Shown: positions 1-64,000 of the stretch, one piece after another
Layout of the letters: every line of letters begins with the position of its first letter
Position numbering within the stretch: position 1 is the stretch's first letter
Assembly (NCBI GenBank): GCA_964019415.1
Contig: OZ025868.1
Coordinates: 12,795,623-12,859,622, forward strand
DNA length: 64,000 bases
Direction: 5' to 3'
Origin: Ianthella basta
Lineage: Eukaryota > Porifera > Demospongiae > Verongiida > Ianthellidae
Notes under the pieces: model-generated
Told to the model about the DNA's origin: nothing
Seen by the model: the letters and a program-made list of their open reading frames with translations, nothing else
Database searches by the model: none
Translations under genes and position numbers: made by a program

Positions 1-1952
<1,952 letters not shown>

Positions 1953-2168
1953 AATGTCTAATGTATGAATATGAGTTCCTATGATAAGACCGCGCGCTAG
2001 AAGCATTCCAATGTACTGTAGCACTATGTTGTGTAACATATATTGTACATTGTCATGGGGTACCCTGATCATGCGCCCGCGCGCGAAGGTGTTGTCTTGC
2101 GCAATGATGTGCATAAATTGCGTCAGTGTTAACTTGAGTAGCGAGTGGGTGTTGTATAGGTAGAGCTA

Positions 2169-2340
2169 GGGAAGATGGCACATATAAGGGAGGATCCATA
2201 GGTAGATATAGCTATACATGGGTAGCATAGGTATACATGGGCAGCATAGGTAGACATACGTATACATGGGTAGCATAGTCTTATAATAGGATGTTGTGAT
2301 GATGTCATATTGGATCCTCCCTTATATGTGCCATCTTCCC
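2169..2340. mobile_element. 172-bp MITE with perfect 30-bp TIRs and TA target duplication
   Basis: The ends 2169-2198 and 2311-2340 are perfect inverted repeats of 30 bp, starting GGGAAGATGGCACATATAAG. TA dinucleotides flank the element at 2167-2168 and 2341-2342, as expected of Tc1/mariner-type or related insertion. The interior carries a few units of the same GGTATACATGGGTAGCATA-type minisatellite that is greatly expanded at 12.3-13.0 kb. The element abuts, and terminates, the PX-like reading frame on the minus strand. Confidence 0.9.
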
Positions 2341-2808
2341 TACGAGCTCCTCGTAGTCACTAGTTGATGGAATAATTTCGTCAAAAAATAGCCGTAGGCC
2401 AATCTGAGGACCGCAGACTTGGACCACATTCTCAAAGTATGCCACCAGTTGCCCGTATAATCCCTCGGAGACATTTACCAAGGTCCATCCAAGGTAGCCC
2501 CAAATTCCCCCGGGCTTTTTGGGCAGGTCTGGGAGAGAGTCTGGCGTGATCTGACCCGGGAACAGCTCGACAAGCCTCTGATGGAGGGTAGAAAGCTTCT
2601 CAAAACTGAATTCGCTTTCGACGGAGTTCGGAGCATCAGGGAAGTCCTCCGAGAGGCCCTCAACAGCCACGCGGACATGGGACACCGTGCTGCCTTCGCT
2701 GACAGCGAAACTGTACAAGGACTCGCCATTGGAAGACAGTGGCACAGAGAAATAGTCCTCCTTCACTGGAACGAACTGGCTTTCGTCCAAACTGCTTTCA
2801 CTCTCCAT
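2305..2808 (-). CDS. PX-domain-like protein, C-terminus supplied by a MITE
   Basis: A 167-codon frame opens at ATG 2806-2808. Residues from about 20 to 140 look like a divergent PX (phosphoinositide-binding) domain: beta-rich start, then a helix with LHQRLVELFPGQ, a proline-rich loop LPDLPKKP and a later amphipathic helix with LVAYFENVVQ. This pattern is known from sorting nexins; the basic phosphate-binding residues are not obvious, so lipid binding is uncertain. The last ten or so codons (MAHIREDPI) and the TGA lie inside the MITE at 2169-2340, so the natural C-terminus is either replaced or removed by splicing upstream of the element. It lies downstream of the NLR gene on the same strand, about 350 bp away. 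It could also be an exon of a larger gene. Confidence 0.5.
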   Translation of the reverse strand: MESESSLDESQFVPVKEDYFSVPLSSNGESLYSFAVSEGSTVSHVRVAVEGLSEDFPDAPNSVESEFSFEKLSTLHQRLVELFPGQITPDSLPDLPKKPGGIWGYLGWTLVNVSEGLYGQLVAYFENVVQVCGPQIGLRLFFDEIIPSTSDYEELVGKMAHIREDPI

Positions 2809-3153
2809 CTTCTGCTTTTGGAGCAATGTGAGTTAATAATGTAGCATGCGTTAAATAACTGTATAAACGTCTACATCCCGAAATAACCATTGACGTAATC
2901 GTTACGCGGAACAACCATGTGACTATTGAGGTTTACCTTACAAGGGACAATGAATCTCATTACATAGGCACACATGCGCACTGCCTTCAAACGCAAAAGC
3001 ATACACACTAGAACAGTACATGAAAAAGGTCAAGAAGATGCAGTTACATGTTACATTAATTTGTCTGAGTACAGAATGTAAAACCAACCACCAAAACTCC
3101 AGATCTAGCTGCTCGGCGATAATGTATATAGCTAGTTACAAAAGAACTGGTAT

Positions 3154-4201
3154 TCATACAACAGAAGAGTCACTAACATTCACAGTTAGTGTAGTGTTTG
3201 TGCACAGTGTTCCTCTCACTGACTCCACTAACTCCTCCGGTACCCGCACCAGTTCCACTTCTCTGAGTAGTGGGTTCTTACTGAACCCAGCAGCCAGGGC
3301 TCTGCTAGCTCTGGCACTGTAGTCCACATTCACCTTCACCTTGACTACTTGAGCACAACTGGCTGCCTCCTTCAGCTGTGCCCAGTCCTCTTCACTCAAC
3401 CTCTCCTGTAGATACAAAACACAACACAGGGGTACTGAGGTGACACCTTACAAGAACAACAAACACTATTGGTATGGCTTCAGGGGTAGGTTCAGTCTCC
3501 TCCACAGCCCACTTCTGACTGCCATTCTATAAATGACCCAAAAAGTGGTCTGGTATCTTTGGGCCAATTCCTTGGCTTGTCTCGATGTATCTCAAATACT
3601 TCTGGCCAATCAGATCAGCACTTGGTCACTTGTCTCCCAAAAACCACGCACGACTTTCATACGTGAAGTCTGTGAAGATACAGGGGATGAGTCTACTCAC
3701 CCTTGAAAATTTGGCAAGTCATATGTTAACATTGTATTGCCCACCCCTCCCCCCTTCACCAACTTTCTAAATACAGTGTGCTTGGTACGGTTGGACTTCG
3801 GGGGCTCGATTGTGTGTAGGCGGTAGGGGGTGGGGGAGGGGTTAGAAGGTATCATTGGGGTCATAGGATAAAGTTAATTTAAGTTGCTATTAATGGACTA
3901 CTTTGGGGCTCCTTAGCACGCAGTATTCTCTACTTCACGGGAACTTCTGGAGGGGACCTATTCCTTTTAGCAGAGTTCTGAATGACCTCTATAGGGTGCA
4001 GTGTAACAGCTCGTCACATCAAAAGTCACTTGACTTACTTACAACTACCGACTGACAATCTGGCCACTGACAACACCATCATGAACAGACATGTGTCGAG
4101 ATCACTTGTGTCATTCACTGGTGACATGCACAAAATGACAACAGACACACCAACTGTTTGCCTGTAGAACAACAATACGAGCCATGACAGGTGTGTGTGT
4201 G

Positions 4202-4299
<98 letters not shown>

Positions 4300-4346
4300 T
4301 ATGTGTGTGTGTGCATATGTGTGTGTGCGTATGCGTGTGCGTGTGC

Positions 4347-4399
<53 letters not shown>

Positions 4400-7300
4400 T
4401 GTGTTTGCTGTAGGGTATATAAAGATGCTGTAAGGCACATGTCAGGCAATGGAGCTCGTTAGAGTGTTCTGGTAGGTGCCTAACAAACATGGCAGAAAAC
4501 CACCAACAAAATGTGCTTAATGCATGTAATAGAAGATATAGGTGTGTGTTTATACAGCAGATGTGCCCAACAAATGCTCCATACAGTATACCACACTCAA
4601 ATGGAAATTGGATGGATGTATGGGTGAGGGGATGTGCACAAGTACACAGGCACTCCAATGTAGGGGATGGAAGATCAGAAGGATATTAACACAATCAAAC
4701 TTCAAGCAATTAAGCAAACACATTTTATGATGTGGAATGAATCATGAGCAGAATCACAGCAGGGGGAGGTGTTCAACAGACAGGATCGACTCTCAATTAC
4801 TGTACACAGTTTGGAGACTGATAGTAATTGTGTCTATAGTCAATGAAACTTGGCATAGAGGGGTGGATGTAAACACACGCACGCAATCACTATCGGTCAC
4901 TGAACCATATAATTGGGAGTCCTGTCCATTGGACTCCTCCCCCTGCTGTGATTGCACAATAGACCACCTTGTAAAGAAGCCTTAGGAGGGAGGGGGATAA
5001 AAACACTCAGGGGATACCCCTAAATATACGTAAGCTACATTTTGACACACACACAGACACATAGTACAGTAATTACTGTACTATGTCTCCATGTGTGTGT
5101 GGCAAATAGTTAAATAACTAGCACTGATGTAGCATGTGAATAGGTGTACACTGTACATACCAATGGTGGGTACGTCACTGTGACACTGTCCAGGGGGGAG
5201 CCTCTGTGCGACAGTGACTGCAGCACTGGAAGAGGTTTGATGTTACGGATGTGAAGTGTCCTCAATTGTGGCATGGTCTGGACACAAGTGGCCACTGCTG
5301 AAGATGTCTCATCACTGGATGACCGATCTAAGGTAGAGAAACGCAGCAATCATTGAGATCTGCATGACAGTGCACACAAGATTGAATGGGGTTGACCTTG
5401 AGTGGCTTCACAAACAGCAAGGACTGCTACACATTCATTTACACTTGACACATGTACACCACTCCATTGAACTCCACTTAGTAGAATGGGGTGATTGGAC
5501 ATTGCTTTGACAAACACACCATGCATTGCCTCAACATCAAACTGTTGCTAAGTGACAGTGGTTGCCAAGAGACAGTTGCAAATTACCACTCAGCATGTCC
5601 CCAAATGAGCAACACAGCATACACTGATTATACACAACCAAAACACACTTTCAGGGTGTAAGGGTGGCAAGGGGAGGGGCAGTGCTTCCAATGTATGTGC
5701 ATGTATGGGCCCAACCCATACATGTACATACCCCTATGTGGTATAGTACAGTTAGAGGCATGTAGTGATAGGCTCACCGCAAACATCAAGATCTGTAATA
5801 GAACGGTTGTCTTTGATTCCACTTAGTACAGGGAGGAGTACGGTGCTGTCACCATACAGCTCAAGTCTCTTCAGCTGACAGTGGGCAACCTTCTTCTCCA
5901 ACACACTGCTGTCACCCTGCACACATAACATACAGTGACAACAGTAAGAGAACAGATGGAGCATTCATACACTCGGGAAGTCAAACAGAGCTATAGGTCT
6001 AGTGTGGTCACTGACAAATGTCCATGATGTAATGTGATGCATCTCAAACTGCTTCACACATTTCACCTCAGAGTGGAAGTAAAACGGCACATGTTATGCA
6101 CTCAAACAACTCAAGTGTAGAAAGTAGGAGCATAAATAGGAGGAAGCCACACAGTGTATTCCTGATAACCACTCCTTCAGAGTCCACACCACATAACTAT
6201 ATACTAGTCCAATGCAAGGCGTTGCGGGGTGAGCATATACGCACATACACATGTACTCGTACATACAGTACACACAGCCACATCTACACACACATAGCTT
6301 CATACAGCCATGTACACACACACACACACGTACATATACATGCATAGCTACATGCATGCCAACACTTTCTGCAATATCTTGTTTAATACTGTACAGGAAG
6401 AACAAAGGTATTGGAATACATAAGAGTAATGAAATAGCTCAGACACGTTGTCAGACATTTCGGCACTTTTAAAATAGCCAAGCAATAGAAAAGGAGGATA
6501 GTATTCACTCTGTTTACCTAAGATACGTAGCTAGCTAGCCTACCTGTGCAGGACCACCGCTGTACCTGCACTTCATTGTCTGCTTGACTACAAGCGACAT
6601 CAATTTCCCTGTCCTTTGCCTGGCAGGGACAAAGCTTTGCCTGCTTTGCAGTTTCTGCCTGTTGCCTAGTTAGGACACATACACTTAATTGATATTAGCC
6701 ACACTGCAGCCGCCACACCTTTGAGCTCCCTTCTGGTGGCTCAGCGTCGTCACTCATTGTAGCATAGGGCAGAGGACAGGAAACGTACAGGCGCAATTAG
6801 GACAGGTATGGTGTGTGACAAACTAACAGACATTTAGGCCCCAAAGCCAGCCTAGATTGTAGAGTCACGCTACCTCATGATTTACATAGGGGCTCGTTTC
6901 ACTTGCCCCAACCAGTTGAACATGCACTACTTACTTCAACAGCACCAATGAGGGTAAGAGCCAACTCCTCCAATGGTCTGTGATCAAAGACCTCAGCCAG
7001 TGCCTCTGAAGTACAGCTTCCATACACTCTCAGTTTCAACCTCTTTAGTGACCCAGCAGCCTTACATAGTGCTCTAGCATCTACGTTCATGGGGGAAGGG
7101 AAACAAGGGAGAATGGAGGAACACAATAGAGACACATCTGACAGCTACACAAAGGGATACAGGGGGAATTCAGAGACATAGAGTACTTGCTGCCTTGGCA
7201 ACAGGTGATTGTACATAGTCATTTTATTGTGGAAATCACCCATTGCCATTGCTAAAGAGACAACAACTGAAGGGGTCACACATGCACAACCTCCATACAA

Positions 7301-10300
7301 CAGTGGACTACGTATACACTAACAATTAGTGTGGTCTCATTCACTCACCTTCAGTGAAGAACTGGTCCACAACTAGTGACAGTGACTGTAAAAGAGGATT
7401 GCACTGCACAACTGAGCAAACATGAAGGAAACTGGTGGGGGATAAGGAATATGGTGAAGTGTGTAGTTCAGTTAGGTGCTTGCACTTGGTGAGGCAGTGA
7501 GAGAGTACCATGGTGTCAAAAGGAGTGAGATACAATCTAAAGGTGAGACAGCTGTTTAACTGAGTGACAATGCTCTGGGTGAGAGACTCATTCTGAGACT
7601 CAAACAAAGCGTGAAATACATACAAAAGATAAGGATTCTTTAAGTCACATTTTGCAGGCAGGTCATCGCCTGTGGCAAGGATGGCCTCGCTGACCTCCAA
7701 AGACTTGAACTGTATTAGTCCAGCAAAATATCGGAGGACGACAGCAAACTTGGGGTTGTGGCGGTTCTTCGTCCAGAAGGAAGCTTGCTCCACCTCAGAC
7801 AACAGGGAGAGATGGTAAGCGCCAAAGAACTCCTGTTTAGTGGTGTGGCTGAAGTTCAGGGTGCTGAATGTTGCATAACCGGGGTCTTGGCTGGCATGGC
7901 AGTGGAGGAGGCCACTGAAGAAGGACTCATCCAGGGGCTGGTGAGGAGGGATGGAGAATAGGGGGCGCACATCAGCTTCTTGGAAGATGTAGTCAGGTGG
8001 TTCCTGGGAGAGACCTTTGAAGGCGAGGACACCGAGGGAAGACAACAAGTGCTTCACATCTGGTGGGAGGTCAGTGAGAGATTGGACAATTTGGTAATCT
8101 CTGCTCTCCGTCTTTTGCTTCTCTCGAGTGACAATCCTGGCAATGTAGGACTTGTAGCATTCGGTCATGGTTGAAGGGAACACCGACCTGCCTGCAACAC
8201 CGCGTTCGTAGATAGAACAGAAGATCAGTAAATTCATAGGAGTATAGGCTCCTCCCATGAGGTCTGGACGGGCCATCAGATCAGAAAACATGGCCTCCCC
8301 TTTGCCTGGCTCACTCTTGAAGAACTCTTTCACATATGACTTTACTGCTTCCTCATCAAATCCGAGTATTTCATAGAAGAGAGAGCTGTGCTCTTGTAGC
8401 AGTGGACACACACCGGGACGCGTGGACACTATGAAGTGTGCTTGGGGAAGCAGATGACCTTGCAAGAGAGCCGCTAGGACGGATCCATTGGGGTTGGTGA
8501 TCAGGCCACGCGTCTCATCGGCTCCATCGAAGATGATAAGTACATTCTCACCTTCGCTCTCCAGCAGTGCTTCTGCTGAGGCAGAACACTTCTTCCTTGG
8601 GATGTAGTACCGGAGAAGTTGCTCCAGACCATCTTCACTGTTGTCTTTCATTAGAGCTTGTGACACGGCCTTGTCACGCAGAGGGAAGTATAGGACGAGG
8701 GAGAAGTCACTCAGCTCATCGTTGGCCACTTTCTGACACAGGTGCTTGAGGAAAGTGGTTTTACCTGTGCCGGGCTGTCCGTGAAGAATTCGGTTTTGCT
8801 GGGTTCCTGCTCGAAGAAAGTCATCGACTGTCACTTGTTCAGTTGCTCCCTCGGACGTACGCCGTACGCCGCAGTCTCGGTATTGTTTCAGGAACTCACC
8901 CTGATCAAGGTCTCCCTTCTTACTCACTTCAGTGGCACTCTTCAGTACAGCTACTGTAGTGTACTGTACCTTCTGTCCTTCTGCGAAGGTTGTCCGTCGG
9001 TATCTGTCATAAGCAAGCCTCTTTGCATGTTGGAGTGGCTCTGGGAGGGCAGGACACACCTCCACCTGCAGGGGTGTGGAGGGTGATAGTGAGGATGGGG
9101 GAGGGTAGGGGATAGCTGGTGTGTTTAATTGCCAGCATTATAGTGGAGTTCATGGCACACTGTGAACTGACACAGGAGGTGGGACATGAACATTACTGCA
9201 TTGACATAGGTGTCAACCATGCAGTGGACCACAGAGGGACAAAGTACAGTACTGTGCATGAAAGTGGGGGGGTTCATTGAAATGGTGGGACTGAATCATG
9301 CAGGGTAATCTTTGGGTCAGAATCTGCCAACACATGTGTAAGAGAACGTGTGACTCATTTACAGCCTGTCTAGAATTCATCAAAATAAGACAAAAGGAGG
9401 AAGAGTGGGAAAGCAGGACAGTGGGACAGTGGTATCCATTTTGGTATATCTCGTCTAACTAGGTCAGTTGACACCTGTGTATTGTATAGTATTGTTTACT
9501 GTTAGTTGGATGTGTACTAGTGACATAAACCAGTAACTGCCAACAATGCCATACACAGAAGAATGATAGAATGGAGCAAATTGTGTTCACACATGTGTAC
9601 ACCCACACACTAACACCATAGGTCTATGCTTACACACAACACATGCAAACTTGCACTACACTGGATGAGGTACGTGTACAGGTGATTGAGAGGCTTTGCA
9701 CATTTCATTCCCTACAAACACACATTATACTACAGTACTACCAGTAGCCACACAACAATGTGGAGTGCCAACCAACTCACTGCATTAGTCCCAGTGGTGA
9801 CCACTGCAGGTGGACTGGGGGTGGGATCTGTGCACAAAGGAGCAACACGGGTAGAGTCAGGTGGAGCTCACCACTATGCACTACACTAGTCTCTCGTCAT
9901 GAACTCACTCATTCTATAATTCTATTATACTACTCTCTATTCTATTCTACTATACTATTATTATACATTCTATAAAACCGATAACATTAGACAATGCCAT
10001 CTGTGCTCACTCACACACAACACCTACCTTTGGCTAGTCTTTGCTTTAATTCCTGGCCCAATGCATTCATCTTTGGGTTGCCTTTGCAGTCAACAAGAAT
10101 GCCACAGACATTCAATAAGGCTTCTTTGGTGCACGTTCGTGTGAGACAATCATGCAGCAGTTGATTCTGCTGTGTAGCACTGTCAATTTTTCTGATACTT
10201 TTCAGATCACCATCTGAAATAATGCCGTGATATTTCAGATCAAATATGATGGCATCTGCATCCACATCAGTGATGAAACGCTGTCGGAAGTCGTCAAGGA

Positions 10301-11099
10301 CTTGTTCAGCTGCATATGTGGAAAGGGAAGAGTTGTGCTACACAAAACTGCCAACACCACAAGTTCACTGTAGGACCACCCTCCCTCCACCTACTCTCAG
10401 CAGGTGTGTGCACACAAAGGGCTATACATTAGTCTCACACAGCCAACCACTAGTTCTGCCTCCATTTTTATAAGCCGATGTCATCGCTAAGCAGGAATAC
10501 GGTCTGGTGTTCTGAGCAACCAGAACTTGGTGGCTCACTATTATGCAGTTACCATGTAACACATGATGTACACATTTCTCTTTGATGCCAAGCTCAAGAA
10601 GTCACAGTGGTTGCTAATGGCATTCAGAAAGATTACCTTGTTAACTATTCAAAATGGCCACCACATCACATGCAGTAATGATGGTCACCTACACATAGAT
10701 GCGGTCATCAAAGACCTATTGGCAGCTGGTCATGACCGAGAGCTATGAAGAGACAGTGGCTCATATCTTGGTGATGGAATGTCACACGGGCAAGCACCAA
10801 GGACTGCTCTTCAGTTGCACTACAAATCAGGCTAGAATCCTCCACATGCGCATGGCTAGTTACTAGTGATGTAGTTTGTGGCAATGGAAGCTGAGAAGGA
10901 GAATAGACCCACTTGGTGCCTACCATCTGTGCAAACATTATCACTCCATATATGGAAGTCACAGTACAACATACCTTGAACTGTGTCAGGCAGTGGTCCA
11001 GGGAGTAGGTGTGGCTCAGGGGGGGTGTCTGTTTCATCTGGGTCTTGTTCAGTTGCAGCCTCCTCCCCCTCCTCCTCCTCCTCCTCCTCCTCCTCCTCC

Positions 11100-11135
<36 letters not shown>

Positions 11136-11170
11136 CGGCCCAAGCACCACCTGCTAATGATACCTCCCAT
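3154..11170 (-). CDS. CARD-NACHT-LRR (NLR) immune receptor, eight exons
   Basis: Exons (5' to 3'): 11170-10975, 10309-10028, 9803-9781, 9065-7349, 7080-6935, 5916-5778, 5327-5161, 3405-3154. All junctions are GT-AG and every phase agrees, giving 2922 bp or 973 aa. Residues 1-65 start MGGIIS, fitting the N-myristoylation rule MGxxxS/T, and contain runs of about 11 Asp and 11 Glu. About 67-155 is a CARD-like death-fold domain. A 23-bp mini-exon links to the NACHT exon: Walker A GQPGTGKT at about 263-270, Walker B LIIFDGADE near 343, sensor-like STRPG. The C-terminal exons encode degenerate leucine-rich repeats. By family knowledge it is a cytosolic sensor that oligomerises through NACHT and recruits partners through CARD; the ligand is unknown. 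CARD/DEATH-NLR expansions are known in demosponges. The mini-exon and first exon are the least certain parts. Confidence 0.85.
4188..4402. repeat. Imperfect (GT)n microsatellite in an NLR intron
   Basis: About 215 bp of GT repeats with GCGTAT and GCATAT interruptions, within the 1.76-kb intron between the last two NLR exons (3406-5160). The rest of that intron shows no coding or mobile-element signal that I can support. Confidence 0.95.
11059..11134 (-). repeat. Coding trinucleotide repeats (poly-Glu, poly-Asp)
   Basis: Adjacent (CTC)n and (ATC)n tracts on the plus strand, read on the minus strand as GAG/GAT codons within the first NLR exon. They produce an acidic block directly behind the predicted myristoylated N-terminus. 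Length polymorphism is expected. Confidence 0.85.
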
Positions 11171-11718
11171 TGTGGTGTGACAGTTGTAAACTGTAATGAT
11201 CAGAACAGTGCAATAGAGTGCATGTAGCAGCCTAACTCCACGTCCATCATTTCACTATATACCTTAATTAACTTAAATAAATACAACTTAATACAATAAC
11301 TATATACAATAGTTAACTTATGGCCCACAAGTGTGTCTGGTATCACGTACTCGCCCACTGTACGCTACACAGATTGTTTGACTAGCTGGCTACACCAAAT
11401 GTGTCCCGACCTCCAGACGCCAGTGGACTACTGGTAACCCCCCCCCCCCCCCCCCCCGGCCCATGTGGTGACACGCACTGTAGTGCGTACGTACAAAGGT
11501 AAGGTAGGGGAGGGGGTTCCGAACAAGATGGTGTTTCCGAACAGGGCGCCACGTTTCGCCTGCTCGCGGTAGAACAGCTTCCTTTTCTGTATGCAGTTAG
11601 CACAAGAGTCCATGTAAAAACTGACACAGTGAGAAGCTGTTCCTTCGAATGCAGACGGAGCGCGGCGCACTGTTCGGTAACCCCCTACTTTACTTACTTT
11701 ACAGTCTCGATGTCTCAC

Positions 11719-12232
11719 CGATCGCGAAAGAGACTAGTTTGGCCGACGGACCAGATCGCTTCCAACAAAGATCGATCTTTGCTTCCAATCACTTGGACGA
11801 GAGAGTGGATTGCACAAGCTACAAGGTAACGCCCCCAATCGCACACAACACTTCCGGCCGGGTTACCTCGCCTCGCTTCCTCGAGCCGTGCGAGGAGTCG
11901 TGCCTGTCATACGATGTGGTGGACAAACTCCATTGTAAAGTCAGATAAAGGTTTGTATCCTTTGCGGGACATCAGTCCGAAGGTGTGGTGCAACGAGTCT
12001 TCGTGGAAGATCGCACCTGTAGAGAAAGAATGATTACACAGTTACCTAGAGCCCAATTGTTTCTGTCAATGCTCGATCGGTAGCTAGCGAACTACGTGGC
12101 TAGTCAGAGGCTGAGCTACGTATATTTACCTGCGCTGCTGGGACACTGACTGGGGCTTTCTCCACTTGTAGGGGACGCGTCTGGTACTGCCTCCTCTACT
12201 TCAGGAAAGGCTTCTTCGCTTTTGTCCAACAT
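11719..12232 (-). CDS. Unrecognised gene, 5' exons
   Basis: ATG at 12230-12232 opens an exon ending at 12130 (34 codons plus one base, donor GTAAAT). It joins in phase to an exon starting at 12016 (acceptor CTTTCTCTACAG) that reads GAIFHEDSLHHTFGLMSRKG and onward to FVHHI, ending at a GTATGA donor (11913) or a TGA at 11907-11909. Two further open blocks, 11818-11719 and 11620 downward, match each other in splice phase but do not join the second exon in phase. Either an exon is missing from my model or the gene is broken. The start is about 1.1 kb upstream of, and divergent from, the P450 gene. I do not recognise the protein: residues 1-34 are acidic and Ser/Pro-rich, the rest is globular in composition. 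Confidence 0.4.
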
Positions 12233-12302
12233 CGCTAGCCGTAAGCTGTAGCTACCAACAACTCTGTCTTAAAGAATGACATTCCAGGTTGCTACGTTTC
12301 AT

Positions 12303-13030
12303 TAGACATAGGTAGACATAGGTATACATGGGTAGCATAGGTAGACATAGATATACATGGGTAGCATAGGTAGATATAGGTATCATAGGTAGACATAGGT
12401 ATACATGGGTAGCATAGGTATGCATGGGCAGCATAGGTAGACATAGCTATACATGGGTAGCATAGGTAGACATAGGCAGCATAGGTATACATGGGTAGCA
12501 TAGGTATACATGGGCAGCATAGGTAGACATAGGTAGACATAGATATACATGGGTAGCATAGGTAGATATAGGTATCATAGGTAGACATAGGTATACATGG
12601 GCAGCATAGCTATACATGGGCAGCATAGGTATACATGGGTAGCATAGGTATACATGGGTAGCATAGGTAGACATAGCTATACATTGGTAGCATAGGTAGA
12701 CATAGGTATACATGGGTAGCATAGGTATACATGGGTAGCATAGGTATACATGGGTAGCATAGGTATACATGGGCAGCATAGGTATACATGGGTAGCATAG
12801 GTATACATGGGTAGCATAGGTAGACATAGCTATACATTGGTAGCATAGGTAGACATAGGTATACATGGGTAGCATAGGTATACATGGGTAGCATAGGTAT
12901 ACATGGGTAGCATAGGTATACATGGGCAGCATAGGTATACATGGGTAGCATAGGTAGATATAGGTATCATAGGTAGATATAGGTATCATAGGTAGACATA
13001 GGTATACATGGGTAGCATAGGTAGACATAC
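12303..13030. repeat. Minisatellite, 18-19 bp unit
   Basis: About 40 imperfect tandem units of the type GGTATACATGGGTAGCATA, alternating with shorter AGGTAGACATA forms, and arranged as a higher-order repeat (a block of about 150 bp occurs twice around 12640-12930). The unit is the same as inside the MITE at 2169-2340, and one 29-bp MITE end remains at 13156-13184, so the array probably grew inside such an element. Minus-strand frames through it (CYPCIPMLPM-like) are artefacts. Confidence 0.95.
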
Positions 13031-13184
13031 GTATAGTTATAGTATAGTCTAGTCTACTATAGTACAGTAAGGAATAGTATAGCTATAGTACAGTACAGTA
13101 TAGTATGGTATAGTCTAGTATAGTCTTATAATAGGATGTTGTGATGATGTCATATTGGATCCTCCCTTATATGTGCCATCTTCC
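13031..13184. mobile_element. Right end of the minisatellite-bearing MITE
   Basis: The segment 13120-13184 is almost identical to 2276-2339 and ends in the same inverted repeat, read here as TGGATCCTCCCTTATATGTG and so on. The matching left end is missing at the other side of the minisatellite (no copy near 12290-12303), so this copy is truncated or rearranged. Confidence 0.8.
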
Positions 13185-13326
13185 GTTGTATAGCTAGAGT
13201 CTAGTCCGTCACAGCGCACCACGAACGTGACTTTCTTGGTGCTGTGAAGACGCGTACGATTTGCACAGCGCGGACGTTACAAGCATAATTGGCACAGACT
13301 TTAATCAAGGAAAGAGAGTCGACGCA

Positions 13327-20383
<7,057 letters not shown>

Positions 20384-20605
20384 GGTATGTGCTTCGTCAC
20401 AACCATACCCATATTAAATTGGATTCATAAGCGAATGTTCAGATTAATTAAAAGAGGTAGTGGCTCTTATAGTGACTTCTTGACTGCAGTTGTATTGTCT
20501 GCACCTTATTATTACAATTGCAGCAAATTTTGTATTTATGCATACCTTATAGCAAACGTGTCAGAAAACCAACAGTGATTGAAATAGCTATGCACTTTAT
20601 ATTAG

Positions 20606-20720
20606 TTATGACACCCCCAGGAAGAATGTGGCTGATTTATTAGCACAAGGCCTGAGGACGTGAAGTGCCTAAGTGTGGAGTGCTTATCAATCAGCCACAT
20701 CCCGACTGGGGGTGATTTAT
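20606..20720. mobile_element. Foldback element, TTATRACACC family
   Basis: Arms ACACCCCCAG...ATGTGGCTGATTTATTAGCAC and the reverse complement around 20677-20717 surround a 40-bp loop rich in GAGG/AGTGC. Ends and loop resemble those at 31003-31126, 32569-32664 and 55537-55631 although the arms differ. Confidence 0.65.
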
Positions 20721-20989
20721 TTGCCGAACAATCATGAGTGAATGTTAATTGGTTTCTGGCCAAATAAGGCACTGGGGAAATGCAGGCGAAGCCATTGCTG
20801 CACATGTTATTGGTTGGGAGAGCTAACCCTGATCACGATCGCGAGTTAAGTGAATCTGGCTGAAACGATTGATCCAACGGTCATATGTTATGTATACCTC
20901 TCGGGAAACCTGTTCGTTTTCGTAGGATACGTTTTTTTCCATCTCTTGAAACACGATTGGAGGTGCCAACGAGACTTGGCTGGTGAATC

Positions 20990-21112
20990 ATGCGTCGGCG
21001 GAGGGTGCACCCAGAGGCATTGGAGGCGGAGGGAGCTGAGCTGGTGCAGAGGACCCTGACTGTGGAGGAGTACAGTGGATTGCAATTGGTTATCAGCGCA
21101 GCGGAGTTGACG
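20990..21112 (+). CDS. Possible first exon of an unrecognised gene
   Basis: ATG at 20990 starts a 41-codon open frame beginning MRRRRVHPEALEAEGAELVQ and ending at a GTAATC donor-like site. Codon composition and acidic helical pattern look coding and contrast with the AT-rich surroundings. No continuing exon was found up to 22.4 kb, so it may be a stranded fragment. No family recognised. Confidence 0.25.
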
Positions 21113-22480
21113 GTAATCTATGTTGATTTGTTAGCCTACCTTCCTATATATGGCTCAATTTCCACTTTTTGTGAACGCACAAACAATTATTGTGTGTAGT
21201 AACTCATGTGCCTATCATACATCCACCCCTCAGATACCGTTCATCAGACAGTCACAAACAATTACTAATGGCCTGTGCCACCACCAGCTACTGTAATCAT
21301 TGCTAGCGCTAGCTGTTGCATATAATGATTGCTTGTGAATATGTGTTCGCTTGTGAATATAGGTCAGTGCTATTAATATCAGTGCTATCCAGCCAGTGTC
21401 ACCCAACTGGCACTATCCTTAATAAAAATACTATATAGCTGCCATTGTCATCCAGACACCAAGTAACATTTATATCCTCATTTAGAATGTTTTGTAGATC
21501 AAAAGCATCAGCAAAGCATTATGACAGTTTGGTACTGCATGGTGCTTTCGCTTGATTACTTGCTGGTCTGGGGACTTGAATCTCTTGCGTTGCAAATCCA
21601 ACAGTCTATTGCATTGTGATGTATCTTTCTGGCCATCAGCAATGCTGCATGCATCCTCAACTATGTGAACTATTGAAATACACGGGTAAGTTGCTAGCCA
21701 GTAGTTCGAGTTCAGGGGTGCCCCGGTGTTTCTAAACTTGAAATACTTGTTTGCATAATTCTAAGAATGTTTGCGCATGCATGGCCTGCCATTCTTCCAT
21801 GCTGATTGATCATGGATGATGATGCCGCACCGTCTAGTCCTACATCCTTGAATGCAGTGCCGAAGCAATGAATTTTTCATCATTGAACTAGTAGAAAGGC
21901 ATGCAATCCATAGCTAAAGTAAGTCTCCTGAAAGGAGATTCATCGCGACCGATTGTTGCATAACATTTCAAACTAAGAAGGGGGCTACAAATTGGTCCCA
22001 TGCATGCAGTTATAATAGTAATAGCTCTGCGAAAGCATAATGCAAACATAACCAGCAGAATGCTAAACATATGAAATGCCATGCACCCATTTCGACAATA
22101 ATAAATATTGTAGGAATGTTAACTCTTCAAAATGGATACCATGTCATTGCATAATTATGCAATATCCTGCTCCATGCTAAACTTACATAGGCACACTTAG
22201 CTAATCCTTTAATTGAGGATGGCTGCATGTCAATCTGTGTTATCCATGACGGTTGTACCGCAAAATTCAACTTTTGCTCTTTTGCTTTACCAATAATTAG
22301 GTTCATGTGAAAGTGTATATTCAATGTCATGGTGCTGCACATGCCAAAAGATTAATAATACTATTTAGTGGCTTGGCCCACCAACTATAATATTATAGTC
22401 CTGGCCTCATATATACATGCATGCATGCAACACAATTATTAGTATGAAACCTGACACTAATTGCTGACACCTCGCATAGC
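21113..22480. other. Stretch without recognisable gene
   Basis: AT-rich sequence with only short, non-conserved frames. A partial copy of the foldback element of 19141-19385 is visible near 21810-21890. Nothing else can be supported. Confidence 0.6.
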
Positions 22481-22590
22481 TAACGTTGAATCAATATCAT
22501 TCAAACACACACAAAAGTTCACCTTTAACTTCCTTTGTTACTTGTAGCTGTAGGTTGTTAATCAATTTATTTATTACACAGATACTATTT

Positions 22591-23691
22591 CTACAACACT
22601 GTGGTCTCATTTCCTTCGTCATTGTCACCCTCCTCAGAGGCATTGACCCGGTCTGCATCAGTTTGTTCCTGTTCCCGAAAACTGTGCTCGCTTTCGTCAG
22701 TGGTTTCCCTCCGTTCTGCATTGGATTCAGTTTGTTCCTGAGAGCCCTGCTCATTCATATCATGGGAGGAGTTATGAGTACCTTGTGGACTCTCTTCGGA
22801 TTCAAACAATCCACAAACAATTCTACACGTAATGATACAATTGCAGAATAAACCGCAACAATAACAGCACCCAAGAATTGGTATCAAAATAATAGCAGCG
22901 AAGGAGCCGCCACCAATTTCACATTCGACACTGAGTCTAACTTCACTTGTACCTGGTCCTGGTCCAATCAGTACCATGTAATAAACACTGTCATCTTGTT
23001 TGGCCAATGTACACATTTTTGACCTGTCGCTTTTGTTCACAGTGCAGGATGCAACCACATGGTCAATGTCCACTTCATATTGGAATCTCTTTAGTGCAAA
23101 TGTGGCTGTTCCTATCCTACCTCCAGAAGCAAAGTACCAGTCATCTTGAGTTGTTACCGTGGTTGCATAAGTATCAAAAGTGTTGTTATTGTTTGCATCA
23201 CATTCAGCAGAAATAAGGAATGCTTCAGCCCTGTCTATCAGTCTACCAGATTTTGCACTTGCAATTTTCCATGCTTCAAAGTTCTGTCTTCCTTCAATAA
23301 CGTATATGTAGTAGGGAACAGTGTACGTACATGCGGAAATGGTAACGTTAGATCTGGGGTATAGGTAGAAGTAATCATAATCACCTTTCTGACGGATTGA
23401 GAGATGCCGAACAAGTTCATTTTCTGGCACAAGCTTTGGGTGCGCTGACAAAGCGTATAACGTAACATCAACTAGCGCTACACTGCTTGTGATCCTCAAT
23501 GTGAGTCCGCCGCACAGGTTGACATAAGGGGAGATGATTCTCGTGTCACCGGCAATGTAGCGGTAAGGAGCCGGGGTTAGCGCTTCCTTAATCTCAAGTA
23601 CTACAAGCGCAAATCCTGGGATCAAAGCAACGCATGATACAAATGATAGAAGATAACATGCGCAGGTGTAGCATCCGGCCTGTTTATCCAT
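22591..23691 (-). CDS. Two-pass membrane protein, type A (unknown family)
   Basis: Single-exon frame, 366 aa, starting at ATG 23689-23691. A short N-terminus is followed by a hydrophobic helix at about 9-34, an ectodomain of about 225 residues, a second, Cys-rich hydrophobic segment at about 264-294 (palmitoylation possible) and an acidic Ser/Glu/Gln-rich tail of about 70 residues. The region between the helices keeps the family pattern: six cysteines matching those of the type B paralogs, an LYALS strand, the FYLYPRSNVTISACTY segment with an N-glycosylation site, and an F-x-x-W motif. I recognise no named domain. It heads the first of three duplicated blocks. Cell-surface location is an inference from topology. 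The 366-aa form is longer than type B because of the tail. Confidence 0.75.
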   Translation of the reverse strand: MDKQAGCYTCACYLLSFVSCVALIPGFALVVLEIKEALTPAPYRYIAGDTRIISPYVNLCGGLTLRITSSVALVDVTLYALSAHPKLVPENELVRHLSIRQKGDYDYFYLYPRSNVTISACTYTVPYYIYVIEGRQNFEAWKIASAKSGRLIDRAEAFLISAECDANNNNTFDTYATTVTTQDDWYFASGGRIGTATFALKRFQYEVDIDHVVASCTVNKSDRSKMCTLAKQDDSVYYMVLIGPGPGTSEVRLSVECEIGGGSFAAIILIPILGCCYCCGLFCNCIITCRIVCGLFESEESPQGTHNSSHDMNEQGSQEQTESNAERRETTDESEHSFREQEQTDADRVNASEEGDNDEGNETTVL

Positions 23692-24499
23692 CTCTCTTGA
23701 CACCAGAGCAAGCGATGCAATCACGCAGTGTAGCTAAATAGCTAGCTCTTATAGCTAATAGCTTGCCTGGTGTTGAAAGAACTTTTTCGGGTGGATAAAT
23801 CACTAAGCAGCTCCCTCTGAAACAACACGCTTTGGTGGAAATGCGGATACAGCTTGAGTCGGTCAGGTTTATTATAAGTGACGCTATAAGCTTCTGTGAC
23901 TCAGCCTTCCCTGTCCGCCGGTCCACTGGAGATTGATGGGTCAAAAATGGTCTGTAGCACTATCGTGAGATGTTGTGTACATTTTATGCCACTCCCTCTC
24001 AGTATAGCTAATTCCCATGAGACTAATGCTGTACACTTACTCCTACCTCTTGTTAAACAGTAGGTGACAAACAATGAATATTGTATGAGATTCACACTCC
24101 AGTCCATGCACTCACAACACTTTTCAATGTTAAGATGGATATCTCTTCCTCCATTTTATACACCTTGTACCTTGAATCTTGAACCTTCAAGCTGCCATAG
24201 CAGGTGAGTATAGTGCTGTGATGGGTGCCAATACATACACCAACATAATGTACACATGATCATAAGCCCTGAACAATCTGACCATTCTTCCAGATTGGTG
24301 AATGTCTTTTTGTAACCAGCCTTAATTGGCTTTCACCTCCATCTTCCAGCCCCGTTCCTCCCAAGTCTTCCTCTAAGCAATAGACTGTGGCTTCTCCTTC
24401 ACTTCTGCCTTTTATAATCCTGCCATACCCACATCTTGACATCCAATCTCTAACGTATAATTGTCTGAAAGGATTGGTTCTCTAATACCAGCTTCACAA

Positions 24500-24570
24500 C
24501 AGGGTTAAAAACCTTGCCGACGTTTCGACCAGATGCTCTGGTCTTCTTCAGGGCGAAGATATGCAATGTA
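24500..24570. mobile_element. Penelope-like terminal relic
   Basis: The segment reads CCGACGTTTCGACCAGATGC followed by a TCTGGTC hairpin and TTCTTCAGGG, a pattern typical of Penelope-like element ends. No linked reverse transcriptase is present here. Confidence 0.4.
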
Positions 24571-24826
24571 CTGCTAGCTGTCTATATTTGCTGGGTCTCA
24601 TCATCATGCATGAGAGACGATGTACTGCAGGCGACAACAAGTCTAGTTTACATACCCCCATACTGCCAAACCTAATATTATGCATACCTTTACCATAATA
24701 GGTGATGCTTATATGCACATTTAATGTGAATATTTCCCAAAGCATTATAGCTTTGCAGCTCACCAGCTCCTTAGTGTATATAACAGCCACTAATATAATC
24801 ATGATAATAGCACTATAGACCATTAA

Positions 24827-26277
24827 AGGTCCACTGTCGCATTTTTTTTTATATCATATTGATAGTGCTATGTGAAACATCTTCAATGATACCCATTTTA
24901 GTGTGCTCTGCCTCACGATGGGGGAGTTACGAGGGCGCAAAGTTGCAAAAAGACCAATTATGCGTGGGCGTTTCCGGTCTTCCGGTCCTAACAATGCTAA
25001 AATGTCGTGACGTCACAGTAGGCTCCGGAATGTCTGCACAAGTATGGAGGAGAGTAGGCCAGGCAACGGACTGAACAAGAAATCGTTATCTCTTGCGAGT
25101 CGATCATTATCTTAAGATGAAGGCGAAACTTCTTGAGACAATGAAGGAGATGCCCCTGCTGATTCTGAAATAGATCTGGGCATGCGGGTTGCGCAGCCGT
25201 ACGGCACGACATCAATTTTGCGACACGACCAATAATAGGGTGACACCCGTTCTCAGCCCTACAAACGCCGATTCGCACCATACTTGGACTGTTACAAGAG
25301 CATACGAAACAGAGATGATACATTAGCCTAGAGCTGATTCGTCACCTCCTACAAGGCGTAACAGCTGAAATACGAAGTGTGCCGAAAACATATTTCGGAG
25401 CACTCGGCACGTATTTCAGGTCACTGGCTCGCACATCGCGAGACGTAAGCATCTCTCTACTCCTACTTGCTAGGTAGTAGGGCACACACAAGCTCTGGTC
25501 ACAGCAAAAGGTTCTGACTTCAGAGGAAAAACCGTCCCCTGCTCTCTACCGAGAACGGCTGCGCATGCAGAACACCAGGAGGTGGGGGCATCGAAATGGC
25601 CCTGGGACGCCTTTTTCGTCATCCTAAAGTTACTACGTACTCACCCTTTCGTCCTTTGTAGCGATTTGTCAGCTTCTTGATTGGCTTTCTCTGTGCTAGG
25701 AAAGACTCTCCTATAAGTTAAAGCGCCATTCAGATTCTGACGGATGTACTAGAGTGAGCAAAGTGGTTGTTACTAGAATATTTACACCAAGAAACAGCGA
25801 AATGGCAGGCAGGGCATCAGTCGCAATTCGAAAGGCGCTCTAACGTACGGGAGAGTCTTACCAAGCACAGAAAGACCCTGCCAACAGCTGCTGGCCACCG
25901 CTTCTTCAGACTATCGCTCTTTGTGAAATGAAGCAGCGACCGTTGCCTCCACCATAGATCTATGCCTCCACTGGCCCTACTACATCCTCCAGCAACGCAT
26001 TTGTGATGCATCGGGGCGAGTTCATCAGCAAGGAGGACGTGAATAGCCAGTCGGCGATTGTCTTCCCACACGGCGTGTGACACGTTCATAGACACAAGTG
26101 TACGGCAAGCCTACTGTGACGTCACAGCAATATGGCGGGTTTCTTCGGCCGATTTTCCGGAAGTGAGCCATTATTGCTCTACCAGGGAATTTCGAAGCGC
26201 TCTAACAGCGATTTTCGGTGGTTATAGACCATAATCTATCATATAGAGGCAACCTGTATAACCGTGACAGTGGACCT
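24827..26277. mobile_element. Non-autonomous piggyBac-like element, TTAA-flanked
   Basis: Inverted ends AGGTCCACTGTC and GACAGTGGACCT lie directly inside TTAA at 24823-24826 and 26278-26281, the signature target site of piggyBac. GTGACGTCACAG-type inverted segments recur inside near 25006 and 26113. The 1451-bp interior has only short frames and no transposase. It separates the type A and type B genes of the first block. Confidence 0.8.
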
Positions 26278-26795
26278 TTAATATCCTGCTGCATGGTTCC
26301 TCATGATCACCTTGACATATGCTGATATACATGAAGCGAAGTGTCCATGCTGGGTAAACTTAAGCCAACTTATAAAGCTGCTACTTGATGAAATGCACAT
26401 GGTTAGATACTCGTGCTATAGATATGACCTGATAGATATATATAGATCTGGTTGAAGCTTAAGCAAGGTATTTAGAACTATTTTAATGCTACTGGGCATT
26501 CGAGATTGACCCCATAAATATTCCATGGTTACCATAGCTATCCAGATGAAGTTTATAATTTCCTCACCTGCAATTAATTAGAAGTATCATCAATTTGCCA
26601 TACATTTTTGTGGCCACCAATGCAGGAGATCTCCGGTAAAATTAGCCAACAGGCATACTAGGGCAGCATAACTATATATAGTGTAACAGCAGCAATACAG
26701 TGCAAAAATCCTTAACATAAAATAAAGTATCTAAATAATAGAGTACTGGTACAGATATATATGGTTGATCAGCAATATATAGCTATTTAGTCTTT

Positions 26796-27671
26796 CTAAT
26801 TACACACAAACCTCAAACAGATGCAAATACAAAATGTGATGCAGGAAAAGCAGCAAAAGACAAGAGACGATGGCACAATGATGGCTGCCAGCAATCCAGG
26901 ATGCAATGCACATGTTATGCTAACGTCCACTTCAGTTGTATTTGGCCCTGGGCCAACATGTAGTAAGTATGTGACAGTATTGGAATTCGGCTTGGAGACT
27001 ATACAACTCCGTTGAGTACTGCCTACAACAGTACAAGATGTGATCACATAGTTGCTATCCACTTCATACTCAAATCGCTTGATTGTAAAAATTGCTCTGG
27101 CTGTGTTACCATCAGAAACCAAATACCAATCATCTGCTGCTGTTGCAGTGGTATTGTAGACATCCCAGCCAGTATCCTCCGAACATAGGGCTGTAATGGG
27201 GAATGATTCAAAAAGAATTAATCTCTCTCCCTGTCCTGCTGCTTTCCAGCTTTCAAAGTTATTTCTCCCTTTGATGAAATATAAGTTATAGGGAGCAATG
27301 TACGTGCACGCAGACATGGTAATATTAGATCCGGGGTACAGGAAAAAGTAATCGTGATCCCCTCTCTCTTGGATAAGAATCTCGCGGATAAGTTCGTTCA
27401 CATCGGACAGCATCGGGCGCTCAGACAGAGCGTAAAGCGTAGCATTGACAGGAGACTCACTGATCCTCATTTCCAGTCCACGGCAGAGTGTCAGATCAAG
27501 GGAGATGATTCTCGTGTCGTTGGCAGAATAGCGATACGGATCGTGTCTCAACCGGTTTGCAATATCAATTCCTACAATAACGGTTCCTGGGATGGAAATC
27601 AGGAAAGAAACTACCGCAATGATACTGCATAACACTTCGCAACATTCACGGGACTTTTCAGACTCTCCCAT
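26796..27671 (-). CDS. Two-pass membrane protein, type B copy 1
   Basis: Single-exon frame, 291 aa from ATG 27669-27671 (MGESEKS). Helix at about 14-36, then an ectodomain of about 225 residues with sites NDT, NAT, NIT, NTT and NTT, six conserved cysteines and the motifs LYALSERP, FFLYPGSNITMSACTY and DDWYLVSDGN, then a very hydrophobic, Cys-rich second helix and almost no tail. The same protein recurs at 40754-41629 and 48034-48906 with few differences in the ectodomain but different last residues. An upstream in-frame extension exists but MGES is conserved in all three and gives a sensible topology. It starts 212 bp from a divergent plus-strand ATG (27884). Function unknown; a surface receptor or adhesion role is only inferred. 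Confidence 0.8.
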   Translation of the reverse strand: MGESEKSRECCEVLCSIIAVVSFLISIPGTVIVGIDIANRLRHDPYRYSANDTRIISLDLTLCRGLEMRISESPVNATLYALSERPMLSDVNELIREILIQERGDHDYFFLYPGSNITMSACTYIAPYNLYFIKGRNNFESWKAAGQGERLILFESFPITALCSEDTGWDVYNTTATAADDWYLVSDGNTARAIFTIKRFEYEVDSNYVITSCTVVGSTQRSCIVSKPNSNTVTYLLHVGPGPNTTEVDVSITCALHPGLLAAIIVPSSLVFCCFSCITFCICICLRFVCN

Positions 27672-27883
27672 CTTAGCCGTACTGAGCCAACACAACGCAG
27701 GAGAATGCCTACAATACGTATATACTTCCGGTCCGCTTCTGAAAGTTATATTATGAATATTAAGAGCATGGGGCTGCTCCAACAGGAAAGGGAGATGCCC
27801 AGATGACGTGGACGGCAAGGGACACACGAGGACAGGATTGCCCTGAATCGAGCGCGTAACTGTAGCCGCACAATGTTGGCAAG

Positions 27884-28260
27884 ATGCCCGACAAAGTGTA
27901 CCAGGTCGTTGTCCAGAAGCTGAAGCAAACGCGCAAAGACATGAGTGGAGCTCAGTGGAAGCCTACATATGTAACTTGTACTACGAAGGTACTTTTTAAA
28001 GGACCAAGTCGCGCTAATCCTTTGATCGCCCCTACCGTATCAAGCGCCCCCACGACTTAAAACTCCCAGCAATCTACGAATTAGCGCAGAGGTCTGAATC
28101 GTTCTCAGAACAACCCTGATGAGTCGGGGTCAGCAGTTCATTCTGCACCTACGGTGGAACAACTGGAATCCGAGTACCCTGGATACCAGAAGCAGATTGA
28201 AGGTCTCAAAAAGCAAGTGCATGACCTGAATGCAGAGGTTGTGCTATACTGCAGACAACA
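27884..28260 (+). pseudogene. Unrecognised plus-strand gene fragment, block I
   Basis: ATG 27884 opens a frame MPDKVYQVVVQKLKQTRKDM that is repeated exactly at 41841. In this copy the following text, equivalent to the EAYICNLYYEG segment of the second block, is shifted out of frame by small indels. It lies head to head with the type B gene and upstream of a transposase relic on the same strand, so it may be the N-terminal part of that transposon. Confidence 0.4.
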
Positions 28261-28439
28261 CCTCAGCGTTTGGATGTCATGATGCTGAAGAGTGAGGAAT
28301 TATTGTTCATGTATATGTTATGCTATATACACTTGGGTCAATCATGCTGTGTTTGAAATTTTGTTCGGCTGGCTACTTCCAGCAATCTATTTGCCTCCGG
28401 AATCAGCATCACCTTCCATATACTGTCCTAGCTCCAGTA

Positions 28440-28940
28440 TTCCATCCACTGGTTGATTTCTAAGTGATTCTCAGAAGCTGCTGTTGGTTATTATGCGTTT
28501 AAGGCAAAATCTGAAGCAGGACGACTTTGCATTTTAGTTTGTTGTTAACAGAGTACAGTGTCCAGGGTGATCAATCAGTGGGTTTCAATGCTGGCTCACT
28601 ATCTCAAAGGCCTAATAAAATGGCCAGAGACAACTACAGGACTCACCATTGCTCCCTATAACTATATGCCAAATACAGTAGGTTTCATAGATGGGACTGA
28701 ACTCTTAATCCAGCGCCCATCCAACTTGGCCACACAGAAATCAGCATACAATGAATACAAGAGTCACACAACAATGAAGTATTAATACTCTTAATCCAGC
28801 GCCCATCCAACTTGGCCACACAGAAATCAGCATACAATGAATACAAGAGTCACACAACAATGAAGTATTAATACAGCCACACTTAGATCCTTTCACTGGA
28901 GTGTTCACTTGTGTGTCTCCTGGCTCTTCTGGAAATGCAA
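28440..28940 (+). pseudogene. HARBI1-like DDE transposase relic, block I
   Basis: Broken reading frames encode MRLRQNLKQDDFAF, then VINQWVSMLAHYLKG, then the catalytic-core-like segment VGFIDGTELLIQRPSNLATQ and YKSHTTMKY, typical of DDE_Tnp_4 (Harbinger-type) transposases. A TAG interrupts QDDFAF and further indels break the frame. An 83-bp piece ending in GAAGTATTA is tandemly duplicated at about 28704-28872. The matching relic at 42420-42870 lacks this duplication. Confidence 0.65.
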
Positions 28941-29111
28941 TCGACATGTTTGTACAAATTGTGTTTGCATAGTTGAATAACTGGTGTTATTATTGGTTAA
29001 TTTGGACATATTTGCAATATTAATGTCCAAAGTGATTGTAGTAAGACTTATGTATCAGGAAAGAATTAATGGTTAACACATTTCTACCTTTTCACTTTAT
29101 ACCTTATTTAG

Positions 29112-29256
29112 CACCTCCCGAGTCTGCAATGAGGACTGCATTTAGAATGGTGCATGTACATTATATATAAGAAGAGCTTAACCATGGTGATCCCAGTATA
29201 TGCCATCCATCACAACCCAGAGAGTTGGGAGGACCCTGAGACTTTCAATCCCGACA
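29112..29256 (+). pseudogene. Isolated P450 exon 11 copy, block I
   Basis: Homologous to exon 11 of the P450 at 13327-20383, with the preceding and following intron edges retained from about 29043 to 29290. An in-frame TAG replaces the TTG codon after GCATT, and an insertion of about 10 bp disrupts the middle. The usual neighbours, exons 10 and 12, are not adjacent. Confidence 0.85.
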
Positions 29257-29306
29257 GGTATGGCCTGCATGTAGCTGTGTGTGTACTTCACTGGTGGATG
29301 TAGGGT

Positions 29307-30962
29307 CAGGCATCAGTTTTCAGATGCCATATGAAATCAGACGCCATATCTCAGCCGTAAGCACACCATTATTCTTTGGATTTGGTCTATATATGTTCAA
29401 AAGGAGTATGCAACATGGTACCCTTGATTAAAACCAGAGTGTCACCTTCCTTCAGAAGTTCTAGCGAATAATGCGAAACGTCCGAAGTAATATTTCTTTG
29501 GACCAAAGGCATATATATAACTTTGGATTGTTGCACGTTCATCACAAAGAGCAAAGATCTGTCTAGTCTCGTCTTCAACCCACTTCCGGACACCATTTTA
29601 TTGGCCCGAAAGGTGGTCTGGTGGCTTTCATCGACTTTCTTGGGCCTGGCAAGTCGATTCCAACAATAATTCCTGCTGGCCATACAGATTGCAGAATAGC
29701 CCAATTGTTGCATAACCATGACCGAAGATGGAAGGAAGTGTCTCTTAGCACTATCCTATCTCCCTCAATCAACAAGTGTTGTCCTACAATTTTGGCTCAC
29801 GGCTCCTGCATTGTTTTGTCTAAAATCAATGTTTGCAGGTGCACAAATTGTTAGCGCAGGACTCCAGGAAAGTATCTATCTAAGCTAAGAAGACATCAGG
29901 CTGTGTGAAGCTGGTACTTTAGCTTATAATTTCAATCGTGTACAAGCGGTTGAAAGGGGTTCGTGATCAAGAGATTTGCATAGGCTGTCATGCAATCGGA
30001 ATCGACTTTCTAGGGCCCTAGAAATTAAAGTCAACCAAAGTCACCAGACCACCTTTCGGGCCTTTGCAAAATTGTGGTCAGAACTGGGCTGGGAACGAGG
30101 CTAAGATCTGTCCACCTTTACAAGACTGTCAAACAGGCACACTCCAGTCCTGGTCGCATCCAAAGTTTTGAGTGAAATGTCTTTGTCCCAACGGAGCATT
30201 GGGGCTTAGAACCGAAGACATTGGGGTCATCAATAATTGGACTAATTTCCACCAGCATAAAACTGCAGATTGCCTTTTCTCCTCACCTAGCATTTATTTT
30301 TCTTAATGCCACCACATCTGCGCTTCCCACTACTTTGCTGTCACTAACAACGTCGTTCGACTAGCGATGAAGGCACCAGCATCATGCCATGAGCAATGTT
30401 GGGAAATGCCTCAAGTCTGCTACAGGATACTCGACACAGTGGAACTGCTTGTGGTGCTTTCACTGCAATTTCAATGACGTTGTTAGTCACAGTAGAGCCA
30501 GAGGAAGCACAAAATGAGGTAATATTTAGAAGAAAAGGCACTAACACAGGAGAAAAGGTGATTTGCAGCTTTATGAGAATGGAAATAGTCCGATTATTGA
30601 TGACTCCAACGCCTTCAGTTCTAAGACCTCATGCTCCGTTAGGACGAAGGCATTTCATTCGAAACTTTGGATGTGACTGGAGTGTGCCTGTTTGGCTGTC
30701 ATGTAAAAGAGGACAGATCTTTGCTCTTCGTGATGAACGTGCGATGCTCCGAAGTTATATGCCTTCGGTCTGAAGTAATATTTCTTCAAACTCTTTGCAT
30801 TTTTTGCTAGAACTACTGAAAGAGGGCACCACTTTGGCTTTAATTAAGTGTACGATGTTGCACACTCCTGTTGAGCATAAAGACCAAGAACCAAGAAAAG
30901 TGGTCTGCTTACGGCTGAGATCAGGTGTCCAATTTCATATGGCATCTGAAAACAGATGCCTG
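29307..30962. mobile_element. Foldback transposon with about 350-bp inverted repeats
   Basis: Outer ends GGTCAGGCATCAGTTTTCAG and the complement ending GATGCCTGACC define a 1.65-kb element whose arms (about 29307-29670 and 30010-30962, with interruptions) pair imperfectly, including a piece with GGCCCGAAAGGTGGTCTGGT. One arm alone occurs at 43207-43440 at the same position relative to P450 exon 11, so insertion preceded the block duplication. No long open frame. Confidence 0.75.
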
Positions 30963-31002
30963 ACCTTCCTCTGATACTGACATGGTCATACATGCATTAT
31001 GT

Positions 31003-31126
31003 AATAGTTAAATGCTGACCAAGAGGTGTCTCTGAGATTTAGAGCACGAGGGTGCAAAGCGCCCAAGTGCCGAGTGGTCTATATAAATCTTCAGAGACAC
31101 CGATTGGTCAGCATTTAAGTGTTATA
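31003..31126. mobile_element. Foldback element, TTATAACAC family
   Basis: Arms AATGCTGACC..AGAGGTGTCTCTGA and complement TCAGAGACACC..GGTCAGCATT surround a loop with GCACGAGGGTGC and GCCGAGTGG. Related to the foldback elements at 20606, 32569 and 55537. Confidence 0.7.
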
Positions 31127-31689
31127 GATCCCAACGACGGCAGCGAATCAGTTTAACTACTCGTACTTGCATCATCACGCGTCTTCCGGAAGTAGTTACT
31201 GACAATGGCCGAGAAAACGTCGTTTGGTTATAGGGTTTGTCATCTCACAGCAGACGTTCCTAAAGGTCGGCAGTGGATGCGGCGCATAAGCTAAACGTGC
31301 TTACTCACTGTCAGCCCCATCAGCCACAGCGTTTCCCAGAGCGGTGTCCTAAGCCTGTTCCCAGCTGGTAACCAGTACCTTCCTTTCTCAGCTCTGGTTC
31401 GTAGCCCACTGCCGGCGTAGCTTGTAGCCAGCTGCATTTCCAATTTCTTGGCTCTGGTTCGCAGCCGGATTGTTGCTGTATCTTATTTATCGATGAAACA
31501 AGTAAGCCGGGCGACCTGTACATCGTATCGTATGTTATGGCGCCACAATTGTTATCACAGCTGCAGGGATCTACGGGATTTAGACATCCGGTATCTAAAT
31601 GATTTAGATCCCGCGCGAAATACAAGAGAAGTCTACGTGTTTTAGAAACATCGCTTAGAATGCCTGTTATCATGGTAACGGGATCTATA

Positions 31690-32560
31690 TATAATTAGTA
31701 GCCTTGGGCAAAAGTGTGAATGCAAATTTGCACTCTAACTGCATGTGAGGTTGCGGATAGGTGAGCCATTTTTAGATGATGAGGATAATACTCCATTCAT
31801 GTTGAGGATTTTTCACCATTCACATAAAGTCCACACGTGAGACTGTTCTTGAATGGACAAATGTTTGATAGAGTTGAAGTTACTGTACTAAGTGTCTTGT
31901 AAGCGGGTATACAATTTATGAGAGACTATTACATTATAATGTAAATTAGAAGACTGTGTGGATGGTATTTGTGGACTTCTTGTGGGTGCACGTGTGCCTA
32001 CATCAGTGTGTGTTTGCACAGTAGGTGTATGTGTATCCACACCATCGCATATCTGTAGTGTCTGAATACCTCTCTTGAAGTCATTGCATATGTATAACAT
32101 TATTTACACGACTGTTATGTGTCATCTGTGGCTAAAGGGATGGTTGCACCATAATTTTGGGTATATATATATTGTTCCATATTTGCAGGTTCAGTGCTGA
32201 AGAGAAAATGAATCATCATCCTTGTGCTCTTTTGCCCTTTGGGTATGGTCCAAGAAACTGCATTTGGATGAGGTTTGCCCTGTTGCAACTTAGTGAAGAT
32301 GGCACTCATCGAACTGCTTACCCTCTACAAGATGGAGCTCACTATGGAAATAAAGGTATTGTGTGGTCCTCTGTCAGTTGCATAGCAATGTTCTGTTTAC
32401 CTGTTTATGTTTGTGTTTATGTTTATATGTATGCTAAGCACCAGTTGTCTATCATGCTAGAGCCCTTGTCACAATACAGGCACTTACTTCATGATACGAA
32501 CCTTTTGAGTCGGTTGTTCACACCGGTAACAGAATCTGGAATTGCTTTTGCGATTTTATA
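31690..32560 (+). pseudogene. P450 exon 12 with flanking introns, decayed
   Basis: Matches introns 11 and 12 and exon 12 of the intact P450. The heme loop reads FGYGPRNCIW, so the conserved glycine after the cysteine is lost. A small insertion in CTGTTGCAACTTAG shifts the frame directly after FALLQ. Downstream intron homology runs to about 32560 and stops at a foldback element. Confidence 0.85.
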
Positions 32561-32568
32561 TGTATTAG

Positions 32569-32664
32569 TTATACCACGGCGCTGAGGTGTATATGGATTT
32601 TAGGCGCACGATGCCCGAGGGCGAGTCCGTCTAAAATCCATATACACCGAAGCGCCGTGGTATA
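32569..32664. mobile_element. Foldback element, TTATACCACG variant
   Basis: Arms of about 35 bp (TTATACCACGGCGCT..GGTGTATATGGATTTTAG and complement) with a loop GCCCGAGGGCGAGTCCG. It sits at the edge of the P450 fragment. Confidence 0.75.
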
Positions 32665-32669
32665 AGTGA

Positions 32670-33940
32670 TATATACCCCGCCTAACGCGTCTAGGCTCTT
32701 ATTCGAAAGGCGGGCTTCTTCCAGGACGGCAGCTCTGAAGAGCGGCTGTCAAGTTTTGTTGAATTCGCAAGTGCTGTGAAGTTTTTGCCTTTTGTTAAAC
32801 CACTGGAGCAACACTCTAAAGAAGCCAGTGAAGTGATTGAGGCATCTGCGACGTTTTCGGCCTTCGAGGGTTCTTTGTGCTCGCTGTTCGTCTTTCTGTG
32901 CACGAGCTTGCTGTTTCTCATTTGTGCACTGTGCAGGTCGCGTACATGGTTTATCTAGCTTGGCTACGAACCGCTTTACATTTTTGGCTTGCGTGCATTG
33001 GTTGCAGCATGGTGGAGTGAGATATTCTCTTTTTCAATGCTTTGTGGACTCTCCCGGAGCCACGCAAAGTTGAAGCTGACTGCAAATTGCTGCATTTCTG
33101 TGTGTGCTTTGGTGTGATTTGACACCTTCGTTATTATCAAAAACAATTACTTGTTATCTTTCACACCTTCCATATTTGGGCTGGGATATAACAGGATTTA
33201 AGCGCCCCTGTGCATATATATACCCAAGCAGACATCAGCATGGAAGTGGCACACTTTTTCACTGCTCGACGACCTTTCCAACTAGAACAGAACCCACAGT
33301 AACAATGCTGAGGTTCCTCGTCAGCAGCGAGTACCACTTCCGAACGACGCAGACCATCGAGCATCTCTGGGGACTACACAATCGTCTTCTATGGGCCGCC
33401 ACGCCAAACATCCAACCATCCTCCTCATAGAAGGCTCTCCTAACTTCTCCACAGCCATTGGCGAACCGCGCGATGTTTCTGCGGTGGCATCAGCTGCGGC
33501 GGCTACGTGTGGGCAGTGGAGACACTGTGTAGACACCTTCAATCGCGTGCCACAGTGAAAGAGATCCTGGCTCAGGTGGGTGACGCCCCTGAGTGTCGCA
33601 CAGCTTCATCAGTGCCAGTCGAGAGTGGTTAGAAAGCAGAAAGAAAGAGTAACCACCAACAGGCCAATTGGAAAACGAATCATTTTAGCTAGCTACTGAT
33701 AGGCCAGTATCCATCTGGAACTCTTTCATTAACTTGCACACATTTTAGCTTCTTACTTTCTAACTCCGGTGCTGTAATAGGCCGATTCATGTATGTATGT
33801 ATGTATGTATGTGCATATATATGCTTCTTAGCTCCTGTTATATCCCGGCTGGCTTGTTTACGCGATATATTTTCGCGGTTGCCATGGCAACGGGGTATAT
33901 GGGTTCATATATATGCATATATACTTACCCTTTTAAGCTT
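32670..33940. other. Stretch without assignable gene
   Basis: Moderately GC-rich sequence with open frames of 60-108 codons on both strands (for example 32691-32921 minus, Lys/Ser-rich, and 33161-33364 minus). None shows a recognised motif or splice context. It may be transposon-derived. Confidence 0.4.
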
Positions 33941-33945
33941 GAATG

Positions 33946-34100
33946 TAGATACAGATCGCTATATCTAGAGATATGCTATGTTATGTTATACAATAATATT
34001 GACTCTGGTACCCAGAGCCCAGTGTGGACAACCAACCTGATAACATCTATACAGGAGTGGGTATGGGAAAATTGTGTAGCTCATTTGACTAAATTCAACA
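33946..34100 (+). pseudogene. P450 intron 12 fragment (left part)
   Basis: Aligns with about 18745-18915 of the intact P450 locus (segment GACTCTGGTACCCAGAG and following). It is interrupted at 34100 by a hairpin and a nested set of insertions and resumes at about 37070-37490. Confidence 0.8.
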
Positions 34101-34213
34101 AGGTTTGTTGCTTGAAGAATCACTGGGTTTACGCCACCAATCATGCAACTACACCAGTATTGGTGTTACAGTTGGTTGATGGCGTAAACCCAGTGATCCT
34201 TCAAGCAACAAAC
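34100..34213. mobile_element. Hairpin element with 36-bp arms
   Basis: Arms GGTTTGTTGCTTGAAG.. and complement ..CTTCAAGCAACAAACC enclose a short loop. The right arm plus about 45 bp of flank (CCTAGCCTTTGCAGTGGCCT) is repeated at 36985-37070, on the far side of the LINE insertion. Confidence 0.7.
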
Positions 34214-34499
34214 CTAGCCTTTGCAGTGGCCTAGCTGCAAGAGTCGCTATTGAACAACCCCGACTCCAGCTGTTTTCTTGGCTGAGGCTTTCCCCTATCC
34301 GCCACAAGTGTTTTTACTTGTGGCGGATACATATGGAGGTGGCATTCGATCATCATATTGCCATCAGTACGCCACGCTGATGAGCCCCAATCAGGGCGAA
34401 ACAGCTGTCTGTGGCTCTCCATCTTTGCATATAGGATGTTAGGGGGAAGGGAATTACTGGTCAATCTATCAATCAATCAGTCACTGAACAGTATCTCCT

Positions 34500-35112
34500 T
34501 AGTCTGACGTAGCCCAGACCCACTTCCAGCCATTTTATATTGCGCAAAGGGCAGGAAGTGGGTCTGGTAGATTTCCTATGCGAAGCTGGTTCCTCCCACG
34601 CAGTACGGTAGGTGTGAAAATCATAACTTCACACCCACAAGTTTTGATAGTGCGAGACCAGTGGGCTTACAACTCCAGCCACTGACGTTGGCATCGTGTA
34701 CCCTCGTACGCGATCGTATACGGGTGGCAAAAGACCGTAAATAAGAGACTTACCGAAGCCAGTCGGCAGTGACACGAAGACATCTTTCTCCGATACGAAC
34801 TCGTCAATCGCTAGCAACTGCTCCTCTTTCAGCTTCTCGTAGCCGTGCTCCTTCGCAACTTGGGCGATCAGCACATGTTTACCACCTCTGACGCTCTCTC
34901 GTTCACCACCTCTGACGCTCGCTTCGGCCATTTTTGTTTACACCAAACTAACCCACAGCGAGCGTCGGCGAATATCAAAGCGTCATTAACATTTCACGCC
35001 CACCGATTCCCGGGGGTATTGAACATCGTCATCTGGCAAATCTACCAGACCCACTTCCTGCCCTTTGCACAATATAAAATGGCTGGAAGTGGGTCTGGGC
35101 TACGTCAGACTA
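34500..35112. mobile_element. Mutator-like element carrying a helicase exon
   Basis: The ends TAGTCTGACGTAGCCCAGAC and complement form inverted repeats of about 72 bp, themselves near-palindromic (CCCACTTCC/GGAAGTGGG). Perfect 9-bp direct repeats GTATCTCCT flank the element (34491-34499 and 35113-35121), the length typical of Mutator-type insertion. The interior is a coding-looking RecQ-like helicase exon on the minus strand rather than a transposase, which suits a Pack-MULE-like gene capture. Confidence 0.8.
34629..34931 (-). CDS. RecQ-like helicase N-terminal fragment inside a transposon
   Basis: A 100-aa frame from ATG 34929-34931. After a basic leader it reads LKEEQLLAIDEFVSEKDVFV and SLPTGFGKSLIYGLLPPVYD, the Q/I motif region and Walker A of RecQ/DEAD-type helicases, then VAGVVSPLVS (motif Ia-like) and a TGA. 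All later helicase motifs are missing, so it cannot be an active helicase. The frame is open from near one TIR almost to the other, so a short protein could be made. It may be a captured host exon or the remnant of a helicase-bearing transposon. Confidence 0.65.
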   Translation of the reverse strand: MAEASVRGGERESVRGGKHVLIAQVAKEHGYEKLKEEQLLAIDEFVSEKDVFVSLPTGFGKSLIYGLLPPVYDRVRGYTMPTSVAGVVSPLVSHYQNLWV

Positions 35113-37069
35113 GTATCTCCTATGCAGGAGGTTGTTCTTACATAATAGTTTCATACCTATAATATCATAAACATGTCATTGCCTAAAATTATCATTCCAT
35201 CTTTTCCTTGGCCGCCCTCTTCCTCTTCTTCCTTCCATTTCAGCTTGGTATACTCTCTTTACTAGCCTGTCTGGGCCTATCTCTTCCAATGCTTCTCTCC
35301 ATCTCCTTTGGCTCTTTTTCACTTTCTCTAACACTCCTTTTTGTTGTAACTCCTCCCTAATCTCCACATTTCTCACCCTGTCAACCCTTCTCTTCTCTAC
35401 AATTCGCCTTAACACACGCATTTCTGTTGCCTGGACTGCCGACTCTTGTTGTTTGTTTAGTACCCACGTTTCACTTCCATACATCAGTGTGGGTACTACG
35501 ATGGCATTATATACTCTCAGCTTTGTCCTCCTACTCAACTGCCTCCTCTTCCACACCGGTTCATTCAACACCCCTATCACTCTTGCCGCCTTCCCAATCC
35601 TACTCCTGATTTTCTCTTCCATTCTTCCATCTCCACTTATCATCACTCCCAAATACTTCACTACTTCCACTGACTCCAACTTCCTGTCCCCAACTTCCAC
35701 ACAGCAATGTCCCCTCTCTTTCCCCGCCTTCATTACCTCCGTCTTCTCCAAATTCATTTTCATTTCCCACTTTGTCAATGCCTCATCCAATTTCGTTAAA
35801 TTCACTCGTAGGGACTCTTCACTGTCTGCCACCAACACCATGTCATCCGCAAAAAGCAAAACATCAACATTCTCCTCTCCCAATCTCACACCTTCCTTGA
35901 AGCCTTCTCTTGCTTCCTTTACAGTAACATCCAAAAATACATTGGTGAGAGAGTACATCCCTGCCTTACCCCTTGTTCCACTTCAAACCACTCCGAATGC
36001 TTTTCCCCCACCTTCACTCTCGCCTCACACTCCACATACAGGGACTGTATTGCCCTCACAAGCCCCTCTCCCACCTGTGCTTGTTTTAGTGCCTCCCACA
36101 GCTTCACCCTATTCACTCTATCATATGCTTTCTCCAGATCAATAAACGCCATAAGTAACTCTCTCCTCTTCTCAATTCCCTTCTCCATTACTTGCCTCAA
36201 GGTGAACACTTGGTCTATACAACCTCTCATTGCTCTAAACCTGCATTGCTCTTTCATCACCCTCCCCTCCGTGCTTGCTCTTAACCTAGTGTTCAATACT
36301 TTACCATTTCCCGGCCACACTCAGCAGACTTATTCCTCTGTAGTTACTGCACGTCAGCCTACGACCCTTCTTGTAGATAGGAATGACCACTGCGCTCCTC
36401 CAATCCCTTGGGCCCTTACCAAACCTCATCACCATATTGAACACCATTTGCATCCACTTCATTAAGCTTATTCCTACCGTCTTCAACAACTCCACTTGAA
36501 TCTCACACACACCTGGACTTTTCCCATTCTTCATCTTTCTCAGCTTACTCGCCATTTCCTCCAGCTCAATCTCCTCAGTTTCTTCCGTCACGCTTACACC
36601 CACCCTACAGTTCTCCACAACCTCTCTTGTCCCTGAATACAGTCCTGTGAAATACCTCTTCCACCTATCTACAACCAACTCCTCCTCGCCCACTATCATT
36701 CCATCCTCATCCTTCACTCTTCTAAATACCTCTTCTCTTCCCTTACCTCCCAATCGTTTCACCTTCGACCAGAACTGCTTCTGCCCACCCTGTGCATCTG
36801 CTTCCAACTCTCTACCAAGGTCAATCCACTCTTCATTCCTAGCTCTCCTCACTACCCGCTTGGCCTCCCTCTTCGCTTCTACATATCTCTGCCTAGATTC
36901 ATCCGTTTCTACTTCCAAAATCACTGGTTGCCAACTTAATAGGGCCTTTTGGGCCTCCCAACTAACTGTAACACAAATACTGGTGTAGTTGGTTAGTGGC
37001 GTAAACCCAGTGATCCTTCAAGCAACAAACCTAGCCTTTGCAGTGGCCTAACTGCAAGAGTCACTTTTG

Positions 37070-37490
37070 AATAAATTCAGCAATTATGTATGCTTTCAGC
37101 TATCTACTAGACCTTCTTCATTTTCTGGGTTAGTAATTGAGTACTGTATTGTGTACGTAGTTGGTCTTCAGTCAGTGGCTGTTGGTATTGATGTTAAGTT
37201 GCACCAGATATACTATAATGTTTGTGTGTGGTTTATTGCATAATTCTACTGATATGCATGAAACCTGATGTATTGATCCTACAGAGAGTATTGTGTATGT
37301 ATACGTACACCAACAGTTATGTATGCAATGTGACTGACTAGGTTGTCATTTTGATTCCTATTATTGTATGACGTTGGTTTTTTGCAGACTGTAATCATGT
37401 ACTGTGTACTTTCACAATACAACTTGTTATACATTTTTGTATTGAAATAGCAGTGTCTGATTTGGCTACATGTTCTGTCTGTTTTCTGGG
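37070..37490 (+). pseudogene. P450 intron 12 fragment (right part)
   Basis: Aligns with the last part of intron 12 in the intact gene up to TCTGTCTGTTTTC, where the final-exon acceptor should follow. Homology stops there and exon 13 is missing. It also contains the ACACCAACAGTTATGTATG region seen at 20127 and 54522. Confidence 0.8.
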
Positions 37491-37974
37491 TTAGGATAGG
37501 CTTCTTTTGATGTATTGACGATGGCAGCGTACCTAAAGGCAACCTGGAGTACACGTAAGAGAAAAGCGTCATAAGCTGCTTGTAGCCCATATTGTCTTTC
37601 ATATTATTCTTGTTCTCCTTCCCACCAAATTTTGCATGCTCCTAGCGCATGATACAAGGCACCTATGGACCCAAGTCATGTACGAGGACTTACGTATGGA
37701 CGTGAAGGGCAAGTATCCGAGCGTCAGTGGCAATCCGATAAGTGCAGAGCTGGAGCGGGCAGGAAATTGTTCTCCCGTATATTAAAGATACCCGAATGCC
37801 CCCATTTTGTTGCTCCGATATACTGTACTGTACATGGCAGCGGCTTCATCTAAAGTAGCATAACTGTGCTCGATGCTCTGCACAATCTTCAGCTAATTTA
37901 AGGAAGGGGTATTAGTCAGTGTTGGTATAAATCAGATGTAACCGTAGTCCTCTGGATATGCAGAAACCGTACAA

Positions 37975-38214
37975 ACTAGTGTATAAAAATTCCTTTAGAA
38001 TTAAAAGGGATTTAGGAATGGCCAGCAGAAAAAGCACACAAACAAGCAAAAGTAACTCAACACCATGATGAAACACATTGCCGTGATGTTTGCTATGCAT
38101 TCCTAATTTCCTTGTACTTCTACATGGGCCCGAATGTCTAGCTAGCTAGTCCCATGTAGCTAGCTAGCCATTCCTAAATCCATATTAATTCTAAAGGAAT
38201 CATTATACACTAGT
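37975..38214. mobile_element. 240-bp TIR MITE
   Basis: Ends ACTAGTGTATAA..TTCCTTTAGAATTAA and complement ..ATTAATTCTAAAGGAATCAT pair over about 48 bp. No open frame of interest. Confidence 0.75.
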
Positions 38215-38329
38215 TATATAAGATTCACACTCCAGTCCGTGCACTCACTCTTTTCAATGTTAAGATGGATATCTCTTCCTCCATGGGTTTAATTTATGCG
38301 CCTGGCTACAAATCAATGTGATACCTTGT

Positions 38330-39350
38330 ACCTTGAACCTTTTCGGGTGGATCACGATGCAGCACCCACTAAATTTACCACCATTAGCTAACACCAAACA
38401 ACACGCTTTGGTGGAAATGTAGGTACAGGTGTGAAGAGTTTGTCAAGTTTATTATAAGTGACGGTATAAGCTCCTGTCATTCCGTCGGTCCGCTGGAGAT
38501 AGGTGGGCCAAACATGGCCTAGTACTATGCTGTACGTGTTCATTGTATGCCACTCCCCTTGGTGCAAGTCCCATGAGACTGTTGCTGTATTTAGCTAATT
38601 GGTACAGTTACTCCTACCTTGGACAAACTTGTTTGTCTATGCTCCTACCTCTCGTTAAACAGTAGGTGTCAAACTATGAATATTGTATAAGATTCACACT
38701 CCAGTCCATGCACTCACACTTTTCAATGTTAAGTTAAGATGGATATCACTTCCTCCATGGGTTTGATGTGGTACCTCGAACCTTGAACCTTCAAGCTGCC
38801 CATATCAGGTGAATATAGTGCTGCGATGGGTGCCAATACATACACCAACACAGTGTACACATAATTATAAGCTTAAGCCCTGAACAATCTGACCATTCTT
38901 CCAGTTAGGTGAGTTTCATTAACATATAAATGATAACCAGTTTTGGCTATCACATCCATTTTCCAGCTCAATTCCTCCACAGTTAGCCTCCAAGTAATAT
39001 ATAGACTCTAGCCTCTCCTTCACTTCTGCCTTTTATAATCCGGCCATAGTCACATCTTGACACCCAATCTTTTGCGATGTATAATCAACTTATGCATGCA
39101 ACCAACTATATCTCAACCAAAATCAACAGACTCTTCATATTATGTGATATCTGTACGTACATATGCAATGTACTGCTGTCTGTATGTGCTGGGCCTCATC
39201 ATCATGCATGAGAGAAGGGCTGCAGGCAACAACAAGTCTAGTTTACATACCCCCATACTGTGAAACCTAATATTATGCATACCTTTACCATAATAGGTGA
39301 TGCTTATACGCACATTTAATGTGAATATTTCCCACAGCATTAGCTATATA
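38330..39350. repeat. Block II flank shared with blocks I and III
   Basis: Matches 46395-47560 closely and about 23790-24800 more distantly; this is the 5' flank of the type A gene in the other blocks. In this block the type A gene itself is absent: the sequence to the left (38215-38330) is an inverted-order scrap of the same flank. Confidence 0.85.
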
Positions 39351-39789
39351 TAATTACCTCACCTGCAATATAATGTTATTATAAAAGGTAGATGAAGGAC
39401 AGGCATTATAGACAGTAGAATTTTGTCTCTTGCAATTGTTATGTGATACTGTGCATGTTTCATAGTATTCTCTATTTTCCTATTTGTTTGTCCCCAAGGA
39501 ATTCATGTGTGATCATTGAGCATGGACATAGAAATGTACTGCCTGTTGCATGCAACACAAGTCAGTAAGCTTGTCAGCAGCCTGCAGGGTATCAGCATTG
39601 TAATGGGTCATCCATGGAAATATATATGCCATACACATTTGCAGTGAAAAAGTATTATCCCATTTACTATACATTTTTGTGGCCATCAATGCAGGACATG
39701 GTAAAATTAGCCAACACGCATACTTCGGCAGCATATATATAGCGCACCAAACCTAAGTTGGCAACATTGCAGCTACGAAAAAGAAAAAG

Positions 39790-40231
39790 GTAGTGAATCG
39801 CGATGCTTGGAATTAGCGAGGGCTGCCGAGGGAGGAGAGAAGGTGTCGGGAGTGTCAATCAGGGAAGATTGAGGATGTGCCCCATTGGTTGTTGGAGTGT
39901 CATGCATGGGGCACAGAACGACAACCTCTTCTGCAGTGCATGAGGCAAATAATCAATGATTTCGATAGTCTCAGAGAGGATGACAAGCTAATCTGCATAT
40001 TGGACAAGGGATGCCAGTATGCATCAGTATTGAAAGCAGTTATGAAGATGTGGACTGCTCGATTCTAGCAGCCAATGCCTCCGTCCCAAGTACCTGGCCA
40101 GACTGATTGTTGCTGAACTGATTTAATTGACAATACTGACATGACTATGTGCTTATTTTGATGTAAGTTTACTTTGTTGCTCATTTTTCGCCTCACAGGG
40201 CAGTTTGGTCCTAGTGCAAGAGGGCATGTGG

Positions 40232-40277
<46 letters not shown>
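39790..40277 (+). mobile_element. LINE 3' end with zinc-knuckle C-terminus and (ATA)n tail
   Basis: A frame ending at 40068 encodes CRECQ..IEDVPHWLLECHAW followed by ERQPLL, the C-x2-C-x-H-x4-C pattern seen at the C-terminus of several LINE polymerases. About 165 bp of 3' untranslated sequence and a (TAA)n tail (40232-40277) follow. The orientation is opposite to the LINE at 34455-36960, and the two are not evidently the same family. Confidence 0.65.
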
Positions 40278-40645
40278 GCGTACTGATCGGTTGTTAAGCG
40301 CACCCCCTCATAAGCTCAGAAACTCTGTTAAGCGCACATTTCCTTACCAGTTTTCACCCTAATTATTAGGTGCATAGTAATTTCAGGGATTCACCCTATT
40401 AGGCACATAAAAGGAATCCCTAGCCTAGCCTAACCTAGCCATTTGCCTTAAGTGCAATGTAGTAGTAAAGATAACGGTTGAATGAGAGCTCACTTACTGC
40501 GCTATGCGGCGGCCATCTTAATATGACGCATGCATATCATTATAATTTCTTGACCCATTCGTTTAAGCGCATATCCTTTATTAGACTCATATTTTCTTCC
40601 TGCCAGAGCTATAAGCGCATGTGCTAAACAACTGATCAGTACGGT
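40278..40645. mobile_element. TA-flanked MITE beside the LINE tail
   Basis: Ends GCGTACTGATCGGTTGTTAAGC and the complement of CCGTACTGATCAGTTGTTTAGC pair with TA on both outer sides. The interior has several TTAAGCGCA motifs and no gene. Confidence 0.65.
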
Positions 40646-40753
40646 AATACTAAATAGTGTAACAGCAGCAATACACTACAAGAAAAATCTTTAATATAAA
40701 GTATAACCTGCTGCACCTGTACAGATACGGTTGATTATAATTATTATAGCTAC

Positions 40754-41629
40754 CTAGTCTTTATTGACTTTTATACAGATGCAAACAGACAATGTGGAGC
40801 AGCAAATGCAATGAAGGACAAGAGACGATGGCACAATGATGGCTGCCAGCAATCCAGGATCCAATGCACATGCTATGCTAATGTCCACTTCAGTTGTATT
40901 TGGCCCCGGGCCAACATGTAGTAAGTATGTGACATTATTGGAATTCGGCTTGGAGACTGTACAACTTCGTTGAGTACTGCCTACAACAGTACAAGATGTG
41001 ATCACATAGTTGCTATCCACTTCATACTCAAATCGCTTGATTGTAAAGATTGCTCTGGCTGCATTACCATCAGAAACCAAATACCAATCATCTGCTGCTG
41101 TTGCAGTGGTACTGTAGACATCCCAGCCAGTATCCTCCGAACACAGGGCAGTAATGAGGAATGACGTGAAAAGAAACTTTCTCTCTCCCTGTCCTGCTGC
41201 TTTCCAGCTTTCAAAGTTACTTCTCCCTTTGATGAAATATAAGTTATAGGGAGCAATGTACGTGCACGCAGACATGGTAATATTAGATCCGGGGTACAGG
41301 AAAAAGTAGTCGTGATCCCCTCTCTCCTGAATAAGAATCTCGCGGACAAGTTCGTTCACATCGGACAGCATCGGGCGCTCAGACAGAGCGTAAAGCGTAG
41401 CATTGACAGGAGACTCACTGATCCTCATTTCCAGTCCACGGCAGAGTGCCAGATCAAGGGAGATGATTATCGTGTCGTTGGCAGAATAGCGATACGGATC
41501 GTGTCTCAACCGGTTTGCAATATCAATTCCTACAATAACGGTTCCTGGGATGGAAATCAGGAAAGAAACGACCGTAATGATACTGCATAACACACCGCAA
41601 GGTCCACAGGACTTTTCAGACTCTCCCAT
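40754..41629 (-). CDS. Two-pass membrane protein, type B copy 2
   Basis: Single-exon frame, 291 aa, starting MGESEKSCGPCG at 41627-41629, nearly identical to copies at 26796-27671 and 48034-48906 across the ectodomain. The same helix-ectodomain-helix topology and glycosylation sites are present. The end reads CICIKVNKD, different from the other copies, so the cytoplasmic tip diverges sharply while the ectodomain does not. A divergent plus-strand frame starts 212 bp upstream at 41841, as in block I. Intact frame, hence probably functional. Confidence 0.8.
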   Translation of the reverse strand: MGESEKSCGPCGVLCSIITVVSFLISIPGTVIVGIDIANRLRHDPYRYSANDTIIISLDLALCRGLEMRISESPVNATLYALSERPMLSDVNELVREILIQERGDHDYFFLYPGSNITMSACTYIAPYNLYFIKGRSNFESWKAAGQGERKFLFTSFLITALCSEDTGWDVYSTTATAADDWYLVSDGNAARAIFTIKRFEYEVDSNYVITSCTVVGSTQRSCTVSKPNSNNVTYLLHVGPGPNTTEVDISIACALDPGLLAAIIVPSSLVLHCICCSTLSVCICIKVNKD

Positions 41630-41840
41630 CTTAGCCGTACTGAGCCAACACAACGCGAGAGAATGCCTACATACGTATATACTTCCGGTCCGCTTCTGAT
41701 AGTTTTATTATAATTATTAAGAGCACGGGGCTGCTCCAACAGGAAAGGGAGATGCCCAGATGACGTGGACGGCAAGGGACACACGAGGACAGGATTGCCC
41801 TGAATCGAGCGCGTTACTGTAGCCGCACAATATTGGCAAG

Positions 41841-42215
41841 ATGCCCGACAAAGTGTACCAGGTCGTTGTCCAGAAGCTGAAGCAAACGCGCAAGGACATG
41901 AGTGGAGCTCAGTGCATGGAAGCCTGGATTGGAAGCCTACATATGTAACTTGTACTACGAAGGTTTTAAAGGACCAATTCGCGCCGATCCTTTGATTGTC
42001 CACTCCATATTCAAGCGCCCCCACGACTTCTACTCCCAGCAACCTACGAAGCAGCGCAAAGTTCGCAAGTGTCACATAACGCGAGTTCTGAATCGTTCTC
42101 AGAACAACCCTGATGAGTCGGGGTCAGCAGTGCATCCTGCACCTACGGTGGAACAATTGGAATCCGAATGCCTTGGCTACCATGCAGAAGCAGATTGAAG
42201 GTGCCTGACCTGAAT
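41841..42215 (+). pseudogene. Unrecognised plus-strand gene fragment, block II
   Basis: Starts with the same MPDKVYQVVVQKLKQTRKDM as block I. A second frame, displaced by a 14-bp difference, continues AYICNLYYEGFKGPIRADPL and then a basic stretch (KQRKVRKCH) and a Glu-rich helix. Together they suggest one original protein of at least 120 residues. Not recognised; possibly the N-terminal part of the HARBI1-like element that follows. Confidence 0.4.
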
Positions 42216-42419
42216 GCGGAAGTTGTGCTACTGCAGTCAACAACCTCAGCGTTTGGATGTCATGATGCTGAAGAGTGAGGAATTATTGTTCATGTATATG
42301 TTATGCTATATACACTTGGGTCAATCATGCTGTGTTTGAAATTTTGTTCGGCTGGCTACTTCCAGCAATCTATTTGCCTCCGGAATCAGCATCACCTTCC
42401 ATATACTGTCCTAGCTCCA

Positions 42420-42900
42420 GTATTCCATCCACTGGTTGATTTCTAAGTGATTCTCAGAAGCTGCTGTTGGTTATTATGCGTTTAAGGCAAAATCTGAAGC
42501 AGGACGACTTTGCATTTTAGTTTGTTGTTAACAGAGTACAGTGTCCAGGGTGATCAATCAGTGGGTTTCAATGCTGGCTCACTATCTCAAAGGCCTAATA
42601 AAATGGCCAGAGACAACTACAGGACTCACCATTGCTCCCTATAACTATATGCCAAATACAGTAGGTTTCATAGATGGGACTGAACTCTTAATCCAGCGCC
42701 CATCCAACTTGGCCACACAGAAGTCTGCATACAATGAATACAAGAGTCACACAACAATGAAGTATTAATATAGTTGTTATTGATCCCTTCACTGGAGTAT
42801 TCACTTTTGTGTCTCCTGGCTCTTCTGGAAATGCAATCGACAGATTTGCACCACTTCTCAAAGTGTGTTCGCATAGTTGAATAATTGGTAATATTATTGG
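42420..42900 (+). pseudogene. HARBI1-like DDE transposase relic, block II
   Basis: Same broken frames as 28440-28940, including the TAG after QDDFAF, without the 83-bp tandem duplication. It continues a little further in frame-like form as VIDPFTGVFTFVSPGSSGNAIDRFA, the segment following the catalytic core. The shared stop shows the element was dead before the block duplicated. Confidence 0.65.
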
Positions 42901-43015
42901 TTTGGACATTTTTGCAATATTATAATGGCCAAAGACTTGGTAAGACTTATGAATTAGCAAGGGATTACTCGACAGGTTAACACATTTCTACCTTTTCACT
43001 TTGTACCTTATTTAG

Positions 43016-43156
43016 CACCTTCTGAGTCTGCAATGAGGACTGCATTTTGAATGGGGCATGGACATTTTAGGAAGAGCGTAACCATAGTGATCCCAGTATA
43101 TGCCATCCATCACAACCCAGAGAATTGAGAGGACCCTGAGACTTTCAATACCGACA
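43016..43156 (+). pseudogene. Isolated P450 exon 11 copy, block II
   Basis: Second stray copy of exon 11. Here a TGA replaces the tryptophan codon of NWEDPE and a deletion breaks the frame near GGACATTTTAGG. The TTG lost in block I is intact, so the two copies decayed independently. Confidence 0.85.
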
Positions 43157-43206
43157 GGTATGGCCTGCATGTATGTAGCTGTGTGTGTACTTCCCTGGTG
43201 TTTGTA

Positions 43207-43440
43207 GGGTCAGGCATCAGTTTTCAGATGCCATATGAAATCAGACACCAGATCTCAGCCGTAAGCAGACCATTATTCTTGTTCTTGGTCTATATATGCT
43301 CAAAAGAAGTATGCAACATGGTACACTTGATTAAAACCAGAGTGGCACCTTCCTTCAGAAGATTAAGCTCTAGCAAAAAATGCAAAAAGTCCAAAGTAAT
43401 ATGTCTTTGGACCGAAGGCATATAACTTCGCACTTTCCAC
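43207..43440. mobile_element. One arm of the 29307-30962 foldback transposon
   Basis: Matches the left arm from GGTCAGGCATCAG to about GCATATAACTTCG and then ends. The right arm and centre are missing. Confidence 0.8.
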
Positions 43441-43517
43441 AGCCAAGCTTAAGGTTGTAGCTATTATAGCTATAGCTAACTAGATAGCTACACTGACTAG
43501 ATAGAATAAAAATTTTC

Positions 43518-43742
43518 TACAAAGAACTACTAAAGATATAGGGCTGACATAAAAAGTACAGAAACAAGGAACGGTTATTACACAGTGGAGCATTCACCAT
43601 TGTCCCTACATTGGAGTGTTGCACCGTGTAGCACTGCACTCTTGCATGTAGGGACAATGGTGAATGCTCCACTATGTAGTGCCTTTCCATGTTTCCATAC
43701 TTTTATGCCAGACCTACATCTTTAGTAGTTTTTGTAGAAAAT
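43518..43742. mobile_element. Foldback element related to 19141-19385
   Basis: Arms TTTTCTACAAAGAACTACTA and complement near 43740, with an inner perfect pair GAGCATTCACCATTGTCCCT / AGGGACAATGGTGAATGCTC. No coding content. Confidence 0.8.
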
Positions 43743-44489
43743 TTCTATTCTTTCTAGTTTCTGCACTTTTTATGGAGCTTACTATAAGCTCAGATATGAT
43801 ACATTGCCACACCCACAGGACAGCAATGCAGGTATGTATATGGTCCTGATGTCTGGAGATGTACCGAAGTGGCAACTAGAACAGGAGTCACTATGTTCAC
43901 CAATGTTGAAGTACGTAAGTAGGACACACGTGACTAGATGTTGCGCAAGCACTCTTCGACATATACACTCTCGGAACGCTATGAACAGTTGGGCAGTGCC
44001 AAGCGTATAAGGCAGAGAATATAAAGGGGATGAAGGAAAGGAGTACTTAAGGAGAACGCCATAAGAGATCGATTGATGATTTGACGACTAGCTAGTTATG
44101 GCTAGCTACTGAGATAGCTAAGGTAACTGGTGCTATCATTAAACTTTGGTATGCTTGCAAGCTGAATGCATCAGATTCTCCAGTTGTAATGCAGCATGTG
44201 GTATACAACCCTAGTAGCAATTTGGGAGTGCTTGTAGCTATGTTTGAATGAAGAAATTGGTCCATGGAGTATCTATAGTATCATCAATTGTTCACTGTCA
44301 CACATGTGATGTGCAGAGCATGGTAGATACAGGATATTTGTATGCTGTGTGCAGTAGCTATCTGAATAGGAAGGAATTATATGTGCACCATCTCAGCAGT
44401 GTCCAATACAGAGACTACAGGCAAAGGATATAATATTATACAAATAAGACCAGGAGTAAATCAAAATAATGTGACTACTTAATACTTGA

Positions 44490-45655
44490 ATACTGTCACT
44501 ATTAGATGGCTGCAGTGAAATATTCTGAATGCACCTTCTCTTGATGCAGCACTGTTTGAGTTTGCCCGGGCCACCAAATTTAGCCTCGTCCAAACAAAAC
44601 CAGCACCCACCACAATCATCTGCTTGGCAGGCCTTGCAGTCTCCACACCTCTAGCGTTTACGCTTCTGTCCTGTCTCACTTGTATGTCTTACTAGTGTCA
44701 AGGAGGATTGGCAAGTACGGTATTGGTGTTTCTTTCTTTCCTACAAATAATGTACAATAGTAGTCATACATAGCACATGCATGCATGTGTGCTACTTGAA
44801 ATAGACTATTATTAGTTGAATATCTTTCGAAGGTGCTCAGTCTTTCTTCCAACTCTGTTTCTGTGTCTGATATCTGCTCTTCTTCGCCCCGGCCTACAAC
44901 GTGAATGTGATTCTTGAGATGCATACACAGATGTCTTCTTTGACAGATTCATGTATTTCTTCTTGATGCGTTGTGCTCATTCCAGAAGAGACAAGGGTCT
45001 GAGAGTAAATCCTTCACTTGATGGTAATCCAGCTTTGAATATCTTAGTCATCTCATGCAACTTTTCCAGCATGGTTTGAAGGTGCTCAGCGCTGCAGCAG
45101 GTGTGTGAGAGGGTTTCAATTACTTTGGTGGCATTTAAGACCTTCCGACGTAATCATTTGATGCTCTTAATCTGAATTCAAGGGATAAGATGGTTGCCCG
45201 TATTGACAGTTCAACAGTTTCTCTTCTTTCACTGAGAAGAGAATGTGGTTGAATGTTATATCCTGGTCTCCTTCTCTTTTCTTTATGAAAGCTTTGGCAC
45301 ACGTGGAGACTAAAGTGGAGAGGGAGAATTGGTTGAATCAATTCTGTTGTGATCTTTCATTCAAAGCTTGAAACCCTTACCTCAACAATGCACATGCACC
45401 CTTAATAATTGGCTTTTAATATTGTACATTGTTTTAATAGTTATCAGGAGCAGATGCAACTCACTTCAGTTTGGTTCTCTTTGCCTTGGGGACTTTGTAT
45501 CTGCCTTGAGTGCCTTGTGCCAAAGGTAGTGATAGTATCTGCTGTCAGTTTCTTCACTAAACTGTCTGGTTCATTGACTATCACTTCGTAGTATACCCCT
45601 TTCTGTTCTAGTAACTCTGCCCACCTTGGTTTTTGCATCCCGCGCATGCTTAATC
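44490..45655 (-). pseudogene. CXXC zinc-finger gene relic
   Basis: Minus-strand sequence at about 44660-44520 encodes a canonical CXXC domain: CGDCKACQADDCGGCWFCLD, then KFGGPGKLKQCC and KRRC, with all eight zinc cysteines in place. Directly before it a TAG interrupts a basic KRKR run. Upstream, a 61-codon exon-like frame (45647-45465) starts MRGMQKPRWAELLEQKGVYY and ends at GTGAGT, and 45140-44990 encodes a helical stretch LQTMLEKLHEMTKIFKAGLP before TGA. These pieces do not join in phase, so the locus looks decayed. CXXC domains bind unmethylated CpG in proteins such as CFP1, KDM2, TET and MLL; which of these, if any, is the source cannot be decided. It could also be transposon-borne. Confidence 0.55.
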
Positions 45656-45857
45656 TATGACAATAGGCCCTTGGACGGTACAATAATAGGCATGTCACGT
45701 GCATCCTAAAATTACTTCCGTATTTCAACATTTGTAAACATAGTGACTCCCGCTTTTATACAGGACTACCACCGTTTACGTTGTTCATCACACTTTTCCA
45801 TATCCTGAAGAGCTACGACCGGTCGAACCTGAATTGTACAACTGAATTGTACTAGAT

Positions 45858-46308
45858 GTTGCACTTACAATTTTCCATGCTTCAAAGTTCTGTCTTCCTG
45901 CAATGGCGTATATCATGTAGTATAGGGAACAGTGTACGTACATGCAGAAATGATGACGTTAGATCTGGGGTATAGGTAGAAGTAATCATAATTACCTTAC
46001 TGACGGATTGAGAGATGCAGAACAAGTTCATTTTCTGGCACAAGCTTTGGGTGCACTGACAAAGCGTATAACGTAACATCAACTAGCGCTACACTGCTTG
46101 TGATCCTCAGTATGAGTCCGCTGCACAAAGTGACATAAGGGGAGATGATTCTCGTGTCACTGGCAATGTGGCGGTAAGGAGCCGGGGTTAGCGCTTCATT
46201 AATCTTAAGTACTACAAGCACAAAATTTAAACCTGGGACCAAATCAAGGCAGGATACTAATAATAGACGATAACATGTCCAGTTGTAGCAGGAGGAGTGT
46301 CCGTCCAT
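45858..46308 (-). pseudogene. Two-pass membrane protein, type A, broken copy
   Basis: Start corresponds to MDGHSSC. Protein-level similarity to the gene at 22591-23691 is close up to HLSIRQ, where AAA has become TAA. A 5-bp insertion follows near TATATCATGTAGTATAGGG, and homology ends around 45860, removing the second helix and the tail. Confidence 0.9.
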
Positions 46309-46329
46309 CTCTCTTGACACCAGAGCAAG

Positions 46330-47570
46330 TGATGCAATCACGCAGTTTAACTAAATAGTTAGCTGTTATAGCCAGCAGCTAGCCTCTTGTTGAAAGGACC
46401 TTTTTGGGTGGATCACGATGCAGCACCCACTAAATTCACCACCATTAGCTAACACCAAACAACACGCTTTGGTGGAAATGCAGGTACAGGTGTGAAGAGT
46501 TTGTCACGTTTATTATAAGTGACGGTATAAGCTCCTGTCACTCCGTCGGTCCGCTGGAGATAGGTGGGCCAAACATGGCCCAGTACTATGCTGTGCATGT
46601 TCATTGTAAGCCACTCCCCTTGGTGCAAGTCCCATGAGACTGTTGCTGTATTTAGCTAATTGGTACAGTTACTCCTACCTTGGACAAACTTGTTTGTCTA
46701 TGCTCCTACCTCTCGTTAAACAGTAGGTGTCAAACAATGAATATTGTATGAGATTCACACTCCAGTTCATGCACTCAGACACACTCTTCAATGTTAAGAT
46801 GGATATCACTTCCTCCATGGGTTTGATGTGGTACCTCGAACCTTGAACCTTCAAGCTGCCCATATCAGGTGAATATAGTGCTGCGATGGGTGCCAATACA
46901 TACACCAACACAATGTACACATAATTATAAGCTTAAGCCCTGAACAATCTGACCATTCTTCCAGTTAGGTGAGTTTCATTAACATATAAATGATAACCAG
47001 TTTTGGCTATCACATCCATTTTCCAGCTCAATTCCTCCACAGTTAGCCTCCAAGTAATATATAGACTCTAGCCTCTCCTTCACTTCTGCCTTTTATAATC
47101 CGGCCATAGTCACATCTTGACACCCAATCTTGTGCAATGTATAATCAATATCAATCAAGTCAATCAAATTAATCAAAAATCAAATCAGTATATAATCAAT
47201 TTTGTGTTCATGTATTTTTGCCTTTCTTTTCTGGGTGCTATTTACGGTAGCCATTGGCTAACGGTTCCCCAGGTAAAATAAGAATACCTGATACCTGATC
47301 AACTTATGCATGCAGCCAACTATACCTCTACCAAAATCACCAGACTCTTTTCATATTATGTGATATCTGTACGTACATATGCAATGTACTGCTGTCTGTA
47401 TGTGCTGGGCCTCATCATCATGCATGAGAGAAGGGCTGCAGGCAACAACAAGTCTAGTTTACATACCCCCATACTGCCAAACCTAATATTATGCATACCT
47501 TTACCATAATAGGTGATGCTTATATGCACATTTAATGTGAATATTCTCAAGGCATTAGCTATATTATATA
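46330..47570. repeat. Block III flank shared with blocks I and II
   Basis: Near-identical to 38330-39350, with a 130-bp AT-rich insertion (about 47140-47300) not present in block II. No gene. It separates the broken type A copy from the type B gene. Confidence 0.85.
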
Positions 47571-48033
47571 ATTACCTCACCTGCAATATAGTATAAAAGG
47601 CAGAAGAAGCTATATATCTAGATCTGTTGTTTTTCCCCAAGGAATTTATGTGTGATCATTCAGCATGGACATAGAAATGTACTGCCTATCGCATGCAACA
47701 CAAGCCAATAGGCTTGTCAGCCATATAGCAGCCTGCATAGTATCAATCAGCATTGTAATGAGTCATCCATGGAAATATATACATATATTCCACCACCAGT
47801 GCAAGTTACAGTAGCCACCACCACATGTGCTAGTAGAGTATCTGCGCTAGTTGTCAGGCCTGACTAGACATATATATATCTCCGCAGTATAATTAGCCAA
47901 CACTCATACTAGGGCAGCATATAGTGAAACTGCAGAAATACAGCATAAGTAAAATCATTAACACAAAGTGTGTACCACACAGAGTACTCAGTCTGGTATA
48001 TATAGATACGATTGATCAGCATTATATAGTTAC

Positions 48034-48906
48034 CTAGTCATCACACCTTTTACAGATAAAAACACACAATGTGATGCAGCAAAAGCAGCAAACGACAAGA
48101 GACGATGACACAATGATGGCTGCCAGCAATCCAGGATCCAATGCACATGCTATGCTAATGTCCACTTCAGTTGTATTTGGCCCCGGGCCAACATGTAGTA
48201 AGTATGTGACATTATTGGAATTCAGCTTGGAGACTGTACAACTCCGTTGAGTACTGCCTGCAACAGTACAAGATGTGATCACATAGTTGCTATCCACTTC
48301 ATACTCAAATCGCTTGATTGTAAAAATAACCCTGGCTGCATTACCATCAGAAACCAAATACCAATCATCTGCTGCTGTTGCAGTGGTACTGTAGACATCC
48401 CAGCCAGTATCCTCCGAACACAGGGCAGTAATGAGGAATGACGTGAAAAGAAACTTTCTCTCTCCCTGTCCTGCTGCTTTCCAGCTTTCAAAGTTACTTC
48501 TCCCTTTGATGAAATATAAGTTATAGGGAGCAATATGCGTGCACGCAGACATGGTAATATTAGATCCGGGGTACAGGAAAAAGTGATCATGATCCCCTCT
48601 CTCATGAATAAGAATCTCGCGGACAACTTCATTTACATCGGACAGCATCGGGCGCTCAGACAGAGCGTAAAGCGTAGCATTGACAAGTGACTCACTCATC
48701 CTCATTTCGAGTCCACGGCAGAGTATCAGATCAAGGGAGATGATTCTCGTGTCGTTGGCACAATAGCGATACGGATCGTGTCTCAACCGGTTTGCAATAT
48801 CAATTCCTACATAAACGGTTCCTGGGATGGAAAGCAGGAAAGAAACTAGCGTAACGATACTGCATAACACTTCGCAACATCCACAGAACGTTTTGGACTC
48901 TCCCAT
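48034..48906 (-). CDS. Two-pass membrane protein, type B copy 3
   Basis: Single-exon frame, 290 aa, from ATG 48904-48906 (MGESKTFCGCCE). Helix near 14-36, the same glycosylated six-cysteine ectodomain and the second helix, ending CVFICKRCDD. More substitutions in the N-terminal third than between copies 1 and 2, but the segment from about 48250 to 48540 is nearly identical to copy 2, which hints at gene conversion. The divergent plus-strand frame seen upstream of copies 1 and 2 is missing here, where homology stops at about 48975. Confidence 0.8.
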   Translation of the reverse strand: MGESKTFCGCCEVLCSIVTLVSFLLSIPGTVYVGIDIANRLRHDPYRYCANDTRIISLDLILCRGLEMRMSESLVNATLYALSERPMLSDVNEVVREILIHERGDHDHFFLYPGSNITMSACTHIAPYNLYFIKGRSNFESWKAAGQGERKFLFTSFLITALCSEDTGWDVYSTTATAADDWYLVSDGNAARVIFTIKRFEYEVDSNYVITSCTVAGSTQRSCTVSKLNSNNVTYLLHVGPGPNTTEVDISIACALDPGLLAAIIVSSSLVVCCFCCITLCVFICKRCDD

Positions 48907-49019
48907 CTTAGCCGCATTCAGCCAGCACAACGCGGAAGAATGCCTAAAGCGTATTTACTTCCGGTCCGCTTCTAACATATATACGTTACGCGCATACCTC
49001 CAACTATTGCCCACGTGAC

Positions 49020-49507
49020 CGGAATGGGATTACGTCATTTTATGTTATGTTATATATAAATACTAGCGGACAGACCCGCCCTTCGGCGGGTCTCTCCGCG
49101 TGCTCGGCGTATGCCAGCTGGTCGGACACAGGCTGGTAATGCCATTGCTACTCAGGCCCCAGCTAGTAATGCACTGGCTGGTCATGCATGCTCTGGCAAA
49201 GGATAGTCCAGGCTGGCCTGGTGATGTCAGTGTGACTGACCTACCATGTGTGCATGCAATTTACATGGAAGATCAACGTAGACAAACAACGGGTAGTTGT
49301 AAGAAGCTGATGGTTTCTGTGTGTGCAAAGCAGGGTGGTTCTAGGTATAGCCCGGCGACTTTAGCCTTTGTTGATCGACATGGTAAAACAACACGAACGC
49401 CTAGGATACGGCATACTTTCTTTCAAGATCCAAGATGGCCGACGGTCGGTTCATCCTGGGTTTTCGAATTCTCCGCACGTTCCTTGGCAAAAATAAAAAT
49501 ATAATGT

Positions 49508-49558
<51 letters not shown>

Positions 49559-50600
49559 CACAAATATAAATGGCGGCAGCTTAGTTTAGTTTGGAAACCA
49601 GAATAGATGGGCCCGCACGAGTTTTTCTCGACGAAAGCTACGCAATGGAATCTCTACGCGTTACTGCACGAAAGCTCATGCAATGAACTTGAAACTTTTT
49701 GCATGGATAGAGCTGACCAAAATTGAAGGATATTTACATTCAAACGTGTGGATTACTCTTTCCCAGTATGGAAATACCGACTATTAGTCGCCGTTATTAA
49801 ATGGCTCGTAGCGTGGTTCTCCGGGTTTTCCCGCCTGTGAGCTATGTCTTGTGTGATAGCCAAGGGAGTGTAGAACTAGGTGATACAGAGCCTGTTCTGC
49901 TGCGCGCTAAAAACTTTAGGCGAAATTCGCGTTTGTAATGTAGCCTGTTCTGCCATTTGCATTTGCAATTGATAGCTGTCATAGAATTTGAATATGATGG
50001 GAAGATCTTCTATGTGTATGGACATGCATGTCACGTATTAATATTATTATACACTTCAAAATCAAAATTCTGTCGCACGACATGGACTACATATATACGT
50101 ATAGCGATGATCAATGATATGTTTTATTAATCCTGTTGCATATAATTATACTATTATAATGCCTTACTTTGATTTGTCCTGTGCATCAATCTATATGTTG
50201 CCGGGTGTAGGTTTCGTGAAAAGGTTGCAGTTGGCAGATGATAGGCAGTTTTGTATGTCACTAGTATAATACCCGAACATTATACTACATAATAATTATG
50301 TGTTCATACATGTGCATATTTGTACGCGCCATTGATATAATATTATGCTAAATTGTATTCTATTAATATTAATTATTAACATAATTGTACAGGTCTCCCA
50401 ATCAGTATTATAATAATACAATAATAATATAAGTAGTCATTAAAACAATCAGATGTTTACAGTCAAATCATGCAAACAATCAAATATTTTGATAGGCAAT
50501 GACTAAACCAAAATAAAGAATCCAATGCAACAACATACATAATTATACAATAACAGCAAAAAATATGATAATGATGAATGCTTGTGAAGACAGTTAAGAC
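49020..50600. other. Stretch without assignable gene
   Basis: 49070-49110 has a CCCGCCCTTCGGCGGG hairpin. A 134-codon frame (49100-49504) shows no recognisable motif and ends in an AT-rich, CA/TA microsatellite tail (49507-49560), as a short retroposon would. 49600-50600 is AT-rich with nothing supported. Confidence 0.45.
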
Positions 50601-51240
50601 AGTTAGCATCGTCTAATCTGACTCTCTGTCATGGCCAGATCAGCAATCCCTAGTTCAAGTCATTCTGGGTGGCATGCAGATGATCTGCTACTGTGGAAAC
50701 ACACAGTTGAGGATCGCAGTAGGGCGAGGCTGAGGTAGAATCTCAAAATTTCTATGACCGTGCTGTAGTTGATGGGGTTCTTCTCTGACAACAGTGCAGC
50801 GAGCCTTCTGAGAAACACAGTTGCACTGGGACTTGCTCCTTCCTCCGGTGCAGGACATTACCAGTGGGACAAAGGATGCGTGTTAAACTTCTCAAACTCA
50901 CTGATCGTACTTCTGCCTCTTTCTTACGCTAGAGGCGTTGATAGCAATAGGTCATCTGTGGTGTCTGGTTTGAGGGGACAAATAGATTAATTACCCTTAT
51001 GTTAAAAAATGCTCTCTCAAATCTTCCACAGCACAATCCACTTGCTGGAATGTCTAGCCTTGAGTTGTCTATTGTTTCTGTGCTACGGGTGAATGTTTCA
51101 CCGGAAAGGGGTTGCAAGCGGGGCTCTACATTGATGTCATGGAAGACATCGGTGAGAAGATCAGCCATTAGGTCATGAACTTAGTTATGACAACATATGG
51201 TGGCTCCTCCAGTCTGAGAGGGGTATGAGAGGACATGTTC
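50600..51240 (-). pseudogene. Degenerate transposon-associated reading frame
   Basis: Minus-strand pieces in different frames read YSTVIEILRFYLSLALLRSS, then upstream LQPLSGETF and RLDIPASGLCCGRFERAFFN followed by IRVINLFVPSNQ. This matches a pattern I associate with a widespread uncharacterised repeat protein of invertebrates. Several stops and frameshifts are present. I do not know its function. Confidence 0.4.
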
Positions 51241-51689
51241 TGTGGAGAAGGCGGTGCCACATACACTTTGAGCTGAGAATCCATGATGAAACTCGTCGTC
51301 GACATTGTTGTTTCGTATTCCCATTCCCATTCCCAATTTTCCATTTCAAAAAACTAAGTTGCTGCCTCAAAATAGCCGTGATTGAGATCATGTCACGGGG
51401 CGAGCCCGAGTGCGCAAACCCCCACTCTAGCTAGCTTGGTGCAGAAATCTCTGTTTTATTATATGTTATCACTGGTCATAGTCTATTAAAATCAACCCTT
51501 GACCTCAGCAGAGATCGATTGCTACTTCATAACAGAATGTGAGTGATACAATTTGTGCAGAGAGTAGGGGACAAAGTCTTGCATGGAACTTAACCAGACA
51601 AGCTGCAAGCATAGACAGATTAGGCAAACGTACTTGTCTGTGTTAATACAGATAAGTATAATTCACAGGCTGGCTGAGTTATCTGGCCA

Positions 51690-52920
51690 CATGGGCAAGA
51701 GGAGCTACAGAGATTTCACCAGCACCTAAACGGCCTCCACCCAAGCATCCACTTCACCATGGAGGAAGAGAAGGAATGCACACTGCCATTCCTGGATGTT
51801 CTGGTTTCCCGAGGACACGATAAGCTACTCACATCAGTTTATCGTAAACCGACTCATACCGAGAGGTACATCCCATTCAGCTCACACCACCCCCACAGGA
51901 CCATCACAGGGGTGTTGAGGTGCATGAAGGATCGGGCAGACAACATCTGTGGCCCAGAAACCAGAGCAGAGGAGCTACATCACCTCGAAGACGTGTTCCA
52001 GGCGAATGGTTTCCCTGCTACTCTCGTGAAGAAAGCCCTGTCAGCACCACCCAAAGTACCTCGTCCACCACCTTCACCCACTCAGCCACCACAGAAGACC
52101 CTATGTACCCCATATGTTCGCGGAGTGAGCGAGAAGTTGAAGAGAATCTGCACAAGACTGAACATTCGTACAGTCTTCACACCCGCACACACATTGAAGA
52201 GGACACTGATGAAAGTGAAGAACCGGGTACCGGAGGAGAAGAAGAAGGCTGTGGTTTATCAGGTGCCATGTAAGGACTGTCACCAACTCTACACGGGTGA
52301 ATCCAAGAGGACGCTTAAGGTCAGACTGGCTGAACACAGAAGAGCAGTACAAAAGAGTGATGTGAACAACGGAATTGCGATGCATGTGGCCAACACCAGC
52401 CACAGTATTGATTGGCAGAATGCACGAGTGGTGAAGACAGTACCAGGATACTGGGAGAGGAGAACTACAGAGGCCATCCTGATTAGGAAGAGCCAGGAGC
52501 CCATGAACCTGGACAATGGACTCCTACTCCCCAGTGTTTGGAACCCTATATTACTAAACACACCTCCATGATGTCACTAATAGATTTGTTCAGTTTCCCC
52601 TTCCTGTTTATTCAATTAATTATTTGGAGTGCCTCATGTTTATTCAATTAATCTTTCAGTGACTCATGTATATTCAATTACTTTGCCACTTCAACACCTG
52701 TCACCTACTGTCATCTGTTTTGTATATAAGCCAGTCACTCACTTCAGTCCTCACTGTAAGCAGTTGACAAAGGCTCTCGAGCTAGTCTGGCGCGCTAGCC
52801 CCAACTTCCTGCCCCCGATTGCGCGTGGAACTTTCTCGCCCACGCGCAATCGGGGGCAGGAAGTTGGGGCTAGCGCGCCAGACTACTCTCGAGCCGAAAC
52901 GTCCTGCGACCCTCCTTTCT
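51690..52920 (+). mobile_element. Penelope-like element, 3' part with GIY-YIG endonuclease
   Basis: The open frame ends at 52571. Upstream of the first ATG (51759) it already reads LNGLHPSIHFT, so the element is 5'-truncated within the reverse transcriptase. Residues LPFLDVLVSR and SVYRKPTHTERYI are the end of the polymerase. VVYQVPCKDCHQLYTGES with RTLKVRLAEHRRAV is the GIY-YIG endonuclease with its CxxC, followed by a C-terminal EAILIRKSQEPMN helix. The last 270 codons are uninterrupted, so loss of function is from truncation. Its 3' end contains the typical GGCTCTCGAGCCGAAACGTC motif, split by the MITE at 52783-52885. Confidence 0.88.
52783..52885. mobile_element. 103-bp palindromic Mutator-like MITE in a Penelope end
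   Basis: Inverted arms of about 45 bp (TAGTCTGGCGCGCTAGCCCC.. and complement) with a 13-bp loop. Flanked by perfect 9-bp duplications CTCTCGAGC (52774-52782 and 52886-52894). Shares the TAGTCTG terminus with 14716-14781 and 34500-35112. Confidence 0.88.
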
Positions 52921-53407
52921 TCAAGCTGCAGTATTGCTCATCTAATTATTTGCTAAATCTACAATCGCAGCTATGAGCCTCTACTGAATCAAGTATAATT
53001 CAGCCTTGTCTTTACATTACCCGACTCACAGGCAATTCACATCACCTATAATATTATAGTGTACTTTCAATTCAAGATCTCAATTGTGTATAATTATACA
53101 TGCATGCATGTGTGCCTCCTCATTTCTCTTATATGGAGGATTTTAGAGCTTAATTTTTGTTTTGTCGGTCTCCATTTTTACATGTGCACACCATCAGAAC
53201 ACACCACTATTGTTACGTATCAAGTGGAGGAGTCCAGAATGTAGTGACAGCACACATGCTTTGGCCATGGTTGCTTAGTCTCCCAGTCAAGGTGGGTAAC
53301 CTACAAGCACGAGGAGATGACTCATGCAGGATTCATGCTGCGAAAAGTGACTAGTTGCAATTGTTCAAGACTCAATATTATTATAAGGGCATTAATAAGT
53401 GTGTGCG

Positions 53408-53413
53408 CGCGCG

Positions 53414-53496
<83 letters not shown>

Positions 53497-53505
53497 ATGT
53501 GTGTG
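53408..53505. repeat. (GT)n microsatellite
   Basis: About 100 bp of GT repeats preceded by a GCGCGC run. Confidence 0.95.
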
Positions 53506-53679
53506 TGTCCATGTATTTATGTACTATGGTTCTCAGAATTAAAACCACCTCGAAAATGAAACCGCGCTGCATGACCTGGACCTGGTCTTATTTCTGAAAT
53601 ATTTAGTATTGTTATAACTGGTGTGAGGGCTGTGCATTGTTCCTGTTTCCTGAAATATTCAGTGTAAGGACCATTTCAG

Positions 53680-54538
53680 GTGTTGATAGATACCAGCGAT
53701 GAAGACACAAATAAGGAACTCTCAATTGGTCATATTGTGGCCAATGTATTGTTCCATAATTGCAGGTTCAGTACTGAAGAGAAAGTGAAGCATCGTCCTT
53801 GTGCTCTTTTGCCCTTTGGGTATGGTCCTAGAAACTGCATTGGAATGAGGTTTGCCCTATTACAAGTGAAGATGACACTCGTTGAACTGCTTACCCTCTA
53901 TACACAAGATGGAGCTGACCGCAGAAAAAGGTACTGTGTAGTCCTTTGTCAATTACACAGCAATGTTCCGTTTATGTGTTTATGTGTATGATAAATACTA
54001 GTTGTCTGTTACACTAGAGCCCTCATTGCATACAGGCACTTTGATATGGATCTTTTGAGTCGGTTGTCACACTGGTTGCACTATTTTATATGCATTCATA
54101 TGCATGCTTACACTATGATTGCAAACTCTACTGTAGATACAGATTGCTGTCTAGAGATTATTATTATTATGCTATATTTATGTATAATACAATGATATTG
54201 ACTCTGGTACCCAGAGTCAGTGTGGACAACCAACCTGATAACATCTATAGTGGGGTGGGCTTGGGAAAGCTTTCTAGCTCATTTGCCCGAATTCAGCAAT
54301 TATACAATTTAAGCTTTCAGCCGTACTTCTCCACTTTCTAGGTTAGTAATTGAGTACTGTATTGTGTACCATGTACGTAGTTGGTCTTCAGTCAGTGGCT
54401 GTTGGTATTGATGTTAAGTTGCACCAGATATACTAATGTTTGTGTGTGATTTATTACATAATGGTACTGATACACCTGATGTATTGGGCCCACAGAGACT
54501 CAGCGTATTGTGTATGTATATGTACACCAACAGTTATT
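53680..54538 (+). pseudogene. P450 pseudogene: exon 9 scrap joined to exon 12
   Basis: 53680-53745 corresponds to exon 9 (DTSDEDTNKELSIGHIVAN), then directly to the end of intron 11 and exon 12 starting after the AG at 53765. Exons 10 and 11 are deleted. The heme loop FGYGPRNCIG is intact, but a 4-bp insertion after LLTLY shifts the frame. Intron 12 follows to 54538, where a 1.56-kb insertion begins. Confidence 0.88.
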
Positions 54539-56096
54539 GCCGAGCGGCGAGCGTAAGCGAGCGAAGCGAGGCCATTGATCGCTGTCTATTTGAGCCTCAG
54601 CGATATATATATTTATTTGCCGTTGCTAGGTGGTTGCTATGTTTATTGAGTGACTATAAAAGTGCTACTTGCAGTGAGAGGTGACAATTTGTTATCAGAC
54701 AGCGATATCTTATTGGAGAGCGATTATATCTTATAGGAGAGCGATTATATCTTATTGGAGAGCAAGAATATCTAACGGGTTCACGAGAATATCTAATCGG
54801 GTTCACTGTGATTCAATCAATAGCAACAACACTTCACATGCAAGTGCTTGCATTCAGCTGAAACACAAGAACATGCAGTTCAATGAAGCATACAGTAACT
54901 CGTACACTACCCAACTATTAATATGGTTGGGTTTTGAATATCTATGGGGCCACTGTAGTTTCAGTCACGGAAAAGGGCGCAAAAAGCTTCATCCTATTGG
55001 AAGAACTACGCAAACTGATTACTGCCGTTCTACCGTACTGCAGCTGTCGAAATTTGTGCGTCGATGGCCGATTCTTCCGCACGAGAGGACCCGGTCACGG
55101 CGGAAAGACATCTCAAGTAGCTAGCAAGCTACCGAACGAACAGAGACTCAGATTACGGTCAGTTCCGCCGAAGCTGATCACCGATCCACCGTCCTGTCCC
55201 GCCGTCAGATTCCTCTGAGCCAGCTTGGCTCCCTCCACCTCCAATGCCGTCAGGCTAAACTTCCGCCGACGGACGATTCACCAGCCAAGTCTTGTTTGCG
55301 CCTCCGATCGGGTTAAAGGAACGGGCCCGGGCAAGACGTCTCCCCCGTAGAGGAAGAGGTTTCCGAAGGTGTAGCGTACCGACGTTTCTGCCTGACTCGC
55401 TTGGCTCCTCGCTAGCTAGCTCTCCTAAAGAATTAAAATGCATTGGATTCGCCCGCGCTCCCCTAATGCTTTCCTTATTTGGCAAGAAACCAATTAACAT
55501 TCACCCACGCTTCCCTTGTTCGGCAAATAAATCACTTATAACACCTTCTTTTCGGGATGTCGCTGATTTATAAGCACTCCCCACTCGGGCCTCGTTATAA
55601 ATCAGCGACATCCCTCAAGGAGGTGTTATAACTAATACATATATCCGATATATGTATCGCATGACACATGACTGCGCATGTGGTTTCGTCATGTGATGGC
55701 TCGTTTTTCAAGGGGTGCTTCTGCTCCTATTCGGCGACTCATTTTTGCCGGCATGCTTCTGCTGAAAGGGGGCACAGAAGGAGAGCAGATGGGAATGGCA
55801 ACGATGCGGCTGCGTCCAGCACACCAAAGAGCCACGCTGCAAAATGGTGCGCGCGACTTGATATGGAGACAGCGGGGCAAAGATAGGCCAGACTAGAAGC
55901 TAATGCGGCAGAATAGCGCAAGGCTACTGGCGTCAGCGACAGACGAGCAGTGGCAGTCCAGGCTAGAGGAGCTTTGGCAGTAACAAACAAGGCCTTTGGC
56001 TACTAAGACAGCTCCAGTCTGTAACAGCACATTACACTTGTATACTGGCCACGTACTAAACATGCTGCGAGGCAATTCTTACGCGCTTAGCGTATG
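54539..56096. mobile_element. 1.56-kb insertion in the P450 pseudogene intron
   Basis: P450 intron homology breaks at 54538 and resumes at about 56097. The insert begins TGCCGAGCGGCGAGCGTAAG and ends near CGCTTAGCGTATGCCTAGTG, weakly inverted. It has a 24-bp tandem repeat (about 54690-54780), an open frame of 94 codons at 54934-55218 with no recognised domain, and the foldback element at 55537-55631. Element class unknown. Confidence 0.55.
55537..55631. mobile_element. Foldback element, TTATAACACC family
   Basis: Arms TTATAACACCTTCTTTTCGG.. and complement with a 23-bp loop GCACTCCCCACTCGGGCCTC. Ends and loop resemble the elements at 20606, 31003 and 32569. Confidence 0.8.
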
Positions 56097-56345
56097 CCTA
56101 GTGTATGTAATGTGGCTGACTAGGTTGCCATTTTGGTTGTATATTGTATGACGTTGATTTGCAAACTGTAATCATGTACAGTGTGCTTTCACAATGCGAC
56201 TTGTTATACATTAAATTGAAGTAGCAGTGTCTGATTTGGCTACATGTTCTGTCTGTTTTCAGGTTCCTTTGGAACTATTGTCAGGAATAACTATAAATGC
56301 CAAAGATGGAGTATTTCTGTGTTTCAAGCCCAGGACTTAGGGTAT
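56097..56345 (+). pseudogene. P450 final exon copy, intact frame
   Basis: Exon 13 equivalent at 56263-56340 after a good acceptor (TGTCTGTTTTCAG). It encodes VPLELLSGITINAKDGVFLC and ends in FKPRT and TAG, differing from the parental exon at three residues. Together with 53680-54538 it forms one decayed gene copy. Confidence 0.85.
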
Positions 56346-56980
56346 GTGCTTCATCACAAGCATACCCGTATTAAATTGGACTCTTAAGAAGATGTAGTGG
56401 CTCTAACAGTGACTTCTTGTCTGCCGTTGTATTATCTGCACCTTATTTCAATTGCAGCAAATTTTGTATTCATGCATACCTTATATAGCAAATGTGTCAG
56501 AAAAGCAACAATGATTGAATTATCTATGCTTGCATTTTGAAGTTATATAGCATTCCTCTATGTATATCAACTGCATGGTTGATAAATACAACTTTGAAAC
56601 CAGCCCATTTGCTTGCTGCATGTTCTTCAGTTGATCTTGATGTATGTGCAGGCCTGTTCTTGCAACTGGTCTATATACGTAAATATGCTTAATTGTGCTT
56701 GCAAATTTGCTCGTTGCATGAGTGCATACAAAGGTATGTAGGCTATAATTATGGGGTAATTGTGTGAATATAAATTAATAATAATTTAGAATTTAATGTT
56801 CCAAATGGAGACGAACATAATTATGTCATAATTCTATAGTTATATAACACAGCTTGCATTATGCATGGCTGATGATCATAACTACACTGTTAAAAATAAC
56901 AGTTTGTAAGAGAGTAAGCACTTAATGGTACATTTCGCTACAGATACTTATACACAGCATACCAACTGGCAGGATAGTTT
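56345..56980. other. Stretch without gene
   Basis: 3' flank of the P450 copy, AT-rich, homologous to 20383-20580 at first, then unique. Nothing else seen. Confidence 0.6.
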
Positions 56981-56989
56981 GTGGGTGAG

Positions 56990-58235
56990 GGCATCCGGAT
57001 CCCCTACAAACATTAGGCATCTGGTGCCCCAGTGAACTTCACAGGGGAATGCGGCATCCCCTGCAAACAGTGGGCATCTGTGCCCCAGTGAACTTCACAG
57101 GGAAATGCGGCATCCCCTGCAAACAGTGGGCATCTGTGCCCCAGTGAACTTCACAGGGGAATGCGGCATCCCTTGCAAACAGTGGGCATCTGTGCCCCAG
57201 TGAACTTCACCGGGGAATGCGGCATCCCCTGCAAACAGTGGGCATCTGTGCCCCAGTGAACTTCACCGGGGAATGTGGCATCCCCTGCAACCATTGGGCA
57301 TCTGGTGCCCCAGTGAACTTCACCGGGGAATACGGTGTCACGGTTTATTCCATCCCCCCAGTTTTGTATCCCCCCGGGTAAAATAAACTAGGATACTTCA
57401 TCCCCCGACTTCGAATTTCTGAGTATTTCTTAACTCTTTTTGGTGTGTTTCACCTCGAGGGGTTGTTCTGACAGCCATCAACCCTGCTTTGACAAGCAGT
57501 AGCTAAGATTCAGACCGTTTCATGCTCCTCACATGCTCAGGCTGTAGCGTCGATGTACCTGCACATCGATGTCCACCAGTTTGCGAACCTGCACGCCCTA
57601 CTGCTACTCAAACACTTCTGCTCGTTGTAGTAGTGCCCTCTTGACATTCTTCGAGAACCCAGAGGACTACACAAGCATCCCAGCCATATTAGAAGGACAA
57701 AAACCTCACCGCGGTCGTCAGTTAACAAGATCGATGTGGTCTTCTGCAAGGACTGCGAAGGAAGTGCAGGGTTCGCAGATATCATCACCTAACAGTCTCT
57801 TCTGGCAGTGGTAAGTCTCATCCTGCAGCAGGGTGCATTTTACTAGCTTCTGTCAGCATTTCTGTGTCGTTTAACCAACCTTCGGTTACCCGGGGGGATA
57901 CTTTATACGGGGGGGTAAAATAAACTGTGACAACGGCATCCCCTGCAAACATTAGGCATCTGGTGTCCCAGTGAATTTCACCGGGGAATACGGCATCCCC
58001 TGCAAACATTGGGCATCTGGTGTCCCAATGAACTTCACCGGGGAATACGGCATCCCCTGCAAACATTGGGCATCTGGTGTCCCAATGAACTTCACCGGGG
58101 AATACGGCATCCCCTGCAAACATTGGGCATCTGGTGCCCAGTGAACTTCACGGGGAATACGGCATCCCCTGCAAACATTGGGCATCTGGTGCCCCAGTGA
58201 ACTTCACCGGGGAATATACGGCATCCTCTGCAACA
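56990..58235. repeat. 56-57 bp satellite in two arrays
   Basis: Units of the form CATCCCCTGCAAACAGTGGG followed by CATCTGTGCCCCAGTGAACTT and TCACAGGGGAATGCGG. About six units lie at 56990-57335 and about five at 57935-58235. The left array favours AATGCGG and CAGTGGG forms, the right one AATACGG and CATTGGG forms. Long open frames through it are artefacts of a unit length near a multiple of three. Confidence 0.92.
57337..57933. mobile_element. Transposon splitting the satellite, 4-bp ACGG duplication
   Basis: Ends TGTCACGGTTTATTCCATCC and the complement of GGGGTAAAATAAACTGTGACA form imperfect inverted repeats. ACGG lies on both outer sides and reconstitutes a satellite unit when the element is removed. 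The 0.6-kb interior has short frames only. Class not assigned. Confidence 0.65.
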
Positions 58236-58838
58236 CAAAGCACCTAATGGTACATTTACATGCACAAGTGGTGTTCTTAGTTTGAGGAGGTCCTCCCATT
58301 GTACACAGCATATAATACCATCAGGCGTAGCTGTGTCCTGGGTAGCTCTGTACTTAAATAGCTTGTATAGGATTCTAAATAAACTCTTGTCATCTTTAAT
58401 TTAGGTTATGAATTACTTCAAAGTCTCTTAATCTATCAGAAATGACATGACAGTGTGGATACTGGTGTCAGTGTGAATGTCACACTAAAGTAATGGTATG
58501 ACTGATCAAACCCTTGGTGTGAGCACTGACTGGTGTGATGGTCACACCATAATTAACAGTGTAGCTGTATATGGCTAGCTATAATGACACGAGTACTATA
58601 GTGTGCAAACCCACGTGACATTGTATTATATTATTTATGCAATACAATAATAATAATGGCCGTGCAGCTTGTTTACAGCTAGTATTACGTACAGTTATGT
58701 GCAATGTTTTGTTACAGTTTGAAGCTATAATGAGGTAATAATCCAGCTGATTCAATAGAACAAAATTGGTGATTATTTGTCTTACGGATTCTGATTTCAG
58801 ACACTGGTGAAATTTAAGGTATAAACACTTCCGTTATG

Positions 58839-59690
58839 TCAACATTTCCCTCTTAGTTCCACTACTGGCAGTATAGGTGGTGCATCCTTGCTTTCTGTTG
58901 TATGATCAGTGCTTATTATGCCAAGGGTAGATGCTCTGCATCTCCGACATGTGAGTAGGCCCTTCACAGCATTCCATAATGGTTTAAAGATAATCATCAT
59001 TAGAGCTGGAACAAGAATAGCCGGGAGAATGAGTGCAGCGTACACTATCAAGCTCAACCATACCAGCACAGTAACATCTTCACCCATCGGCAACACAAAT
59101 CCAAGCACACCAACAACGTTTGTGAGTGCAATCAGGATATTAAAGGAGTACTATGGTGAATTTGAACAAAGACTGTTTGATAGGACTGAAGTCAATCACA
59201 GTCTTTCGTTTAATATGAACAGCTGCAGCAATTACTGCAAAGATACTAATAGCCCGACCAGGAATATCATTGAGGAGAATGGACAGACTGATGTGGGCAT
59301 AAGCAACATATGTGAATGTAGCGTCACATACCAGAATACCTTTACGAAATGCTTTATACTCATAAGCTGGTGTCAGGTACGGTATGCCTGAGATCACAAC
59401 AATCACCCAGAGGATAATGATTGCTGCAGTGAGAGGATACAGCTTCACCTTAGACTGACCATGCTTGATGATAATGTACATTGCAACAGACAGAATTGCC
59501 AAGAAAGCAGTGCGATTGGTACTGCTGATGTGAAATGCTGCATAACTGAGGCGGCACACCCACACTGCGCTGTCCTGTGGATTATGTAAGAAGTAGACGA
59601 GATGCACTCAGTACAGAAGCAGAGAGAGTTGTAAATAGCCCAGTAAGGCTTATAAGGCTGTAACGGTCTACCAGCGACGGTCCTTAGCGG
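58839..59690 (-). pseudogene. Broken seven-transmembrane receptor
   Basis: Two adjoining minus-strand frames (59607-59140 and 59108-58839) give helices 3 to 7 of a receptor paralogous to 61371-62363. A single extra T after GTACTCCTT (about 59141-59150) breaks the frame. A second shift and a TGA sit upstream near 59600, where SLTGLFTTLSASVLSASRLL-like helix-2 text lies in another frame. Helices before that are cut off by the start of the duplicated segment at 59727. The tail keeps a Cys-rich CRRCR stretch. Either a pseudogene or, less likely, an assembly error. Confidence 0.75.
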
Positions 59691-59726
59691 CCATGGTGTC
59701 CGTGGGCGACCAACAACGGCTACGAA

Positions 59727-59881
59727 TAGCCACGGCGCCCAGCAGCCACCCAGCCCAGTGTGTCCAGCGTGGGTCTAGCCAACCCACCCTTCAAATGGAC
59801 TGGCTTCCGAAACAGGACCTCAGGCCTTTGGCCTGGGACCTGCCCTATGTCCTTTATGGACAAGGCGAACCGAGGAGGAGG

Positions 59882-59960
<79 letters not shown>

Positions 59961-61580
59961 TAGATCTGTGTGTAATTATCTAAGAATGAGGCAAGTGGCA
60001 GCTACTAAATTAATGCTGTGAACTATGATAATGATGTTCCTCAGACCCCGGCTTGTAATAATCACAACATCAAACTGCAAGGAGATATGTAGGTTGGGAT
60101 CAGTGTGGTTTAGAACAAAGCATACAAGCTCATGAATTTTCCATAACAGGATATGATTCAGATTGCATAGCATTTGATACTGGTGGCTGGACATGGACCT
60201 TAGTCTGGATCTCACTGGTTTACCTGTAAATTTGCAAATGGATGATTCATTAATCATTTTGAATTCAAACATGCATGACTTGTGATGTTGTGTACATGGA
60301 ATGGGCTATAGACCTTGTGCAATGTTAAAGTTACTTCATACATTGAGTTGTGCTGTAAAGCAAGCCATACACTCATAGCATATTATTGCATTAGCATTGT
60401 ATAATGGCTAAATTACGTGTGCATCCGTGCATTGGTGTGTACTTCCTAGATAAACAGGCTATTTGCTTCAATACATAACTCAATAGTGTAGTCGTTTGTA
60501 GTGTGGTGTGCACATGTTACGAGGCATATATACACAATAAATTAGCTATTCACCTCAATTGAGTTAACTTGTGCTTTAATATAATCATCATGAATAACGT
60601 ACGTGACTGTTACTGGGAAAAAGAAATGCCCCTCATTATTCTTGGACTACTCACTACCTACACATGAAATGCATGCATGATGCAGCATGCAACTATGTAC
60701 TGAGGGACTAGCTGCAGAGGCTGCTAAAATGCTTTAATTTTAAGATCTAAACTTGTGTCACTAATTAGACAGTCCTTGGCATTGGATAATGGGCTGCAGC
60801 TGATTTGACAAGGCTGTCATCTGCATTCTGTCATTGTGCCTGGCTGTCATCAGTAGTTAGCCATATATATAAGTGTACAAAATAATATAATTATGGTATT
60901 CATTCAGTATGGATTCTACTTATATAGCCAGTATAGCGTACCACCAGCCACATGCTTTTATCTGAACAGTGAGGTGTTGAGAAAGGTTACAGTGTAATAC
61001 CATTCTGATGAATAGAGTATTGCAAGACCACTTGAAAGCAACACACATGTACAATGTTTTGATGGACTACCATACAAACCTCTCCATCCCTTTGATTCAT
61101 TTTCACATAATGTGTAGTGAATGGTCATGCCCAATAATTGGCATTGTATATCCTCAATAGGGCCACTGAAAGTGTAACTCCATGTTAAATCGCAGGCTGC
61201 ACACTTCAACCCCCATTCACATTCATGTACTGTGCTGTAGTGATAGTGGTGCGTACTCTGCCAAGTAACAAGAGGAAGGAATTCTTACACCTCAGTGCTG
61301 TTCTATAATTATAGCCAAGTCTGTATGCTGTCAATTTAAAGGATTGGCAAGACACATACTGCAATACAGCATGATGGAAAGTTGCGCCAATGGCTCTGTT
61401 AACTGTAGTGACCCAATGCAGGCTCCAGGAAATAGAAGCGAATTTGAAGTCTTCGGTGTTCTGATAACAGCAATGGGGGGAGTAACATTTGCTCTCAATG
61501 TACCGACTATCATTGCCGTTTGCCTGACACCTGCTGTTTCCAAGGCCCTCAGAGTCTTCCTGATCAGCACCCTATTGTCT
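59727..61580 (+). repeat. Right copy of the direct segmental duplication
   Basis: Counterpart of 1-1952 in the same orientation 59.6 kb away. It begins at TAGCCACGGCGCC (the window edge limits the comparison) and ends inside the intact receptor gene. The (GT)n at 59884-59960 is shorter here. No gene is seen from 59965 to 61340. Confidence 0.95.
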
Positions 61581-62363
61581 GGACTCCTAATAAGTGGAAC
61601 CTTCACTCTTTCGGGTCTGATAGTGGCTGTGACCGTGTTCTTTGCCACCCCACCCCCACCCCTCCTCCTCTGCCGCTTCATTTTCTGGCTGCACAATATT
61701 GGTACTGCGGCAAGGAGCTTTAGTCTGACAGGATTCTCCATAATGGTATTGATTGTTGTGCGATACGGAAAGAAGAACATCAAGCCACTGTACATTGTAA
61801 TGCCCTTAGCCGGAGTTTGGGGACTGTCCCTACTTCTAACCATCCAGTACCAGGTACCTCAGGTGTATGCAGTAAAGTACACTGCGGGAGCAGTTTGTTT
61901 GCCGGTTCAAGATGAAACTATTATTCTTGAGGCTCGCACATTTTTCTCAGTGTTTTTGCTTACTGTTACTTCTTGGGTGCCCCTAGTTGTATGCATTGCT
62001 GTGCCCATCTATGTCCTTTGCTACATCAAAAAGAACAGCATCACAGCTGACAATGACTACGGCAAAGCTGTTGCAAAGTTGGGTGTATTTTTAGTCTCTG
62101 GTAACTTCATCAACGCGACAGGCATCACAGTCATCAGCATCCTTATCTACATAGTCACTGTTGGAGGTGAAAAAGTGATATACTTCATTTATATCATTGT
62201 ATTGCTGTCCCTATTTCCAGCTCCAATTCTCGTTGTTGCATTTTTGAAGCCGGTGCGTGACAACTTGAAGAAATTTGTTGTGTGCTGTTTCAACATTCGC
62301 CACTTTCACAACAAAACCAGCTTGAACCCAGTGCATCAGCTACATGCACGTGCTCAAGTGTAA
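61371..62363 (+). CDS. Seven-transmembrane receptor (rhodopsin-like topology, lineage-specific)
   Basis: Single-exon frame of 330 aa from ATG 61371 (or 61374). A short N-terminus carries NGS, NCS and NRS glycosylation sites. Seven hydrophobic helices follow, with a Cys at the start of helix 3 (LLLCRF) and another in the second outer loop (GAVCLPV), the usual disulfide pair. At the end of helix 3 VVRYGKK stands where rhodopsin-class receptors have DRY, and helix 7 lacks NPxxY (FPAPILVVAF). The tail holds CC and FNIRHFHNK. So it is a G-protein-coupled receptor by topology, but from a divergent, sponge-type clade; ligand and G protein cannot be inferred. Paralogs: the truncated copy at 1746 and the broken one at 58839. 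Confidence 0.85.
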   Translation: MMESCANGSVNCSDPMQAPGNRSEFEVFGVLITAMGGVTFALNVPTIIAVCLTPAVSKALRVFLISTLLSGLLISGTFTLSGLIVAVTVFFATPPPPLLLCRFIFWLHNIGTAARSFSLTGFSIMVLIVVRYGKKNIKPLYIVMPLAGVWGLSLLLTIQYQVPQVYAVKYTAGAVCLPVQDETIILEARTFFSVFLLTVTSWVPLVVCIAVPIYVLCYIKKNSITADNDYGKAVAKLGVFLVSGNFINATGITVISILIYIVTVGGEKVIYFIYIIVLLSLFPAPILVVAFLKPVRDNLKKFVVCCFNIRHFHNKTSLNPVHQLHARAQV

Positions 62364-62649
62364 GACACTACAGGATAGCCTTTATACGTATAGCTAGTGA
62401 GACATGTGTTATTATAGTTTGTTGCATGCCCATTGGTTGCAGCTAGCACACAATACAGGCAGTTTCAATTTTACATTGAGTTCAATCATTGCATTACATA
62501 AGTAGGATGCATGACCATAATTATATAACAGCATTGGTTGTTGTTTATAGAAGCATTACACTACACTATACGGTTAAAAGGGAAAATGGCCACTTTTCAG
62601 CTTAAATCTCATTAACAGAGGGCTGTTCTCTGACAGACTTCCTCTTGGC

Positions 62650-63931
62650 CTATATGCGAGGCTTGAAAATAACATGAACTCCGTCTTTAGCTTTGATGAT
62701 CACCCCTACAGCTAGCTCCAAAGGCACCTTAGTTTCAGAGGACAGCTCCAACTTATACCGAGTAAGCAGTTGAATGAGTGCCATCTTCACTTCCAACAGT
62801 GCAAGTCTCATTCCAATACAGTTTCTTGGGCCATAGCCAAAGGGTAAATGAGCGCATGGATGATGCTTCACCTTTTCTTCAGGAGAGAATCTAAAACAAT
62901 AGGATCAGAGTAAAACTGAACACAATCCTTCTGCCATCAAAATTACAATGCTTTTCTATATTAACGCAGGTGACTCAGTATGTCAGGTTATGTGTGCCTA
63001 TGCTATGTAGCATTAACATTAGCAATGTTGACATTCACTGAACGCAACATGATATTTATCAAGGTTATGACTATGCTTGCGGGCATAGATTACATACCAA
63101 CACCTGAAACACAAGTACGTACACACAGATCGTTAATCCCTGTTCTCAGTACATACAGTAATATACACTTGGCTGCTTTCTTTTATACTAAATGACATTA
63201 GAAAGTAAGTGTATAAGGTGTGTTTACAGTTGTCATAGAAACTGTTCTACCCACAATCTGTAAGGCACACAGCTACAGGTTATTACCTCTCAGGTTTGAA
63301 CACTTCTGGATCTTCCCAGTACTCCGGACTGTGGTGGATAGCATACACTGGGATACAAATTGTGACGCCCTTTGTGAAAAGCACACCATTCAATACACAG
63401 TCTTCATTACATGTTCGGAAGGTGCTGTATGAAATGAAGGGAATAAATGTCATTTGACACAATGTATGCATGAGGCTGGGAAAAATGGCACTGATATGTT
63501 AATTAGCATAGCAGCAGATGGTGCAAATGGGAAAAAGTGCAAAAAAAACATAAACAAAAAACTGATGCTGGTAGAAACAAGAGTGCGCACAGCATGCAAG
63601 GATGATTCACTATATTGCAACCAACACATGCATCTTGCATAAGATTGATGAAATATATAAATGGTTACTCTGGTCTACTTTAGTGACTCTGTGCGACGCA
63701 TAACAATACATCATGTATCTTTAATACATGCTCATTCCAACAGCCAGTGAATTGGAACTTTTTATGCAAATATTCTTTGCATAACAACGTAAACAAGTAG
63801 AAAGGAAAGTGGAAAGCTATTCAGTGCCTGCATGAACCTTACCTTGGAAGAGGTGGGTACATCCTCAGTGACTCCTGAATAACCATGTCAAGATATTCAA
63901 GGTCGTGACTCGCCTCATACAAGCTCGCCTC
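62650..63931 (-). CDS. Second cytochrome P450, 3' part (runs off window)
   Basis: Exons 63931-63843 (EASLYEASHDLEYLDMVIQE, helix K ESLR), 63424-63287 (STFRTCNEDC to PEVFKPER) and 62890-62650 (RFSPEEKVKHHPC, heme loop FGYGPRNCIG, ending KPRI and TAG). Splice phases and the exon sizes 89 and 138 bp equal exons 10 and 11 of the P450 at 13327-20383. The last two exons of that gene are fused here into one. Frames are intact, so the gene is probably functional; its first nine exons would lie beyond position 64000. About 80 percent similar to the first P450 by eye. Confidence 0.92.
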
Positions 63932-64000
63932 CTGTTTAGTAAAGTGAAGAATTTGTGATGCCACAATACACATCATTATATAAGGCAGAAATACAGAACC

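Follow-up and report, generated by a model that had tools for sequence, protein, structure and literature searches.

Predicted membrane proteins with an APD1-4-type ectodomain and no detected RING in a genome of animal appearance

Introduction

The APD1-4 (ABERRANT POLLEN DEVELOPMENT) proteins of plants are transmembrane RING E3 ligases, for which links to V-ATPase and Rab have been reported; they are described as 'orphan' ligases whose substrates are unidentified (PMC13210498). APD2 is located in intracellular membranes (excerpt of PMC4824782). A table of plant RING proteins gives the APD group as 5 (excerpt of PMC6118397). Among the literature matches listed for APD1-4 and its Pfam/InterPro accessions, the on-topic ones all concerned plants and none dealt with APD1-4 in animals.

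The analysed stretch of 64,000 nucleotides, termed the window, holds related genes that had been noticed before. As judged from sequence, they represent a small cluster within a larger RING-less APD-type gene set in this genome.

Gene copies and their arrangement

Five copies lie on the minus strand of the window:

22591-23691, minus strand: copy A, 366 aa, with a hydrophobic N-terminal segment, a six-Cys ectodomain, a Cys-rich second helix and an acidic tail with a TVL end
26796-27671, minus strand: copy B1, 291 aa, cytosolic tail nearly absent
40754-41629, minus strand: copy B2, 291 aa, cytosolic tail nearly absent
45845-46308, minus strand: broken A-type copy, comprising the N-terminal 121 residues, a frame change and in-frame stops; similarity runs to about residue 151
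48034-48906, minus strand: copy B3, 290 aa, cytosolic tail nearly absent

An earlier note had reported four intact genes and one broken copy of a tandem family at these places. The open reading frames agree with it, and the family is indeed locally duplicated, the window copies forming a single group in the family tree (support 98/98). The single-exon structure given there holds as one open frame per intact copy, which is known from the sequence alone. Identity between copy A and the three B copies is 44-45% (tblastn E 2e-72 to 3e-69), that of B1, B2 and B3 among themselves 86-90%; by these alignments both similarities are far above chance. The broken copy is A-like, with 77% identity to A residues 1-121 at 46308-45940 and, after the frame change, a further piece at 45946-45845 that reaches A residue 151.

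The sequence around the genes is repeated in part:

23820-24747, no strand: repeated spacer of block 1, separating B1 from A
27672-29515, no strand: 5' flank of B1, common to the 5' flank of B2 (41630-43424) and not to that of B3 beyond about 75 bases
38337-39626, no strand: repeated spacer of block 2, adjoining B2; an A copy is absent from this block
46398-47781, no strand: repeated spacer of block 3, separating B3 from the broken A copy

The description as three repeated blocks is thus borne out by the spacers and fails in two details, since an A copy is missing from block 2 and B3 lacks the longer 5' flank of B1 and B2. The likeness of B3 to B1 and B2 is confined to the stretch from about -75 to about +975 relative to the start codon, and the 5' flank common to B1 and B2 is longer than that which either has with B3. 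Similarity among the B copies is patchy and gene-conversion-like.

The whole family occupies at least 30 places on six contigs, 20 of them intact and 10 broken, and the window contributes 5.

Protein architecture

Hydropathy of all four intact window copies reveals one hydrophobic segment at the N-terminal and one at the C-terminal side, in line with the two-pass topology proposed earlier, which is predicted. All 20 intact family members have 19-residue hydropathy peaks of at least 1.6 on the N side and at least 2.1 on the C side of the ectodomain; in six C13 copies a signal peptide may take the place of the first helix. Six ectodomain cysteines, in B3 C63, C122, C163, C213, C223 and C254, are kept in the four intact window copies, as had been noted, and in 19/20 intact members. 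The reported number of up to five ectodomain sequons was found in each B copy, where all five predicted sites fall in the ectodomain. Copy A has six, three in the ectodomain and three in the tail.

The contrast between A and B tails was likewise recovered: 84 residues follow the second hydrophobic peak in A vs 12-14 in the B copies. Tails vary by branch across the family: one cluster bears two PPxY motifs, a few others have acidic dileucines, A ends in an acidic tail, and B is nearly tail-less. A motif scan of the 20 intact members placed two PPxY motifs per copy in the proline-rich cytosolic tail of three C14 paralogues, which are close relatives and therefore count as one event. PPxY was looked for and not found in the four intact window copies. 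Acidic dileucines occur in the C-tail of 3/20 intact members, against a shuffled mean of 0.35; one further member has one on its N side. In the tree C13g and C13k, which account for two of the three C-tail cases, are sister copies. YxxPhi motifs were at chance level in the 20 intact members (5 observed vs 4.3).

Identity of the ectodomain

The earlier note had called the family unrecognised and proposed a profile search, naming a match to a described family as the contrary outcome. Such a match was obtained: the ectodomain matches Pfam PF16040 (APD1-4_N), which in the plant ligases forms the outer domain, and distant paralogues also match PF16041 (APD1-4_M). Against the PF16040 cut-off of 27 bits, the whole-protein and genome searches gave 21.8 and 25.1 bits for copy A (both below), 24.8 and 27.9 for B1, 25.1 and 28.1 for B2 (each below, then above), and 27.1 (0.1 above) and 29.7 for B3. 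In the genome search, 3/4 intact window copies thus pass. The match in B3 is located as follows, and those of A, B1 and B2 cover roughly the same region:

48490-48681, minus strand: APD1-4_N match in B3, residues 76-139; genome place C1:12844112-12844303

Over the 209 Mb genome, all 25 PF16040 matches at E<=1 fall on the family, 22 of them above the cut-off. The sole PF16040 place missed by tblastn with B3, at C1:8.913 Mb, was joined to C14 by tblastn (E 1.9e-10). PF16040 had no match in 14 control genomes, which says little because those named among them are prokaryotes. At E<=0.1, 19/20 intact members match PF16040 and 5/20 match PF16041; the copy C22 matched neither in the Pfam search. In distant paralogues PF16041 sits after PF16040 in the same frame. 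Both searches score it above its cut-off in C15 and at C1:8.913 Mb; in the C14 copies it lies on the cut-off line (23.8-25.5 bits; C14a 24.3 in the second search). The Pfam profile search returned no PF16041 match in the window copies. B3 aligns over nearly its full length with paralogues of C14 (31%, E 1.3e-16) and C15 (29%, E 6.6e-12), which argues that the second ectodomain region is shared. The two structure models made were both of low confidence. Pfam PPC matched one member weakly (E 0.092). Membership of the ectodomain in the APD1-4 family is judged highly likely from these profile matches.

Absence of the RING

A RING pattern search of the examined family loci yielded one low-complexity match and no RING, and Pfam detected none in the 20 intact proteins at E<=0.1. 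A separate downstream RING exon was covered by the pattern search and by a RING search in which 150 of 277 candidates were scored; the nearest RING listed among these is about 327 kb distant. The family proteins very probably lack a RING, and since none was found, they are not classed as E3 ligases.

Proposed function

The preferred reading, with a probability of roughly 0.6, is that these are membrane-anchored APD1-4-type ectodomain proteins without the cytosolic RING to which plant APD1-4 owe their status as ubiquitin ligases, combining a conserved, putatively binding ectodomain with exchanged tails. The lumenal or extracellular ectodomain would consist of APD1-4_N followed by the region that corresponds to APD1-4_M in distant paralogues. 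It is probably a beta-rich, disulphide-held domain pair and would be the working part, its binding partner residing either in the lumen of the endomembrane system or on the cell surface. The outcome of binding would be set by the tail. The PPxY-tailed C14 branch would recruit NEDD4-type ligases, the dileucine-tailed copies would be directed to endolysosomal sorting, and the tail-less B copies would act as tethered binders that compete or pair with tailed paralogues. A decision by the tail over the output is a tentative proposal. Still more speculative, and unlikely in its full form, is a separation of the APD ectodomain from its built-in RING and its rewiring in this animal-like lineage into a PPxY/NEDD4 branch, endolysosomal-sorting branches and the tail-less tethered competitors of the window. 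If true, a single receptor module would have been multiplied by duplication and fitted with ubiquitin and sorting outputs that can be interchanged.

Selection and alternative interpretations

The earlier note had suggested a lineage-specific surface recognition family. On such a reading, allo- or microbe recognition would have diversified by duplication and the ectodomain would vary for many ligands. The birth and death of copies within clusters (20 intact and 10 broken places), the patchy, conversion-like similarity of the B copies, several sequons and a Cys-rich ectodomain would suit it. The pattern of change argues the other way. Constraint in the comparison of recent B copies falls on the ectodomain, with dN/dS of 0.34-0.46 (one-sided p 0.010-0.014; three non-independent pairs), while the protein ends change freely; nine other pairs, compared over the whole gene, also remain below 1 (0.32-0.66), these figures being averages that a few positively selected sites would escape. 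The B-copy ectodomain is under purifying, not diversifying, selection, and the recognition claim is left unsupported. As the nearest described relatives are, moreover, endomembrane ligases according to excerpts (PMC13210498, PMC4824782), such a role appears unlikely. The same values make it improbable that the cluster is decaying, its open frames being recent leftovers of relaxed, mostly non-functional duplicates. Broken copies at 10/30 places and the lack of visible constraint on the B protein ends point to decay, but ectodomain dN/dS is below 1 in 3/3 B pairs, and A and B1 retain 45% identity and the six cysteines despite a near-saturated dS (1.5).

It is very improbable that an independent beta-rich ectodomain scores with PF16040 by chance, through superfamily resemblance alone. 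The window scores do straddle the cut-off, and one member has the weak PPC match; against this, the profile is restricted to the family throughout the genome (25/25), and PF16041 follows in frame, clearly in C15 and at C1:8.913 Mb and at the cut-off line in the C14 copies. A narrower form of the preferred reading regards the tail-less window copies as decoys or dominant negatives that occupy the partner of tailed paralogues and block sorting or ubiquitylation. A constrained B ectodomain with only 12-14 residues past the second hydrophobic peak is compatible with this, as is the presence of PPxY- or dileucine-tailed paralogues in the genome. A shared partner and co-expression are assumed, however, the window group is distant in the tree from the PPxY-tailed C14 group, and the Cys-rich end could be a sorting signal in its own right, which makes decoys rather doubtful.

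Comparison with known systems

PPC, GOLD and other jelly-roll beta-sandwich domains are listed for comparison; in sequence, one member has the weak PPC match given above. By its two PPxY motifs the C14 branch, and this branch only, may work like NDFIP1/2 and CYYR1, PPxY-bearing membrane proteins that serve NEDD4-type ligases as adaptors or partners. The window copies differ from these in having no PPxY, and the CYYR1 profile of Pfam matched 1/20 members, at E 0.084 only.

The family resembles plant APD1-4 in the N domain, recognised by profile in 19/20 intact copies (E<=0.1), in the M domain that adjoins it in distant paralogues, and in the hydrophobic segments flanking the ectodomain. Unlike plant APD1-4, the 20 intact copies have no detected RING, and the genes are clustered, single-framed and varied in their tails. 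A single genome holds at least 30 family places, compared with the plant group of 5 in the excerpted table (PMC6118397). The APD1-4 domain is now placed in a genome of animal appearance. That APD ectodomains occur naturally as a set without RING suggests a task proper to the ectodomain itself. The family also offers many divergent ectodomain sequences in which cysteines are conserved and sites constrained, as material for finding its partner.

Relation to plant APD1-4 proteins

The earlier note could match the window proteins to no named family; a Pfam profile search contradicts this, as all four intact proteins matched PF16040 (APD1-4_N) at about residues 76-139. The B copies have no other Pfam match, and in A it ranks first of five weak ones. 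Whole-protein scores reached 27.1 bits in B3 (cut-off 27 bits) and 21.8-25.1 bits, under the threshold, in A, B1 and B2. Taken alone, these scores would be a marginal assignment. A PF16040 search of the whole 209 Mb genome yielded 25 places at E<=1, all on this gene family, of which 22 exceeded the cut-off, including B1, B2 and B3, not A. Tblastn with B3 also recovered 24 of the 25. The remaining place, at 8.913 Mb on C1, the contig of the window, was joined to the family via its own tblastn match to contig C14 (E 1.9e-10).

The second ectodomain model, PF16041 (APD1-4_M), exceeded its cut-off in the genome search at C1:8.913 Mb, in the member on contig C15 and in two C14 copies. A third C14 copy passed only together with its neighbours in frame, and the sixth match, a broken C14 copy, stayed under the cut-off. 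In whole-protein scans C15 and C1:8.913 Mb passed again, and C14a fell slightly short (24.3 versus 25). At E<=0.1, PF16040 was present in 19 and PF16041 in 5 of the 20 intact members. The C22 member matched neither model and is tied to the family by tblastn only (E 5.1e-8). Because B3 aligns almost end to end with the C14 and C15 members, the second region is shared even where the Pfam model is blind to it.

Plant APD1-4 proteins combine PF16040, PF16041 and a RING. A review describes them as transmembrane RING E3s (PMC13210498). Among 12 open-licence papers listed for APD1-4, all dealt with plants except one, on an unrelated sensor. A Pfam scan of the 20 intact family proteins listed no RING family at E<=0.1, and a C3HC4-type pattern found one low-complexity stretch and nothing else across a subset of the loci. 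Among 150 scored of 277 candidates for PF13920 in the genome, the closest to any family member was about 327 kb off, on C1. Together, these results make a separate RING exon appear unlikely.

About 94 of the 150 scored PF13920 matches (hand count) form an array outside the window (G000:C5:9.1-10.33 Mb). Most of them are in single open frames of ~400-500 aa, and the array represents a clustered family of RING genes of very large size, which we take to be TRAF-like.

Window copies and family size

Four open reading frames and one broken copy, all on the minus strand, were confirmed:

22591-23691, minus, A, intact
26796-27671, minus, B1, intact
40754-41629, minus, B2, intact
45845-46308, minus, A-type, broken
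48034-48906, minus, B3, intact

Protein identity is 86-90% among the B copies and 44-45% between A and the B copies. The layout described in the earlier note (hydrophobic N-terminal segment, six-cysteine ectodomain, cysteine-rich second hydrophobic segment) is present in all four, and its tail contrast holds: the tail of A is acidic, and the B copies extend only 12-14 residues past the second hydrophobic peak. Structure models, with input limited to these four related sequences, are of low trust.

Other features of the window are:

1-1952 and 59727-61580, duplicated stretches, ~98-99% identical, nearly 60 kb apart
7341-8651, minus, partial NACHT, 436-aa ORF, NLR-like gene fragment (Pfam E 8.3e-12)
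12303-13035, dense repeat array, 193 codons open at 12447-13028, minus
35176-35958, minus, reverse transcriptase fragment between B1 and B2 (RVT_1, E 7.6e-11)
51759-52571, plus, 270-aa ORF

The open frame at 12447-13028 was rejected as a gene candidate because it is made of repeats. The 59727-61580 stretch extends into a 330-aa ORF (61371-62363), which on visual inspection suggests a seven-helix receptor. At E<=0.001, Pfam gave no match for this ORF or the 270-aa ORF; in the latter we see a likeness to the GIY-YIG end of Penelope-like elements.

Tblastn with B3 gave 32 pieces in the genome. After pieces of one gene from tblastn and the PF16040 search had been merged by hand, 30 places remained (20 intact, 10 broken). 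This is a minimum, since only the best candidates are scored in the search. Some breaks could be assembly errors.

Family places by location
Window: 4 intact, 1 broken
C13 cluster, 6.267-6.349 Mb: 9 intact, 8 broken
C14: 3 intact, 1 broken
C15, C22, C83, C1:8.913 Mb: 1 intact each

The window copies group in the tree (98/98), as do the nine C13 copies (100/99); the deeper branching order is unsettled.

Selection and variable ends

Between B copies, dN/dS was 0.40, 0.46 and 0.34 for the ectodomain and 0.65-0.75 for the whole gene. The ectodomain synonymous rate exceeded the nonsynonymous rate (one-sided p 0.014, 0.012, 0.010; three non-independent pairs from three sequences). Nine further family pairs gave whole-gene values of 0.32-0.66. 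In the B copies, the N-end and, likewise, the second helix plus tail gave 1.1-3.7 from small counts (contrast with the ectodomain, p 0.027-0.048), values needing care because flank and 3' similarity is patchy along the genes. B1 and B2 share a 5' flank without differences across five adjacent 75-base bins, the upstream similarity of B3 to the other B copies is limited to ~75 bases, and in profiles along all three genes similarity drops off from the second helix onward. The B copies look like mosaics whose 3' ends evolve separately. In the most likely mode of action, the ectodomain is the conserved unit, and the membrane and tail end is the varying part.

Cytosolic ends vary branch by branch across the family. 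Six C13 copies (e, f, g, h, j, k; L012, L013, L014, L015, L017, L018) have a short, weak N-terminal hydrophobic stretch (peak 1.6-2.2), which may be removed as a signal peptide, in which case some members of the family would cross the membrane only once. Acidic dileucines are signals for endolysosomal sorting. Three of the 20 proteins, C13g, C13k and C22, have them in the C-tail (shuffled mean 0.35; 7/2000 shuffles reached this count); C13g is the sister copy of C13k. The member C1far carries one on the N side. YxxPhi motifs showed no excess over chance level in the family proteins.

The three intact C14 copies combine a His/Gly-rich N-end with a proline-rich tail containing two PPxY motifs each. 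In these copies (L019:2348-3634, L020:801-2057, L020:5899-7179), four tryptophans follow the Gly/His-rich N-end before the first helix; metal binding by this N-end is conceivable. The PPxY tails are one inherited event. PPxY motifs recruit NEDD4-type ligases, and NDFIP and CYYR1 provide the comparison for how the C14 tails may work.
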